NCBI RefSeq assembly: GCF_900105765.1
Contig: NZ_FNTX01000002.1
Coordinates: forward strand, 744,001-808,000
Length of the DNA: 64,000 bases
Reading direction: 5' to 3'
Source: Ruania alba
GTDB lineage: Bacteria; Actinomycetota; Actinomycetes; Actinomycetales; Beutenbergiaceae
A model generated the notes under the pieces. The model saw nothing but the letters and a program-made list of their open reading frames with translations. It was not told the origin of the DNA and did no database searches. The first letter of the stretch is position 1. Every line of letters begins with the position of its first letter. The translations under genes and the position numbers were made by a program. Positions 1-64,000 of this stretch are shown piece after piece.

Positions 1-1
1 G

Positions 2-1063
2 CAGGATCTACGCGAACGGCTGGGCCGGATCGTAGTCGGGTACACCCGCGACGGCGAGCCCGTCACAGCGGAGCGGATCGGCGCCGCCGGCGCCATGACC
101 GTACTGCTGCGCGAGGCAATCAAGCCGAACCTGATGCAGACGATGGAGAACACTCCCGCCCTGGTGCACTGCGGCCCCTTCGGGAACATCGCCACCGGGA
201 ACTCGTCCGTGGTGGCGGACCTGATCGGCATCCACACCGGGGAGTTCCTCGTCACCGAAGCGGGCTTTGCCGCCGACATGGGCGCGGAGCGGTTCTTCAA
301 CATCAAGTGCCGCGTCTCCGGGCTGATCCCGGACGCCGCCGTGGTGGTCGCCACCGTGCGAGCGCTGAAGGCCCACTCCGGCCGACACCGCGTGATCGCG
401 GGCAGGCCCCTGCCGCAAGGCCTGCTTGAGGAGAACCCGGACGACGTGCGGGCCGGAGCCGACAACCTGCGCGCCCAGCTCGCGATCATCCGGCACCATG
501 GCGTGACACCCGTCGTCGCGATCAACGCCTTTCCGAACGACCACGCCTCCGAGGTCGCCGCGATCCGCGAGATCGCCGCCGAGGAGGGCGTACGCTGTGC
601 CGCCTCGACGCACTTCGCCGACGGCGGACGCGGTGCCGAGGAACTGGCGGAGGCCGTCGCCGAGGCGGTCACGGAGCCGGCGACGTCCTCCTTCCGGCTG
701 CTGTACCCGGATGAGGCGCCGCTACGGGAGAAGATCGACCTCATCGCCCGGGAGATCTACGGCGCCGACGGCGTGGACTTCTCCGCCACGGCAGCCGCGG
801 ACATCGACGGATTCCAGAGCGCTGGATACGGTCGGCTGCCGATCTGCGTCGCCAAGACGCACCTGTCGCTCTCGTCCGACCCGGCGCTGAAAGGCGCGCC
901 GCGCGGCTGGCGGCTGCCGGTGCGCGAGGTGCGGCTGTCCGCAGGGGCGGGTTTCGTCTATCCGATCTGCGGAACCATGCAGACCATGCCGGGACTCGGC
1001 TCCGCACCGGCCGCGGAATCGATCGACATCGACTCAGACGGGAACACCGTGGGGCTGTTCTGA
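2..1063 (+). CDS. fhs: Formate-tetrahydrofolate ligase, C-terminal part (5' end outside window)
   Basis: The frame is open from base 2, so the gene begins upstream of the window; about 353 of the usual ~550 residues are present. The enzyme makes 10-formyl-THF from formate, THF and ATP in the cytoplasm. Family-typical stretches are visible: LREAIKPNLMQT, then VHCGPFGNIATGNSS, the EAGFAADMGAERFFNIKCR block, and near the C-terminus an ICVAKTHLSLSSDP segment followed by AGAGFVYPICGTMQTMPGLG. The stop is at 1061-1063. The next gene on the same strand starts 66 bases later and encodes a protein with a folate-binding GcvT-type domain, so the pair probably serves one-carbon metabolism. Identity is clear from the sequence; the link to the neighbour is inferred. 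Confidence 0.95.
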   Translation, partial: QDLRERLGRIVVGYTRDGEPVTAERIGAAGAMTVLLREAIKPNLMQTMENTPALVHCGPFGNIATGNSSVVADLIGIHTGEFLVTEAGFAADMGAERFFNIKCRVSGLIPDAAVVVATVRALKAHSGRHRVIAGRPLPQGLLEENPDDVRAGADNLRAQLAIIRHHGVTPVVAINAFPNDHASEVAAIREIAAEEGVRCAASTHFADGGRGAEELAEAVAEAVTEPATSSFRLLYPDEAPLREKIDLIAREIYGADGVDFSATAAADIDGFQSAGYGRLPICVAKTHLSLSSDPALKGAPRGWRLPVREVRLSAGAGFVYPICGTMQTMPGLGSAPAAESIDIDSDGNTVGLF

Positions 1064-1129
1064 CGCCCGTCGGCGCCGGTGCGGCAGAGAGACACGGCAC
1101 AAAGACGCGGGGAAGGAGGCGAGAGGGAC

Positions 1130-3648
1130 ATGAGCATCCCGTCACAGGCCGCCGTCGTGATCATCGGCGCCGGCATCGTGGGCAACGCGGTGGCCCGGCA
1201 TCTCACCGATCTCGGGCAGCGGGACATCCTGATCCTCGACAAGGGCCCGCTGCCCGATCCCGGCGGCTCCACGGGACACGCCTCGAACTTCGTCTTCCCC
1301 GTCGACCACTCCCGCGAGATCACCGAGCTGACCACCGACTCGATGCGCCAGTACGCCGAGCTCGGCGTCCTCACCACCTGCGGCGGCATCGAGGTGGCTC
1401 GCTCCGCCGAACGACACCAGGAGCTGCGGCGCCGGATGTCCTCGGCGCAGTCCTGGGGTGTGGAGGCGGAGCTGATCGACCCCCATCGGATCAAGGAGCT
1501 CTCGCCGTGGATCCGCGAGGATCTGCTACGGGCGGGTTTCCACACGCCCTCCGGTGCGATCGTGGACGCGGTGCGCGCCGGAGAGCTGATGCGCGCCCGC
1601 GCCGTCGCACAGGGCGCGTCCGTCGCATCCGGGACCGAGGTGCTCGGTATCGACACCGTCGCGGGACCGGACGGGCGAGCACGCGTGACCGGGGTGCGCA
1701 CCGACCGCGGCGACGTCGCCTGCGAGACCGTGATCGTCGCCTGCGGCGTGTGGAGCCCCGCAGTGGCCGCGCTGGCCGGTGCGCGCATCCCCCTCACCCC
1801 GATGGTGCACCAGATGATGGACCTGGGGCCGATTCCGCAGCTCGCCGCGACCAGTGAGTGGATCTCGTACCCGCTCGTACGCGACATGGACGAGAAGATG
1901 TACGAGCGCCAGCGTGGCGCGAACCTGCAGGTGGGCTCCTACGCGCACCGGCCCCTGGTGCATCGCCCCACAGAGATTCCCGCTCTCGGGAAGGCCCGCA
2001 GAGCTCGCCGACGCGGATGCCGTTCACCGACGACGACTTCGCCCCGCAGCTGGCCGCCGCCCACGAGCTGTTCGGGGAGCTGCTCGACCAGCCGGGCGTC
2101 GCCTGTCAGGATGCGATCAACGGCCTGCTCTCAGTGACCCCGGACGGCTCGCCCGTGCTCGGCGAGACCCCGGAAGTGCGCGGTCTGTGGTCGGCAGCGG
2201 CGGTCTGGATCAAGGAGGCTCCGGCAGTCGGGCGGGTGATCGCGGAATGGCTGGTGGGCGGTGCAAGCGAGATCGACGTGCACGCCTCCGACATCGCGCG
2301 GTTCCACCCCGCCGCGCGCACCGAGCAGCATGTGCGCGCACGCGCCACCGAGGGCTTCCCGAAGATCTACGGGATCAGCCATCCGCGTGAGCAGTGGCTG
2401 AGCCGCCGCGGCGTGCGCACGAGCCCGTTCCACTCCCGCGAGGTCACGCTGGGCGCTGAGTTCTTCGAGGCCGGCGGGTGGGAGCGCCCGCAGTGGTACG
2501 CAGCGAACGAGCCGCTGCTGGAGGAGTACGCCGATCAGGTGACCGCCGCGGATCCCACGCACGAGTGGGATGCCCGCTGGTGGTCGCCAATCATCGAGGC
2601 CGAACACCTCGCGATGCGCGAGCGTGCAGCGATGATCGACCTGACGGCGTTCGCGATCTTCGATCTCTCCGGTCCCGGTGCCCTCGGCCATCTGCAGCAC
2701 CTCGCCATGGCGCAGGTCGACCGACCGGTCGGCCGGGTGATCTACACGCCGCTGCTCGATCCGCGCGGGGGCTTCCACTCCGATCTGACCGTCTTCCGGC
2801 TCGGAGCGCACCGCTTCCGCATCGTCACCGGCGCCGCCGACGCCGGGCGCGACGGAGCGTGGCTCGCACGGGACCTGCCGGCGGACGGTTCCACGGTCCT
2901 GACCGACCTCACGTCCTCCCTGTGCACGCTCGGTCTCTGGGGGCCGCGAGCCCGCGACGTGGTCGCCGCGCTGACCCAGGACGATCTCTCGGATGCGGGC
3001 TTCCCCTTCGGCACCACGCGCTGGGTGGACCTGGCGGGCATCCCGGTGCACATGGTCCGCATCTCCTACGTCGGGGACCTCGGCTGGGAGCTGTACACCT
3101 CGATAGAGCACGGCCTGGCACTGTGGGACGCGCTGCGCAAGGCGGGCGGGGTCCACGGCATGATCGTCGCGGGCGCCGGCGTGTACGGCACGACGGGGCG
3201 GCTGGAGAAGGCGCACCGGCTGATGGGGGCCGAGCTCGACGGCATCCGATCCCCCGTCGACGCGGGCTTGGCCCTGCCGAAGGTCAAGGACGCGGACTTC
3301 GTCGGCAAGGAGGCCTACCTCGCCGCACGCGAGGCCGGACCGACGAGCATCCTGTGCTCTCTCGCCCTGGAGACCGGCGTCCGGCGCCGCCCCACCGGAG
3401 GAGAGCCGATCCTCACGGTCGACGGCGCGTCGATCGAGGATGCGCTGGGACGCCGTTCCTACGTCACCAGCGCCGGCCCCGCGCCCTCGCTCGCCCGCTT
3501 CCTGCTGCTCGCCTATCTGCCCCCGGAGCACGCCGTGGCGGGCGGTCGGCTACTGGTGGACTACCTGGGCGAGCGTCTGCCCGCCGAGGTGCTGACCGTG
3601 GGCCGCACAGCGCCCTTCGACCCGTCGATGGCGCGGGTCAAGAGGTGA
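1130..3648 (+). pseudogene. FAD-dependent oxidoreductase fused to GcvT-type domain (dimethylglycine/sarcosine dehydrogenase-like), frameshifted
   Basis: The start is the ATG at 1130 (MSIPSQAAVVIIGAGIVGN), preceded by GGAAGGAGG. The N-terminal half is a DAO-type FAD oxidoreductase with a Rossmann GAGIVG motif near residue 12. The C-terminal half is an aminomethyltransferase (GcvT)-type THF domain containing GLWGPRARDVV and SYVGDLGWELY. Family members oxidise N-methyl groups and pass the carbon to THF. The first frame runs to a stop at 2137 but loses similarity near 1990; the matching continuation (SPTRMPFTDDDFAPQL onward) is in another frame to 3648. One missing base near the CTCGGGAAGG stretch would explain this. 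Repaired length is about 840 aa, normal for the family. It may be a true null allele or a sequencing error; both halves look under coding constraint, which favours recent or artefactual damage. Confidence 0.85.
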
Positions 3649-3901
3649 GCGCCGGTCGGGTCACAGTGGTGCTCGACCGTGCGGCCCGGACCAGTGTGGC
3701 GGCCCGCCACTCGGTCAAACGGGCGGATCGATCGTGTTGTCGTCGTAGAAGATCTGCGAGGACGTACGCGATCAATATCCCGACGGCGCACGCGGCCACG
3801 GCATCGCCCGTCACCTGTTCATCGGCGTCCAGGACGACGTCCTGGCACGTATCGACCGTGGGCGTCACGGGATCGGTGGGCTTCGCGTGATCACCCGGCA
3901 T
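3638..3901 (-). CDS. Possible small membrane protein, unknown
   Basis: An 87-aa frame on the minus strand fills most of the gap between the GcvT-fusion gene and the methyltransferase. It has one hydrophobic stretch (AVAACAVGILIAYVLADLL, about residues 34-52) followed by a basic Arg-rich tail, which would suit a single-pass membrane protein. I recognise no family. Its end overlaps the preceding gene by 11 bases and no strong ribosome binding site is seen. It could equally be non-coding sequence. Confidence 0.25.
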   Translation of the reverse strand: MPGDHAKPTDPVTPTVDTCQDVVLDADEQVTGDAVAACAVGILIAYVLADLLRRQHDRSARLTEWRAATLVRAARSSTTVTRPALTS

Positions 3902-3944
3902 ACTTGCCAGCCGATCAACGCGGTCCTAGCGCGTCGCCCGCGTG

Positions 3945-4553
3945 TCAGGTCGCCAGGCGCGCTCGGATCCCACCGTGCGGGCGGTGACCGGAGTCGATCC
4001 GGGTCTGGGTATCGAGGATCTCGAATCCTGCGCCCGCCACCTGCGCGGCGAGCACGTGAGCCGGCCACCGGTAGGCACGCACCACCTTGTGATCGAACTG
4101 GACCGGTCCCGTCTCGCCGGCCTCGCCGGCGAAGAAGCCCATCAGGAACTCACCACCGGGCCGGAGCGCTCGGGCCATGGTAACGAGCGCGGTGTCGATC
4201 CGGCCCGGTTCCGTGTGGATGAGGGAGTACCAGCTGAGCACCCCGGCAAGCGATCCGTCAGGCACCCCCAGGTCTTCGGCGCGTCCTTCTCTGAACGGCA
4301 CCTCGGGGAACTGGGCCCGGGCGAACGCGAGAAACTGCGGTGTGGGGTCCACGCCCTCGACCTGCACGCCCGCGCGGTGCAGTGCATCGGTCCACTGACC
4401 CGGCCCGCACCCGACGTCGATCACCGGACCGCGCAAACCTCTCGCCCAACCGAGCACGAGATCGAGATCCTCGGGATGCACGGCCTCGATGCTGCCAACC
4501 TTCTCCACGTACTCGCCGGCGCGCGCACCGTACGCGTGCACGACTCGATCCAT
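3945..4553 (-). CDS. Class I SAM-dependent methyltransferase
   Basis: A 202-aa protein starting at MDRVVHAYGARAGEYVEKVG. The SAM-binding motif I is clear (VIDVGCGPGQWTDALHRAG, about residues 40-58), followed by an acidic motif (VEGVDPTPQFLAFAR) and a post-I segment (RPGGEFLMGFFAG), the usual Methyltransf_11/25 layout. The substrate cannot be told. The frame stays open far upstream across the opposite strand of the neighbouring insertion sequence, but the natural start is at 4553, 40 bases from the element. The insertion therefore lies just upstream of the start codon and may have replaced its native promoter. Confidence 0.85.
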   Translation of the reverse strand: MDRVVHAYGARAGEYVEKVGSIEAVHPEDLDLVLGWARGLRGPVIDVGCGPGQWTDALHRAGVQVEGVDPTPQFLAFARAQFPEVPFREGRAEDLGVPDGSLAGVLSWYSLIHTEPGRIDTALVTMARALRPGGEFLMGFFAGEAGETGPVQFDHKVVRAYRWPAHVLAAQVAGAGFEILDTQTRIDSGHRPHGGIRARLAT

Positions 4554-4592
4554 GACCACAGACTGTAGCCCGCGGTCGAATCGGCACATCGA

Positions 4593-4598
4593 ACTAGT
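4593..4598. repeat. Left target-site duplication ACTAGT of the IS481 element
   Basis: ACTAGT occurs directly outside the left end and again directly outside the right end of the element. This fits the NCTAGN target duplicated by IS481-family elements. Confidence 0.8.
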
Positions 4599-5724
4599 TG
4601 TTGCGGGGCGGGACGTTGATGACAGGCCGGTGGGGCTGAGGTAGCCGGAAGGGCAGGCCCTCTGCGGCAAAGATGAGAAGCGACCAAGCATCTCGTCTGT
4701 GTCGAGCCAGCAAAGGACCTGCCCGTGTCTCACCGTAATGCGCCGCTCTCTCCTGAAGGCCGTCGCCGACTCATCGAGCGGTGCCGCGCCCGTCCGATCG
4801 CCCACGTCGCCGCGGAGATGGGGATCTCGCGTGCGTGCGCGTCCAAGTGGGTCAACCGCTACCGCCGCTTCGGTGAACTCGGGCTGGTCGACCGGCCATC
4901 GACTCCGCACCGCAGTCCCAGGTCCACGCCAGTGCAGGTGATTGCCCAGATCGAGTCCTGGCGACGTGAGAAGAAGTGGTCGGCTTCTCGGATCACCCAC
5001 GAGCTCGCAGCGCGAGGGGTCAGGTTGAACCGCCGCACGGTGACCAGGCACCTGACCCAGCTCGGCCTGGGACGTCGCCGATTCCTGGACCCGACCGGTG
5101 AGTGCAACCGGAGCCCGGGCAAGATCACTGCCTGCTGGCCCGGACACATGATCCATCTGGACGTGAAGAAGGTCGGCCGGATCCCCGACGGCGGAGGGTG
5201 GCGCGTCCACGGTCGCGACAGCAACCAGAACCGGGCCGCCGCCCGAGCCAAGGACGCTGGCGCCCGAGCGGGCTACGTCTACCTGCACTCGATCGTCGAC
5301 GGCTTCTCCCGCCTGGCCTACACCGAGCCGCTCGGCGACGAGAAAGGCACGACCGCGGCCGGGTTCCTGGCCCGAGCCAAAGTCTGGTTCGCCGCTCACG
5401 GCATCACCCACATCCACCGCGTGATCACCGACAACGGCTCCTGCTACCGCTCCCGCGACTTCGCCCGCATCGTCGGTGCCCGGACCCGCCACCAACACAC
5501 CAGGCCCTACACCCCACGGCACAACGACAAAGTAGAGCGCTACAACCGGATCATGGCCGAAGAAGTCCTCTACGCCCAGCCCTACGACCGCGAAGAGGAC
5601 CGCACAGCCGCGATCGACACCTGGAACATCCACTACAACTACCATCGACCCCACAGCGCCGCGAACGGCCAACCGCCAGCATCCCGGCTCACAACCGGCG
5701 TCACCAACGTCCAGCCCTCATACA
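4599..5724 (+). mobile_element. IS481-family insertion sequence, apparently intact
   Basis: The element is 1126 bp long. The left end begins TGTTGCGGGGCGGGACG; the right end, read as reverse complement, begins TGTATGAGGGCTGGACG. The imperfect terminal inverted repeats cover about 25 bases with most positions matching. Both ends are bounded by ACTAGT, and one transposase gene fills the element. Intact ends, an intact target duplication and a full-length transposase suggest recent insertion and possible activity. Confidence 0.85.
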
Positions 5725-5729
5725 ACTAG
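4725..5729 (+). CDS. IS481-family transposase
   Basis: A 334-aa protein with a GTG start. It has an N-terminal helix-turn-helix (HVAAEMGISRACASKWVNRY, about residues 27-46), a second HTH-like region (ITHELAARGVRLNRRTVTRHL) and a DDE integrase core: HLDVKKVG holds the first Asp, ITDNGSCYRS the second, and the Glu is in HNDKVERYNRI. Length and motif order are as expected for IS481 transposases, so the catalytic triad appears complete. The last sense codon and the TAG stop lie in the duplicated target (AAC TAG inside ACTAGT), so the stop codon is provided by the insertion site rather than by the element. Confidence 0.93.
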   Translation: MSHRNAPLSPEGRRRLIERCRARPIAHVAAEMGISRACASKWVNRYRRFGELGLVDRPSTPHRSPRSTPVQVIAQIESWRREKKWSASRITHELAARGVRLNRRTVTRHLTQLGLGRRRFLDPTGECNRSPGKITACWPGHMIHLDVKKVGRIPDGGGWRVHGRDSNQNRAAARAKDAGARAGYVYLHSIVDGFSRLAYTEPLGDEKGTTAAGFLARAKVWFAAHGITHIHRVITDNGSCYRSRDFARIVGARTRHQHTRPYTPRHNDKVERYNRIMAEEVLYAQPYDREEDRTAAIDTWNIHYNYHRPHSAANGQPPASRLTTGVTNVQPSYN

Positions 5730-5730
5730 T
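5725..5730. repeat. Right target-site duplication ACTAGT of the IS481 element
   Basis: Second copy of the palindromic hexamer that flanks the element on the left. It supplies the TAG stop of the transposase and, on the other strand, the TAG stop of the neighbouring minus-strand frame. Confidence 0.8.
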
Positions 5731-6022
5731 TCACGTCAGGGCCGCAGGGCATCGCCGGACGACCTGACCCAGGTGTGGACGTCGCACCATCGACGGGAGC
5801 GCGCCGGAAAGAGGCCGGACGATAGCGGGACTCGTGATCGGCCGCTACCTCGATCCCGTGCCAGACGCTGGAGAATGCGTCGATGCCCGCAGCGACGTGG
5901 CGGATGCCGCGCCACAGCGTGCCGAACAGGCTCCGTACAGCGTGACGGTCGCGGGCATGACGGGCAGATGCGGGGTTGTTGGCCTTCATCACCTGCTGAG
6001 CAAGGAAGTCATCGGAGTGCAT
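5726..6022 (-). CDS. Hypothetical protein, 98 aa
   Basis: A minus-strand frame starting MHSDDFLAQQVMKANNPAS, divergent from the GlxA-type regulator. Composition looks coding, with a helical N-terminal half (SLFGTLWRGIRHVAAGIDAF) and no signal peptide or transmembrane segment. No family recognised. Its stop codon TAG lies inside the ACTAGT target of the IS481 element. Because that hexamer is palindromic and existed before insertion, the gene was probably not truncated. Confidence 0.4.
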   Translation of the reverse strand: MHSDDFLAQQVMKANNPASARHARDRHAVRSLFGTLWRGIRHVAAGIDAFSSVWHGIEVAADHESRYRPASFRRAPVDGATSTPGSGRPAMPCGPDVN

Positions 6023-6080
6023 GACTCAAGACTCGCAATCCGGGTCTCGCCCGGATAGTGGCAGGATCGACAAGAACCGA

Positions 6081-6086
6081 TAGCAT
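6081..6086 (+). promoter_or_regulatory. Candidate -10 box (TAGCAT) for a leaderless transcript
   Basis: TAGCAT ends 6 bases before the ATG at 6093 and no Shine-Dalgarno sequence is visible. Transcription would then start at or next to the A of the start codon, an arrangement common in actinobacteria. Confidence 0.35.
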
Positions 6087-6092
6087 TCTGCC

Positions 6093-7037
6093 ATGTCGCG
6101 ACCATCAGTCACCGTGCCACTCACCGAAGGGCTGACGCTGTTCGAGATCAGCATGCCGCTGGAAGCGCTCGGCTACGACTGGGACCCCGAGCGCGGGCCG
6201 CTCTATGACGTGATTCTCTGCGGCGACCTGCGGGGTGTCCCCACCCACACGGGAGCGCGGCTCACCCCCGAGCGTCCGCTGAGCGCTCTCTCCGACGGCG
6301 ACACGATCGTCGTGCCAGGGGGAAGGCCCGGCCGGCCGTTGGACCAGCAGCTGCTTCACGAACTACGACGGGCAGCAGACCGGGGCACCCGGATCGCGGC
6401 CCTGTGCACCGGCACGTTCTCGCTCGCCGAAGCCGGACTGCTCGATGGCCGCCGCGCCACCACCCACTGGCGGCACGCCGGGCTCCTGCAGCGGATGTAC
6501 CCCCACATCGAGGTCGATGCGCGCGCACTCTACGTCGAGGACGGCGGCATCTTCACCAGCGCCGGCTCAGCGGCCGGCCTCGACCTCTGCCTACATCTGA
6601 TCCGGCGCGACTTCGGGGAGCGCGCAGCGAACACCATCGCACGCAACCTCGTGATCGCCTCCCACCGTGACGGCGATCAGGCCCAGTACGTCAGGGCCGA
6701 GCCGCTCGAGGACCGAGCAGCCTGGCTCGATCATCTGCGCGACTGGCTTCGCGCGAACCCCGACCGGCCGGTGACTCTGACCGAACTGGGACGGGCGGCG
6801 AACCTCTCCGCGCGCACACTTGCCCGGCGATTCCAGCGCGACGTCGGCACCACACCGATGCGGTGGGTCACCGCTGAGCGGATCGCGATGGCGAAGGAGC
6901 TGCTCGAGGCAACAGACCTGACCGTCGACCGGATCTCCTTCGACGCCGGATTCGGTTCGCCGGTGACGTTCCGCGCCTCGTTCACTCGAGAGGTCGGGAT
7001 CTCACCCGGGCTCTACCGCAGCCGCTTCTCGGCCTGA
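6093..7037 (+). CDS. GlxA-family transcriptional regulator (DJ-1/PfpI domain plus AraC HTH)
   Basis: A 314-aa protein. The N-terminal ~180 residues form a DJ-1/PfpI-type class I glutamine-amidotransferase-like domain; the nucleophile-elbow region reads AALCTGTFSLAEAGLLDGRRATTHW, with Cys near residue 109. The C-terminal ~100 residues are an AraC-type double helix-turn-helix (LTELGRAANLSARTLARRF and a second HTH around VDRISFDAGFGSPVTFRASF). These proteins are cytoplasmic DNA-binding regulators whose DJ-1 domain is thought to sense a ligand rather than act as an enzyme. No target can be named from context. It is convergent with the CCA-transferase gene, with a strong shared terminator between them. 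Confidence 0.9.
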   Translation: MSRPSVTVPLTEGLTLFEISMPLEALGYDWDPERGPLYDVILCGDLRGVPTHTGARLTPERPLSALSDGDTIVVPGGRPGRPLDQQLLHELRRAADRGTRIAALCTGTFSLAEAGLLDGRRATTHWRHAGLLQRMYPHIEVDARALYVEDGGIFTSAGSAAGLDLCLHLIRRDFGERAANTIARNLVIASHRDGDQAQYVRAEPLEDRAAWLDHLRDWLRANPDRPVTLTELGRAANLSARTLARRFQRDVGTTPMRWVTAERIAMAKELLEATDLTVDRISFDAGFGSPVTFRASFTREVGISPGLYRSRFSA

Positions 7038-7050
7038 CGCGACGCCGACC

Positions 7051-7118
7051 CCGCGCCGAACGCAACTCTGTGCGGCGTCTGACCAGGGGAACGCCGCACA
7101 GGGTTGCGCTCGGCGCGG
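7051..7118. terminator. Bidirectional terminator between convergent genes
   Basis: A near-perfect inverted repeat: arms of 28 bases (7051-7078 and 7091-7118) with two mismatches and a 12-base loop. It lies midway between the stops of the GlxA-type regulator and the CCA-transferase. No long T-run follows, as usual for high-GC actinobacteria. Confidence 0.75.
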
Positions 7119-7187
7119 CGGTGGGGGTGGGTCCGGCGGGGGTGGGGTACGTGGGGGCGGGCGGAGGAGGGCAGGCCGGTGGGGTGG
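7119..7187 (+). other. G-rich tract with many G-runs
   Basis: About 70 bases on the plus strand carry repeated runs of three to five G (for example GGTGGGGGTGGG and GTGGGGGCGGG) between the terminator and the CCA-transferase stop. No gene is seen. The spacing of runs would allow G-quadruplex formation in the non-template strand of the CCA-transferase mRNA 3' end. Confidence 0.45.
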
Positions 7188-7211
7188 GATCAGTCGGCGC
7201 GGGGGCGCGCG

Positions 7212-8687
7212 TCAGCCCTGCTGGGACTCCCACCAGCTGAGCAGCTCACGCCTGGCCTCGTCCTCCGGGAGCGGACCGCGCTCCATCCGCAGCGCGAGCA
7301 TGTGCTTGTATGCGGCGCCCACCTGCCGGCCCGGACCGATGCCCAGGATCTCCATGATCGCGTTCCCGTCCAGGTCGGGCCGGATCGCATTCAGCTCTTC
7401 CTCCTCCGCGAGCGCCGCGATCCGGTTCTCCAGATCGTCGTAGGCGTGCGAGAGCCGGGCGGCCTTGCGCTTGTTCCGGGTGGTGCAATCGGCGCGGGTG
7501 AGCCGGTGCAACCGTTCGAGCTGGTCGCCGGCGTCGGCCACGTACCGCCGCACCGCAGAATCAGTCCAGGCGGCGTCCCCGTAGCCGTGGAAGCGCAGGT
7601 GCAGAGCGACCAGCTTGGAGACCGCCTGAGTGGTGGCCTTGTCGAACCGGAGCGCTTTCATCCGCTTCGTGGTCATCTTGGCTCCGACGATCTCGTGGTG
7701 GTGGAAGCTCACCCCGCCGCCGGGTTCCATCCGCCGTGTGTCCGGCTTGCCGATGTCGTGCATGATCGCCGCCAGCCGGAGCACCAGGTCCGGGCCGGGC
7801 ACAGGACCATCCGGACTGGTCTCCAGGTCGATCGCCTGGTCCAGCACGGTGAGGGTGTGCTCGTAGACGTCCTTGTGCCGGTGGTGCTCGTCGATGGTGA
7901 GCTGCAGGTTCGGCAGCTCGGGCAGCACATGCTCGGCCAGGCCCGCGTAGACCATGAGCTCGAGCCCGCGGCGAGGAGCCGGCGCCATCAACAGTTTGAC
8001 CAGCTCGGCCTGCACCCGCTCGGCGGAGACGATCTCGATCCGTCCAGCCATCGCCGTCATCGCCGCGAGCACGCCGGGCTCGACGTCCACGCCGAGCTGT
8101 GCTGCGAATCGGACCGCACGCATCATCCGCAACGGGTCATCGTCGAAGGACTGCTCCGGTGACGCAGGTGTACGCAGTATCCGGTCGGCGAGGTCGTTCA
8201 GCCCGCCGAACGGGTCCACGAACACCAGGTCCGGCAGCCGCAGCGCCATCGCGTTCACGGTGAAGTCGCGGCGGGAGAGGTCTCCGTCGAGGCTGTCGCC
8301 GTAGACCACCTCGGGCTTGCGGGAGGACGAGTCGTACGCCTCGGTCCGGTAGGTGGTGACCTCCACGATCACGTCCCCGCGGCGGGCGCCGATGGTGCCG
8401 AACTCCCGGCCCATGTCCCAGTGCGCGTCTCCCCAGGCAGCAAGCAGCCGCTCAGTCTCCTCGGGTCGCGCGGAGGTGGCGAAGTCCAGGTCCACGCTCG
8501 CCTTACCGAGGAACGCGTCCCGCACGGGTCCACCGACCAGCGCCAGCTCGAACCCGGCGTCGGCGAATACGCGCCCGAGCTCGGTCGCCTGCGGGGCGTA
8601 CTCGGCGATCACACCGAGCGCGGTGCGCAACAGCTCGACGGGTTCGGGAGACTCACGCGTGGTCGACACAGCAGTACAGCCTGCCAT
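7212..8687 (-). CDS. CCA-adding tRNA nucleotidyltransferase with HD domain
   Basis: About 491 aa from the ATG at 8687; a GTG at 8669 is an alternative, and the longer frame to 8762 looks unlikely. The head domain shows LALVGGPVRDAFLG and the catalytic carboxylates in DLDFATSARPEE, then RRDFTVNAMAL, the class II poly(A) polymerase/CCA-enzyme signature. The middle carries an HD phosphohydrolase motif (IMHDIGKPDTR). The enzyme builds or repairs the CCA end of tRNAs in the cytoplasm. It is divergent from the NUDIX gene, the arrangement found near the origin of many actinobacteria (pcnA next to mutT4 in mycobacteria). The gene is often called pcnA there, but CCA addition is the expected activity. 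Confidence 0.92.
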   Translation of the reverse strand: MAGCTAVSTTRESPEPVELLRTALGVIAEYAPQATELGRVFADAGFELALVGGPVRDAFLGKASVDLDFATSARPEETERLLAAWGDAHWDMGREFGTIGARRGDVIVEVTTYRTEAYDSSSRKPEVVYGDSLDGDLSRRDFTVNAMALRLPDLVFVDPFGGLNDLADRILRTPASPEQSFDDDPLRMMRAVRFAAQLGVDVEPGVLAAMTAMAGRIEIVSAERVQAELVKLLMAPAPRRGLELMVYAGLAEHVLPELPNLQLTIDEHHRHKDVYEHTLTVLDQAIDLETSPDGPVPGPDLVLRLAAIMHDIGKPDTRRMEPGGGVSFHHHEIVGAKMTTKRMKALRFDKATTQAVSKLVALHLRFHGYGDAAWTDSAVRRYVADAGDQLERLHRLTRADCTTRNKRKAARLSHAYDDLENRIAALAEEEELNAIRPDLDGNAIMEILGIGPGRQVGAAYKHMLALRMERGPLPEDEARRELLSWWESQQG

Positions 8688-8927
8688 GCCTGGCAGAGGG
8701 CAGACTGCGGTGATCGCGCACTCATGCGTGCAGGAATCCGTCGTCGATCTGGCGGGAACCACCCTCCCGGCGCCCCCTGTGGGGTGCGTTCACGTCGCAA
8801 ACAGGCGGGATGACAACGCGAAAGCACCCCACATCGCGTGCGCTTGCGACCGGATTGAGGACGGATCCTGCCCGTGCGGGTGGGCTGGTCCTCGGCCTGG
8901 CATGACGCGCAGGCGCGTGGCCTTGAT

Positions 8928-8933
8928 TACAGT
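8928..8933 (+). promoter_or_regulatory. Candidate -10 box (TACAGT) for a leaderless NUDIX transcript
   Basis: TACAGT ends 6 bases before the ATG at 8940, and there is no Shine-Dalgarno upstream of that ATG. The spacing predicts a transcript starting at the start codon. Confidence 0.35.
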
Positions 8934-8939
8934 GTTGTT

Positions 8940-9467
8940 ATGTCCGCCGCCGTCCCGACTCCTGGTCCGCGGGTGCCCAGGCCCCCGCAGCCGGTGCGTC
9001 TGAGGCGCTCGTATGCCTCCAGCCTGCCCGTGGTGGACGAGACGTCCGCCGGCGGTCTGGTGGTCTCTGTCCGGGCACGCCGGGCCTACACGGCGATCAT
9101 CGCTCGACGGAATCGTGCCGGACGTCTGGAGTGGTGTCTGCCCAAGGGCCACCTGGAAGGCACCGAGACGGCCGAGCAGGCTGCCGTGCGGGAGATCGCC
9201 GAGGAGACCGGGATCGAAGGGCAGGTGCTGCGCCACCTCGCGACCATCGATTACTGGTTCGCCGGACACGACCGCCGGGTACACAAAGTGGTCCATCACT
9301 ATCTGCTCGAGGCGCTCCGCGGCGAACTGACCATCGAGAACGACCCCGACCACGAGGCCGAGGACGTCGCCTGGGTGTCACTCGCCGACGTGGCCTCCAG
9401 GCTCGCGTATCCCAACGAGCGCCGGGTGGTCGCCACCGCCCGGGACATCCTCGAGGGCCGCGCGTGA
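8940..9467 (+). CDS. NUDIX hydrolase
   Basis: 175 aa from the ATG at 8940; a frame reaching back to 8874 exists but has no support. The NUDIX box is complete: GHLEGTETAEQAAVREIAEETG (about residues 69-90) matches GX5EX7REUXEEXGU. Members hydrolyse a nucleoside diphosphate linked to another moiety; the substrate here is unknown. It stands first in the run NUDIX, DUF6049, murJ, all on the plus strand, and corresponds by position to mutT4 of Mycobacterium tuberculosis. Probably cytoplasmic; likely leaderless. Confidence 0.92.
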   Translation: MSAAVPTPGPRVPRPPQPVRLRRSYASSLPVVDETSAGGLVVSVRARRAYTAIIARRNRAGRLEWCLPKGHLEGTETAEQAAVREIAEETGIEGQVLRHLATIDYWFAGHDRRVHKVVHHYLLEALRGELTIENDPDHEAEDVAWVSLADVASRLAYPNERRVVATARDILEGRA

Positions 9468-9516
9468 CGGGCCGACGGTGATCCGGGGCACGCTCGCGAA
9501 CGACGCTGAGGAGCCG

Positions 9517-11964
9517 ATGATCCGCCCTACCAGGCGTCCCCGCCGGGGACGCAGCGGGCTCGTCTCGTGCTTGGCGGTGCTGCTGACCGTTCTCGGGATG
9601 GTCGGCGGTGTCGTCCTGCCCTTCTCCGCCGCACCGGCCGCCGGTGAGGTGACCGACGGCGAGGTGACCGTGGACCTCACGCAGATCACCCCGGCCGTGA
9701 CTCGCCCAGGCGATGACATCGTGATCGAGGGCGTGCTCGGCAACGGCACCGAGCAGGCCCTCGCGTCTCCGCGCGTACAACTGGTGCTGCAGAAGCACGT
9801 GCCTGCCTCCCGTGCTGCGCTCGATTCGTGGTTCAACGGGGAGAACTCCTTCAACTCCGCCATCCTCACGGTGGAGTACCTCGACGACGTCCCTGCAGGT
9901 GAGGAGGTGCCGTTCACGATCACCCTGCCGGCGGATCGCTCCCCCTTCGACGGGGCCCTGTGGGGGCCGCGCGGTATCGAGGTGCGCGCCGTGGCCGAGG
10001 GAACCGTGGCCGCCGAACGCACCGCTCTGCTCTGGTACCCCGGCGAACCGCAGGTGTCAGCTCCCACCGAGCTGTCGGTGCTGGTGCCGTTCACTCCGAC
10101 CGCGCAGGAATGGTCGGCATCTGTGGCCGAGGACCGCCCCGTCGCCGAGGTGGCCGCAGAACGGCTGGGACCGGTGCTCGAGGAGATGCCGGACGGCGTG
10201 GGATGGGGGATCGACGCGGCCCTGCTGGAGAACCTGCCCGCCGAGAACGGCGAGCAGGACGATCCTGCGGACACCGCCGAGACCACGGAAACCGAGGATG
10301 AACCGGCAACCGAGGCGACCGAGGACGAGTCAACGGACGCCGAGACCGGCGCGCCGACCACGACCGAGGAGACCACGTCCCCCGAGACTGGCGCCACCGG
10401 CACGGCCGGCAGCAGCGAGCCCAGCCCCGACGAGACGACCACCAGCACAGACCCGGCCGGCGAGACCAACGAGGCGACGCCGTCGGACGCTGACCCGGAC
10501 GTGCCGGACAGCACCGGCGATCCCACGCTCACCGACCAGCTCCTCGACGGCGCCGCCCAGCGGGACGTGCTCGCACTCGGATATGCCGATGCCGACCACG
10601 CGGTGCTCACCGGCCCCAGCGGTGCCGAGCTGCTCCAGGCCGGCCGGGACCGCACGGCCGAACTGCTCGCCACGAACGGCATCACCGCCCTGCAGGACGT
10701 CGCCTGGCCTGCCTCCGCTGACCTCGCCTCAGTGACCGCGCTCGCCCAGACCAACACCCGCGCCGTGGTGCTCCCCGCTGACGCGATGCCCACCGCCGTC
10801 CCCCTGAACTACACCCCGTCCGGACGCAGCCTGATCAGTACCGAAGCCGGTGATGTGCAGGCGATGCTCTGGGACGGGCCCCTCTCGGAGACGTTCACCG
10901 CCGAGCTGAGCGACCTGCAGATCCGCCAGTCCGTGCTCGCTCAGACCGCAGTGATCGCCCGGGAACAACCTGCCAACCCCCGCGGGCTGCTCGCCACCCT
11001 GAGCCGGGACGTGGGCACCGACCCGCACGTGATGGCGGCCCTGTCCGAATCCATCACCGCGCTGGAGTCAGCGCCCTGGGTGGAGCTGTCGAACCTGCGC
11101 TCCCTGCTCGGCCGCGCCGACGCCGGGGAGGCGCGCGCGTCGCTGCCCGCGCCCAGTCCCACCGCCCACCTGGATGCCGCGACCGTGGCCCGGCTGGCAC
11201 AAGCCTGGCAGGCAGCAGACGCGTTCGCGGACGTCACCGACGAACCCGCCCGGTTCCGCGACGAGATCGCCCCTCAGGTACTGACCGGCGTATCCAGCAC
11301 TCTGACCAACGCCACAGCCACCCGGAACCAGGTCGTGGACGAGGCATTCGCCGCCGTGGAGCACTTGAGCACCCGCATCGGTGTGGAGCCGGCCAGCGAG
11401 GTGCTGCTGGTCTCCACCTCCGGGGAGATCCCAATCACGCTGGAGAGCACGCTCTCGGTGGGGGCCACGGTGGTGGTGCGGCTGGTGCCCCAGGATCCGT
11501 ATCTGCGCGCGGACGAGACCGTCACTGCCCACATCCCGCCCGGCGAGGCCACGACTGTTCGCCTGCCGGTGACGGCGGTCGCGAACGGCAACGTGGACGT
11601 CTCCGCCGAAGTGCTCACGCCCGCCGACGGGAACGTGCTGGTGACGGCCGATTCGTTCCAGGTACGGGTACGTGCCGACTGGGAGAACATCGGCACGATC
11701 GTGGTGGCCGCGCTGCTCGTGCTCGGGCTCGCGGTCGGGCTGATCCGCACCATCCGCAAGGGTCAGCGCAGGTTCACCCCGGCCACCCCGGCCGCACGGG
11801 CGGCCGCAGCACACGAAGAAACGCCCGACGGCGGCCGTCGCCCCGACCGGGACGCTCACCCCGGCGAGGCGCTCCCCGAGCAGACCGACGATAGCGACCG
11901 CCCGCCCGCAACAGATGAGACCGATGGCGACACTCCGCCGTCGGGCCCGGACGGGAGAACCTGA
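9517..11964 (+). CDS. DUF6049 family secreted/membrane-anchored protein upstream of murJ
   Basis: About 815 aa from the ATG at 9517 (MIRPTRRPRRGRSGLVS), which follows GAGGAG; a GTG at 9478 in frame is possible. A twin-basic N-terminus and a hydrophobic stretch (LAVLLTVLGMVGGVVLPFSAAPAA) make a signal peptide. An acidic Thr/Glu-rich low-complexity insert lies roughly at residues 250-340. One transmembrane helix sits near residue 724-745 (IGTIVVAALLVLGLAVGLI) with a charged cytoplasmic tail. Function is unknown. Its fixed place directly before the lipid II flippase gene in actinobacteria (Rv3909 position) implies a role in the cell envelope. The stop overlaps the murJ start (TGATG), so translation is probably coupled. 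Confidence 0.85.
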   Translation: MIRPTRRPRRGRSGLVSCLAVLLTVLGMVGGVVLPFSAAPAAGEVTDGEVTVDLTQITPAVTRPGDDIVIEGVLGNGTEQALASPRVQLVLQKHVPASRAALDSWFNGENSFNSAILTVEYLDDVPAGEEVPFTITLPADRSPFDGALWGPRGIEVRAVAEGTVAAERTALLWYPGEPQVSAPTELSVLVPFTPTAQEWSASVAEDRPVAEVAAERLGPVLEEMPDGVGWGIDAALLENLPAENGEQDDPADTAETTETEDEPATEATEDESTDAETGAPTTTEETTSPETGATGTAGSSEPSPDETTTSTDPAGETNEATPSDADPDVPDSTGDPTLTDQLLDGAAQRDVLALGYADADHAVLTGPSGAELLQAGRDRTAELLATNGITALQDVAWPASADLASVTALAQTNTRAVVLPADAMPTAVPLNYTPSGRSLISTEAGDVQAMLWDGPLSETFTAELSDLQIRQSVLAQTAVIAREQPANPRGLLATLSRDVGTDPHVMAALSESITALESAPWVELSNLRSLLGRADAGEARASLPAPSPTAHLDAATVARLAQAWQAADAFADVTDEPARFRDEIAPQVLTGVSSTLTNATATRNQVVDEAFAAVEHLSTRIGVEPASEVLLVSTSGEIPITLESTLSVGATVVVRLVPQDPYLRADETVTAHIPPGEATTVRLPVTAVANGNVDVSAEVLTPADGNVLVTADSFQVRVRADWENIGTIVVAALLVLGLAVGLIRTIRKGQRRFTPATPAARAAAAHEETPDGGRRPDRDAHPGEALPEQTDDSDRPPATDETDGDTPPSGPDGRT

Positions 11965-14900
11965 TGGCGGGGCGCTCCGGTCTGGCCGGATCGGCGGCGG
12001 TGATGTTCTCCGGGACATTGGTCTCGCGGTTCCTCGGCGTGCTGCGCAACGCGCTGCTGGTGGCTGCGATCGGAGTGACGGGCAGCGACGCGGCGAACGC
12101 GTTCTCGGTAGCCAACAAACTGCCGAACATCATCTACATGCTCCTCGCCGGCGGGATCCTGAACGCCGTGCTGGTGCCGCAGATCGTGCGAGCGATGCGC
12201 AAGGACGACGGCGGCACCGAGTACGTGAACAGGTTGCTCACCCTGGCCGCCACAGTGATGGGGCTGATCACCCTCGCGCTGACGGCTGCCTCGGGGCTGC
12301 TGATCACGATCTATGCGGAAGCGCTACGCGATGGGCCGTGGATGCCGCTCGCGGTGGCGTTCGCGATGTGGTGCATCCCGCAGCTGTTCTTCTACGGCCT
12401 GTACACACTGCTCGGGCAACTGCTGAACGCGCGCAGCAGCTTCGGCCCCTACATGTGGGCACCCGTGCTGAACAACATCATCTCGATCGCCGGGCTGGTG
12501 GCCTACCTGATCGTGTACGGCTCCTTCGCCACCGATCCGGCGTCAGTGGCGGACTGGGACGCACAACGGATCGCGCTCCTGGCCGGCCCGTGGACGATCG
12601 GGGTGGCGATGCAGGCGTTCATCCTGGTGGTGCCGCTCTATCGCAGCGGGTTCCGGTACCGGCCCACGTGGGGTCTGCGGAACACGGGGTTGCGATCGGC
12701 CGGTCGGGTCGCGATGTGGGCGTTCGCCGCGCTCGCCGTCGGGCAGATCGGCTACCTGGCGATCTCGAACCTCGCGGCGGCCGCCGGTACCCGCAGCGAT
12801 GCGTTGCCTGACCCGGCGAGTGTGGCCGGGAACGCCGCTTACGACAACGCCTTCCTGATCTTCATGCTGCCGCAGTCGTTGATCACCGTCTCACTCGTGA
12901 CGGCGATGTTCACCCGGCTCAGCGAGCACGCCGCGGGCGGGCGCACCTTCCGGGTGCGGGACGACCTCTCCCGCGGGTTGCGCACCCTGGCTGTGTTCAC
13001 TGTGTTCGCCGCGGGGGCGTTCATGGTGCTGGCCATCCCGCTCACCCAGCTGGTGACCTTCGATCAGGCCGACTTCTCGTCCTATCGCGCGGTGGGGCAT
13101 GTGCTGGTGGCGATGCTGGTGGGGCTGCCGGCGATCGCGATCTGGACGATGGCCCAGCGGGTGTACTTCGCCTTCGAGGACGCCCGCTCCCTGTTCTGGA
13201 TCCAGGTGCCGATGGCCGGGATCCAGATCATCGGCAGCGTCGTGGCCTTCCTGACCCTCGAGGTGCAGTGGTGGGTGGTCGGTGCTGGGGCAGCCACGGC
13301 GATCTCGAACACATTCGGCGCGCTCGTGGCCTACCTGGCACTGCGCCGCAAGCTGCCGACCCTGGACGGTGCACGCGTGCTTCGCACCCACCTGCGCGTG
13401 CTGCTCGCCGTGATACCCACCACCTTGCTCGGCTGGGGCGCCCTGCACCTGTGGGGTGTGCAGACCTCGTTCATGGGTGCACTGCTGCGGGTGCTGGTGA
13501 TCGGCGGGGCGATGGGGCTGGGATACCTGGTGCTGCTGCGGCGGCTGCGCGTCTCCGAACTGGATGTGCTCCTCGAACGTGTGGGCGGAATGCTCTCCCC
13601 GCTGACTCGGCGCCTTCAGCCCGTGGCTACCCGCCTCAAGATCAGTGGTCCGTTGCGTACGATGTGGACAAGCATCGTCGGCGGCGAGGGGATTGGAGGG
13701 ACGTCTGTGACGCATGGCACGACGGCGACCCTCGAGCCGGGCGCCACGCTGGCCGATCGCTACGTGCTCCAGGGCCCGCTCCCGACGGACCTGCCGGAGA
13801 CGAGCGTCTGGTCCGGGCACGACGAGATCCTGCAACGCGAGGTCCTGCTCACCGTGGTGCAGGGTGCGCACCGCGAGGAGGCCTTGGATGCGGCCCGGCG
13901 AGCGGCGCTCATCACCGATCCACGGCTGCGTCGCATCATGCGGGTCGGCTCTCACGACGGCACCGGGTTCGTGGTCTCCGACCCGACGCCGGCGCGTTCC
14001 CTCGCTGATCTGGTGAGCGAAGGAAGACTTCCTGCGCCGCAGGCCCGTGCACTCGTGGGTGAGGCGGCAGCGGCGCTGGAACTGTCTCGCAAGCGCGGCG
14101 TGCACCACCTCCACCTGCGGCCCACGGCCCTGCGGGTGACGGACTCCGGCGAGGTCCAGCTCTGCGGCCTCGCGGTCGACGCGGCCCAGGCGGGGATCAC
14201 CTCGACCGACTCGCGCCGTTCAGCGCGCGCTGACGCGATCGACCTGGTCGCCCTGCTCTACACGGCGCTGACCGGCTACTGGCCGGGTGCGCCCGAACGC
14301 GCCGGCGCCTTGCCTGCTGCCCCCCGCAAAGATGGCGCACCCATCCCACCCGGAGACCTGGTCGACGATGTCCCGCACGATCTCGACACGTTGTGTGCAG
14401 TGACGTTCGGCCCGCACGAGGACGGCCCGTTCACCGCCGGCGAGCTGGTGCGCGAGCTGGAGCCATGGGACGGGATCGGATCCGTCACGCCCGTCACCGG
14501 CCCCACCACACCGGCGGTCGGCGACCAGTCCGACGACGAGGCCGACGATGACGACGTCGCTCCGGGCGAACAGGCTCCCGAGAGCAACGCGGCAAGCGCC
14601 GCAGGGGTCAGCCCGGACGACGAGGTCACCGCCAGCAGTGAGAGTGCGACAGCGTCGGAGCCCGGCGCCGCACCCGTTCCGGACTCCAGTGGCTGGCACC
14701 CCCACCCGCCCCCGGCCGACCGTGGACCGGTGTCGTTCTCCACGGTGCTCGAGCCGGGCGAGGAGGCGCCCGCTCCTGGCTATCTCGCACGGCACGTCAG
14801 CGGAGGGAGCACCGTCCTTCCCACGCCCGGCCGCGGCATCGCCGGACGGGAGGCCGCGACCGCACCAGCGGAGCCCCCGTCGGACCAACAGCCGAGGAAC

Positions 14901-15914
14901 GAGGCGGGATCCGATCCGACATCGCCAGAAGCCACGAGCGTGTTGCCCGCCGCGCGACCGGACCAGCGTGTCCCCGAGGAGGCGCCGAGCTCCGAGCCGG
15001 ATGGTCCTGCGCAGGCAACAGCTCCCGAAGCAGCTGCCGTCCCTCCGGCACGACGCCCATTGCCCCCGACACTCGGATGGGACGACCCCACCGGGACCTC
15101 GGACCGGCCTGCTCCGCCGACCGCCCCCGCCCGACCGGCCGTCACCGCAGCCGGTGTAGGGACCGCACTGACCGGGATACTGGCCGGCGTCGGCGCTCGG
15201 ATCAAGGCCGGTGTGCGCAGCCGGCTCGTCCGCGAGACAGAGGGAGAGGATGGCCCGCAGGAGCGGTTCAATCCCACCCCGATCGTCATCTTCGTCATGG
15301 TCTCCGTGGTCGTCGTGGCCACGATCCTGGCGATCGGTTCGCTCCGGGACGCGTCAACTGCCTTCGATCCGGGTGAGTACACCCGCGAGCCGACACCCAC
15401 CGCGACCGAGCCCAGTGAGGAACCCAGCGAAGAGCCGACGACGCCGGAGCCCACCGAAGAACCGACACCGGAGCCCACCCGCCAGGCCGCTATCGACATC
15501 GACGAAGGGCGCTCGCTCGACCCATCCACCGGTGTGGGTGACAACGAGAACCTGGCGCGTTTCGCCGTCGACGGTGACCCGGAGACCACCTGGGACTCAC
15601 TCCGGTACGACAACCCCGAGTACGGCATGAAGGACGGCCTGGGCTACGCCGTCGTGCTCTCTCAGACCGCGACCGTGACATCGGTGACCGTTGACGTTCA
15701 GGGAGCCGGAGGCGTTCTGCAGATCCGCAGTACCGAGCCTGACGACCCGAGCGGCGGCGAGGTTCTCGCCGAGGGCGAGATGGGGCCGGAAACCACCTAT
15801 GAGCTCTCCACCCCCACCGAACTGGACACCATCGTGCTCTGGTTTCCGGAGCTCCCGGTGGCCGAGTCCGACGGACGGAACCGGATCGAGCTGGCCGAGA
15901 TCACCGTGAACTGA
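11964..15914 (+). CDS. murJ: Lipid II flippase MurJ with pseudokinase and extracellular C-terminal domains
   Basis: A 1316-aa protein. Residues ~1-525 form the multi-pass MurJ/MviN core, starting with FSGTLVSRFLGVLRNALLV. Residues ~590-840 are a kinase-like domain without catalytic residues: the beta-3 Lys is absent, the HRD site reads HLHLRPTAL and no DFG is seen. An acidic and Pro-rich linker follows, then a single membrane helix (IVIFVMVSVVVVATILAIGSL, ~1106-1126), a Thr/Glu/Pro stalk and an extracellular beta domain of ~150 aa resembling a discoidin/carbohydrate-binding fold. This matches mycobacterial MviN (Rv3910), whose phosphorylated pseudokinase recruits FhaA. It moves lipid II across the membrane for peptidoglycan synthesis. 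Domain identities come from family knowledge; the missing kinase residues are seen directly. Confidence 0.93.
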   Translation: MAGRSGLAGSAAVMFSGTLVSRFLGVLRNALLVAAIGVTGSDAANAFSVANKLPNIIYMLLAGGILNAVLVPQIVRAMRKDDGGTEYVNRLLTLAATVMGLITLALTAASGLLITIYAEALRDGPWMPLAVAFAMWCIPQLFFYGLYTLLGQLLNARSSFGPYMWAPVLNNIISIAGLVAYLIVYGSFATDPASVADWDAQRIALLAGPWTIGVAMQAFILVVPLYRSGFRYRPTWGLRNTGLRSAGRVAMWAFAALAVGQIGYLAISNLAAAAGTRSDALPDPASVAGNAAYDNAFLIFMLPQSLITVSLVTAMFTRLSEHAAGGRTFRVRDDLSRGLRTLAVFTVFAAGAFMVLAIPLTQLVTFDQADFSSYRAVGHVLVAMLVGLPAIAIWTMAQRVYFAFEDARSLFWIQVPMAGIQIIGSVVAFLTLEVQWWVVGAGAATAISNTFGALVAYLALRRKLPTLDGARVLRTHLRVLLAVIPTTLLGWGALHLWGVQTSFMGALLRVLVIGGAMGLGYLVLLRRLRVSELDVLLERVGGMLSPLTRRLQPVATRLKISGPLRTMWTSIVGGEGIGGTSVTHGTTATLEPGATLADRYVLQGPLPTDLPETSVWSGHDEILQREVLLTVVQGAHREEALDAARRAALITDPRLRRIMRVGSHDGTGFVVSDPTPARSLADLVSEGRLPAPQARALVGEAAAALELSRKRGVHHLHLRPTALRVTDSGEVQLCGLAVDAAQAGITSTDSRRSARADAIDLVALLYTALTGYWPGAPERAGALPAAPRKDGAPIPPGDLVDDVPHDLDTLCAVTFGPHEDGPFTAGELVRELEPWDGIGSVTPVTGPTTPAVGDQSDDEADDDDVAPGEQAPESNAASAAGVSPDDEVTASSESATASEPGAAPVPDSSGWHPHPPPADRGPVSFSTVLEPGEEAPAPGYLARHVSGGSTVLPTPGRGIAGREAATAPAEPPSDQQPRNEAGSDPTSPEATSVLPAARPDQRVPEEAPSSEPDGPAQATAPEAAAVPPARRPLPPTLGWDDPTGTSDRPAPPTAPARPAVTAAGVGTALTGILAGVGARIKAGVRSRLVRETEGEDGPQERFNPTPIVIFVMVSVVVVATILAIGSLRDASTAFDPGEYTREPTPTATEPSEEPSEEPTTPEPTEEPTPEPTRQAAIDIDEGRSLDPSTGVGDNENLARFAVDGDPETTWDSLRYDNPEYGMKDGLGYAVVLSQTATVTSVTVDVQGAGGVLQIRSTEPDDPSGGEVLAEGEMGPETTYELSTPTELDTIVLWFPELPVAESDGRNRIELAEITVN

Positions 15915-15979
15915 GCAAGAACCGCCGCTGACCATTGGTCGACGATCGTGGACACAGTCTGAGACTGCCCGCGACCACC

Positions 15980-16005
15980 GGAACATTCACCGACCGGGCA
16001 TGGTT
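15980..16005 (+). promoter_or_regulatory. SigR/SigH-type promoter for trxBA
   Basis: GGAAC at 15980-15984, exactly 18 bases, then GTT at 16003-16005, which is the GGAAY-N18-GTT consensus of the thiol-oxidative-stress sigma factor SigR (Streptomyces) / SigH (mycobacteria). It lies 33 bases before the trxB start. trxBA is a classical member of that regulon, so this is probably the disulfide-stress promoter. Confidence 0.75.
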
Positions 16006-16038
16006 AAGTCAGGCAGTGCCCCAACCTGAAGGACATTC

Positions 16039-17031
16039 ATGACCGACGCAGCACAAGTCCACGAAGTGATCATCATCGGCTCCGGACCCTCCGGGTATAC
16101 AGCCGCCGTGTACGCCGCCCGAGCCGGACTTGCCCCCGTGGTCTTCGCCGGCGCGATCACCGCGGGTGGTGCGTTGATGAACACCACCGAGGTGGAGAAC
16201 TTTCCCGGGTTCCCGGACGCCGTGATGGGCCCGGACCTGATGGAGAAGATGCGCGAGCAGGCTGAGCGGTTCGGCGCCGATATTCGCTATGAGGACGTCG
16301 CGTCGGTCGACCTGGACGGCGCGGTGAAGACCGTGATCAACGACGACGATGAAACGTTCCGTGCACGGACCGTGATCCTCTCCACCGGTTCGGCCTACAA
16401 GGAGCTCGGCCTGCCGGAGGAGAAGACATTCTCCGGGCGTGGCGTGAGCTGGTGCGCCACATGTGACGGTTTCTTCTTCCGGGATCAGGACATCCTGGTG
16501 ATCGGGGGCGGAGACTCCGCGATGGAGGAGGCGCTCTTCCTCACCCGGTTCGGACGCACCGTCACCGTCGTGCACCGCCGCGACGAGTTGCGTGCCTCCA
16601 AGATCATGGCCGACCGGGCGTTGGCGGACCCGAAGATCTCCTTCGCATGGAACAGCGAGGTGGCCGCGATCCAAGGCGACCAGAAGGTCAGCCGTGTGAC
16701 CCTGCGGGACACCGTCACCGGGGAGACGCGCGAAGTCGAGGCATCCGGCGTGTTCGTGGCCATCGGACACCTGCCGCGCACTGAGCTTGTGGTCGGACAG
16801 GTGACCTTGAACGAGGAGGGGTACATCGACGTCGAACACCCCAGCACCCGCACCAATATTCCCGGTGTGTTCGCTGCAGGTGACGTCGTGGATCACCACT
16901 ACCGGCAAGCTGTCACGGCAGCCGGCACCGGCTGCTCTGCCGCGCTCGACGCTGAGCGGTACCTGGCTGCACTCGACGCTGCGCCCGCAGCACCCGCGGC
17001 GGCGGACGCAGCCGCCACTCTCGTCAACTAG
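16039..17031 (+). CDS. trxB: Thioredoxin-disulfide reductase
   Basis: A 330-aa FAD flavoprotein that reduces thioredoxin with NADPH. Visible motifs: FAD-binding [10 protein letters not shown] (about residue 15), redox-active CATC in [11 protein letters not shown] (~residue 138), NADPH-binding [14 protein letters not shown] (~155-168) and the C-terminal FAD motif [21 protein letters not shown]. The start ATG at 16039 has GAAGGAC upstream. trxA follows after 28 bases, so the two form an operon. The C-terminus has a short Ala/Pro tail. sigM and its anti-sigma gene, which separate murJ from trxB in mycobacteria, are not present here. Confidence 0.97.
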
Positions 17032-17059
17032 CCAACACCCCCGAACCTGAGGAGACGCC

Positions 17060-17386
17060 ATGGGCGCCATCAACGCCACCAGCGATGCCACCTTCCGCAG
17101 CGATGTGCTCGAAGCCGACAAGCCGGTCGTTGTGGACTTCTGGGCCGACTGGTGCGGGCCGTGCAAGCAGTTTGCACCGATCCTCGAGGAGATCGCGGCC
17201 GAGAACGCAGAGAAGATCTCGGTGTTCAAGCTTGATGTGGACGCCAACCCTGAGACCACGGCGGCCTACAGCGTGGTCTCTATCCCCACCATCAACATCT
17301 ACTCCGGCGGTGAGCTGGTGAAGTCGGTGGTGGGTTCGCGCCCGAAGAAGGCATTCCTCGCGGAGATCGAAGAGTTCCTGGGCTGA
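17060..17386 (+). CDS. trxA: Thioredoxin
   Basis: A 108-aa thioredoxin with the active site WADWCGPCKQFAP (about residues 28-40) and the cis-Pro loop VVSIPTINIY. It receives electrons from TrxB and reduces protein disulfides in the cytoplasm. The start ATG follows CTGAGGAGACGCC, a good ribosome binding site. It is the last gene of the operon before a strong hairpin. In mycobacteria an amidase gene (cwlM) follows trxC; here the next gene is a convergent giant surface protein. Confidence 0.97.
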   Translation: MGAINATSDATFRSDVLEADKPVVVDFWADWCGPCKQFAPILEEIAAENAEKISVFKLDVDANPETTAAYSVVSIPTINIYSGGELVKSVVGSRPKKAFLAEIEEFLG

Positions 17387-17404
17387 GCCAGCCACACCTG
17401 CACG

Positions 17405-17437
17405 AATGCCCGCGGGCCGATACGGCCCGCGGGCATT
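17405..17437. terminator. Terminator hairpin downstream of trxA
   Basis: Perfect 14-base arms (17405-17418 and 17424-17437, AATGCCCGCGGGCC) around a 5-base loop, 19 bases after the trxA stop. Confidence 0.8.
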
Positions 17438-17438
17438 G

Positions 17439-17483
17439 CTCTGTGCCGGGAGCGTTCCCCTACTGAACACTCCCGGCACAGAG
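17439..17483. terminator. Second inverted repeat between trxA and the convergent giant gene
   Basis: Perfect 14-base arms (CTCTGTGCCGGGAG at 17439-17452 and its complement at 17470-17483) with a 17-base loop. It lies directly after the first hairpin, 66 bases from the stop of the minus-strand giant gene, and probably terminates that gene. Confidence 0.6.
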
Positions 17484-17548
17484 TGGACCGGGCGGAGGCC
17501 CGGGGGGAGAACCGTGCCGGTCCATTCCGACGTGACGCAGCCGTCCCG

Positions 17549-20500
17549 TCAGTTCATGGCGTACCGCCTGATACGCACTCCGAGCATCAGCAGGAGTAGG
17601 GCGGCCGCGAGATAGATCGGCGGCGCCGAAGCCCCGGTAGCAGCAAGCTCGGACCCGTCCGACGAATCGGTGGGAACCGCACCCCCACCCGTTCCCTCAG
17701 TGGAGACGGGACCGCCGCTGCTCGGGCCGGCCGTGCCAGGAGTCAGCGTACCGACCCCTCGACCGGGTCCACCGGTGCCGGAACCTGAGGATCCTGATCC
17801 GTTGGTGCCGTCGGTCCCGTCGGTTCCATCGGTCCCGTCGGTGCCGTCAGTTCCGTCAGTTCCGTCGGTTCCATCGGTGCCGTCGGTTCCATCGGTGCCG
17901 TCGGTTCCATCGGTCCCGTCGGTGCCGTCAGTTCCGTCGGTGCCGTCGGTCCCGTCGGTTCCATCGGTGCCGTCGGTTCCATCGGCTCCATCGGTGCCGT
18001 CGGTTCCATCGGTTCCATCGGTGCCGTCGGTTCCATCGGTGCCGTCGGTTCCATCGGTCCCGTTAGTAGCTTCACCGATCGCGTCAGTGACGGCATCGAC
18101 AACCTCACTGACCGTGTCAGTGACCTCCTCGAAAACCGGAGCAATGACATCCCGGACGTCCTCGGTCACATCACCAACAGTGTCCGTCACGTCATCCGTG
18201 GCCCCACCAACAGTGTCAGTCACATCATCCGTAGCTTCACCAACGGAGTCAGTCACATCACCCACGGTGTCGGTCACCTCTTCGGCAACCGGACCAACGA
18301 CATCCCGAACACCGTCCGTGACTCCACCAACGGAGTCAGTCACATCATCCGTGGCCTCACCAACGGTGTCAGTCACATCATCCGTGGCCTCACCAACAGT
18401 GTCAGTCACATCATCCGTGGCCCCACCAACCGTGTCAGTCACATCATCCGTAGCTTCACCAACGGAGTCAGTCACATCACCCACGGTGTCGGTCACCTCT
18501 TCGGCAACCGGACCAACGACATCCCGAACACCGTCCGTGACTCCACCAACGGAGTCAGTCACATCATCCGTGGCCCCGCCAACGGTGTCGGTCACATCAT
18601 CCGTGGCCCCGCCAACGGTGTCGGTCACATCATCCGTGGCCCCGCCAACGGTGTCGGTCACATCATCCGTGGCCCCGCCAACAGTGTCAGTCACATCATC
18701 GGTGGCCTCACCAACAGTGTCGGTCACATCATCGGTGGCCTCACCAACAGTGTCAGTCACATCATCCGTGGCCCCACCAACCGTGTCAGTCACATCATCC
18801 GTAGCTTCACCAACGGAGTCAGTCACATCACCCACGGTGTCGGTCACCTCTTCGGCAACCGGACCAACGACATCCCGAACACCGTCCGTGACTCCACCAA
18901 CGGAGTCAGTCACATCATCGGTGGCCTCACCAACGGTGTCAGTCACATCATCGGTGGCCTCACCAACAGTGTCAGTCACATCATCCGTAGCCCCACCAAC
19001 CGTGTCAGTCACATCACCCACGGTGTCGGTCACCTCTTCGGTGGCCCCGCCAACGGTGTCGGTCACATCATCCGTAGTTTCACCCACGGTGTCGGTCACA
19101 TCATCGGTGGCCTCACCAACGGTGTCGGTCACATCATCCGTAGCTTCACCCACGGTGTCGGTCACATCATCGGTGGCCCCGCCAACGGTGTCGGTCACAT
19201 CATCCGTAGCTTCACCCACGGTGTCGGTCACATCATCGGTGGCCTCACCAACGGTGTCGGTCACATCATCCGTAGCTTCACCCACGGTGTCGGTCACATC
19301 ATCGGTGGCCTCACCAACAGTGTCAGTCACATCATCGGTGGCCTCACCCACGGTGTCGGTCACATCATCGGTGGCCTCACCCACGGTGTCGGTCACATCA
19401 TCGGTGGCCTCACCAACAGTGTCAGTCACATCATCGGTGGCCTCACCAACAGTGTCAGTCACATCATCGGTGGCCTCACCAACAGTGTCAGTCACATCAT
19501 CGGTGGCCTCACCAACAGTGTCAGTCACATCATCGGTGGCCTCACCAACAGTGTCAGTCACATCATCGGTGGCCTCACCAACAGTGTCAGTCACATCATC
19601 CGTGGCCTCACCAACAGTGTCAGTCACATCATCCGTGGCCTCACCAACAGTGTCAGTCACATCATCCGTGGCCTCACCAACAGTGTCAGTCACATCACCC
19701 ACGGTGTCGGTCACCTCTTCGGCAACCGGACCAACGACATCCCGAACACCGTCCGTGACTCCACCAACAGTGTCAGTCACATCATCCGTGGCCCCACCAA
19801 CCGTGTCAGTCACATCGCCCACACCAGGCAACCCCGGCAGCTCAGGAACCTCAGGAGTCCCCGGAACCTCCGGCACACCAGGCAAACCAGGCAACACCGG
19901 CAGCGAGTCAACAACCTCACCCACCGGACCAGTCACCGAACCCACCAGATCACCAACATCCGGCAGCCCCGGCAGATCACCCAGACCAGGAAGACCCGGC
20001 AGGTCACCCAGCCCCGGCAGACCATCAATCACATCGCCCACACCAGGCAACCCCGGCAGCTCAGGAACCTCAGGAGTCCCCGGAACCTCCGGCACACCAG
20101 GCAAACCAGGCAACACCGGCAGCGAGTCAACAACCTCACCCACCGGACCAGTCACCGAACCCACCAGATCACCAACATCCGGCAGCCCCGGCAGATCACC
20201 CAGACCAGGAAGACCCGGCAGGTCACCCAGCCCCGGCAGACCATCAATCACATCGCCCACACCAGGCAACCCCGGCAGCTCAGGAACCTCAGGAGTCCCC
20301 GGAACCTCCGGCACACCAGGCAAACCAGGCAACACCGGCAGCGAGTCAACAACCTCACCCACCGGACCAGTCACCGAACCCACCAGATCACCAACATCCG
20401 GCAGCCCCGGCAGATCACCCAGACCAGGAAGACCCGGCAGGTCACCCAGCCCCGGCAGACCATCAATCACATCGCCCACACCAGGCAACCCCGGCAGCTC

Positions 20501-23500
20501 AGGAACCTCAGGAGTCCCCGGAACCTCCGGCACACCAGGCAAACCAGGCAACACCGGCAGCGAGTCAACAACCTCACCCACCGGACCAGTCACCGAACCC
20601 ACCAGATCACCAACATCCGGCAGCCCCGGCAGATCACCCAGACCAGGAAGACCCGGCAGGTCACCCAGCCCCGGCAGACCATCAATCACATCGCCCACAC
20701 CAGGCAACCCCGGCAGCTCAGGAACCTCAGGAGTCCCCGGAACCTCCGGCACACCAGGCAAACCAGGCAACACCGGCAGCGAGTCAACAACCTCACCCAC
20801 CGGACCAGTCACCGAACCCACCAGATCACCAACATCCGGCAGCCCCGGCAGATCACCCAGACCAGGAAGACCCGGCAGGTCACCCAGCCCCGGCAGACCA
20901 TCAATCACATCGCCCACACCAGGCAACCCCGGCAGCTCAGGAACCTCAGGAGTCCCCGGAACCTCCGGCACACCAGGCAAACCAGGCAACACCGGCAGCG
21001 AGTCAACAACCTCACCCACCGGACCAGTCACCGAACCCACCAGATCACCAACATCCGGCAGCCCCGGCAGATCACCCAGACCAGGAAGACCCGGCAGGTC
21101 ACCCAGCCCCGGCAGACCATCAATCACATCGCCCACACCAGGCAACCCCGGCAGCTCAGGAACCTCAGGAGTCCCCGGAACCTCCGGCACACCAGGCAAA
21201 CCAGGCAACACCGGCAGCGAGTCAACAACCTCACCCACCGGACCAGTCACCGAACCCACCAGATCACCAACATCCGGCAGCCCCGGCAGATCACCCAGAC
21301 CAGGAAGACCCGGCAGGTCACCCAGCCCCGGCAGACCATCAATCACATCGCCCACACCAGGCAACCCCGGCAGCTCAGGAACCTCAGGAGTCCCCGGAAC
21401 CTCCGGCACACCAGGCAAACCAGGCAACACCGGCAGCGAGTCAACAACCTCACCCACCGGACCAGTCACCGAACCCACCAGATCACCAACATCCGGCAGC
21501 CCCGGCAGATCACCCAGACCAGGAAGACCCGGCAGGTCACCCAGCCCCGGCAGACCATCAATCACATCGCCCACACCAGGCAACCCCGGCAGCTCAGGAA
21601 CCTCAGGAGTCCCCGGAACCTCCGGCACACCAGGCAAACCAGGCAACACCGGCAGCGAGTCAACAACCTCACCCACCGGACCAGTCACCGAACCCACCAG
21701 ATCACCAACATCCGGCAGCCCCGGCAGATCACCCAGACCAGGAAGACCCGGCAGGTCACCCAGCCCCGGCAGACCATCAATCACATCGCCCACACCAGGC
21801 AACCCCGGCAGCTCAGGAACCTCAGGAGTCCCCGGAACCTCCGGCACACCAGGCAAACCAGGCAACACCGGCAGCGAGTCAACAACCTCACCCACCGGAC
21901 CAGTCACCGAACCCACCAGATCACCAACATCCGGCAGCCCCGGCAGATCACCCAGACCAGGAAGACCCGGCAGGTCACCCAGCCCCGGCAGACCATCAAT
22001 CACATCGCCCACACCAGGCAACCCCGGCAGCTCAGGAACCTCAGGAGTCCCCGGAACCTCCGGCACACCAGGCAAACCAGGCAACACCGGCAGCGAGTCA
22101 ACAACCTCACCCACCGGACCAGTCACCGAACCCACCAGATCACCAACATCCGGCAGCCCCGGCAGATCACCCAGACCAGGAAGACCCGGCAGGTCACCCA
22201 GCCCCGGCAGACCATCAATCACATCGCCCACACCAGGCAACCCCGGCAGCTCAGGAACCTCAGGAGTCCCCGGAACCTCCGGCACACCAGGCAAACCAGG
22301 CAACACCGGCAGCGAGTCAACAACCTCACCCACCGGACCAGTCACCGAACCCACCAGATCACCAACATCCGGCAGCCCCGGCAGATCACCCAGACCAGGA
22401 AGACCCGGCAGGTCACCCAGCCCCGGCAGACCATCAATCACATCGCCCACACCAGGCAACCCCGGCAGCTCAGGAACCTCAGGAGTCCCCGGAACCTCCG
22501 GCACACCAGGCAAACCAGGCAACACCGGCAGCGAGTCAACAACCTCACCCACCGGACCAGTCACCGAACCCACCAGATCACCAACATCCGGCAGCCCCGG
22601 CAGATCACCCAGACCAGGAAGACCCGGCAGGTCACCCAGCCCCGGCAGACCATCAATCACATCGCCCACACCAGGCAACCCCGGCAGCTCAGGAACCTCA
22701 GGAGTCCCCGGAACCTCCGGCACACCAGGCAAACCAGGCAACACCGGCAGCGAGTCAACAACCTCACCCACCGGACCAGTCACCGAACCCACCAGATCAC
22801 CAACATCCGGCAGCCCCGGCAGATCACCCAGACCAGGAAGACCCGGCAGGTCACCCAGCCCCGGCAGACCATCAATCACATCGCCCACACCAGGCAACCC
22901 CGGCAGCTCAGGAACCTCAGGAGTCCCCGGAACCTCCGGCACACCAGGCAAACCAGGCAACACCGGCAGCGAGTCAACAACCTCACCCACCGGACCAGTC
23001 ACCGAACCCACCAGATCACCAACATCCGGCAGCCCCGGCAGATCACCCAGACCAGGAAGACCCGGCAGGTCACCCAGCCCCGGCAGACCATCAATCACAT
23101 CGCCCACACCAGGCAACCCCGGCAGCTCAGGAACCTCAGGAGTCCCCGGAACCTCCGGCACACCAGGCAAACCAGGCAACACCGGCAGCGAGTCAAGGAC
23201 CTCAGCAGGTGCCCCGGCCACATCCTCAACCGCACCACCAACGGAGTCAGTCACACCATCGGTCGACTCGACCACATCACCAGTAACACCGTCCGCAGCA
23301 CCAGTCACCGAATCAGCAACCTCACCAACCGGACCAGTCACCGAACCCACCAGATCACCGGCACCAGGCAACGAGCCCAGAACATCACCGGGAGCCCCGG
23401 CCACATCCTCAACCGCACCACCAACGGAGTCAGTCACACCATCGGTCGACTCGACCACATCACCAGTAACACCGTCCGCAGCACCAGTCACCGAATCAGC

Positions 23501-24874
23501 AACCTCACCAACCGGACCAGTCACCGAACCCACCAGATCACCGGCACCAGGCAACGAGCCCAGAACATCACCGGGAGCCCCGGCCACATCCTCAACCGCA
23601 CCACCAACGGAGTCAGTCACACCATCGGTCGACTCGACCACATCACCAGTAACACCGTCCGCAGCACCAGTCACCGAATCAGCAACCTCACCAACCGGAC
23701 CAGTCACCGAACCCACCAGATCACCGGCACCAGGCAACGAGCCCAGAACATCACCGGGAGCCCCGGCCACATCCTCAACCGCACCACCAACGGAGTCAGT
23801 CACACCATCGGTCGACTCGACCACATCACCAGTAACACCGTCCGCAGCACCAGTCACCGAATCAGCAACCTCACCAACCGGACCAGTCACCGAACCGACC
23901 AACCCACCAGCGCCAGGCGCCGTATTCCCGTTGGCCGGGTCATTCCCGTTGCCACCGTTCCCGTTGGCCGGGTCATTCCCGTTGCCACCGTTCCCGTTGG
24001 CCGGGTCATTCCCGTTGCCACCGTTCCCGTTGGCCGGGTCATTCCCGTTACCACCGTTCCCGTTGGCCGGGTCATTCCCGTTACCACCGTTCCCGTTGGC
24101 CGGGTCATTCCCGTTGCCACCGTTCCCGTTGGCCGGGTCATTCCCGTTACCACCGTTCCCGTTGGCCGGGTCATTCCCGTTACCACCGTTCCCGTTGGCC
24201 GGGTCATTCCCGTTACCACCGTTCCCGTTGGCCGGGTCATTCCCGTTACCACCGTTCCCGTTGGCCGGGTCATTCCCGTTACCACCGTTCCCGTTGGCCG
24301 GGTCAAGGGCCTCTTGCACTACCCCGGACACATCGTCGACCGCGCCCGCGGCTGCCCGATCCACGGCCTGCACCGTCTCTGAGCCCAACACCTCACCGAC
24401 AACAGCACACGCACAATTGCCATTGCCGTGATTCTCGTTTGCCGCGGACTCACCGGACTGCGCCGCCGCATCGACCTCAGCCTCAGCCGCGACCTCAGCC
24501 TCGGCCGCACCCGATGTCTGTCCGGACTCCGTGCGCTCAGCTGCCGCGGAGACCGTCTCGTCGACCGTCGTGACGGCACTGGCATCAGCCTCGTTGCTCT
24601 CGACTTCGACGGCGACTTCACCTTGCTCGCCGCCGGACGCATCCGCACCTGCGGATGACTCACCTTCCTCACCGGTGAGAACTTCGGTGACTTCATCGAC
24701 AACTGAACCTCCGCCTTCGGACTCACCTTGTGAGTTCGATTCAACGGGTGCTGTGTCGAGAAGTCCACCAATCGCGTCGTCACCTGTTGCGGCGCTTGCA
24801 GCGCCAGCACCGATGACCACGAGTCCCCCGGTCAGGAGCGCCGTTTGGACGGCGCGCCTGACATAGATTCGCAT
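17549..24874 (-). CDS. Giant repetitive sortase-anchored surface protein (2441 aa, LAATG)
   Basis: Start ATG at 24874 with CAGGAG seven to eight bases upstream; an upstream in-frame start at 24904 lacks support. Signal peptide: [20 protein letters not shown] ending AASA. Order of parts, N to C: acidic low-complexity region with an NCACAVVG cysteine pair; about 11 copies of [11 protein letters not shown]; four 61-aa repeats; 15 complete 73-aa Pro/Gly repeats ([20 protein letters not shown] and similar); a long region built on the 11-mer [11 protein letters not shown]; a Gly-Thr-Asp triplet array; then LAATG, a hydrophobic helix and a positively charged tail (RIRRYAMN). LAxTG is the motif preferred by class E sortases of actinobacteria, so wall anchoring is expected. 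It lies 82 bases after surface protein A on the same strand, presumably in one operon. Function unknown; a surface fibre or matrix component is inferred. Confidence 0.85.
17802..18065 (-). repeat. Gly-Thr-Asp triplet array in giant 1
   Basis: About 30 consecutive TDG (Gly-Thr-Asp) triplets with synonymous codon variation, interrupted once by an Ala. It precedes the wall-anchor region of the protein. Confidence 0.9.
18175..19810 (-). repeat. 33-bp repeat array encoding [11 protein letters not shown]-type 11-mers
   Basis: Mostly 33-base units coding for an 11-residue motif alternating EATDD, GATDD or TTDD with VTDTVG. Spaced through it is a longer insert carrying [19 protein letters not shown]. 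Units differ by few bases. Confidence 0.9.
19811..23095 (-). repeat. 15 tandem copies of a 219-bp unit
   Basis: The landmark CACATCGCCC recurs at 19811, 20030, 20249 and onward to 23096, exactly 219 bases apart, giving 15 complete units and a partial sixteenth. By eye the units look identical in sequence. Each codes for 73 aa. Confidence 0.92.
23211..23926 (-). repeat. Four tandem copies of a 183-bp unit
   Basis: GCCCCGGCCACATCC recurs at 23211, 23394, 23577 and 23760. Each unit codes for 61 aa containing [20 protein letters not shown]; the copies are nearly identical. Confidence 0.9.
23924..24305 (-). repeat. 33-bp array encoding [11 protein letters not shown]
   Basis: About eleven and a half 33-base units in a row, differing only at a synonymous base (GTTGCC versus GTTACC on the plus strand). 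Asn/Gly-rich flexible segment of giant 1. Confidence 0.9.
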
Positions 24875-24900
24875 CAAAGATCTCCTGACTTGTGGATGAC

Positions 24901-24917
24901 GCACCCGTACCGGGTGC
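24901..24917. other. Intercistronic hairpin between surface protein A and giant 1
   Basis: GCACCCG TAC CGGGTGC: 7-base arms, 3-base loop, in the 82-base gap. The equivalent gap of the second module also has a short hairpin. Could attenuate or stabilise the downstream message. Confidence 0.4.
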
Positions 24918-24956
24918 CAAACGCGCGCCGGTCTCAGGGACCAGCCGTGTCATCCG

Positions 24957-26396
24957 TCAGTCAGGAGAGATGACGACGTCGAGAATGACGTCGAGGAAAG
25001 ACCACATCGCGCCCGCTCCCACCTGCGTGGAGCTCGTGGGCGGCGAGAAGTGCTCGTGATGTCCGATCGTCGCGACCGAGGCTGAGCCAGCGGCGGTCGG
25101 CCCATACGCGACACCTGTCGACACCATCCCGTCAGTTGGGACGGTGAAGCCCGCACGCTCCGGCGCCTGCGTCGGCACCATCTGCTGCACCGGGGCGGCA
25201 ATCTCGTTCGTGGGGAGCGCTACCGACTGCGGCACGTCGTGAATCGTCGCAGTGACCGGGTGCAGCACGGTGCCGCCAGCTGGGGCAGCATCAGTCGCGG
25301 GCTTATCTGCCGTCGCGTGTGCGACCCTCAAGGGCTCAGCGATCGAAGCTGTCGTTGGCGTCGTCGCTGGTGCACGATCGACGACCGCGAACGCTTCAGT
25401 CGCCGCGACCGCGTCGTCAACTAGCGAGATGCCCACGGTCGACTTCACATCATTGAGCGGGCTCAACACGGTGTTACCGACGGGTGCAGTGAGCGCCACG
25501 ACCGGCTCAGCGAGTGCCACGACCGGCTCAGTGAGCGCTACGACCGGCTCGAGCACCGGGTCCAGAACTGGGCGCACAGGCTCGAGGACCGGGTCAAAGG
25601 ATGCGACCACCGGCTCGAGCGCGCCATCCACCACCGGCACCATGGAGACCAGGTCGGTGATCGGTCCGGGGGTCGGCTCCTCGGACTCCGAGACGACGAT
25701 CAGCAAGACATCCCCGGCGATGTCGGTGGGCACTGACTCCGTCCGAGGTTCTGAGGACTCCGACTCCACCGCGGCCTGGTCCGTGTGAGCACCATTGCTC
25801 GCTGGCTCGACCTCGGCTTCTGCCTCGATGTCACTGGTACCTGAGGGGGCCACCGGCTCTGCTGCCTCGACCACTGGCTCGACCACATCGGCCAGGTCGG
25901 CAACAGGTTCAGTGGCTTCGCTGACCTCTTCGGTGACCGCAGCGGCCGGCTCCGTGACGTGCTCGACCACTTCGTTTACCGGTTCGGTCGCCTGCTCGAG
26001 GACCTCGCCGGCCCCACCGGCCACCTCAGCCACCGGCTCGCTCGCGGCGGCAACCGGCTCCTCAGCGGGCGCCGCTTCCTCAGCAGGCGCCGCTTCCTCA
26101 GCGGCTGCGGCCTCCGGCTCTACATCCTCGGCAGCAGCGGCGCCGTCGCCAGCCTCAGCTGACGCGGCCGGCTCATTGCTAACGTCAGCCACCTCGTCAA
26201 CGACGTCTGTCGCGTCATCGACCACATCGGTCGCGTCGCCGAGCAGTCCACCCACGGGGGAGTCGTCCGCAGATGCCGCGGTGCTGAATGCCGCGCCGAG
26301 GACGACAGCACCGAAGAAGGTCATCATGCAGCGCAGGGCCCAGCGCAGCGAACGGCGCGCGCCGCCCCGCTGCTGACCTTCTGTGCTGCTGCGCAT
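24957..26396 (-). CDS. Secreted Ala/Val/Glu-rich surface-associated protein A
   Basis: About 479 aa from the ATG at 26396 (MRSSTEGQQRGGARRSLRWA), which follows AGGGGA eight bases upstream; an in-frame ATG at 26432 overlaps a likely -10 box. The signal peptide has an RRSLRWALRC basic part and a hydrophobic core ending AASA. The N-terminal mature region (GDATDVVDDATDVVDEVADV) resembles the 11-mer repeats of the giant downstream. The middle is acidic and Ala-rich with heptad-like Val/Glu/Pro repeats (ALTEPVVALAEPVVALTAPV). The C-terminus ends FLDVILDVVISPD, almost as in paralogue B. No membrane anchor or sortase motif is present. Giant 1 follows after 82 bases. No family recognised; probable partner of the giant protein by context. 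Confidence 0.75.
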   Translation of the reverse strand: MRSSTEGQQRGGARRSLRWALRCMMTFFGAVVLGAAFSTAASADDSPVGGLLGDATDVVDDATDVVDEVADVSNEPAASAEAGDGAAAAEDVEPEAAAAEEAAPAEEAAPAEEPVAAASEPVAEVAGGAGEVLEQATEPVNEVVEHVTEPAAAVTEEVSEATEPVADLADVVEPVVEAAEPVAPSGTSDIEAEAEVEPASNGAHTDQAAVESESSEPRTESVPTDIAGDVLLIVVSESEEPTPGPITDLVSMVPVVDGALEPVVASFDPVLEPVRPVLDPVLEPVVALTEPVVALAEPVVALTAPVGNTVLSPLNDVKSTVGISLVDDAVAATEAFAVVDRAPATTPTTASIAEPLRVAHATADKPATDAAPAGGTVLHPVTATIHDVPQSVALPTNEIAAPVQQMVPTQAPERAGFTVPTDGMVSTGVAYGPTAAGSASVATIGHHEHFSPPTSSTQVGAGAMWSFLDVILDVVISPD

Positions 26397-26430
26397 CTGG
26401 GATTTCCCCTCACTCTCCCTTGGCAGTGTC

Positions 26431-26458
26431 ATGTTACTCACATCACACAACCGTGCAA
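26431..26458 (-). promoter_or_regulatory. Candidate promoter of surface module 1
   Basis: On the minus strand: TTGCAC, 16 bases, TAACAT. The same arrangement (TTGCAC, 16 bases, TAGCAT) with a nearly identical spacer precedes paralogue B. Conservation between two diverged copies supports a regulatory role. The -10 box overlaps an upstream in-frame ATG, so that ATG cannot be the start if this promoter is used. Confidence 0.45.
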
Positions 26459-26602
26459 GCAGGGCGCAGATGAACATCAGGTGACGGACGGGTCGAGTGG
26501 CGGTGACCTCTGCGTGGCGAGTGCCACAGCACGCACGCGCACGAGCGTGAAAGACTTGCAACGATGCGCTCGAGCGGCGGGCGTGCGAGGAATGGAGGTC
26601 CG

Positions 26603-27964
26603 ATGAACATCTCACCCCAGCGATCGCCCGACCCCGCCGCCGCTGCCGCCGACGGCGCCACGACGCCTGGGGTGGGCACGCGCCTGGACCCGTGGCTGGG
26701 CCACTACGCCAACCGGACCCACGGGATGAAGGCGTCCGAGATCCGTGCTCTGTTCGCCGTCGCCAACCGCCCCGAGGTGGTCTCCCTGGCAGGCGGCATG
26801 CCCTTCCTGGCCGGTCTCCCGCTGGAGACCATCAGTGAGGTGACAGCAAAGCTACTCGCCGAGCGGGGCGCCGTCGCCCTGCAATACGGGTCCGGACAGG
26901 GTGAGGAGGCGTTCCGGGAGCAGATCCTCGAGGTGATGCGGGCGGAGCACATCCGTGCCCACTCTGATGACGTCGTGGTCACCACCGGCTCCCAGCAGGC
27001 ACTGGATCTGGTCACCCGGATATTCATCGACCCGGGTGACGTGATCGTGGCCGAGGCGCCCAGCTACGTCGGCGCTCTCGGCGTGTTCCGCGCCTACCAG
27101 GCCGATGTGGTGCACGCGCCGATGGATGCCGACGGGCTCATACCGGAGGCACTCGAGGAGTCACTCGCGGATCTCGCCGCCCAGGGCAGGACGGTGAAAC
27201 TGCTCTATACGGTGCCGAACTTCCACAATCCCGGCGGGGTCACCCTGAGCCGAGAACGGCGGCCACAGATCGTGGAGATCGCCCAGCGTTTCGGTGTGCT
27301 GATCCTTGAGGACAACCCCTACGGCCTGCTCGGATTCGACGAGGACCCGCTCCCAGCGCTGCACACGTACGCACCGGAGAGCGTGATCTACCTCGGGTCC
27401 TTCTCCAAGACCTTCGCCCCCGGATACCGGGTCGGTTGGGCCCTCGCCCCGCACGCGGTCCGGGAGCGCCTCGTGCTCGCCGCCGAATCCGCGATCCTGT
27501 GCCCGTCGATGATGAGCCAGCTGTCCATCTCCACGTACCTGTCCACATGCGACTGGCGCGGTCAGATCAAGTCCTTCCGTGAGGTCTACCGTGAGCGCCG
27601 GGACGCGATGATCGGTGCGCTCGCCGAGTTCCTTCCCACGGCATCCTGGACGCACCCGCGCGGCGGCTTCTATACGTGGGTCCAGATGCCCGAGGGCCTC
27701 GACACGCAGGACATGCTTCCCCGCGCCGTCACCGAGCTGGTGGCGTACGTGCCGGGCACCGCCTTCTATGCCGACGGACAGGGCAAGGAGTTCATGCGGC
27801 TCTCGTACTGCTACCCGACACCGGAACGCATCCGGGAAGGCGTTCGGCGCCTGTCCACCGTGGTGAACAACGAGCTGGACCTGGTGCGCATCTTCGGCAC
27901 CTCCGGCGGTGTCGGCGCTGCCGGTGGCGCCGGTGTAGACGCTCCCGGACCCGACCAGACCTGA
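26603..27964 (+). CDS. PLP-dependent aminotransferase (class I/II fold, MocR/2-aminoadipate type)
   Basis: 453 aa from the ATG at 26603, preceded by GGAGG. Fold-type I signatures: SLAGGMPFLAGLP near the N-terminus, LQYGSGQGEEAFR, TTGSQQALDLV, the NFHNPGG loop, EDNPYGLL and the PLP lysine in YLGSFSKTFAPGYRVGWALAP. Related enzymes transfer amino groups between 2-oxo acids such as 2-aminoadipate or aromatic/branched substrates; the exact substrate cannot be told. The gene is on the plus strand between minus-strand surface genes, 11 bases before the ddl-like gene, with which it forms an operon. A remnant of its first codons occurs again near 37940. Confidence 0.85.
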   Translation: MNISPQRSPDPAAAAADGATTPGVGTRLDPWLGHYANRTHGMKASEIRALFAVANRPEVVSLAGGMPFLAGLPLETISEVTAKLLAERGAVALQYGSGQGEEAFREQILEVMRAEHIRAHSDDVVVTTGSQQALDLVTRIFIDPGDVIVAEAPSYVGALGVFRAYQADVVHAPMDADGLIPEALEESLADLAAQGRTVKLLYTVPNFHNPGGVTLSRERRPQIVEIAQRFGVLILEDNPYGLLGFDEDPLPALHTYAPESVIYLGSFSKTFAPGYRVGWALAPHAVRERLVLAAESAILCPSMMSQLSISTYLSTCDWRGQIKSFREVYRERRDAMIGALAEFLPTASWTHPRGGFYTWVQMPEGLDTQDMLPRAVTELVAYVPGTAFYADGQGKEFMRLSYCYPTPERIREGVRRLSTVVNNELDLVRIFGTSGGVGAAGGAGVDAPGPDQT

Positions 27965-27975
27965 GGAGGCCTGAG

Positions 27976-28968
27976 TTGCCCGCAGTACAGCCCGACGCCG
28001 TCCCGTCCGTCTCCCATCAGGCCGACCCGTTGGAGGTGCTCATCCTCGCGGGCGGGCTCTCCCATGAGCGTGAGGTCTCGGTCAGGTCCGGTCGGCGAGT
28101 AGCCGAAGCCCTCCGCTCTGCCGGCGCTTCTGCCACCGTGCACGACCTGGACACCAGCCTGTTGGACTTCCTGCACACGGCCCGACCGGACGTCGTCTGG
28201 CCGCTGCTGCACGGCTCCACGGGCGAGGACGGGGCGATCCGTGATTTGCTCGCCCTCGCCGGTGTGCCGTACGTGGGCACAGACTCTGCCGGGGCACGGA
28301 TCACCTGGTCCAAGCCGGTCGCGGCATCCATGATGCGCCGTGCTGGAGCACGCACACCTGAATCGGCGACTCTGCCGCAGAGCCTGTTCCGCGAGGTCGG
28401 CGCCCGCGCCGTGCTGGGACGCGTGGTGAGCCGCCTCCCGTTGCCCCTGGTGGTCAAGCCCGCGATGGGTGGCTCAGCGCTCGGGGTGACGGTGGTGACC
28501 GATCCCGAGCACCTGCCGCAGGCCATGGTGCATTGCTTCTCCTATGGCGAGACGGCACTGATCGAACGCGCAGTGGAGGGGACCGAGCTGGCGGTCTCGG
28601 TCGTGGACAACGGTGCAGGCCCACGGGCACTGCCGGCGGTCGAGATCGTGACGGACGGGCCCTACGACTACGACGCGCGGTACAACGCCGGGCGCACCGA
28701 GTACTTTGCCCCCGCACGGCTCTCCGCCGAACAGGCCCGAGCTGCCGCAGAGCTGGCTGTGCTCGCCCACCAGACCCTGGGTTTGCAACACCTGTCCCGC
28801 ACGGACATGATCGTCGACCCCGACGGCCTCCCATGGTTCCTCGAGGCGAACGTCGCCCCGGGAATGACCGAGACAAGCTTGTTCCCGCAAGCCGTGCGAG
28901 CCGCAGAGGACTCGATCGACCGGCTCTATCTGGAACTGGCATACGCGGGCCAGCGCGCGCAGCGCTGA
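27976..28968 (+). CDS. D-alanine-D-alanine ligase family protein (ATP-grasp)
   Basis: 330 aa with a TTG start at 27976, preceded by GAGGAGG; a start in the other frames is not credible. Visible: ILAGGLSHEREVSVRSGRRV (N-terminal Ddl motif), VWPLLHGSTGEDGAIR, LPLVVKPAMGGSALGVTVV (ATP-grasp lysine region) and RTDMIVDPDGLPWFLEANVAPGMTETSLFPQA (metal-binding Glu/Asn and C-terminal motif). It probably joins D-Ala residues for peptidoglycan. A second, housekeeping Ddl may exist elsewhere, since this origin-proximal paralogue accompanies the aminotransferase. Its last ~100 codons are present again at ~38015-38317. Confidence 0.85.
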   Translation: MPAVQPDAVPSVSHQADPLEVLILAGGLSHEREVSVRSGRRVAEALRSAGASATVHDLDTSLLDFLHTARPDVVWPLLHGSTGEDGAIRDLLALAGVPYVGTDSAGARITWSKPVAASMMRRAGARTPESATLPQSLFREVGARAVLGRVVSRLPLPLVVKPAMGGSALGVTVVTDPEHLPQAMVHCFSYGETALIERAVEGTELAVSVVDNGAGPRALPAVEIVTDGPYDYDARYNAGRTEYFAPARLSAEQARAAAELAVLAHQTLGLQHLSRTDMIVDPDGLPWFLEANVAPGMTETSLFPQAVRAAEDSIDRLYLELAYAGQRAQR

Positions 28969-28975
28969 GCGCCGA

Positions 28976-29080
28976 CTACTCCTCGTCGACGGGAGCCTCC
29001 CGCAGGACTCCCGGGTCACTCGGCGTCAGCACACCCAGGATCCGGTTCAGATCCTGCACACTCGCGCACTCGATGCTCAG
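28976..29080 (-). pseudogene. Duplicated 3' end of parB (fragment)
   Basis: On the minus strand this reads [20 protein letters not shown] and on to a TAG stop, matching the last ~33 codons of the intact parB (38325-39716). By eye about 85% of bases match; similarity stops abruptly near 29081. It sits directly after ddl in the same convergent arrangement that the ddl remnant has with intact parB. It is the left-hand scar of a segmental duplication. Confidence 0.8.
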
Positions 29081-29106
29081 ACCCTTCCCTTGTCAGAGGC
29101 CGCGAG

Positions 29107-29147
29107 CCTCCGGATAGGTCAGCCTCAGGGACTGACCTATCCGGAGG
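29107..29147. terminator. Perfect hairpin terminator
   Basis: 16-base perfect arms (29107-29122 and 29132-29147) and a 9-base loop, 33 bases after the stop of the minus-strand Ig-repeat protein gene, close to the duplication junction. Confidence 0.75.
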
Positions 29148-29180
29148 TGTCTCACGCGCGTGCTACTCCTTCGACGTTGC

Positions 29181-31610
29181 TCAGGAGTGGCTCGCGCCCG
29201 TGCCGGCTGCAACGGTGTAGTTGCAGACGAACCTGTAGGTCGTGACCTTGGAGGTATCCGCCTCATCGGCGAAGGTCACGGTGACGGCGTTCGCCCCCTC
29301 TGTGGGAGTGAAGGTCACCGAGCACGTGGTGGACTGACCCGCCTCCAGCGTTTCCGCCTCACAGGTCACCTCACCAGCCTCCGACTGAGCGGCCAACTCG
29401 ACACTGCTGCTGCCGTTGTTGGTCACCGGGATGGCCATCGTGATCTGCTCACCCACACCGTCCGGCGTCTCGCCGGCAGCAATGACCTCGACGGTGGGCT
29501 GTGTCACGGTGAAGTGCGCCGTGCCGGATCCTCCGTCGTTGCCGTTCTCGCTCCCGTTGTAGGTGAAGGAGAATTCGAAGACGCCACCCTCATTGGGGCC
29601 CGACTCACTGCCGAATGTCACGTTCACGGTGTTCTCTCCCTCAGCAGGAGTGACCGTGATCGAGCACGTGGTGGACTGACCCGCCTCCAGCGTTTCCGCC
29701 TCACAGGTCACCTCACCAGCATCGGACTCAGCCACCAGCGAAGTGATGGTCTCGGCACCGCTGTTGGTCACCGGAATGGTCATCCGGACCTGCTCACCCA
29801 CACCGTCCGGCGTGTCAGCAGCTGGAATGACCTCCATGCCGGCCTCATCCACAGAGAACGTCGGATCGCTCGAGCCGCCACCCAGCAGATCACCGGTCGG
29901 GAGGCTCCCGAGCAGGTCACCCGTGGGCAGGCCACCGATCAGATCATCGGTGGGCAGGCCACCGACCAGATCATCGGTGGGCAGGCCGTCCGTGGGGAGC
30001 CCGTCCGTGGGCAAGCCACCCAGCAGGTCACCCGTGGGCAGACCACCGAGCAGGTCACCCGTGGGCAGACCACCGAGCAGATCGCCCGTGGGCAGACCAC
30101 CCAGCAGGTCACCCGTGGGCAGACCACCGACCAGATCATCGGTCGGGAGTGTGCCGCTGCCATCCGTGCCATCGGTCCCGGTAGTTCCGGTGAAGGTGAA
30201 CGTGAACTGGAAGGATCCGACGCTCGAGGAGTCGCCCTCACTGCCGAATGTCACGTTCACGGTGTTCTCTCCCTCAGCAGGAGTGACCGTGATCGAGCAC
30301 GTGGTGGACTGACCCGCCTCCAGCGTTTCCGCCTCACAGGTCACCTCACCAGCATCGGACTCAGCCACCAACGAAGTGATGGTCTCGGCACCGCTGTTGG
30401 TCACCGGAATGGTCATCCGGACCTGCTCACCCACACCGTCCGGCGTGTCAGCAGCTGGAATGACCTCCATGCCGGCCTGATCCACAGAGAACGTCGGCAC
30501 GCTCGAGCCGCCGTCGGCGCCTTCGCTCGAGCCGCCGCCCAGCAGATCACCGTTGGCCAGGCCGCCAATCAGTCCGTCGGCGCCTGAGCCATCTCCCGTT
30601 CCGCCGCTCACAATGGAGGACAGCGACTCGAGGGTGTTGATGTTCTCCGTCACCTCAAGGGCTTCGAGGATGGCTGTGGGATCGCCGCTGGACACACTCT
30701 CCAGTGCCGTCTCCCACAAGAGCCGCCAGGTATCAACGTGATCACCTGCGAAACCGACGTACTCCTCCATGTTGGTCAACGTCTCGGGAGTCACGCGCGC
30801 CAGAATGTCCGACGCGTCAGTTGTCTCCCAGAGATAGTTGGGGTTCGTGAGCATTTCTGGACTCGGAAGGCCCGGAATGATCAGATCTGAAAGGTTAGCC
30901 AGTTCATCAGCTGACGGGACATTCAGAGTCGTTAGGTCATTCGAGTCCAGAGGGATTCCGATCCCGCCGCATGAGGTGAGCAGGGTCACATAGTCAGTGC
31001 CGTGCCCCCTCACGTGCGAGGGGTTGAAAACCGGAATCCAACCCAGGGGTCCACCGTAGATGTCGATGACCGGCATGTCGGAGTTTCCGATGGCACCACT
31101 GGCCAAGGAGAGAACCAGGTTCTCGTAGGTGTCATCGGTGTGGAATTCGTTGAAGTGCGAGAAAGTTCCAAGCAGTGGAATTCCCTCTTCGTTGGCCCAC
31201 ATGTGATCGAGGAAGAAGGTACAGGCGTCTCCTCCGCCGCCGCCGTGCCCTCCGTGACCACCGCCACCTTCCTCGTGGCCACCGTCACCTTGCTCCTGGC
31301 CAGCGTTTCCGCCTCCATGCCCTCCGTGCCCGTCTGACTGTCCGCCGGACTGGGCACCGGTGGCACTGATCAGTTGCGGATCAGAGGAAGAGCCGCCCTG
31401 CGTGGTCATCACTGGCGAATCGTCAGTCGGCTCGTCTGACCCAAGGGGAGCGGCCATCGCTGAGGACATCAGGCCGAAGCTCGCCGCCGCGGCAACGACT
31501 ATCGATGCCACTGTACGACCCGTCCGGCGCGCGAATGCGGGAGGCACACTCCTCTCCGGCTGCACGTATTCGGAGTCACCGTGACGGCGACCCCACATGA
31601 TGATTGACAT
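29181..31610 (-). CDS. Secreted His/Gly-rich protein with Ig-like repeats
   Basis: 809 aa from the ATG at 31610, preceded by GGAGAAG. Signal peptide around RRTGRTVASIVVAAAASFG ending SAMA. Then a His/Gly-rich stretch (GHGGHGGGNAGQ, GGGGHGGHGGGGG), a ~250-aa domain of unknown type (starting CTFFLDHMWANEEG), an Ig-like domain, an array of GLPTGDLLG-type 9-mers, and two more Ig-like domains. Each Ig-like unit is ~85 aa, begins near F(S/T)V and has a cysteine pair (VTCEAETLEAGQSTTC). Giant 2 has two units of the same type. No sortase motif or C-terminal membrane helix, so it is probably released or held by other surface proteins. The unknown domain and His-rich segment might bind metal (inference). 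Confidence 0.75.
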   Translation of the reverse strand: MSIIMWGRRHGDSEYVQPERSVPPAFARRTGRTVASIVVAAAASFGLMSSAMAAPLGSDEPTDDSPVMTTQGGSSSDPQLISATGAQSGGQSDGHGGHGGGNAGQEQGDGGHEEGGGGHGGHGGGGGDACTFFLDHMWANEEGIPLLGTFSHFNEFHTDDTYENLVLSLASGAIGNSDMPVIDIYGGPLGWIPVFNPSHVRGHGTDYVTLLTSCGGIGIPLDSNDLTTLNVPSADELANLSDLIIPGLPSPEMLTNPNYLWETTDASDILARVTPETLTNMEEYVGFAGDHVDTWRLLWETALESVSSGDPTAILEALEVTENINTLESLSSIVSGGTGDGSGADGLIGGLANGDLLGGGSSEGADGGSSVPTFSVDQAGMEVIPAADTPDGVGEQVRMTIPVTNSGAETITSLVAESDAGEVTCEAETLEAGQSTTCSITVTPAEGENTVNVTFGSEGDSSSVGSFQFTFTFTGTTGTDGTDGSGTLPTDDLVGGLPTGDLLGGLPTGDLLGGLPTGDLLGGLPTGDLLGGLPTDGLPTDGLPTDDLVGGLPTDDLIGGLPTGDLLGSLPTGDLLGGGSSDPTFSVDEAGMEVIPAADTPDGVGEQVRMTIPVTNSGAETITSLVAESDAGEVTCEAETLEAGQSTTCSITVTPAEGENTVNVTFGSESGPNEGGVFEFSFTYNGSENGNDGGSGTAHFTVTQPTVEVIAAGETPDGVGEQITMAIPVTNNGSSSVELAAQSEAGEVTCEAETLEAGQSTTCSVTFTPTEGANAVTVTFADEADTSKVTTYRFVCNYTVAAGTGASHS

Positions 31611-31797
31611 AATTACTTCTCCATTCTCATCCATCGAATTTTCGGGATTCGTGAGACCGATGGATCGCACCGATCTCGGAGATCAAGGCCCTCCGGAGGG
31701 TGAATTCGTATGAGAGTCCTCGATCTGTTCTCAGGGACACCAGTGCAGGAGGGTCACGTCGTTTGTTCCGACATGAACTGGTGTCGTCGCGTTCCCC

Positions 31798-31827
31798 GCC
31801 CGCTGCCTGTTTGGCGAGCAGACGGGC
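31798..31827 (-). terminator. Hairpin after giant 2
   Basis: On the minus strand GCCCGTCTGC ... GCAGCGGGC forms a stem with one bulged base, 16 bases after the giant 2 stop. Partial confidence because of the bulge and lack of a T-run. Confidence 0.5.
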
Positions 31828-31842
31828 TTCAGAGGCCGTGGA

Positions 31843-34800
31843 TCACGTCGTCATGGCTCGACGGCGGCGCACCATCACCAGACCAGAAAGAATCAGCAAG
31901 CCTGCGATTCCGGCAAGTTGGGGACTTCCCACACCTGTCGCTGGCAACACGCCGATAGGTCCGAATCCGGGTGAGGTGATTGATACAGAGGATCCGCCGG
32001 TCACGATCGAGCCACCGGTAACATGGCTGACGCTCCCACCGGGCACAATCGCGCCACCAGTTGGGAAGGACACGCTGCCACCAGTCACGTTCGAGACGCC
32101 TGTGACATCCACTGACCCGCCGACGCCACCGGTTCCGTTGGTGTCGTCCGTTGCGTTGACGGGGAACTGGTAGGTGGCCACCTTTGAGACATCAGTCTCA
32201 TCGATGAAGGCCACGGTCACCGTGCTCACACCATCCGGCGTAAACGTCACCGTACAGGTCGTGGATTCACCAGGAGCCAACGACGTCGACTCACAGGTCA
32301 GCTCACCAACATCAGACTGAGCCACCAAACTCCCAACCGGAGTATCACCGCTATTGGTCACAGAAACCGTCATACGGATCTGCTCACCAACACCCTCCGG
32401 AGTGTCAGCCGCCGGCACAACTTCCATGCTGGCCTCATCCACAGTGAAAACCACCGTGCCCGATGTGCCGTCGATGCCATCGCCACCGTCCGTTGCGTTG
32501 ACGGGGAACTGGTAGGTGGCCACCTTTGAGACATCAGTCTCATCGATGAAGGCCACGGTCACCGTGCTCACACCATCCGGCGTAAACGTCACCGTACAGG
32601 TCGTGGATTCACCAGGAGCCAACGACGTCGACTCACAGGTCAGCTCACCAACATCAGACTGAGCCACCAGACTCCCAACCGGAGTATCACCGCTATTGGT
32701 CACAGAAACCGTCATACGGATCTGCTCACCAACACCCTCCGGAGTGTCAGCCGCCGGCACAACTTCCATGCTGGCCTCATCCACAGTGAAAACCACCGTG
32801 CCCGATGTGCCGTCGATGCCGTCAGTGCCGCTGGTCCCATTGGTTCCGTCAGTGCCGTCGGTCCCGTCCGGGCTGTCGGTCCCGTCAGTGCCGTCAGTTC
32901 CATCGGTCCCGTCGGTGCCGTCAGACCCATCGGTCCCATCAGTGCCGTCGGTCCCGTCCGGGCTGTCGGTCCCATCAGTGCCGTCAGTGCCGTCAGTGCC
33001 GTCAGTTCCATCGGTCCCGTCGGTTCCGTCGGTCCCGTCCGGGCTGTCGGTCCCATCAGTACCGCCGAGCAGACCACCAGGATCATCACCAAGCAGCCCA
33101 TCAGTCACACCACCCGGCAAAACACCAAGCAGCCCATCACTCACACCAGCGCCATCAGACCCATCAGTGCCGCCAAGCAGACCACCAAAATCATCACCAA
33201 GCAGCCCATCAGTCACACCACCCGGCAAAACACCAAGCAGCCCATCACTCACACCAGCGCCATCGGTCCCGTCAGCTCCATCGGTCCCGTCGGTCCCATC
33301 GGTGCCGTCAGACCCATCGGTCCCATCAGTGCCGTCGGTCCCGTCCGGGCTGTCGGTCCCATCAGTACCGCCGAGCAGACCACCAAAATCATCACCAAGC
33401 AGCCCATCAGTCACACCACCCGGCAAAACACCAAGCAGCCCATCACTCACACCAGCGCCATCGGTCCCGTCAGCTCCATCGGTTCCGTCAGTCCCGTCGG
33501 TGCCGTCGGTGCCATCGGTCCCGTCGGTTCCATTGGTCCCGTCGGTGCCGTCGGTTCCGTCGGTTCCATCGGTTCCATCGGTCCCGTCGGTTCCGTCAGG
33601 CCCGTCGGTTCCATCGGTTCCGTCGGTTCCATCGGTCCCGTCGGTTCCATTGGTCCCGTCGGTTCCATCGGTCCCGTCGGTTCCATCGGTTCCATCGGTC
33701 CCGTCGGTTCCATCGGTCCCGTCGGTTCCATCGGTCCCGTCGGTTCCATCGGTCCCGTCGGTTCCATCGGTCCCGTCGGTCCCGTCGGTCCCGTCGGTTC
33801 CATCGGTCCCGTCGGTCCCATCGGTCCCGTCGGTTCCATCGGTCCCATCGGTTCCATCGGTCCCGTCGGTTCCATCGGTTCCGTCAGTCCCATCGGATCC
33901 ATCGGATCCGTCAGTCCCATCGGATCCATCGGATCCATCGGATCCATCGGTCCCATCGGTTCCATCGGTCCCGTCAGTCCCATCGGTTCCGTCAGTCCCA
34001 TCGGATCCATCGGATCCGTCAGTCCCATCGGATCCATCGGATCCGTCAGTCCCATCGGATCCATCGGATCCATCGGTTCCATCGGATCCATCGGTTCCAT
34101 CGGTGCCATCGGTCCCATCGGTTCCATCGGTCCCGTCAGTCCCATCGGATCCGTCAGTCCCATCGGATCCATCGGTTCCATCGGTGCCATCGGTCCCATC
34201 GGATCCGTCAGTCCCATCGGTCCCATCGGTGCCATCGGTCCCATCGGATCCGTCAGTCCCATCGGTCCCATCGGTGCCATCGGTGCCATCGGTCCCATCG
34301 GATCCGTCAGTCCCATCGGTCCCATCGGAGCTGTCAGTTCCGTCAGTGCCGCCGAGCAGACCACCAGGATCATCACCAAGCAGCCCATCAGTCACACCAC
34401 CCGGCAAAACACCAAGCAGCCCATCACTCACACCAGCGCCATCGGTCCCGTCAGCGCCATCGGTCCCGTCAGCGCCATTGGTCCCGTCGGTGCCATCGGT
34501 CCCGTCGGTCCCATCGGTGCCATCGGCTCCATCGGCTCCATTGGTCCCGTCGGTTCCGTCCGGGCTGTCGGTGCCATCGGTCCCGTCGGTTCCGTCGGTC
34601 CCGTCAGTCCCATCGGTCCCGTCAGTTCCATCGGTGCCATCGGTCCCGTCGGTGCCATCGGTCCCGTCAGTTCCATCGGTGCCATCGGTCCCGTCGGTGC
34701 CATCGGTCCCATCGGATCCGTCAGTTCCATCGGTCCCATCGGTGCCATCGGTGCCATCGGATCCGTCAGTTCCATCGGTGCCATCGGTCCCGTCGGTCCC

Positions 34801-35880
34801 ATCGGATCCGTCAGTCCCATCGGTGCCATCGGTCCCATCGGATCCGTCAGTCCCATCGGTGCCATCGGTGCCATCGGTCCCATCGGATCCGTCAGTCCCA
34901 TCGGTGCCATCGGATCCGTCAGTCCCATCGGTCCCATCGGATCCGTCAGTGCCATCGGTGCCATCGGATCCGTCAGTCCCATCGGTCCCATCGGATCCGT
35001 CAGTGCCATCGGTCCCATCGGATCCGTCAGTCCCATCGGTCCCATCGGATCCGTCAGTCCCATCGGTTCCATCGGTTCCGTCCGGGCTGTCGGTGCCGTC
35101 GGTCCCATCGGAGTCCGACCCGTCCTCGGTCACGTCCTCAACCGTGCAGCAACCAGGACCGTCGTCGGCGCCGCCCGAGCCGTCAGGCTCGGAGCCTTCA
35201 GAACCGTCCGAACCATCGGAGCCCGAAGATCCGCTCTCGGTCACATCCTCAACGGTGCAGCACTCTTCTTCTGCTTCTGCGCTGACACTCGTACTCGCTG
35301 CAGCTGTCGACGACTGGTCATCGCCGCCACTCGCAGTTTCGGGGTCCACCACAACTGTGGCTGCCCCATCACTCGATTCACCAGCACTCACACTGGCCTC
35401 GGCGGCCGATTCATCGGAGGCGCTGGTCTCTGCCGCGTCGCCGTGGTCCTCGTCGCCACCTTGGTGCTCGACGGCGGACTCGTTCTGAGCAGATTCCTGT
35501 CCGTCGATGCTCGTGCCTTCATCCGCAGCCTCCGGCTGCACGGCACTTGTGTCTGACACCACGGTCTGCTCTACCGTGGTCGTTACCTCTGGCTGGTCAC
35601 TGTCATCGCACTCACCGTCTGTACTCGTCGGCAGAATGCCGTCAAGCACAGCAAGTAGGTCGTCGTCGGTTGATTCACAAATGGCCTCATCATTAGCATC
35701 TGCGCTTCCGCTTTCGGCGGTTCTCTCGACGGTTTCTGAGACCGAGGATATGGCGCTGCTTTCGACGATGCCGTCAACCGCAGAGTCATCATTGGCGGCA
35801 TGCGCTCCGGCTGCGCCAACAACCACGAGCCCACCAGTGAGCAGCGACGTTTGTAACACGCGCCTCACATTGGTATGCAT
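31843..35880 (-). CDS. Giant repetitive sortase-anchored surface protein 2 (1345 aa, LPATG)
   Basis: Start ATG at 35880 with CAGGAG upstream. The signal peptide ([20 protein letters not shown], ending AHA) is clearly paralogous to that of giant 1. An acidic N-terminal region of ~230 aa contains two copies of CCTVEDVTE. Several hundred residues of Gly-(Thr/Ser)-Asp triplets follow, interrupted four times by a segment with VSDGLLGVLPGGVTDGLLGD. Then come two 114-aa units with Ig-like domains (cysteine pair LTCESTSLAPGESTTC) and a Gly/Ser/Val tail ending GVLPATG, a hydrophobic helix and RRRRAMTT. This is a standard cell-wall sorting signal. It follows surface protein B by 85 bases on the same strand. 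Function unknown; wall-anchored matrix or adhesive fibre inferred. Confidence 0.85.
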   Translation of the reverse strand: MHTNVRRVLQTSLLTGGLVVVGAAGAHAANDDSAVDGIVESSAISSVSETVERTAESGSADANDEAICESTDDDLLAVLDGILPTSTDGECDDSDQPEVTTTVEQTVVSDTSAVQPEAADEGTSIDGQESAQNESAVEHQGGDEDHGDAAETSASDESAAEASVSAGESSDGAATVVVDPETASGGDDQSSTAAASTSVSAEAEEECCTVEDVTESGSSGSDGSDGSEGSEPDGSGGADDGPGCCTVEDVTEDGSDSDGTDGTDSPDGTDGTDGTDGSDGTDGTDGSDGTDGTDGSDGTDGTDGSDGTDGTDGSDGTDGTDGSDGTDGTDGSDGTDGTDGTDGTDGSDGTDGTDGTDGSDGTDGTDGTDGTDGSDGTDGTDGTDGTDGSDGTDGTDGTDGTDGTDGTDGTDGTDGTDGTDGTDGTDGTDGTDGTDGTDSPDGTDGTNGADGADGTDGTDGTDGTDGTNGADGTDGADGTDGAGVSDGLLGVLPGGVTDGLLGDDPGGLLGGTDGTDSSDGTDGTDGSDGTDGTDGTDGTDGTDGSDGTDGTDGTDGTDGSDGTDGTDGTDGSDGTDGSDGTDGTDGTDGTDGTDGTDGSDGTDGSDGSDGTDGSDGSDGTDGSDGSDGTDGTDGTDGTDGTDGTDGSDGSDGSDGTDGSDGSDGTDGTDGTDGTDGTDGTDGTDGTDGTDGTDGTDGTDGTDGTDGTDGTDGTDGTDGTDGTDGTDGTDGTDGTDGTDGTDGTNGTDGTDGTDGTDGTDGPDGTDGTDGTDGTDGTDGTDGTNGTDGTDGTDGTDGTDGTDGADGTDGAGVSDGLLGVLPGGVTDGLLGDDFGGLLGGTDGTDSPDGTDGTDGTDGSDGTDGTDGTDGADGTDGAGVSDGLLGVLPGGVTDGLLGDDFGGLLGGTDGSDGAGVSDGLLGVLPGGVTDGLLGDDPGGLLGGTDGTDSPDGTDGTDGTDGTDGTDGTDGTDGTDSPDGTDGTDGTDGSDGTDGTDGTDGTDGTDSPDGTDGTDGTNGTSGTDGIDGTSGTVVFTVDEASMEVVPAADTPEGVGEQIRMTVSVTNSGDTPVGSLVAQSDVGELTCESTSLAPGESTTCTVTFTPDGVSTVTVAFIDETDVSKVATYQFPVNATDGGDGIDGTSGTVVFTVDEASMEVVPAADTPEGVGEQIRMTVSVTNSGDTPVGSLVAQSDVGELTCESTSLAPGESTTCTVTFTPDGVSTVTVAFIDETDVSKVATYQFPVNATDDTNGTGGVGGSVDVTGVSNVTGGSVSFPTGGAIVPGGSVSHVTGGSIVTGGSSVSITSPGFGPIGVLPATGVGSPQLAGIAGLLILSGLVMVRRRRAMTT
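32146..32829 (-). repeat. Two 342-bp copies of the Ig-like unit in giant 2
   Basis: GTCCGTTGCGTTGAC begins both copies, at 32146 and 32488, a period of 342 bases (114 aa). The copies are almost identical at base level. Confidence 0.88.
32806..35110 (-). repeat. Gly-Thr/Ser-Asp triplet array in giant 2
   Basis: A 9-base-period array coding mainly GTD and GSD with occasional SPD, PD, AD or ND variants, interrupted by four copies of the GLLGVLPGG-containing segment. Codons vary synonymously (ACC/ACT, GAC/GAT, GGG/GGC/GGA/GGT). Confidence 0.9.
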
Positions 35881-35937
35881 GGAAGTACTCCTGACTGACT
35901 GGGTGGAATGCGCTAAGAACGCGCATTAATTTGACAC

Positions 35938-35955
35938 GCCGGAACTATTTCCGGC
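35938..35955. other. Intercistronic hairpin between surface protein B and giant 2
   Basis: GCCGGAA CTAT TTCCGGC, 7-base arms, in the 85-base gap; positional counterpart of the hairpin in module 1. Confidence 0.4.
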
Positions 35956-35965
35956 CGCCAACCCG

Positions 35966-37813
35966 TCAGTCAGGTGCGACGATAACGTCGAGAATTACGT
36001 CCAGGGCTGTCCCGGGAGGCGCCGAGACCGCAAGAGTGCTCAAAAAGTCCGAAGGAAGCCTTAATCCCCCGGTGACATCCGCGTGGCCTGCACCGAACGA
36101 CTGGCCGGCCGCATTCCCTGCGGACGACGGCGCCGAGACCGGTGTGCCGACTGGGACCGGTTCATGTTCGGACCCCGACACTGTGCTGGTGACATCTCCT
36201 ACAGCGGCTACTGTGCTCGCCTGCGCCGCACCAGCACTACCAACCTCATGCTCGAGGTGCCATCTCTCCGGGGCTTCGGCGACCGAACTGGCCTGCGGCG
36301 GGCTCGTCACGTCTACGCTCACCGGTTCAGGTGCGGGCGATCGCACCTCGACGTCATAGAACTGAATGGCCGGAGGCGACAAGAAAGTGACATCGACAAA
36401 CTGCACGGTGCGGGTACTGCTCAGATCGGATACCAATCCGATCAGCGAACCGCCCACCGGTGCTGTCACAGAACTAACGAGCGGACTCACCGCAGCGGTC
36501 ACCGGTTCGACAGTATCGGTGACCAGGGTGACTGCGCTTCCCAGGACCGGCGCGACCACGTCACTCACCACTGGATCAATCAATGGCGCAACGACGGGTA
36601 CCAGAAGCGTCTCGCTCACCGGTTCGGCAAGGTCGACTACCGGCTCCGCTACCGCGGCCACCGCTCCGGTGAGGTCACGGACGGTCGTGCTGACGCCGAC
36701 CACGTCGTCAAGCAATGTTCCAACGGAGTCCGCAACAAGGACGCCCTCGCTTGACCTTTCGGTCACCGCAGGTGATACGTCAGGCTGGACGACAGACTGT
36801 GGCACCGACGTCAGATCGCTGACAGCCTCGCGAGCTGTTTCGACAATGGGTGTGGGCTCGGTGTCATCAGCAGTCAGAGTGTCGACGATGGAAGACACCG
36901 CGCCCAGCACGTTCGTCGACGACGACTCGGCATCCGTCGTCGGCACGCCTGCAAGCGCGGTCTGCTGCTCGGCGACCGGTTCGATGGCTTCGCTGGCCCG
37001 TTCCGTAACTTGGCTGGCCTGTTCGACGACCTCCGCCGTCGGCTGCGTCACCTGCTCGACCACATCTCCTGCAGGTTCGGTCACCTGCCCAACTACGTTG
37101 CCGAGCCCGCCAGCAACCTGAGCCACCGTCTCCCGGAGTGCGCTGGTTGGCCGTTCGTCGACTACCGCGTCCGCAGCGGGTCGAGTGTCCTCAGCGGGGG
37201 AAGCCTCGTTGCTGGATGCCGCGCTCTCGTCGTCGGGTGCTGCGCTCTCGTCAGCGGGTGCCGCGCTCTCGTTAGCCGCACCACCGTCGTCAGCGGGTGC
37301 GTCACTCTCGTGGGGTGCAACGCCCTCATCGGCACGTGCACCGTCCTCGCTAGCTGCAGCACTCTCGTCGGCGGGTGCACCGTCCTCGACGGGCGCACCC
37401 TCAGCTTCCGCAGCCTCGTCTTGCGTTACCTCCGCCTCCGGAACCTCTGGATCCGCAGCCCCCTCGGCTCCGGTCTGTTGGGTGGCAGCCCCCTCATTGC
37501 CCGTGCCGGCTACTGCGTTCACGACGTCGGCCACGCCAACTGCATCCGTTGCGTCGCCGACCACGCCAGTCGCCTCGTCCACGACATCCGTTGCAGCTGC
37601 ATCCGTCGCATCGTCGACCACGCCAGTCGCCTCGTCCACGACATCTGTTGCATCGCCGAGGAGTCCGCCCACGAGCGAGTCTTCGGCCGACGCCGCGGTA
37701 CTGAAGGCCGAGCCGAGAACGATGGCGCCGAAGAAGGTGATCATGCAGCGCAGGGCCCATAGCAGCGAACGGCGCAGGCCGCCCCCCTGCTGGCCGTCTG
37801 TACTGCTGCGCAT
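35966..37813 (-). CDS. Secreted Ala/Val/Glu-rich surface-associated protein B
   Basis: 615 aa from the ATG at 37813 (MRSSTDGQQGGGLRRSLLWA). Signal peptide nearly identical to A: basic RRSLLWALRC, hydrophobic core, AASA cleavage. The mature N-terminus (GDATDVVDEATGVVDDATD) again resembles the giant-1 11-mers. A middle acidic Ala/Ser-rich region carries repeated SAAPADESAAPDDESAA-like units. A C-terminal half is rich in Val/Pro/Leu (VVAPLIDPVVSDVVAPVLGS). The last residues ALDVILDVIVAPD match the end of A. No anchor motif. Giant 2 follows after 85 bases. The conserved ends with a divergent middle suggest that the two tips are functional, for secretion and for assembly or interaction. Confidence 0.75.
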   Translation of the reverse strand: MRSSTDGQQGGGLRRSLLWALRCMITFFGAIVLGSAFSTAASAEDSLVGGLLGDATDVVDEATGVVDDATDAAATDVVDEATGVVGDATDAVGVADVVNAVAGTGNEGAATQQTGAEGAADPEVPEAEVTQDEAAEAEGAPVEDGAPADESAAASEDGARADEGVAPHESDAPADDGGAANESAAPADESAAPDDESAASSNEASPAEDTRPAADAVVDERPTSALRETVAQVAGGLGNVVGQVTEPAGDVVEQVTQPTAEVVEQASQVTERASEAIEPVAEQQTALAGVPTTDAESSSTNVLGAVSSIVDTLTADDTEPTPIVETAREAVSDLTSVPQSVVQPDVSPAVTERSSEGVLVADSVGTLLDDVVGVSTTVRDLTGAVAAVAEPVVDLAEPVSETLLVPVVAPLIDPVVSDVVAPVLGSAVTLVTDTVEPVTAAVSPLVSSVTAPVGGSLIGLVSDLSSTRTVQFVDVTFLSPPAIQFYDVEVRSPAPEPVSVDVTSPPQASSVAEAPERWHLEHEVGSAGAAQASTVAAVGDVTSTVSGSEHEPVPVGTPVSAPSSAGNAAGQSFGAGHADVTGGLRLPSDFLSTLAVSAPPGTALDVILDVIVAPD

Positions 37814-37847
37814 CTCGAAAGGTCCCCCACTCTTCCTTGGCACTGCC

Positions 37848-37875
37848 ATGCTACTCACATCACACAACTGTGCAA
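37848..37875 (-). promoter_or_regulatory. Candidate promoter of surface module 2
   Basis: Minus strand TTGCAC, 16 bases, TAGCAT, with a spacer identical to that of module 1 except its first base. It lies 34 bases upstream of the protein B start codon. Confidence 0.45.
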
Positions 37876-37939
37876 CCGGCCGCAGATGAACATCGGGTGA
37901 TCGACGGGGCGAGCGGCGGGCGTGCGAGGAATGGGGCCG

Positions 37940-38317
37940 ATGAGCAGCTCACGCCAGTGAACGCCAGACCCTGCCGCCGCAGCCGACGACGACGTCGTTG
38001 ACCTCAGGTGGGAGGAGTACGACGGGCGGTACAACGCCGGGCGCACCGAGTACTTTGCCCCCGCACGGCTCTCCGCCGAACAGGCCCGAGCTGCCGCAGA
38101 GCTGGCTGTGCTCGCCCACCAGACCCTGGGTTTGCAACACCTGTCCCGCACGGACATGATCGTCGACCCCGACGGCCTCCCATGGTTCCTCGAGGCGAAC
38201 GTCGCCCCGGGAATGACCGAGACAAGCTTGTTCCCGCAAGCCGTGCGAGCCGCAGAGGACTCGATCGACCGGCTCTACCTGGAGTTGGCATACGCGGGCC
38301 AGCGTACGCAGCGCTGA
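37940..38317 (+). pseudogene. Remnant of aminotransferase 5' end joined to ddl 3' end
   Basis: The first part repeats the region around the aminotransferase start (same GTGCGAGGAATGG context and ATG, here at 37940) but hits a TGA after six codons. From about 38015 to 38317 the sequence is a nearly identical copy of the last ~100 codons of the ddl-like gene at 27976-28968, including its stop. Intact parB follows convergently. The fragment is what remains of a duplicated aminotransferase-ddl pair after an internal deletion of roughly 2 kb. It has no intact start and is unlikely to be expressed as protein. Confidence 0.82.
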
Positions 38318-38324
38318 GCGCCGA

Positions 38325-39716
38325 CTATCCCTCGTCGGAAGGGGCGTCCCGGAGGACTCCCGGGTCGCTCGGGGTCAGGACGCCCAGGATGCGGTTCAGG
38401 TCCTGCACGCTCGCGAACTCGATGCTCACGTGCCCCTTGCGCTGTCCGAGGTTGACCTTCACCTTGGTGTCGAGCTTGTCCGAGAGACGGCTTGCGAGCT
38501 CGCTGAGCGCGGCCGCGTTCGCACCGGCACGCGGCCGACGTCGCATCTCGGGCTGGAGGGCCTCGTCGCCGAGGGTCACGATCTCTTCCGTGGCTCGCAC
38601 GCTCAGGCCTTCCGCCACGATCCGCTGGGCGAGTCGCTCCATCGCGGCGCCGTCGGGCAGCCCGAGCAGCGCCCGGGCGTGGCCGGCACTCAACACCCCG
38701 GCAGCGACCCGCCGCTGTACCAAGGGCGGCAGCTTGAGCAGCCGCAACGTGTTGCTGATCTGCGGGCGGGAGCGAGCGATCCGTGCGGCAAGCTCGTCGT
38801 GAGTGCAGGCGAAGTCCTCGAGGAGCTGCTGGTACGCGGCCGCCTCCTCCAGCGGGTTGAGCTGGACACGGTGCAGGTTCTCCAGGAGTGCATCCCGGAG
38901 CATGTCGTCCTGCGCGGTGTCGCGAATGATGGCCGGCACGGTGTCGTTGCCAGCCAGTCGGGACGCTCGCCACCGCCGCTCACCCATGATGAGTTCGTAG
39001 GTGGCCGCGCCGTCGACATCGGTGCCGGCCGGCCGCACCACGACGGGCTGGAGCACCCCGACCTCGCGGATGGAACTGGCAAGCTCGTTCAGCTCGTCAT
39101 CATCGAAGATCTGCCGTGGCTGGCTCGCGTTCGGGTGTATGGCCTCCACCGGGACTTCCGCGAAACGAGCGCCCGGTACGGCCACCAGATCGTCGTCGCT
39201 CGGTCGTTCGTCATCCGTGGGTGCTGCAGCGCGTCGGGACGGCGGGCCGCGGTGCGCAGGCGGCTCGGGCGCCTCACCCGGTCCGGCGGGATCACTGACG
39301 GCGGTCGTGACGGTCGCACGTGCCGTTTGAGTCTGCTCGTGGTCACGCCCGGCAGACTCGGCCTCAAGCTCGGCCAGGAGCTGCTCACTGGCACTGATGG
39401 GCGCAGCTCTGTTCGAGGTCCCGTTGGAGCCGGCCGCGTCGGTGTCGGTCGAGGGTGACGCGACCTGTGTCGCCGCCCGCTCGTTCGGTGCCGGGTGGCC
39501 GTTGATCGAAGATTCTCCGCCTGCGACATCGGCAGCGAGATCGCGCGACGCCTCCTCCTCGGTTGCGGCAACGTGGTCAGCGCCCGTCCCTGCCTTCTCG
39601 TCGGTCCGTTCCTGGTCAGGGAAGAAGACGTCCACCGGGCGCTGTCCGGCGCCGCCGGCGCCCGTCGGGATCAGGGCTCCAAGTCCCCGACCCAAGCCGC
39701 GGCGTCGCTCGGTCAT
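38325..39716 (-). CDS. parB: Chromosome-partitioning protein ParB
   Basis: 463 aa, starting [19 protein letters not shown], the usual ParB N-terminus. A long acidic, low-complexity insert fills residues ~20-185. The ParB/Srx CTPase domain follows: [15 protein letters not shown], then [15 protein letters not shown], which carries the nucleotide- and arginine-patch motif. An HTH ([25 protein letters not shown]) reads parS. The C-terminal dimerisation segment ends near [14 protein letters not shown]. ParB loads at parS as a CTP-dependent sliding clamp and recruits SMC. The start overlaps the parA stop (ATGA). The insert makes it longer than typical ParB (~300-340 aa). Its 3' end is duplicated at 28976-29080. 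Confidence 0.95.
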
Positions 39717-40774
39717 TGCTGGTCTCCTTCGTTCCTGGTGCCGGAGTCGCTGCCAGAGCCGACCTGTGCGTAATCGTTGCGCGGCTCCACGCCTCGTCGC
39801 GCGATCTCGCGTGCCGCTTCCAGGTAGGCGAGCGCGCCGGTGGAACCGCCATCGTAGGTAAGGACGGTCTGACCGTACGAGGGGGCTTCAGAGATACGAA
39901 CGGAGCGCGGGACCGCCGTACGCAGCGTCTGGTCCGGAAAGTGCTCGCGAACTTCCTCGGCCACTTGCTGGGCCAGATTTGTCCGACCGTCGAACATCGT
40001 GAGCAGGATGGTCGAGACGTGCAGCGCCGGGTTGAGGTGTGCACGGATGAGGTTGATGTTGTTGAGCAGCTGACTCAGCCCTTCCAATGCGTAGTATTCG
40101 CACTGGATCGGGATCAGAACCTCACGGGCGGTGACAAAGGCGTTGACCGTCAGTAGACCCAGACTTGGGGGACAGTCGACGAACACGTAGTCGATCCGAG
40201 GCTCCCCACGCTGGGATCGGCCCTTGAGGTAGGAAGCGAGGGCGTTCCGAAGGCGGTTCTCCCGAGCCACCATGGAGACCAGCTCGATCTCGGCACCTGA
40301 GAGGTCGATCGTCGCGGGAGCGCAGTACAGTCCGGGGATCACGGCGCTTTCCTGCACGACCTCCTCGAGGCCCACATCGTTGATCAAGACGTCGTAAGTG
40401 GATGGAACGCCACTCTGATGCTCGATTCCGAGCGCGGTCGATGCGTTCCCCTGCGGATCGTTGTCGATCACGAGGACTCGCAGGCCCGACGTCGCCAGTG
40501 CTGCAGCCAGATTCACCGAGGTCGTGGTCTTTCCGACGCCGCCCTTCTGGTTGGCCACAGTGAACACACGTGTCTGCAGCGGTGGCGGGAACTTCTGCCC
40601 GGCGAGCTCGATGCGCCGACGTGCGTCCACGGCGAGCTGTGCCGCCAAAGGGGTGCTCTCATCCATCACGGGGATGGCGTCGATCAGGGCAAGGCGTCGC
40701 TCGTCGTCGGGCGAAAGCGGCTTCGTCACGTCTGAGTACGGCCGCAGTCCGGTGTCGACGTCGTCCTGATCCAC
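39713..40774 (-). CDS. parA: Chromosome-partitioning ATPase ParA
   Basis: 353 aa from the GTG at 40774, preceded by GGAGG; the frame extends to 40942 but the upstream part lacks coding character. The deviant Walker A motif is [19 protein letters not shown], followed by [12 protein letters not shown], the switch/Walker [18 protein letters not shown] and a C-terminal [12 protein letters not shown] typical of Soj/ParA. It binds DNA nonspecifically and moves ParB-parS complexes during segregation. It is translationally coupled to parB. Five DnaA-box-like sites lie in its upstream region, which may link its expression to the replication state (inference). Confidence 0.95.
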
Positions 40775-40878
40775 GTTTCGTTCCTCCGATGGTTGTGTCA
40801 GTCCCAGACTAGACGTCCTGTCCGGCATCATCCGACGGGACGCGACCACAACGAGTGGTTCCGTCGGCCTCTCCCAGG

Positions 40879-41177
40879 ATATCCACAGGACCTCTGTGGA
40901 TGATCTACGAGAGAGTGTGGAGAACCGTGGACTCATGTGCACTACTAGGCACTAGTTGTGGATAAGTCGAGTCGCTCGAGTCCACACTTACTGGCCCAGC
41001 CGTCTCTGCGGTGCAGAACTGGCGGGTTTCCGCTGCAAACTCGCCCTACTCCTGGTCGCACGTGGAACGATGGGTTATCCACACCACGATCCCAGCCCCG
41101 TGGAGAAGTGCTTGTTTCAGGGTCCGGAGTTGGCGTCTGGCTCCGGCATCTGGAGACACGAGCGGCCTCCATCCACA
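40879..41177. promoter_or_regulatory. Cluster of DnaA-box-like sites upstream of parA
   Basis: ATATCCACA at 40879-40887, TGTGGATGA at 40895-40903, TGTGGATAA at 40957-40965 (a perfect TTATCCACA on the minus strand), TTATCCACA at 41075-41083 (perfect) and CCATCCACA at 41169-41177. Two perfect and three near matches in 300 bases. Confidence 0.6.
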
Positions 41178-41248
41178 GCTTCCTCGGGGACACCTGATCG
41201 TCAGGCTTGTACGAGGATTGCTCGACAAGTCACCAGGATCACATGAAG

Positions 41249-41264
41249 TGTTCCACGTGAAACC
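41249..41264 (+). other. parS site 1
   Basis: TGTTCCACGTGAAACC; 14-base core GTTCCACGTGAAAC identical to the other exact sites in this region. Confidence 0.9.
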
Positions 41265-41303
41265 GCCATGTCGGATCGTCGACGGTGACTCCTAGGCGGG
41301 GTC

Positions 41304-41319
41304 AGTTCCACGTGAAACG
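41304..41319 (+). other. parS site 2
   Basis: AGTTCCACGTGAAACG; exact core, 55 bases from site 1. Confidence 0.9.
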
Positions 41320-41640
41320 GCGCCACCAGCTTGACGGTGGCAGGGGACCGTGAGACCTGTGAAGTACCGACCCCATCAATCGCCTCATCGCAGATGCCCA
41401 TGGGTAGAACGAGCGCGAGGCGGGTTGCTCGACGTGACCGCTGCGCTTCATACGCCGCCTGCAGCACCCACCACCACGCCGTGCCCATCACGGTGCATAC
41501 CATCGACGCGGCAGCAGCACGGGCCTGAGTCAAACCTCTGCGAGCGGCGGATGTGCCCGACGTTGCCACCAGACCTCGAGCGGAGTTCATCGGTACGTCC
41601 GGCCCGGGAAGGACGCCGGGGCCATCCTTCGTTGGGGACA

Positions 41641-41656
41641 CGTTTCACGTGGAACA
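41641..41656 (-). other. parS site 3
   Basis: CGTTTCACGTGGAACA; the same core in reverse orientation. Confidence 0.9.
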
Positions 41657-42030
41657 GGTGCACCACAGTGGTTGTCGTGGACGCCCCACACTCGATCAAC
41701 TCCTCCTTCCCGATAGTTCGCTGTCCATCCAGCTGATATGCACATACTCGCCATCGGCACTGCCTCACCGGTGGCGACAACTACGGAACCGACTCACGGC
41801 TCGGGTGCGGTCTCGTAGCGAAGCAGCTCGGGACCAGGTTCCATGGTGGCGACGCAGCGGCACGGAAGTCGGTGCCGATCCTGATTCAGTCGCCACAACC
41901 GCCAGGCCCGGTGCGAGCCGTTGTTCCGTCTCGCTGTACGTCTCGCGTCGTCGCTTCCGCATCCGCCTAGCGGGACCACGCAAATCCGGCGCCAGAGCTG
42001 GTTCCCGTCACGCAACGAACGCAAGCTGGC

Positions 42031-42046
42031 CGTTCCACGTGAAACC
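42031..42046 (+). other. parS site 4
   Basis: CGTTCCACGTGAAACC; exact core. Confidence 0.9.
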
Positions 42047-42426
42047 AGCCGAAGCCGATCTTCCTGCACAGCGCGAAGGAGCCGCATCCACAACCTCCCG
42101 GCGGTGGTTCACGCGTGCGGCCAGCGCTCGAGAACTCAACACCGTGGCCTACCTTCGCCGCATCATGCTCAGTCTCGTTCCCGACGGAAGCGTGTTAGTT
42201 GGATACCGACCGAGTTCACACGGTTCCAAGGTTCCACGGCTCCGCAGTTCCGCTCGAAGGCTCGCGTTGTGGCATATTTCGCGGAGGCGACCGTGTCGCA
42301 CGAGCGCCTTCCGCCACGGTCGAACGCGGCCAGTCCCCACCTGCACTCGACGCCGAGATTGCGGGCGCCCATGCCGAGAGCACGACCTTGTGCTCGATAT
42401 TCTCGGCTGCCTTTCACGCCAGCGGC

Positions 42427-42442
42427 CGTTCCACGTGAAACA
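42427..42442 (+). other. parS site 5
   Basis: CGTTCCACGTGAAACA; exact core. Confidence 0.9.
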
Positions 42443-42504
42443 TCCTCATCATCCGCACTGGCGCGTCTGTCTACCTGGAGTTCCTCAGCTTCTCAAACCG
42501 GGGA

Positions 42505-42520
42505 CGTTCCACGTGAAACA
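42505..42520 (+). other. parS site 6
   Basis: CGTTCCACGTGAAACA; exact core, 78 bases after site 5. Confidence 0.9.
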
Positions 42521-42633
42521 CCTTCCGCGGTTCGCACGCTCCCATCCGTCGCGCAGCACCGACACTGCCCCCATCCCTGGCGCCGACCATCAGAGCAGGC
42601 CCTGGCACACGTCCGTCACGTTTGGCACGGGAG

Positions 42634-42649
42634 GGTTCCACGTGAAACA
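42634..42649 (+). other. parS site 7
   Basis: GGTTCCACGTGAAACA; exact core. Confidence 0.9.
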
Positions 42650-42952
42650 CAATCTTCGGGGGAGCCACCCACGCGCCACAACACTTCGTTCCCTGGGACC
42701 TCGGTGCTCACCGTAAGACGAACGGCCCGCGCGGCAGTCCGTCGTCTCTCGCCCATTCCGCACCCCGGCATTCACTCAATGTCTACTCACGTCGCGCGAC
42801 AGTGATGATGCCGCTCCAGCTACCCGTCTACGTGTACCTACGAGTGCGCTGCCTCTCATGGCCCACCTCGTGAGCACAGAATCCGGGAGTGCCACTGCCA
42901 AACACCGGGCAACCAGCATGCGCGCGGTCCAGAATCCCGCCTTGGACGAGAG

Positions 42953-42968
42953 GGTTCCACGTGAAACA
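42953..42968 (+). other. parS site 8
   Basis: GGTTCCACGTGAAACA; exact core. Confidence 0.9.
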
Positions 42969-43313
42969 CGAGCGGCGGCGGCATGTCGACCGTCGCCATT
43001 CCTGTCGACCACCTTCGTCTTCACGCAGTCTGCCTCGCGCGATCCGACAGTCCACGTCCGGGCCCGGCACGGAAAGCTACTCGCGCATGTGACATTCATC
43101 GAGCGACTGGTTCCTTTCATCGTCCAGGCGCACACGTCACTCGTATCCGGTGATCCGCCTCGTACACCCACACAGTGCTCACGCGCATCCTCGCTAGCTC
43201 AGTGCCTCGGCGCTTCGGCCAACTAGATGCCGGTATTACTCGCTCGGGGCGCGCGCCGGTCTTCCGACAGGTCCGGGGATGCCGCCAGATCGCTCGCGCA
43301 TAGGGCGGGTGGC

Positions 43314-43329
43314 TGTTTCACGTGGAACA
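43314..43329 (-). other. parS site 9
   Basis: TGTTTCACGTGGAACA; matches the full 16-base bacterial parS consensus, reverse orientation relative to most others. Confidence 0.92.
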
Positions 43330-43804
43330 GCCTGCATTGCCGAGCACACGAAGCTCCCGAACAATCGTTCATGTCTGGTTCTAGTTGCGTCGCGACCTAG
43401 GTAGGCTCGACGTCTCTGACTCATCGCGACAACGGGTTGGTCCACGACGCCGATCGGTGGACCAGGACGACATCCACACACCAACACCCGTCAACGGCCA
43501 CTGGGCTATCGCCTCACGCCGCGTCTGCGAACAAGTCGGCATCGCGATGCCCACCACTACGTCGCACGTGATCGGTGCTAGGCCGCTCATGCGCGCACCG
43601 CTGCCTACCAGCTCACCAGGCGCCACTTCCATCGGCGGGTGGATCTGGCGGTCAGTTCGGACAGCCGCGGGACGCCCTTCTCTCTGTACGCCCGTCGGCA
43701 GCAACCAACTCCGTCTCGGTGCCACCTCGCGGACGTACCGCATGCGATCGAGGACGGAGCTGTGCCGGCACGATCGATCGCGTACTCGTCGAGTGCTGTG
43801 CCCA

Positions 43805-43820
43805 CGTTTCACGTGAATCC
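43805..43820 (+). other. parS site 10 (degenerate)
   Basis: CGTTTCACGTGAATCC; one base differs from the palindromic core GTTTCACGTGAAAC. Nearest site to rsmG. Confidence 0.6.
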
Positions 43821-44229
43821 AGCGAGAGCTCGTGGCACGCCAGGTCTCGACCAGTACTCGGCGCTCACTGGCCCTGACGCGTACCTACGACGCCGACGTC
43901 CACCCACAAGATCGACCACAGTCCGCCGTCTCCCGCCATCGCGAAGCTGGTACTCACCAAGCGCACACGGACTTCGTCGACCCCGTGACAGGTAGCGGAA
44001 CTACATCCGCTCCTCAATCTCATCCCGATCAGGGGGTTCATCTAAGGACAGCACGACACCAACAACCGGATCACACCGGCCGACATGGAGACCTCACGCG
44101 AGAGACTTCATCAGCAGGAGGTCCTCCCGTCTGCGATTCCCCAACACGCATCGACACCCGCGACGCGATGCACAACAACCGACAGGGCCAATGTGAGGCA
44201 ACCGGCTGCCGATAGCACGTGCGTTCGAA

Positions 44230-44871
44230 TCAGGAGGAGGTGCGCACTTCGACCACTCTGGTCACGTCGCCATCGCCAAGGAGATCGACCTCATGGATCC
44301 GAACATCGCTCGCACCCAGGCGGCGCAGCACCCGATCCGCGCGGCTCACTTCATCAGCAGCCCGTTGGCCCTTCTGCGCCAACAACGTCCCGCCCGGTGC
44401 GACCAACGGAAGCGTGATTCGTGCCAACTTGTCCAGCGCCGCCACGGCCCGGGCCGTCACGGCCGAGACCCGCAGTCGACCGTGCAGCTCCTCCGCACGG
44501 CAGTGGTGCAACTGGACGTTCTCCAGGTCAAGCTCCTGGACCACCTCGCCCAGCCAAGCCAAGCGACGCTCCATCGGTTCGACCAGGTGAACCTCGAGCT
44601 CAGGGCGCATCAGAGCGAGCACTACGCCAGGAAGACCCGCACCCGTTCCGACGTCCGCCAACGAACCTTCCTCGGGAAGGAACTGTGCCACGGCAGCGGA
44701 GTTGAGGACATGCCGGCTCCAGAGTCGAGGGAGTTCCCTCGGTCCGATCAATCCCCGCAGCTCGCCCTCATCGGCAAGCATCTCAGCGAAATGGGCCACG
44801 CCTCCCCACGCCAGACCCAGGATCTCCCGACTCTGCGGATCGTCGACCACGACCTCCGGTTCGTCCGTCAC
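44230..44871 (-). CDS. rsmG: 16S rRNA (guanine527-N7)-methyltransferase RsmG
   Basis: 213 aa from the GTG at 44871, which follows GAGGAAGGC and begins 7 bases after the jag stop; an ATG at 44904 would overlap the upstream gene. The SAM-binding motif is SLADVGTGAGLPGVVLAL, and other GidB-typical parts are LWSRHVLNSAAVAQFL and VTARAVAALDKL. It methylates G527 of 16S rRNA; loss gives low-level streptomycin resistance in other bacteria. It is in the classical order rsmG-jag-yidC-yidD-rnpA-rpmH and is the last gene of that minus-strand run before the parS region. Confidence 0.95.
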   Translation of the reverse strand: MTDEPEVVVDDPQSREILGLAWGGVAHFAEMLADEGELRGLIGPRELPRLWSRHVLNSAAVAQFLPEEGSLADVGTGAGLPGVVLALMRPELEVHLVEPMERRLAWLGEVVQELDLENVQLHHCRAEELHGRLRVSAVTARAVAALDKLARITLPLVAPGGTLLAQKGQRAADEVSRADRVLRRLGASDVRIHEVDLLGDGDVTRVVEVRTSS

Positions 44872-44878
44872 GCCTTCC

Positions 44879-46480
44879 TCACTCGCCGGAACGAACCACC
44901 ACATGGCGGTTCGGCTCGGTACCCTCGGAGTCGCTCACGAGCCCCGCATCGGCAACGACGTCGTGCACAACCTTGCGCTCGAACGGGTTCATTGCCGTCA
45001 GCGCGACACGCTCTTCGCCGTTCTTCACCCGTTCAATCGCTTCGTTTGCGATCCGGGTCAGCTCTTCCTTGCGCTGTTGCCGATAGCCACCCACGTCAAG
45101 CATCAGGCGGCTCCGGTTGCCCGTCTTCGCCTGCACGGCGAGGCGGGAGAGTTCCTGCAGCGCGTCGAGGACTTCGCCCTTCTTGCCCACCAGCGCCCGC
45201 AGCGACTCCGGATCTTCCTCTGTCACGATCGCCACCGCCGCACGGCCATGATCGACATCGATATCGATGTCACCGTCCAAATCGGCGATGTCGAGCAGCT
45301 CCTCCAGGTAGTCCGCAGCGATCTCGCCTTCTTCTTCCAAGGTCGCGTTGGCATTGACAAGCTCTGGCTCTTGCGGAGCAGCCGTCGTGTCGTTCGTCAT
45401 CAGATCAGACCTCTCGTCCATCCACAGGCGCCTACGCGCGTGGTCACTCGTCGTTCTCGGGGCGGAGCCGGGGCCGGCCGGGCCACCGTTCGGCTTCCGC
45501 TTCGATCGCGGCGTGTTCTTCTTCGGCTGGTGTCGCTGCCCACCGGACGGGGTTTCCTCCTCGTCCGGTGAATCCTCGAGGTCGAGCACCTCGTGCTCGG
45601 CGTCCTCGAGCGATTGGCCGCGTCGCTTCTTCCGGCGCGCCTTGCGCTCCAAGTACTTCTTCTCCGCCTCGGACCCGGGAGCCGGGGAGTTGCGGATCAC
45701 GAAGAACTGCTGACCCATCGTCCAGAGGTTGGAGGTGGTCCAGTACATCAGCACACCGATGGGGAAGTTCACCCCGACGAAAACGAAGATCAGCGGGAAG
45801 ATATACATCAACATCCGCTGCTGACGCGCCATCGGGTTGTCCAGCGCCGACGCCGGCATGTTTTTCATCGTCAGCTGCCGTTGCGTGAACAGCGTCGTCG
45901 CACTCATCAACAGGATGAGCGCCGCCGTCACCAAACGCACCTGCCAGGTGGCGCCGTCGTCCATGAAGGTCGACGACAGCGACGCCCCGAAGATCGTTGA
46001 TTGCTCCGCCTGCGCCGCAAGTTCCTGCGTCAGGGGCCCGATCGAGTCGCTGCGGTCATACGTCCCGGCTGCCAGGAACGAGAGCGAGTACAGCACCCGG
46101 TACAGCGAGAAGAAGATCGGCATCTGCGCCAGGATCGGCAAGCACGAGGCAAACGGTGAGGTGCCCGCCTCCCGGTAGACCGCCATCATCTCCTGCTGCA
46201 TGGCCTGGCGCGAGGCGGGGTCGGTCTTGCCCTTGTACTTCTTCTGCAGTTTCTGGATCTCCGGCTGCACCAGCTGCATGCCGCGCGACGCCTTGATCTG
46301 GCGCACGAACAGCGGGATCAGCAAGATGCGGATCGCCACCACCAGGGCAACGATCGACAGCACCCAGGTCCACCCACCCGAGGCGTCCATTCCGAAGAAC
46401 GTCAGCACCTCATGCGCGCGCACCATGATCCAGGCCACGGCCACCATGAGTGGCCACAGCACAGTGTCGAAGAAGTCCAT
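44879..46480 (-). CDS. YidC membrane insertase fused in frame to Jag/KhpB RNA-binding protein
   Basis: One uninterrupted 533-aa frame covers two genes that are normally separate. Residues 1-~275 are YidC (Oxa1 family): LLIPLFVRQIKASRGMQLV, QKLQKKYKGKTDPASRQAM, SPFASCLPILAQMPIFFSLY and YIFPLIFVFVGVNFPIGVLMYW give the expected membrane segments, and a basic tail follows. From residue 361 (MTNDTTAAPQEPELVN) it is Jag: a KH-type domain with LRALVGKKGEVLDALQ and an R3H domain with MNPFERKVVHDVVAD. Jag alone would be 44879-45400, with GAGAGG upstream of that ATG. A YidC stop (TGA) exists at 45444-45446 in another frame (giving ENDE), so a single indel could have joined the two. It may be a real fusion, coupled separate genes, or a sequence error. 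Confidence 0.88.
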   Translation of the reverse strand: MDFFDTVLWPLMVAVAWIMVRAHEVLTFFGMDASGGWTWVLSIVALVVAIRILLIPLFVRQIKASRGMQLVQPEIQKLQKKYKGKTDPASRQAMQQEMMAVYREAGTSPFASCLPILAQMPIFFSLYRVLYSLSFLAAGTYDRSDSIGPLTQELAAQAEQSTIFGASLSSTFMDDGATWQVRLVTAALILLMSATTLFTQRQLTMKNMPASALDNPMARQQRMLMYIFPLIFVFVGVNFPIGVLMYWTTSNLWTMGQQFFVIRNSPAPGSEAEKKYLERKARRKKRRGQSLEDAEHEVLDLEDSPDEEETPSGGQRHQPKKNTPRSKRKPNGGPAGPGSAPRTTSDHARRRLWMDERSDLMTNDTTAAPQEPELVNANATLEEEGEIAADYLEELLDIADLDGDIDIDVDHGRAAVAIVTEEDPESLRALVGKKGEVLDALQELSRLAVQAKTGNRSRLMLDVGGYRQQRKEELTRIANEAIERVKNGEERVALTAMNPFERKVVHDVVADAGLVSDSEGTEPNRHVVVRSGE

Positions 46481-46500
46481 GAACGGAAGTGCTCCTCGGG

Positions 46501-46860
46501 TCAGATCCGCGGGTGCCGGATCTGGGGCTGGATGGGCAAGTCTGATGTCGAGGGTACGGCCTCAGCGCTGTCGGCCGTCACCGGAGCAGCACTCCACGGT
46601 TCAGGAGTCCACCGACCGAGTTCCGGAACCTGATCGACGCCGCCACGCGACCACGGGTTACAACGCAGCAGTCGCCACCCTGCCAACGCCGTCCCCTTGA
46701 GAGGTCCATGACGCCTCAGCGCATCGATCGCGTAGGCCGAGCAACTCGGGTGATACCGGCACGTGGGAGCGAACCACGGGGAAACGACCAGCTGATAGCC
46801 ACGCACCAGAGCGAGCAAAACAACTGTCGCTGGATTGCGAGACGCACGTTCCGCCGTCAT
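46501..46860 (-). CDS. yidD: Membrane protein insertion efficiency factor YidD
   Basis: 119 aa with the family core: LVRGYQLVVSPWFAPTCRYH, PSCSAYAIDALRRHG and GWRLLRCNPWSRGGVDQVP. A small, amphipathic inner-membrane-associated protein that assists YidC-dependent insertion. The C-terminal ~40 residues beyond the core are variable. The start overlaps the rnpA stop (ATGA), and yidC starts 20 bases downstream. Confidence 0.95.
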   Translation of the reverse strand: MTAERASRNPATVVLLALVRGYQLVVSPWFAPTCRYHPSCSAYAIDALRRHGPLKGTALAGWRLLRCNPWSRGGVDQVPELGRWTPEPWSAAPVTADSAEAVPSTSDLPIQPQIRHPRI

Positions 46861-47225
46861 GATCGTGCCCCCGCGCGCCGGTCGAACTTGCTGCGTGCTC
46901 CGGCCAATGCCTCATCGAGGTCAGAACGCAATCCGGCAAAACTGGACTCCGCCGACGACGGCAGCGCGCGTACCACCACAGCGCTCCCCTCCGGCAGGTT
47001 CGCGACCCGATCGGCCATCAGAGCTCGCAGGCGTCGCTTGACCGCATTCCTGGTGACGGCGTTGCCTACTGCCTTGGACACAACAAAACCCACCCGCGCC
47101 GTCCTGGCGCGGGTGGTCTCTGAACTGAAGTGCACCACGACACGTCGCGAGCTGCTGCGCGCTCCGGAACGGATTGCCGCACCGAACTCGTCGGCCGCAC
47201 GCATCCGGTGCCGCGCTGGCAGCAC
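46857..47225 (-). CDS. rnpA: Ribonuclease P protein component
   Basis: 122 aa with the RNase P protein signature VGFVVSKAVGNAVTRNAVKR around residues 46-65, including the RNR-type basic helix. It binds the RNase P RNA and helps remove tRNA 5' leaders. The start lies 11 bases after the rpmH stop. Confidence 0.95.
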   Translation of the reverse strand: MLPARHRMRAADEFGAAIRSGARSSSRRVVVHFSSETTRARTARVGFVVSKAVGNAVTRNAVKRRLRALMADRVANLPEGSAVVVRALPSSAESSFAGLRSDLDEALAGARSKFDRRAGARS

Positions 47226-47236
47226 GGCGCGTCGCC

Positions 47237-47374
47237 TCAGGCAGAGAGCTCGGTGCGACCCTTACGGCGACGAGCCGCGAGGATCGAGCGGCCCGCGCGC
47301 GTGCGCATCCGCAGTCGGAAGCCGTGCACCTTGGCTCGGCGCCGGTTGTTCGGCTGGAAAGTCCGCTTGCTCAC
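47237..47374 (-). CDS. rpmH: 50S ribosomal protein L34
   Basis: 45 aa with a GTG start ([15 protein letters not shown]) preceded by GGAG. The rest of L34 follows: [20 protein letters not shown] and KGRTEL. Length is exactly that of the family; the frame extends upstream to 47452 but without support. First gene of the minus-strand run that faces away from dnaA. Confidence 0.97.
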
Positions 47375-47844
47375 GGGAGTGCTCCAAATACTGTCGGGAA
47401 GTGTGCAGTCACCGAGGTGACGCAAGGCAGTAACGCTAGGCGCCGTGGACACACCAACTGCCGATGCCGTCCTTCGTGCTCGGCTACTCGCCGCACCGAA
47501 GATCTTGGGCAGAACTGTCCACTCGACCGCCTAACGGTACGTGAGACGCACTCAGCCGGTCAAACCTCACGCCGTCATATGGGTCACAGCCGATCCGATA
47601 CAGCCACCACGCTGCTGTTCACCAGTGGTTCACCCACAACTGTGGACAAGTGGTGGCATCGGGGCACTATCCACAGCTAGAGTCACACCTTCCGGCGCTC
47701 GCGTCCTCCACTGCAGATCCGCACCAGGACGGGCCTTGCCATTCGGGGCGAAGTTTCACACAGACTGTGGATACAGTTGTGGATCGGCATCGTGCGAACC
47801 TCGCCGCCGGTCATCTGTATCAACCGTGTCCCACAGGGGGTCAA
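47375..47844. promoter_or_regulatory. rpmH-dnaA intergenic region with DnaA boxes
   Basis: 470 bases without a gene, between divergent rpmH and dnaA. DnaA-box-like sites: TGTGGACAA at 47641-47649 (perfect TTGTCCACA on the minus strand), CTATCCACA at 47667-47675, TGTGGATAC at 47766-47774 and TGTGGATCG at 47778-47786. This region should carry the promoters of both genes and autoregulatory DnaA sites. Confidence 0.7.
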
Positions 47845-49335
47845 GTGTCCGAGTCACCCGTGGATCCAGCGAACCTGAGCCAAGCATGGGACAGGGCGTT
47901 CGAGATCCTCTCTTCGCGCGGTGATCTCGGCGGCGCCCAGCTGGGCTTCATCCGCCTCACCCGGCCACTGGGCGTCATCGATGACACGATCCTGCTGGCC
48001 GTCCCAAGCGATTTCGCGAAGGATTTCATCGAGACCCGTGCTCGTGAATCGATCATCGCCGCGCTCTCCTCCGCACTGGAGCGCACCGTTCGTGTCGCCG
48101 TCACCGTGGACCCGTCGCTGGAGGACTCCCTTCCTGTCGAGCGCTCCTGGCCCGCACCTACACCGGAACCGGCCGAGCGCCCGGCGGCCGACGAGCCTAC
48201 CCCCGAGGTTCGATCGGCGACAGCAGGCGAGGACCGGCCCCCATCGGCTCGCCCCGAACGCGCACCTCGCCCGGACAGTTACGCCACCGGAGTAGACCCG
48301 CACGCTCGCCTGAACCCGAACTACACATTCGAAACCTTCGTGATCGGCTCCAGCAACCGATTTGCGCACGCGGCCGCCACTGCCGTCGCCGAGGCACCTG
48401 CCAAGGCGTACAACCCACTGTTCATCTACGGCCAATCCGGTCTGGGCAAGACGCACCTGTTGCACGCGATCGGCCACTATGCCAAGAGCTTGTACCCCGG
48501 GATCCGGGTCCGCTACGTGAACTCCGAGGAGTTCACCAACGACTTCATCAACTCCATCCGCGACGACAAGGCGGAAGCCTTCCAGAAGCGATACCGCGAG
48601 GTCGACGTCCTCCTCATCGACGACATCCAGTTCCTGCAGGGCAAGGAACAGACGATGGAGGAGTTCTTCCACACCTTCAACACGCTGCACAACGACAACA
48701 AGCAGGTCGTGATCACCTCGGACCTGCCGCCCAAGCACCTCAACGGGTTCGAGGATCGGATGCGTTCGCGCTTCGAGTGGGGCCTGATCACCGACGTGCA
48801 GCCACCGGATCTGGAGACCCGCATCGCGATCCTTCGCAAGAAGGCCGGCGCCGAGTCCTTGCACGCACCCAGTGATGTGCTCGAGTACATCGCGTCCAAG
48901 ATCTCCTCGAACATCCGCGAGCTCGAAGGCGCCCTGATCCGTGTGACGGCGTTCGCGAATCTGAACCGGCAGACCGTGGACCTGTCGCTGGCCGAGATGG
49001 TCCTGAAGGATCTGATCACCGACACTGACGGGGCCGAGATCACACCGTCGGTCATCATGGCGCAGACCTCCTCCTATTTCGGGGTCACCATCGAAGCCCT
49101 GTGCAGTGCAGACCGCTCCCGCGTTCTGGTCAATGCTCGCCAGATCGCGATGTACCTGTGCCGTGAGCTCACCGAACTGTCCCTACCGAAGATCGGCCAG
49201 GTCTTCGGTGGGCGGGACCACACCACGGTGATGCACGCGAACCGGAAGATCCGCCAGCAGATGGCCGAGCGGCGCTCCACCTTCAACCAGGTCACCGAGC
49301 TGACGAACCGGATCAAGCAGCAGCACCGCAGTTAA
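47845..49335 (+). CDS. dnaA: Chromosomal replication initiator DnaA
   Basis: 496 aa with a GTG start at 47845, preceded by AGGGGG; the longer frame to 47650 is intergenic. Domain I is at residues ~1-90, followed by a Pro/Glu-rich linker. The AAA+ domain begins near [20 protein letters not shown], with Walker [15 protein letters not shown] and Walker [15 protein letters not shown]. Domain IV carries the DnaA signature [15 protein letters not shown] that reads DnaA boxes. It opens oriC and loads the helicase. DnaA boxes flank the gene on both sides. Confidence 0.98.
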
Positions 49336-49845
49336 ACGACGGCATCTGCCGTCGCCAGATGCGCTCTGACCAGCGACGACACAGATCGCATCGACGTGAT
49401 TCATACACAGATGTGGATGAATCTGTGGATGACGGTGGACAGGGACACCTGAACGGTGGACGAATGACACGTTCTCCGTGGACGCAGCATGTGCACCGAG
49501 GCGTCGTGCACAGATCCCCCGTCACCCTGTGCAGCGCCGTCACACCATTCGTCCACACCCAAATCGTGCTGCTGACCTGCAGAAACAGGAGTTACACACA
49601 TAGTCCACAACCCCGATGACGATGGTGAGACCTCTCAACGATCATCGGGTGTGAACAACCAACAATGCTCTGATGGCCCACCTGAGCGATTCGATCCACT
49701 CCCTGCTCGCCGGATGTCGCTCCTGTCGTCTAGTGTCGGTGCGAGGCCGTGTGCACGGGTGAGGTCATCCGTCGTTACATGCCTGCCCCGTCACTTATGC
49801 TCGGTACCCCCGAGTGTGCATCGCAAGGAAAGTAGGGCCGAGATC
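49336..49845. other. Candidate oriC (dnaA-dnaN intergenic region)
   Basis: 510 bases without a gene in the position of the actinobacterial origin. DnaA-box-like sites include TGTGGATGA at 49412-49420 and 49424-49432 (12 bases apart), TCGTCCACA at 49549-49557 and TAGTCCACA at 49601-49609, plus several weaker GTGGAC/GTCCAC matches. An imperfect inverted repeat (CCCGATGA ... TCATCGGG) spans about 49611-49648. No strongly AT-rich unwinding element stands out by eye. Confidence 0.7.
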
Positions 49846-50970
49846 GTGAAGTTCAGGGTGGAGCGAGACGTACTGGCTGATGCCGTCACGTGGACCGCAC
49901 GCACCCTGCCAAGCCGGCCACCCTCGCCAGTACTCGCCGGCGTTCGACTCGAGGCCGACGCCGAAGGCCTGGTGCTCTCCACGTTCGACTACGAAGTCTC
50001 GGCGCGGTCCGCCGTCGTGGCTGATGTCGAGGAAGCGGGATCGGTGCTCGTCTCCGGACGGTTGCTCGCCGAGATCTCCAAGGCCCTGCCGAACAAGCCG
50101 GTTGAGCTCACCCTTGAAGGCAATCGGGTGACCGTGGTCTGTGGTTCCTCCCGGTTCACGCTGCTGACCATGCCGGTGGAGGACTACCCGTCCTTGCCTG
50201 AATTGCCGGATGTGACGGGGTCCATCGCCGGTGATGCCTTCGCCCAGGCGATCTCTCAGGTGACGATGGCTGCCGGCCGCGACGAAACCCTTCCGCTGTT
50301 GACCGGTGTGCGCGTGGAGATCGAGGGTGACACCCTGACGATGCTCGCCACCGACCGGTACCGACTGGCGATGCGTGAGATCACCTGGTCCCCGGCCTCC
50401 CCGTCGGTCTCACGAGTGGCCTTGGTTCGTGCTCGCACGTTGTCCGACGTGGCACGCAACCTCTCCAGTGCGGGTTCCATCGAGCTCGCCCTGGCTGACG
50501 GGGGCGACATCATTGGATTCGAGGCGGGCGGGCGACGCACCACCTCGCTCCTGGTGGACGGGGAGTATCCCCCGGTGCGGCGTCTCTTCCCTGACCAGAC
50601 CACCACGCACACGGTCACCAGCACGCATGAGCTGGTCGAAGCCGCCAAGCGTGTGGCCCTGGTCGCCGAGCGGAACACTCCGATCCGGCTGTCCTTCTCC
50701 GAAGGTCAGGTGGTCCTCGAGGCCGGTCAAGGTGACGATGCGCAGGCGTCCGAGGTACTCGAGTCAACCTTGGTCGGTGAAGAGATCTCTACTGCCTTCA
50801 ACCCGCAGTACCTGCTGGATGGGCTGAGCGCGTTGAACACCGACTTCGTCCGGCTCTCGTTCACGCACCCGTCGAAGCCTGCAGTGATGACCGGCCAGGA
50901 TAGTGCCGACAGCACCGACCACGCCGAAGAGTTCCGCTATCTCTTGATGCCGATCCGTTTCGGCGCCTGA
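49846..50970 (+). CDS. dnaN: DNA polymerase III beta subunit (sliding clamp)
   Basis: 374 aa with a GTG start (VKFRVERDVLADAVTWTART); the frame extends to 49651 without support. Three clamp domains are recognisable through RPPSPVLAGVRLEA, LLTGVRVEIEGDTLTMLATDRYRLA and the C-terminal YRYLLMPIR-type ending (EFRYLLMPIRFGA). It tethers the replicase to DNA. It lies between oriC and gnd. Confidence 0.97.
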   Translation: MKFRVERDVLADAVTWTARTLPSRPPSPVLAGVRLEADAEGLVLSTFDYEVSARSAVVADVEEAGSVLVSGRLLAEISKALPNKPVELTLEGNRVTVVCGSSRFTLLTMPVEDYPSLPELPDVTGSIAGDAFAQAISQVTMAAGRDETLPLLTGVRVEIEGDTLTMLATDRYRLAMREITWSPASPSVSRVALVRARTLSDVARNLSSAGSIELALADGGDIIGFEAGGRRTTSLLVDGEYPPVRRLFPDQTTTHTVTSTHELVEAAKRVALVAERNTPIRLSFSEGQVVLEAGQGDDAQASEVLESTLVGEEISTAFNPQYLLDGLSALNTDFVRLSFTHPSKPAVMTGQDSADSTDHAEEFRYLLMPIRFGA

Positions 50971-51001
50971 GCTCCCTGCACCCCGCGCAAAGGATCCACA
51001 G

Positions 51002-51898
51002 ATGCACCTCGGAATCGTCGGGCTCGGCAAGATGGGCGGGAACATGCGCGACCGCCTGCGCGCCAAGGGGCATCAGGTCACGGGGTACGACCAGGATCCG
51101 GCACTGACCGATGTCGACTCGATCGGTGCGCTGGTCTCCGCCCTCGATGGCGACCGTCGCATCGTGTGGGTGATGGTTCCGGCCGGGGACATCACCGAGT
51201 CCGTGATCGCCGAGCTTGCTGATGCTCTCGGCGAGGGCGATGTGATCATCGACGGGGGGAACTCCAAGTACACCGACGACCTGCGCCGCGTCGATGCGCT
51301 CGCGACCCGGGGCATCGGGTACGTCGACGCCGGTGTCTCTGGTGGCATCTGGGGTGAGACCAACGGGTACGGCTTGATGGTGGGCGGACCGGACGACACG
51401 ATCGAGTACCTCATGCCGATCTTCGATGCGTTGCGTCCTGATGGACCCCGGCACGAGGGATTCGTGCACGCTGGTCCGGTCGGAGCCGGCCACTACGCGA
51501 AGATGGTTCACAACGGCATCGAGTACGGCGTCATGCAGGCCTATGCCGAGGGTTACGAGATCCTTGCGGCGCGGGACGACCTGATCAGTGATGTCGGTGC
51601 CGTCTTCGAGGCATGGCAGCGTGGAACCGTGGTGCGGTCCTGGCTGCTGGAACTCCTCGTCAAGGCACTCAACGAAGACCCCGACCTCGATGACATCCGC
51701 GGCTATGTGGCCGACTCCGGCGAGGGCCGGTGGACGGTCGAAGAAGCGGTGCAGCGTGCGGTGCCGGCTCCGGTGATCAGCGCTGCACTGTTCGCACGGT
51801 TCGACTCCCGTCAGGAGGACTCGCCGGCGATGAAGGCGGTGGCCGCACTACGGAACCAGTTCGGCGGGCACGCCACCAAGGCATCCGCCGACGGCTGA
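51002..51898 (+). CDS. gnd: 6-phosphogluconate dehydrogenase, decarboxylating (short, GndA-type)
   Basis: 298 aa; the nucleotide motif is [20 protein letters not shown] and the substrate motifs are [21 protein letters not shown] and [26 protein letters not shown]. The short length (versus ~470 aa) is that of the dimer-simplified, often NAD-preferring class. It makes ribulose-5-phosphate from 6-phosphogluconate. The place between dnaN and recF is conserved in many actinobacteria. recF follows after 29 bases. Confidence 0.93.
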
Positions 51899-51927
51899 AG
51901 GGAGTTCGACGGTGTTCGAAACAGGCC

Positions 51928-53109
51928 ATGTACGTCTCTGACCTCGCGCTCACCGACTTCCGCTCCTATCGCGAGGTGCTGCTTTCCCTCGAGCCAGGGA
52001 TCACCGCCTTCGTCGGCCCGAACGGTCAGGGCAAGACCAATCTGGTCGAGTCCCTGGGCTACCTGTCCACGTTCTCCTCGCACCGGGTGGCTTCCGATGC
52101 TGCCTTGGTTCGGCATGGTGCCCCCCGTGCGATCATCCAGGCCAAAATGATGCGCGACGGGCGATCGTCCGTACTCGAACTCGAGCTCGTCTCCGGCAAG
52201 GCCAACCGGGCCCGGCTCAATCGGGCTCCCCTGCCACGCACCCGCGAGCTGCAGGGCCTACTGCGTACGGTGGTGTTCGCACCTGAAGATCTCGCGCTGG
52301 TGAAGGGCGATCCGGACGGCCGCCGCCGCTTCCTCGATGAGCTGTTGGTGCTCATCAGCCCGAAGCTTGCCGGCGTGCGCTCGGACTATGAACGGGTGGT
52401 GCGCCAGCGCAATGCCCTGTTGAAGTCCGCCGCCGGTGCGCGCCGAGGTGGCGCGAGCGGCGATCTGCGCACCTTGGACGTCTGGGACGAGAAGGCTGCG
52501 AAGGCGGGGGCGCAATTGATCGCCGCGCGCGTGTCGGTCTTGCATCGCCTGCGTCCGCATATGCAGCACGCCTACGAGCGGGTGAGTTCGGGGCAGAGCC
52601 AGGCTGTAGTGCTCTACCGGGCGAGCCTGCAGCAGGCGATGGCGGCAACGGGCGACCAGGAGGGTGCTGGTCCGGACGAAGACGCACTCACCAACCCCGA
52701 TCTCGTGGAAGCACAACTGCTTGAAGCGATGTCGCGGTTGCGGCCCAAGGAGATCGAACGCGGAGTGAGCCTGGTCGGCCCGCACCGGGACGATCTCGAA
52801 CTGCGCCTCGGTGACCTGCCGGCGAAGGGGTACGCCTCACACGGGGAGTCGTGGTCCCTGGCGCTGGCGCTCCGACTCGCCAGCTATGAGCTGCTCAAGG
52901 CTGACGACTGGGATGCGGACGGCGAACCAGTGCTCATCCTGGACGATGTGTTCGCCGAGCTGGACAGTCGCCGTCGTGCTCGGTTGTCCGAGGTGGTGGC
53001 CAGCGCGCAGCAGGTGCTGATCACCTCCGCCGTGGCCGAGGACGTGCCGGAGGAACTCGAGGGGGCTCGGGTGGACGTGATGGAATCGGTGGTCACCCGT
53101 GTCCGGTGA
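51928..53109 (+). CDS. recF: DNA repair and replication protein RecF
   Basis: 393 aa from the ATG at 51928 ([19 protein letters not shown]). Walker A is [15 protein letters not shown], the signature-like region is [15 protein letters not shown], and Walker B is [21 protein letters not shown]. An SMC-like ATPase that acts with RecOR to load RecA at gaps. The frame reaches 51730 but that part overlaps gnd. The next gene overlaps its end by 11 bases. Confidence 0.96.
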
Positions 53110-53728
53110 ACGCCCGGAGCAGCCGCCCGACGGCGACCATCACCTCGGCACGCCGCCTCCCCGTGCGCGAGACGAACCATCCCCCGGTGACGAGCGCGGT
53201 GACCTGACTCCCGACGATCCCGACCTAGCCGCTCGCGCCGCGTTGGCGCGCGCCAGGGATGCCGCACGGGCGAAAGGTCTCCGGACCGCGCGCCCAGGGA
53301 CGCGCCCGGGACGCACCCTCCGCCGTCATGACGGGGTTGCCTTCGAGGCTGCCCCGGGCCACGGCACCGGCCGAGATCCGGCGCCGGTGGGCAACGCGTT
53401 GGAAACGCTGGCCACACAGCTGGGCTGGAAGCAGCCGCTCTCGGTGGGCGGGGTGATCGGGCGCTGGCGTGAGGTGGTCGGAGACCAGATCGCCGATCAC
53501 TGCACGCCGGAGACCTTCGCCGAGGGGGTCCTGGTGGTGCGGGCCGACTCGACGGCCTGGGCCACCCAGATCCGCCTACTCGCTCCGCAGCTCGACCGCA
53601 GACTGGCCGAGGAGGTCGGTGAGGGCGTGGTCACCAGCATCCAGGTGCTCGGACCGGGCGGCCCCACCTGGCGAAAAGGGCCGCGGGTGGCCCCGGGCGG
53701 GCGAGGGCCTCGTGACACCTACGGGTAG
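53099..53728 (+). CDS. DUF721 / DciA-like protein
   Basis: 209 aa with a GTG start inside the recF end. The N-terminal ~95 residues are charged and low-complexity. The C-terminal DUF721 domain runs from [23 protein letters not shown] through [12 protein letters not shown] and TWATQ-like [18 protein letters not shown]721 proteins between recF and gyrB are the actinobacterial relatives of DciA, a replicative-helicase operator or loader; that role is by family knowledge. Confidence 0.88.
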
Positions 53729-53753
53729 GGAGACCGGGTCCACGACACGAGGG

Positions 53754-53804
53754 TGTGGATAACGGTGTGGATATTCGTCTGTTCCGGCAGGTGAGGGGTA
53801 GAAT
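53754..53804 (+). promoter_or_regulatory. gyrBA promoter region with two DnaA-box-like sites
   Basis: TGTGGATAA at 53754-53762 is a perfect TTATCCACA on the minus strand; TGTGGATAT follows at 53766-53774, in the same orientation, 12 bases apart. A good -10 box TAGAAT lies at 53799-53804, 124 bases before the gyrB start. No clear -35 is visible. Confidence 0.5.
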
Positions 53805-53912
53805 CGAGGGAACCGCCCGGGAGTAGTGGATCCGCTCCGAGACCACCCGGGCTTGCGCATGCCTGTCTCCCTGCGGGAAGGGGTCCGCGGGGGTGCGCAC
53901 CGATGACGATAG

Positions 53913-55964
<2,052 letters not shown>

Positions 55965-55977
55965 GTAAGGAACTTTC

Positions 55978-58641
55978 GTGACCGACGACCTCACCCCTAT
56001 GTCCGACGACGCCGCGGACCCCGTGCTGACCGACCGCATCGAGCAGGTGGACCTGCAGCTGGAGATGCAGCGCTCCTATCTCGACTATGCGATGAGCGTG
56101 ATCGTGGGCCGCGCGCTGCCCAGCGTCCAGGACGGTCTCAAGCCGGTGCACCGGCGCATCCTGTACGCGATGTTCGACGGCGGATACCGTCCCGACTCCT
56201 CGTTCTCCAAGTGCTCACGCGTGGTGGGCGATGTGATGGGTCAGTTCCACCCGCACGGGGACAGCGCCATCTATGACGCCATGGTGCGACTCGTGCAGCC
56301 GTGGGCGATGCGGTATCCGCTCGTGGCCGGTCAGGGGAACTTCGGATCCGCCGGGAACGATGCCGCGGCCGCTCCTCGGTACACCGAGTGCAAGATGGCC
56401 CCGCTCGCGCTCGAGATGGTGCGCGACATCGACAAGAACACCGTCGATTTCGGTGACAACTATGACGGGAAGACCAAGGAACCCCTCGTCCTGCCGTCCC
56501 GGTTCCCGAACCTGCTCGTCAACGGCAGCTCGGGGATCGCCGTCGGGATGGCCACGAACATTCCCCCGCACAATCTGCGGGAGGTCGCCGACGGCGTGCA
56601 CTGGCTGTTGGAGAACCCGGAGGCAACGCCCGAGGAGCTGCTCGCCGCACTCCTGCAACGCATCAAGGGGCCGGACTTCCCGACCGGAGCCCAGGTGCTC
56701 GGCCTGCGTGGCATCGAGGACGCCTACCGCACCGGTCGCGGGTCGATCACGATGCGCGCCGTGGTGGAGGTCGAGGAGCTTCAGGGTCGCACCTGCCTCG
56801 TGGTGACCGAGCTGCCGTATCAGGTCAACCCGGACAATCTTGCTGCCAAGATCGCCGATCTGGTGCGCGATGGCCGGATGCAAGGAATCGCGGACATCCG
56901 GGACGAGACCTCGGGCCGCGCGGGCCAGCGCCTGGTGATCGTGCTCAAGCGGGACGCCGTGGCGAAGGTGGTGCTGAACAACCTCTACAAGCACACCCAG
57001 CTGCAGGACAACTTCGGCGCGAACATGCTCGCGCTGGTGGACGGCGTGCCTCGTACCCTCAGCCTGGATGCGTTCATCCGGCACTGGGTCGCCCACCAGA
57101 TCAACGTGATCGTGCGGCGGACCGAGTTCCTGCTCAAGCAGGCCGAGGACCGGATCCACATCCTGCGAGGGCTCATCAAGGCACTCGACGCTCTGGACGA
57201 GGTGATCGCGCTGATCCGGCGCTCGCCCACGGTCGACGAGGCACGGACGGGTCTGCGCGAGCTGCTCGACATCGACGAGATCCAGGCGAACGCCATCCTG
57301 GAGATGCAGCTGCGGCGTCTGGCCGCGCTGGAGCGGCAGAAGATCCTCGACCAGTTCAAGGCGTTGGAAGCCGAGATCGCCGACTACAAGGACATTCTGG
57401 GATCCCCTCCGCGGCAACGCCGGATCGTCGGCAGTGAGCTCAGCGAGATCGTGGACAAGTACGGCGACGAGCGCCGCTCCACGATCCTGCCGTTCGACGG
57501 GGAGATGTCCATCGAGGACCTCATCCCGGAAGAGGACGTGGTGGTGACCATCACCCGTGGTGGGTACGCCAAGCGCACCCGCACCGACAACTACCGTGCC
57601 CAACATCGCGGCGGCAAGGGGGTGCGCGGGGCGCAGCTGCGCGGCGACGACGTGGTGGACCACTTCTACGTGACCACCACGCACCACTGGTTGCTGTTCT
57701 TCACCAACCTGGGCCGCGTGTACCGGGCGAAGGCGTACGAGCTGCCCGAGGGCGGCCGCGACGCCAAGGGCCAGCACGTGGCGAACCTGCTGGCGTTCCA
57801 GCCTGGTGAGCAGATCGCCCAGGTACTGGACCTGCGCGACTACGACCAGGCCGAGTATCTGGTGCTCGCCACCAAGAGCGGCCTGGTGAAGAAGACCCGG
57901 CTGAGCGAGTACGACTCCTCCCGCACCGGCGGCGTGATCGCGATCAACCTGCGCGAGAACGACGAGGGTGCAGTCGACGAGGTCGTGGCGGCCCGGCTGG
58001 TGAACTCCGACGATGACCTGCTGCTGGTGTCCCACAAGGGTCAGTCGTTGCGGTTCACGGCCACCGACGAGGCGCTGCGCCCGATGGGGCGGGCCACCTC
58101 CGGGGTGACCGGGATGAAGTTCCGTGACGACGATTCGCTCCTCTCCCTCGACGTGGTCCGGGAGGACTCGGACCTGTTCGTGGTGACCGAAGGTGGCTTC
58201 GGCAAGCGGACCCGGGTCAGTGAGTACCGCGTGCAGGGACGTGGCGGTCTTGGTATCAAGGTGGCCAACCTGGTCGAGGCACGTGGCGACCTCGTCGGCG
58301 CCCTGATCACCGGCTCTGACGATCAGGTGCTGGTCATCATGGAGAAGGGCAAGATCGTGCGCACCGCGGTCTCCGAGGTGAACCTCACCGGTCGGAACAC
58401 CCAGGGCGTCACCTTCGCCAAGCCGGACCCCGGTGACCGGATTATCGCGATCGCGCGCAATGTGGAGGCGGCGGTCGAGGCTGAGGTCGAGGAGATCGAA
58501 GCAGACGCCCCGGGCGATGCACCTGTGGATGGTGTGTCGTCTGATGGTGGAGCTTCGGTGACCGAGCCCGGTGAGAGTACCGGTGACGGGAACGATGGCG
58601 TACCGTCAGGTCGAACCGGTGAAGGGCAGGAAGAGAGCTGA
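55978..58641 (+). CDS. gyrA: DNA gyrase subunit A
   Basis: 887 aa with a GTG start. N-terminal breakage-reunion domain: [20 protein letters not shown], the quinolone-resistance region [20 protein letters not shown] (Ser and Asp at the two main resistance positions, a wild-type-like state), and the active-site Tyr in [12 protein letters not shown]. The beta-pinwheel carries a GyrA box variant [10 protein letters not shown]. The last ~50 residues are an acidic, low-complexity tail. The stop overlaps the next start (TGATG). Confidence 0.98.
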
Positions 58642-59267
58642 TGAGCGAGCAGACGCCGAAGACGGGTACTCCGCCTGTCCGCACCTCGACCAGGTCTTTC
58701 AGTCCGACGGACCGCCCGGCCTCCGTGCCGCCGTCCACCAGTCCCGATACGCCGACGACTCAGCAGCCCGCACAGCAGCAGCCGGCACAGCAGCGAGCGA
58801 GCAGCACGGCTCCCGGCGGAGCAGGTGCGGGTGCAGGGAATGGTGGCGGGAACAGTGGAGCCAAGCCGTCCCCGGGGACGCCGGTGAACGAGAAGAACGA
58901 CACCGGACCACGGCGGGTGCGCCTGGCAGTCTCCCGGGTCGACCCCTGGTCGGTGATGAAGCTGGCATTCCTGCTCTCGATCGCGGTCGGGATCGGGATC
59001 GTGGTGGCCACCGCCGTGGTGTGGGGCGTCCTCAACTCGATGGGCGTGTTCGCCCAGATGCAGGGACTCATCGAAGAGGTGGGCGCGATGGCCCAGTTCG
59101 GCGAGCTGCTCGAATACCTCGAGTTCTCCCGGGTGCTCTCGGTGGCGACCGTGATCGCGATCGTGGACGTGGTGCTACTGACTGCGCTCGCCACGCTCGG
59201 GGCCTTCGTGTACAACCTGGTGGCGGCCATGGTGGGCGGGCTGCATCTGACCCTCACCGACGACTGA
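58641..59267 (+). CDS. DUF3566 domain membrane protein
   Basis: 208 aa. The N-terminal ~85 residues are Pro/Gln/Ser-rich and disordered. DUF3566 follows with RRVRLAVSRVDPWSVMKLAF and two membrane helices (LLSIAVGIGIVVATAVVWGVL and VATVIAIVDVVLLTALATLG), ending in GGLHLTLTDD. It always accompanies gyrA in actinobacteria (Rv0007 position). Function unknown, probably envelope- or division-related. Translationally coupled to gyrA. Confidence 0.9.
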   Translation: MSEQTPKTGTPPVRTSTRSFSPTDRPASVPPSTSPDTPTTQQPAQQQPAQQRASSTAPGGAGAGAGNGGGNSGAKPSPGTPVNEKNDTGPRRVRLAVSRVDPWSVMKLAFLLSIAVGIGIVVATAVVWGVLNSMGVFAQMQGLIEEVGAMAQFGELLEYLEFSRVLSVATVIAIVDVVLLTALATLGAFVYNLVAAMVGGLHLTLTDD

Positions 59268-59317
59268 CCGTGCTCAGCGCGCCGGCGCAGACGTGATCTG
59301 TTCCACGTCGATTCGTT

Positions 59318-59347
59318 TTGGAAGCGGCGGGCGCGCTGGGGTAGTCT
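59318..59347 (+). promoter_or_regulatory. Candidate promoter of tRNA-Ile
   Basis: TTGGAA at 59318-59323, 18 bases, TAGTCT at 59342-59347; predicted start about 28 bases before the tRNA. Confidence 0.4.
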
Positions 59348-59381
59348 CTGGGGGCGCCCCGGCGGTCAATCGCGGGGCAAC

Positions 59382-59455
59382 GGGCCTATAGCTCAGACGG
59401 TTAGAGCGCTTCCCTGATAAGGAAGAGGTCGCTGGTTCGAGTCCAGCTAGGCCCA
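59382..59455 (+). tRNA. tRNA-Ile (anticodon GAT)
   Basis: 74 bases with a 7-bp acceptor stem (GGGCCTA/TAGGCCC), a D-arm beginning GCTCAGACGG, the anticodon loop CTGATAA with GAT, and a T-arm with GGTTCGAGTCC. CCA is not encoded. Position after gyrA is conserved in actinobacteria. Confidence 0.97.
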
Positions 59456-59480
59456 CGTCGTATGCCAGGAGGGAGTCACC

Positions 59481-59600
59481 GTGAAAAAGGCACTCATTCT
59501 CCTGGTCGTGGCCGCCGGTGGATTCCTCGCGTGGCGCAAGGTCGCGGAAGAGCGGGCTGTGCGCAACGCGTGGGCCGAGGTCACCGACCCGCTCGACTGA
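59481..59600 (+). CDS. DLW-39 family protein (39 aa)
   Basis: A 39-aa protein starting with GTG (VKKALILLVVAAGGFLAWRK) after AGGAGGGA. It has one hydrophobic N-terminal helix and a charged second half that ends DPLD. Length, sequence style and place between tRNA-Ile and tRNA-Ala match the DLW-39 family of actinobacteria; its function is unknown, and it is probably a small membrane-anchored protein. The namesake DLW residues are not exact here. Confidence 0.85.
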   Translation: MKKALILLVVAAGGFLAWRKVAEERAVRNAWAEVTDPLD

Positions 59601-59645
59601 GCGCCGTCTCGTCGTGGCGAGCAGTATCCTGAGCAGTACCCCCGA

Positions 59646-59718
59646 GGGGCCATGGCGCAATTGGTAGCGCACCTGCTTTGCAAGCAGGGGGTTACGGGTT
59701 CGAGTCCCGTTGGCTCCA
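59646..59718 (+). tRNA. tRNA-Ala (anticodon TGC)
   Basis: 73 bases with acceptor stem GGGGCCA/TGGCTCC (one G-T pair), D-arm GGCGCAATTGGTAGCGC, anticodon loop TTTGCAA with TGC, and T-arm GGGTTCGAGTCCC. CCA not encoded. Confidence 0.97.
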
Positions 59719-59767
59719 CAGAGATTCACCAGAATCGACACGTACCCTCCCCGTAGGCTTCTGAGCC

Positions 59768-59974
59768 ATGGGTGAGGTTGCGGCTGACTCGCTGTATGAG
59801 ACGGCATTTGTTCCGTCGTGGGACGCGAGTGGTCCGATTGGGCACGTCGTCGTGCGGCGCCTCGATGACCGAGCCACGGTGGCCGAGATCGCGGTGAATG
59901 ATGAGGACGCTCCTCGCGCCGCACTGACTCGGGCCGAACACGAGCTGCGCGGTCCGAGTGTCACCTTTGAATAG
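59768..59974 (+). CDS. Hypothetical protein, 68 aa
   Basis: A plus-strand frame (MGEVAADSLYETAFVPSW) downstream of tRNA-Ala with coding-like composition and a beta-rich middle (GHVVVRRLDDRATVAEIAV). No family recognised and no signal or membrane segment. It may be a small real gene or the remnant of a larger one. Confidence 0.3.
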   Translation: MGEVAADSLYETAFVPSWDASGPIGHVVVRRLDDRATVAEIAVNDEDAPRAALTRAEHELRGPSVTFE

Positions 59975-59983
59975 GCCTGGGGA

Positions 59984-60346
59984 GTGTCGGCTGAGCGTGC
60001 GGCGGATCCTGGTCCGGACGTGCACCGCCGGCATGGCGATGAGCAGCATCGAGAGCCCGAGGCGGGCGAACGCATCGAACGCAAGGATGAGCGGATCACC
60101 CTCCTGCCCGATCCCGAGGATGTCTTTGCTGCCGACCAGCGCTGGCTCGGCCGCGTGCTGCACCCCCTGGTCTCCATCGACCTGAGCGCGATCGACCCCG
60201 CGTGGAGCGGACGCGTCCGTCCGAGGCTTCGCAATCTCTATGCCGAGGCCACACGGCAGTATCAGGGCACGAAAGCCAGGTATCAGCGTCTCGGCTCGCT
60301 GGTGTGGGGTGACGAGGACGATCCGAGCCGACAACGGCATGGATGA
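59984..60346 (+). CDS. Hypothetical protein, 120 aa
   Basis: GTG start. A charged N-terminal half (~50 aa) precedes a more ordered C-terminal half (WLGRVLHPLVSIDLSAIDP, then YAEATRQYQGTKARYQRLG). No family recognised. The frame continues open after its TGA stop into the next entry, so the two could once have been one gene of ~206 codons with a nonsense change. Confidence 0.4.
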   Translation: MSAERAADPGPDVHRRHGDEQHREPEAGERIERKDERITLLPDPEDVFAADQRWLGRVLHPLVSIDLSAIDPAWSGRVRPRLRNLYAEATRQYQGTKARYQRLGSLVWGDEDDPSRQRHG

Positions 60347-60364
60347 GGCACCGACCTCGCGCTG

Positions 60365-60604
60365 GTGGACCAGCTGGGCGGGGAACCCGGCTACGGCAAC
60401 TGGACCCAATGCCCGCCCCCGCCAGGCCTCCAGCTGGACAGTCCCGACACGACTGTGCCGGTGTTGCGTCTCGCCGACGGCCGGCCGTCCACCTCCGTGG
60501 CCGCCACTGCGGGGTACCCGTGGCGGCATCACGGGGCTGACGCAATTCTGACGTTCTACGAGCCGACCACGCGGACGGTCGTGCTGACCTTCGACTGGGG
60601 CTGA
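60365..60604 (+). CDS. Hypothetical protein, 79 aa, possibly the 3' part of an interrupted gene
   Basis: In the same frame as the preceding 120-aa entry and separated from it by one TGA and six codons. It reads DTTVPVLRLADGRPSTS near the middle and ends AILTFYEPTTRTVVLTFDWG, which looks like protein-coding beta structure. No good ribosome binding site is seen at the GTG start. Either a separate small gene or a broken end. Confidence 0.3.
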   Translation: MDQLGGEPGYGNWTQCPPPPGLQLDSPDTTVPVLRLADGRPSTSVAATAGYPWRHHGADAILTFYEPTTRTVVLTFDWG

Positions 60605-60658
60605 GGGCACTCCAGAAACAGAATATAGACACTATGTACAGATTTGGGCGATTCGTCT

Positions 60659-60672
60659 ACGATCGCGATCGT
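60659..60672. promoter_or_regulatory. Palindrome at the start of the PAS/HTH regulator gene
   Basis: ACGATCGCGATCGT, a perfect 14-base palindrome overlapping the GTG start at 60671. It could be an autoregulatory operator; not tested against any known motif. Confidence 0.3.
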
Positions 60673-61378
60673 GAGTACGGCTGATCGAGTCTTCGAGACG
60701 GCGCGCGCGATGGTGCCCGGGATCGCCGCCACGTTCGGTCGATCGTGCGAGGTGGTGCTGCACGACTACCGGAGTCCGGAGCGTTCGGTGATCGCCGTCG
60801 CCGGCAACGTGACGGGCCGGCGCATCGGCGACCCGATGAGCGACATCGGACGGCGGGTGCTCGCAGCGGGCGACGCCGCGCGCACGGAGGAGAACTACCT
60901 CACCCGTACTCCGGACGGCACGGTGCTGAAGAGCACCACCATCCCCCTGCGTGACGACGACGGAACGCTCCTCGGTGCCCTGTGCATCAACGTGGACGTG
61001 ACAGCACTCGCGCGGGTGAGGGACGCCGTCGGCGATCTGATCGGGGCGGCCGAGCCGGGTGCAACCGGTGACCCCCCGGTGACGGCGTTCACCCCCGACC
61101 TCGCCGCGAGCACCGACAGGATCGTCGCGCAGCACGAGCGGGCAGTAGGTCTGCCGGCGAAGGGATTCGACCGGGCACGGCGGCTGATGGCGATCCACGA
61201 CCTTCGAGACGCCGGCGTGTTCGAGTTGCGTGGCGCTCCGGGTACGGTCGCGGCCCGATTGGGGGTCTCGCGTGCCGGGCTCTACAACGACCTGCGCACC
61301 ATCAGGGAGGCGCCGGATGCTGCGACGGCACCAGAGCTCGTCGATGAGGACCTGGACTCACGGAGGACACCACCATGA
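60671..61378 (+). CDS. PAS and HTH domain transcriptional regulator (YheO/DauR-like)
   Basis: About 235 aa from the GTG at 60671 (VSTADRVFETARAMVPG). An N-terminal PAS_6/YheO-type sensor domain spans about residues 10-115 (FGRSCEVVLHDYRSPERSV, then LGALCINVDVTAL). A C-terminal HTH of the YheO type runs about 155-215 (FELRGAPGTVAARLGVSRAGLYNDLR). This family includes DauR, which controls D-arginine catabolism. The overlapping downstream gene (ATGA) is a D-amino-acid lyase-like enzyme, so control of D-amino-acid use is likely (inference from family and context). Confidence 0.82.
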   Translation: MSTADRVFETARAMVPGIAATFGRSCEVVLHDYRSPERSVIAVAGNVTGRRIGDPMSDIGRRVLAAGDAARTEENYLTRTPDGTVLKSTTIPLRDDDGTLLGALCINVDVTALARVRDAVGDLIGAAEPGATGDPPVTAFTPDLAASTDRIVAQHERAVGLPAKGFDRARRLMAIHDLRDAGVFELRGAPGTVAARLGVSRAGLYNDLRTIREAPDAATAPELVDEDLDSRRTPP

Positions 61379-62505
61379 CGACCCTGCAGGCCCCGGACAC
61401 GCCCTTCCTCGCGCTCGACGTCGACCGGGTGGATGCGAACATCGCGCGACTACGCCAGCACCTCGACCTGCTTGGCACTCCGCTGCGCCTGCACGTGAAG
61501 ACGGCGAAGTCGGTGGACGTCGCGGCCAGGGCGTTCGGTGGCGGCACCGGTCCGATCACCGTCTCGACCCTCGCGGAGGCGGAGTACTTCGCCGATGCCG
61601 GCTGGACCGACATCCTGTATGCGGTGGGTCTGGACCCGCACAAGCTGCCGCGGGCACAGGCACTTGTTGAGCGCGGCGTGGATCTCACCATGTTGCTGGA
61701 CAGCATCACCCAGGCGGACGCACTCGTGCAGCACTGCCGTACTCATGGGGTCACGATTCCTGCACTGATCGAGATCGACTGCGACGGGCACCGTGGCGGG
61801 ATCCGCCCGGACAGTGCTGACCTGATCCCGATCGGACGACGGCTCGCTGATGCCGGCTGCCTCCGTGGCGTGCTCGATCACGCCGGCGAATCCTACTTCG
61901 CCACCACAGCGGATGATCAGCGGGCCGCGGCCGGCGTGGAGCGGGTCACGGTCCTCGACGCCGCCGACCGGTTGCGTCAGGCGGACTTCGCGTGCCCGGT
62001 GGTGAGCGTGGGATCGACCCCGACGGCGCACGCCACCGCTGAGCTGACCGGCGTCACGGAGGTTCGGGCCGGCAACTTCGTGTTCTTCGACCTGGTCATG
62101 GCCGGGATCGGGGTGTGCCGGGTGGCCGACCTTGCACTTTCAGTGGTGGTGACCGTGATCGGGCATCACGGCAACGAGGGGATCTTCACCGATGGCGGAT
62201 GGATGGCCACCTCCCGCGACCGCGGCACCGCGCAGCAGGCGGTCGACCAGGGGTACGGGCTCGTTGCTGACATCGACGGAGTGCTGATCCCCGACCTGCT
62301 GATGGTCGGAGCCAGCCAGGAGCACGGCGTCCTCTCGATCCGACCAGGGAGCTCCCGAAGGCTGCCCCATCTGCCGATCGGGACCCGCCTGCGCATCCTG
62401 CCGAACCATGCGTGCGCCACCGCTGCCCAGCACAGCCGGTACCTCGTTCATCATGGTGGGAGCACCGACGTCGTCTCGCAGTGGCCGCGCCACAACGGGT
62501 GGTGA
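61375..62505 (+). CDS. D-serine dehydratase / D-threonine aldolase-like PLP enzyme (DSD1 family)
   Basis: 376 aa with an alanine-racemase-like N-terminal barrel: TPFLALDVDRVDANIARLR, then the PLP lysine in RLHVKTAKS (about residue 42). The metal-binding HxC motif is near the C-terminus (LPNHACATAAQ), as in metal-dependent D-threonine aldolases and eukaryote-type D-serine dehydratases. It would break down a D-hydroxy-amino acid. The start overlaps the stop of the PAS/HTH regulator, an operon by structure. Exact substrate unknown. Confidence 0.85.
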   Translation: MTTLQAPDTPFLALDVDRVDANIARLRQHLDLLGTPLRLHVKTAKSVDVAARAFGGGTGPITVSTLAEAEYFADAGWTDILYAVGLDPHKLPRAQALVERGVDLTMLLDSITQADALVQHCRTHGVTIPALIEIDCDGHRGGIRPDSADLIPIGRRLADAGCLRGVLDHAGESYFATTADDQRAAAGVERVTVLDAADRLRQADFACPVVSVGSTPTAHATAELTGVTEVRAGNFVFFDLVMAGIGVCRVADLALSVVVTVIGHHGNEGIFTDGGWMATSRDRGTAQQAVDQGYGLVADIDGVLIPDLLMVGASQEHGVLSIRPGSSRRLPHLPIGTRLRILPNHACATAAQHSRYLVHHGGSTDVVSQWPRHNGW

Positions 62506-62540
62506 ACCGATGTCGGTGGCCGGTCCTAGGGTGACTGCCC

Positions 62541-63098
62541 ATGGGACGCATCCTCTTTGACACCGCGACCACCATCAACGGATTCATCGCTGACGAGCAG
62601 AACTCCCTGGCGTGGCTCTTCGCCGTCGACGGGGGTGAACACCCAGACGAGGGCCTGTTCCCCAGCGGCGCGCGCGTGCTGGTCGAAGGCTCGACCACGT
62701 ACGAGTGGCTCCTCGAACACGAGGACATCCTCGCCCACCCGGAGAAGTGGAGGGAGTTCCACGAAGACCGACCCGCCTTCGTGTTCACCACCCGCGATCT
62801 GCCCGTGCCCGAGGGCGCCGACGTACGGTTCGTCTCTGGCTCCGTCGCCGACGCACTCCCTGCGATCCGGGAGGCAGCGGGCGACGGGGACATCTGGGTG
62901 GTCGGCGGAGGCGACCTCGCCGGCCAGTTCCTCGACATCGGTGCACTCGACGAGATCGCACTGTCCGTCGCACCGGTGGCACTGCCCGGTGGAGCGCCGC
63001 TGCTGCCACGCCGGATCGAATCCGATCGTCTGCGCCTGAAATCGGCCGCGGCCGTCGGGCAGTTCGCGCGTGTGGTGTACGAGGTGCAGACCGGCTGA
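62541..63098 (+). CDS. Dihydrofolate reductase family protein (RibD C-terminal type)
   Basis: 185 aa: MGRILFDTATTINGFIADEQ at the N-terminus, VEGSTTYEWLL, and the nucleotide-binding DIWVVGGGDLAGQFLDIGALDEI near residues 115-140, the usual layout of the YyaP/RibD_C family. Probably an NADPH-dependent reductase of unknown substrate; true DHFR activity is not expected from such short paralogues. Stands alone, 35 bases after the D-amino-acid enzyme gene on the same strand. Confidence 0.85.
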   Translation: MGRILFDTATTINGFIADEQNSLAWLFAVDGGEHPDEGLFPSGARVLVEGSTTYEWLLEHEDILAHPEKWREFHEDRPAFVFTTRDLPVPEGADVRFVSGSVADALPAIREAAGDGDIWVVGGGDLAGQFLDIGALDEIALSVAPVALPGGAPLLPRRIESDRLRLKSAAAVGQFARVVYEVQTG

Positions 63099-63109
63099 CC
63101 TCGCGGTGT

Positions 63110-64000
63110 TCAGCGGGAGGACCCGCGCTCCACCAACTGAACGGGCGCGATCAGGTGCTCGGCCGCCGTCGGGGGCGAAGGGCTCATCCGGGCCTCCAGC
63201 AGACGGATGGCCTCGGTGATGATCCACTCGTTCCCGGGGTCGATCGTGGTCAGACCCGGACCGATGTGCGCCCCTAGGCGGAGGTTGTCGAAGCCGACCA
63301 CGCGGACATCCTCGGGTACGCGACGGCCCGCATCGGCCAATCCGGCGAGTGCACCGATGGCCACCTCATCGGTCACGCAGAACATCGCGTCGATCGTCGG
63401 ATCCTGTTCGACCGCGCGTGCCACCGTGCGGCGCGTGACCCCGGTATCGATGAACTCCAGTTCCAGGAGCAATCGCGGATCGACCTCCACACCGCGTGAT
63501 TGGTGTGCCTCCACCCAGCCGGCAGTGCGTGCGGACTGCATTCCGTCGGTGGGCTCACCGTGCCGGCCGCCGACGATCATCACGTGCCGTGCGCCCCGGT
63601 CGAGGAGATGCTCCGTCGCAAGGCGGGCGCCGGAGACGTTGCCCATCATGACGTGGTCGAAGCGCGCCGGGACCTCCTTCTCTCCGAGCAACACCACAGG
63701 GAGCGAGTCGCGGATCCGGTTGACCTCCGCGTTGCCCAGCCCCACCACGCTGAGGATGGCGCCGTCGTACTGATGTAGCCGCGCCAGCGACAAGGCGGCG
63801 AGTTCCCCCTCCTGGCTGGCGCTACTCTGCTCCACCACGAGGTGACGACCACGATCGATGACGGCGTCTGCCGCTATCGCGCCGAGCTGACCGAAGTAGG
63901 CGTGGTCCAGTCGCGGCACGATCAGCGCGACCGTGCCGCTCGAGCCCGAGCGTAACTGCTGCGCGGTCAGATCGACCTGATAGTCCAGCTCGGCCATCGC
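63110..64000 (-). CDS. LacI-family transcriptional regulator (N-terminus outside window)
   Basis: The frame runs off the right edge. What is present starts at the end of the DNA-binding hinge (MAELDYQVDLTAQQLRSGSS) and contains the whole periplasmic-binding-like effector domain: VALIVPRLDHAYFGQL, HVMIVGGRHGEPTDG, AMFCVTDEVAIGALAGLADAGRRVPEDVRVVGFDN and a terminal LTTIDPGNEWIITEAIRLL. The helix-turn-helix is beyond 64000. Ligand likely a sugar or related compound; no target genes are visible here. Confidence 0.9.
   Translation of the reverse strand, partial: AMAELDYQVDLTAQQLRSGSSGTVALIVPRLDHAYFGQLGAIAADAVIDRGRHLVVEQSSASQEGELAALSLARLHQYDGAILSVVGLGNAEVNRIRDSLPVVLLGEKEVPARFDHVMMGNVSGARLATEHLLDRGARHVMIVGGRHGEPTDGMQSARTAGWVEAHQSRGVEVDPRLLLELEFIDTGVTRRTVARAVEQDPTIDAMFCVTDEVAIGALAGLADAGRRVPEDVRVVGFDNLRLGAHIGPGLTTIDPGNEWIITEAIRLLEARMSPSPPTAAEHLIAPVQLVERGSSR

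Follow-up and report, generated by a model that had tools for sequence, protein, structure and literature searches.

Does a pair of genes for a secreted protein and a giant surface protein, found twice around one short stretch of conserved genes in Ruania alba, form a functional unit, and how did it come to be there in two copies? The window analysed here is a stretch of 64,000 nucleotides from this genome (contig NZ_FNTX01000002.1, positions 744,001 to 808,000), and its positions 17549..37813 hold five reading frames, G1, A, T, G2 and B, all on the minus strand and where the original prediction had placed them (Table 1). The gap from A to G1 is 82 nt and that from B to G2 is 85 nt, the 82–85 bases expected between a partner gene and its giant. 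The modules had also been thought to replace a compact stretch of the origin cluster, but the gene order trxB-trxA-aat-ddl-parB, compact in seven of nine relatives fetched, is retained in R. alba, and the modules flank aat-ddl on either side. A-G1 and B-G2 are paralogous pairs, with T following G2, and positions 28665–29049 match 38014–38398 (367 of 386 columns). The DNA relics of parB, aat and ddl thus indicate that the second module arose by tandem duplication around the aminotransferase-ddl gene pair. A promoter-like block comparable to those in the window was seen by eye 5′ of six Ruaniaceae A/B genes.

Table 1. Positions of the genes, RNA junctions and relics in the window
Feature	Coordinates	Strand	Remarks
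G1, giant surface protein	17549..24874	-	Signal peptide, CAC motif, 11-residue repeats, 73-residue (219-bp) repeats, one Gly-X-Y tract, LAATG-type tail (by eye)
RNA junction A-G1	24872..24977	-	Links A stop region with G1 ribosome-binding side; model R1 77.4 bits, not independent (junction in training set)
A, secreted partner	24957..26396	-	479 aa; C-terminal tip ISPD
Promoter-like block 5′ of A	26431..26458	-	TTGCAC-16-TAACAT; spacer contains TGTGATGTGAG
aat, aminotransferase frame	26564..27964	+	Conserved locus, kept
ddl-type frame	27676..28968	+	Kept; real start probably further inside
parB 3′-end relic	28976..29049	-	Taken as tandem-duplication trace
T, secreted protein	29181..31610	-	His-rich stretch, conserved core, Ig/CARDB-like units (3 stretches)
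T core, rare conserved domain	30609..31226	-	5 invariant His and 2 invariant Cys in 8-row alignment
G2, giant surface protein	31843..35880	-	CCTVEDVT motifs, nearly Pro-free Gly-Thr-Asp collagen-like tract, two Ig-like units, LPATG tail
RNA junction B-G2	35878..35986	-	Model R1 85.5 bits, not independent (junction in training set)
B, secreted partner	35966..37813	-	615 aa; C-terminal tip VAPD
Promoter-like block 5′ of B	37848..37875	-	TTGCAC-16-TAGCAT
aat 5′-end relic	37910..37991	+	87% to 26571–26654
ddl 3′-end relic	38014..38324	+	DNA comparison

The two partner proteins share 80% of a 71-residue N-terminus and the conserved C-terminal tips LDVILDVVISPD and LDVILDVIVAPD, which bears out the near-identical signal peptide and common tip first proposed for them, although at 479 and 615 residues neither is the small protein that had been described. 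Searches for an LPXTG anchor in A or B gave no match up to E = 1. A further suggestion, that their N-termini resemble the 11-residue repeat of G1, holds as a weak likeness, with a score of 87 for B (shuffles 48.1, sd 9.2, highest 77) and 50 for A (shuffles 40.7, sd 8.5, highest 68), but not in periodicity, the strongest period being 7 rather than 11. For the co-assembly of A and B with these repeats, at which the original prediction hinted, no more than this weak likeness speaks. The signal peptides of the giants are paralogous as predicted, with 37% in common over the aligned N-terminus, and the Ig-like unit that T was said to share with G2 is common to both at 54–55% identity. The sortase motif attributed to both giants is recognised in G2, whose LPATG tail scores 16.3 bits, just above the 15.9 bits required for TIGR01167, while the LAATG tail of G1 was seen by eye only and the sortase-anchor profiles gave no match to this protein. 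Neither giant matched the chaplin domain PF03777 at E values up to 1, and the Pfam matches of G1 (apolipoprotein, YtxH and similar) were dismissed as low complexity.

The T core is rare: it was found at six loci in a scan of the genome collection and in one of 394 genomes of a class-wide sample, that one being the window's own, and it had no match among plasmids. Two PDB sequence matches of the T profile (E 0.18 and 1.4) were regarded as chance, and AlphaFold2 models of seven sequences reached a mean pLDDT of 38, giving no usable fold. With five histidines invariant in its core, T is probably a metal-binding protein, and the metal may be copper. The same histidines can be read as pointing to a locus for copper acquisition, with T, YcnI and CopCD doing the work and A/B and the giants serving only as a scaffold. 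YcnI and CopC-CopD(-YtkA) genes come directly after T in three relatives, at two different chromosomal places (CopCD of G007 being assigned by likeness only), and the YcnI domain PF07987 occurs in three of five module-bearing Ruaniaceae against none of 13 others searched. The neighbourhood recalls the copper uptake system of Bacillus subtilis, whose YcnI is a Cu(II)-binding protein and whose YcnJ has been proposed as an importer (PMC8424229), although the parts of that account available to us mention neither a surface giant nor a T protein. Against this reading, PF07987 has no match in the window's genome or in Occultella, and the surroundings of T, as far as they were read in Arthrobacter, Nesterenkonia and Brachybacterium, showed no copper genes, the nearest PF07987 in Arthrobacter being about 19 kb from T. 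As the window's genome is without PF07987, the copper link is not visible at the R. alba locus itself and a role of T in copper capture is only plausible; we regard copper acquisition as the purpose of the whole locus as possible, if on balance doubtful.

Whether A and the giants co-occur in genomes was the check put forward in the original prediction, and the answer is that they do. In the host's order 70 giant-type N-termini were examined (62 genomes), and 65 of them have an upstream frame ending in P-D/A/G; outside it the pair is present at 17 of 31 loci examined. The partner is absent from the remaining five and 14, respectively. The 70 are the best 77 of 115 matches in the order less seven, namely the second hits of G000, G023 and G022, one of two in G747, and G070, G592 and G508; the second hit of G000 is A-G1, which was handled separately, while B-G2 is included in the 65 pairs. 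Coding pattern alone identified 60 of the 65 upstream frames and the tip motif helped with five more. The gap between the paired genes is 75–100 nt in 55 of the 65. As a control, five of 327 frames end in P-D/A/G, three of these being such partners themselves, with the control frames longer and their coding filter stricter than in the pair search by coding pattern. The search profile consists mostly of signal peptide, and the weak profile matches therefore include unrelated proteins. A scan of the genome collection with B as query gave no match, nor did the A/B profile in four other T-bearing genomes, nor residues 1–245 of a single G protein against plasmids. The counts support A/B and giant as a recurring pair rather than chance neighbours. 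In 39 of the 65 second proteins, among which the window's own G2 is counted, PF03777 was detected (E up to 0.01, first 47–300 residues read), while the other 26 gave no match in the part read.

The paired genes are linked by an RNA fold in which the stop region of the first gene pairs with the ribosome-binding side of the second. At least five stem pairs are formed at all 65 junctions and two hairpins at 58, and the fold has z < −2 in 60. The stop codon is fully paired in 48 and the Shine-Dalgarno sequence at least half paired in 62. For the closing stem the mean energy of own pairs is −24.2 kcal/mol against −20.65 after swapping within families (0 of 5000 permutations). Sequence conservation of the stem core means that 90% of swapped stems still pair, with a mean of 11.1 pairs where own stems have 14.8, and in family f17, with four junctions, own and swapped values hardly differ (−22.9 and −22.3). 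In an alignment of 33 sites, changes on both sides were seen for 13 of the 17 pairs of the model, and 89.9% of cells are paired, compared with 73.3% when shuffled. Rfam 15 reported nothing overlapping the junctions either in window positions 17000–40000 (E up to 1) or at 20 related loci (gathering scores). A fold that joins the stop region to the ribosome-binding side suggests that the junction couples translation of A/B and G.

The stem could instead be secondary, with the A/B tip conserved for a reason of the protein such as processing, export or docking on G. Outside the host's order the f45 junctions (n = 3) have 13–19 stem pairs, and at the two f58 loci the P-D tip is kept with 0 and 3 stem pairs, as that explanation would have it. 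The penultimate proline codon, however, is CCT in 48 of 65 frames, compared with 9.9% in the rest of those frames, and this bias together with the stem covariation shows selection on nucleotides too; we take the protein-level reading to be less likely than not. The two hairpins seen in 58 of the 65 folds would also suit an element that adjusts how much A/B is made relative to G by attenuating transcription or by altering mRNA stability, in place of a translational coupler. Junctions read by eye show no consistent T run after the hairpins, and the Shine-Dalgarno sequence lies at least half within the fold at the 62 sites already counted, so we consider this rather improbable.

Triplets in bacterial collagen-like proteins are rich in proline. 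G2 resembles the Scl-type collagen-like adhesins in combining a Gly-X-Y tract with an LPXTG-type tail; collagen repeats (PF01391) score 268.6 bits and Gly-X-Y runs of at least eight triplets cover 600 of its 1345 residues. Proline-rich triplets are nevertheless absent, with one proline in those 600 residues, and G2 falls below the curated Scl-family cut-offs. For all this collagen-like character, it is very improbable that G1 and G2 are merely adhesins or collagen-like surface proteins of the ordinary kind, with A and B as unrelated neighbours, as pairing and RNA linkage recur across families.

Other parallels are found among the long chaplins of Streptomyces (ChpA-C), which are secreted, sortase-anchored surface proteins (PMC4255298, PMC13251363) and whose domain is frequent in the second proteins of the pair. 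The Ruania giants, unlike these, are without a chaplin-domain match and have only the N-terminal signal region and their position in common with chaplin-type partners; in the portions available, both accounts of long chaplins mention neither a secreted partner gene nor an RNA junction. CwpA-CwpB of Actinoplanes missouriensis are likewise two surface-protein genes in an apparent operon, of long-chaplin-like character without chaplin domains, but both are described, in the part of the account at hand, as sortase-dependent (PMC13251363), whereas A and B lack a sortase-anchor match. SCO1860, considered as a possible Streptomyces partner, was set aside, the literature available on it showing an LAETG-anchored family and not such a partner. 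No description of the pair or of the junction was found in titles, abstract openings and the available portions of PMC4255298, PMC13251363 and PMC13293333.

The explanation we favour, with a probability of about 0.6, is that A-G1 and B-G2 are diverged copies of an RNA-coupled two-gene surface unit of actinobacteria and that T is a metal-binding protein held by the giants. The first gene would encode a secreted partner that ends in P-D/A/G and shows no recognised anchor to the wall, and the second a long protein with tail marks for linkage to the cell wall, often with chaplin repeats in other families, in whose place Ruania would have its giant repetitive regions. At the mRNA junction a closing stem and usually two hairpins would cover the A/B stop codon and the G ribosome-binding site; we propose that a ribosome completing A/B opens the stem and allows G to be translated, so that both proteins are produced together and may act together on the wall. 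With T encoded after B-G2 and tandem duplication providing the second module, the giants may hold or space T, perhaps with copper bound, on the wall. A wider proposal, for which the odds seem to us somewhat less than even, is that many chaplin-type wall proteins throughout the Actinomycetes are not produced singly but as the second member of a pair coupled through RNA, with a secreted partner needed for their assembly, the Ruania version being a giant metal-collecting fibre with T.

Chaplin-like genes have been noted even in nonsporulating Arthrobacter, and surface attachment has been suggested as their older role, according to the consulted part of a review (PMC4255298). If chaplins have a fixed secreted partner that is made by way of a common RNA structure, the question of that older role could be put to the test. 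The junction would be a conserved RNA element unlisted by Rfam at the scanned sites, and T would provide a new candidate domain for metal binding.

When the reading frames were checked, the five proteins of the original prediction lay where it had placed them, on the minus strand of the window. They are the secreted partner proteins A (479 aa) and B (615 aa), the giants G1 and G2 with their sortase-type tails, and a third secreted protein, T, which is encoded downstream of G2 and has one Ig-like unit in common with it. The spacing between each partner gene and its downstream giant (A-G1, B-G2) is 82 or 85 nt. The repeat array of G1 is a recent expansion, with a copy number that probably varies between strains. 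G2 carries a repeated motif of adjoining cysteines, CC followed by T/S-V/I-E/D-DVT, which also occurs in the copies of G003 (a relative) and Occultella and could function in metal binding or cross-linking. By eye, a promoter-like block looks alike 5' of six A/B genes.

Repeats and motifs of the two modules in the window
Feature	Positions	Strand	Detail
G1 219-bp repeat	19806-23204	minus	15.5 copies, 99% match
G2, with paired-cysteine motif	31843-35880	minus	
G2 342-bp tandem duplication	32145-32820	minus	99% match, spans the G2 Ig-like unit
Promoter-like block	26431-26458	minus	TGTGATGTGAG in spacer, by eye
Promoter-like block	37848-37875	minus	TGTGATGTGAG in spacer, by eye

The co-occurrence of A-type and giant genes, which the original prediction had proposed as its check, is borne out across the order. 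A profile of the A/B N-terminus searched against 23 relatives gave strong matches in G003, Ruania albidiflava DSM 18029 (G005), G007 and Occultella gossypii (G023), while G010 and G015 matched weakly. In two genomes belonging to another family, an A/B-like frame precedes a G-like frame at a distance of 85 nt. Of 396 genomes searched in the order, 100 matched the G N-terminus profile (115 match rows, E <= 0.01), and 70 of these rows, drawn from 67 genomes, were examined. An upstream same-strand frame ending in P-D/A/G was chosen by coding pattern alone in 60 rows and located using the motif itself in 5 more, giving 65 pairs, the B-G2 pair of the window included. The remaining 5 rows are without such a frame and resemble unrelated signal peptides. 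Because the profile consists mainly of signal peptide, its weak matches are not all true family members. The gap ranges from 75 to 141 nt over the 65 pairs and is at most 100 nt in 55. A control set was made up of longer frames that passed a tighter coding filter than in the main count; 5 of its 327 frames had the P-D/A/G ending, and 3 of those 5 are themselves such partners. Outside the order the pattern was found in 17 of 31 loci (families f45, 3/3; f58, 2/2; f37, 3/3; f35, 9/19; others, 0/4).

The junction between the two genes, folded as the last 12 bases of A/B plus the gap, forms a conserved RNA structure. At least 5 base pairs join the stop region to the ribosome-binding (SD) side in 65/65 junctions, with exactly two hairpin loops in 58. 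All three bases of the stop codon are paired in 48, and half or more of the SD in 62. Fold z-scores have a median of -4.3 and lie below -2 in 60/65. Stems have better energy when both sides come from one gene pair than when the sides are swapped among pairs of a family (0 of 5000 permutations); in family f17 (4 junctions) own and swapped energies are nearly equal. With a covariance model trained on 8 sequences, 33 sites were recovered at E <= 0.0021, the 8 training sites included, and every one is at a junction on the expected strand; at E <= 1 the model gave 55 matches, of which 8 read a junction on its mirror strand and 1 falls inside T. The 33-row alignment, which leans towards the model, has two-sided changes in 13 of 17 pairs and a covariation score of 0.311; shuffling lowers the score to 0.112 and sliding to no more than 0.075. 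Codon choice in the A/B tip is strongly biased. Rfam had no match at the junctions scanned. FMN and SAM-IV riboswitches, unrelated to the junction, occur near G-type loci (L101 2-143, L109 1-101). For 13 junctions folded outside the order, stem pairs numbered 13-19 in f45, 5-17 in f37, 2-9 in f35, and 0 and 3 in f58; by eye, SD coverage of the kind found within the order is missing from the f37 folds. In Nocardioides jejuensis T lies directly 3' of an A/B-like frame, and the stop and SD sides are able to pair there.

The modules sit within a gene order, trxB-trxA-aat-ddl-parB, that is compact in 7 of 9 fetched relatives (G001, G002, G004, G006, G010, G013, G023); the stretch fetched from the other two, G003 and G009, showed neither aat nor ddl. 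G002 is the nearest relative among those compared at the locus (protein identity: aat 95%, trxB 92%). In the window, trxA and aat are separated by G1-A, and ddl and parB by T-G2-B; relics of aat and ddl lie between B and parB, and a parB-end relic follows ddl. The duplicated relic stretch is identical in 367 of 386 aligned columns, and we read these sequence relics as the trace left by tandem duplication. The module parts of R. albidiflava and G007 sit at contig ends, the parB side on one contig and the trxA side on another, and aat-ddl was not seen in the stretches read around them; the G003 module is at a different chromosomal place.

The T core is present in 4 of 24 genomes of the family (the window's own, G003, G005 and G023), and G007 (~360 contigs) has only a T-like frame end at a contig edge. 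The copies from Arthrobacter sp. SW1, Nesterenkonia sp. F and Brachybacterium sp. FME24 share 79-83% identity with the core in the window, and that of N. jejuensis shares 51%; five His and two Cys are invariant in the 8-row core alignment. At fourfold sites the window copy is 44% identical to R. albidiflava and 48% to Arthrobacter (saturation, 37%). These distances are about equal and fit a possible transfer of T between lineages, short of proving it. Downstream of T, R. albidiflava and G003 have a DUF1775 (YcnI) gene and then a CopC-CopD-YtkA gene; in G007 the T-like end is followed by a PF07987 gene and one resembling the same CopCD. PF07987 occurs in 3 of 5 module-bearing Ruaniaceae vs 0 of 13 others searched, and searches found none in the window's genome or Occultella. 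The Nesterenkonia T gene (L050 6597-8153) lies among what we take to be folate-pathway genes, and three T relatives (L049-L051) end in a region resembling a CHRD domain.

A chaplin domain was matched in 39 of 65 second proteins (E <= 0.01), in a scan that covered their first 47-300 residues, many being cut at the end of the fetched stretch; G1 and G2 had no chaplin match. For A, B and four A/B-like proteins of other families, nothing convincing was found in Pfam or NCBIfam, each of which was searched with five of these six proteins. The available parts of the open-licence literature searched describe neither the partner gene nor the junction, the closest known cases there being long chaplins and the CwpA-CwpB pair (PMC4255298, PMC13251363).

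The gene pairs and their spacing are observed, as are the RNA structure and the relics of duplication. We propose that a ribosome leaving A/B would open the stem and let G be produced in step with its partner. Co-assembly through the 11-mers, at which the original prediction hinted, is weakly supported. G would be fixed to the wall by sortase, A/B would remain with it at the surface, and T may bind metal.
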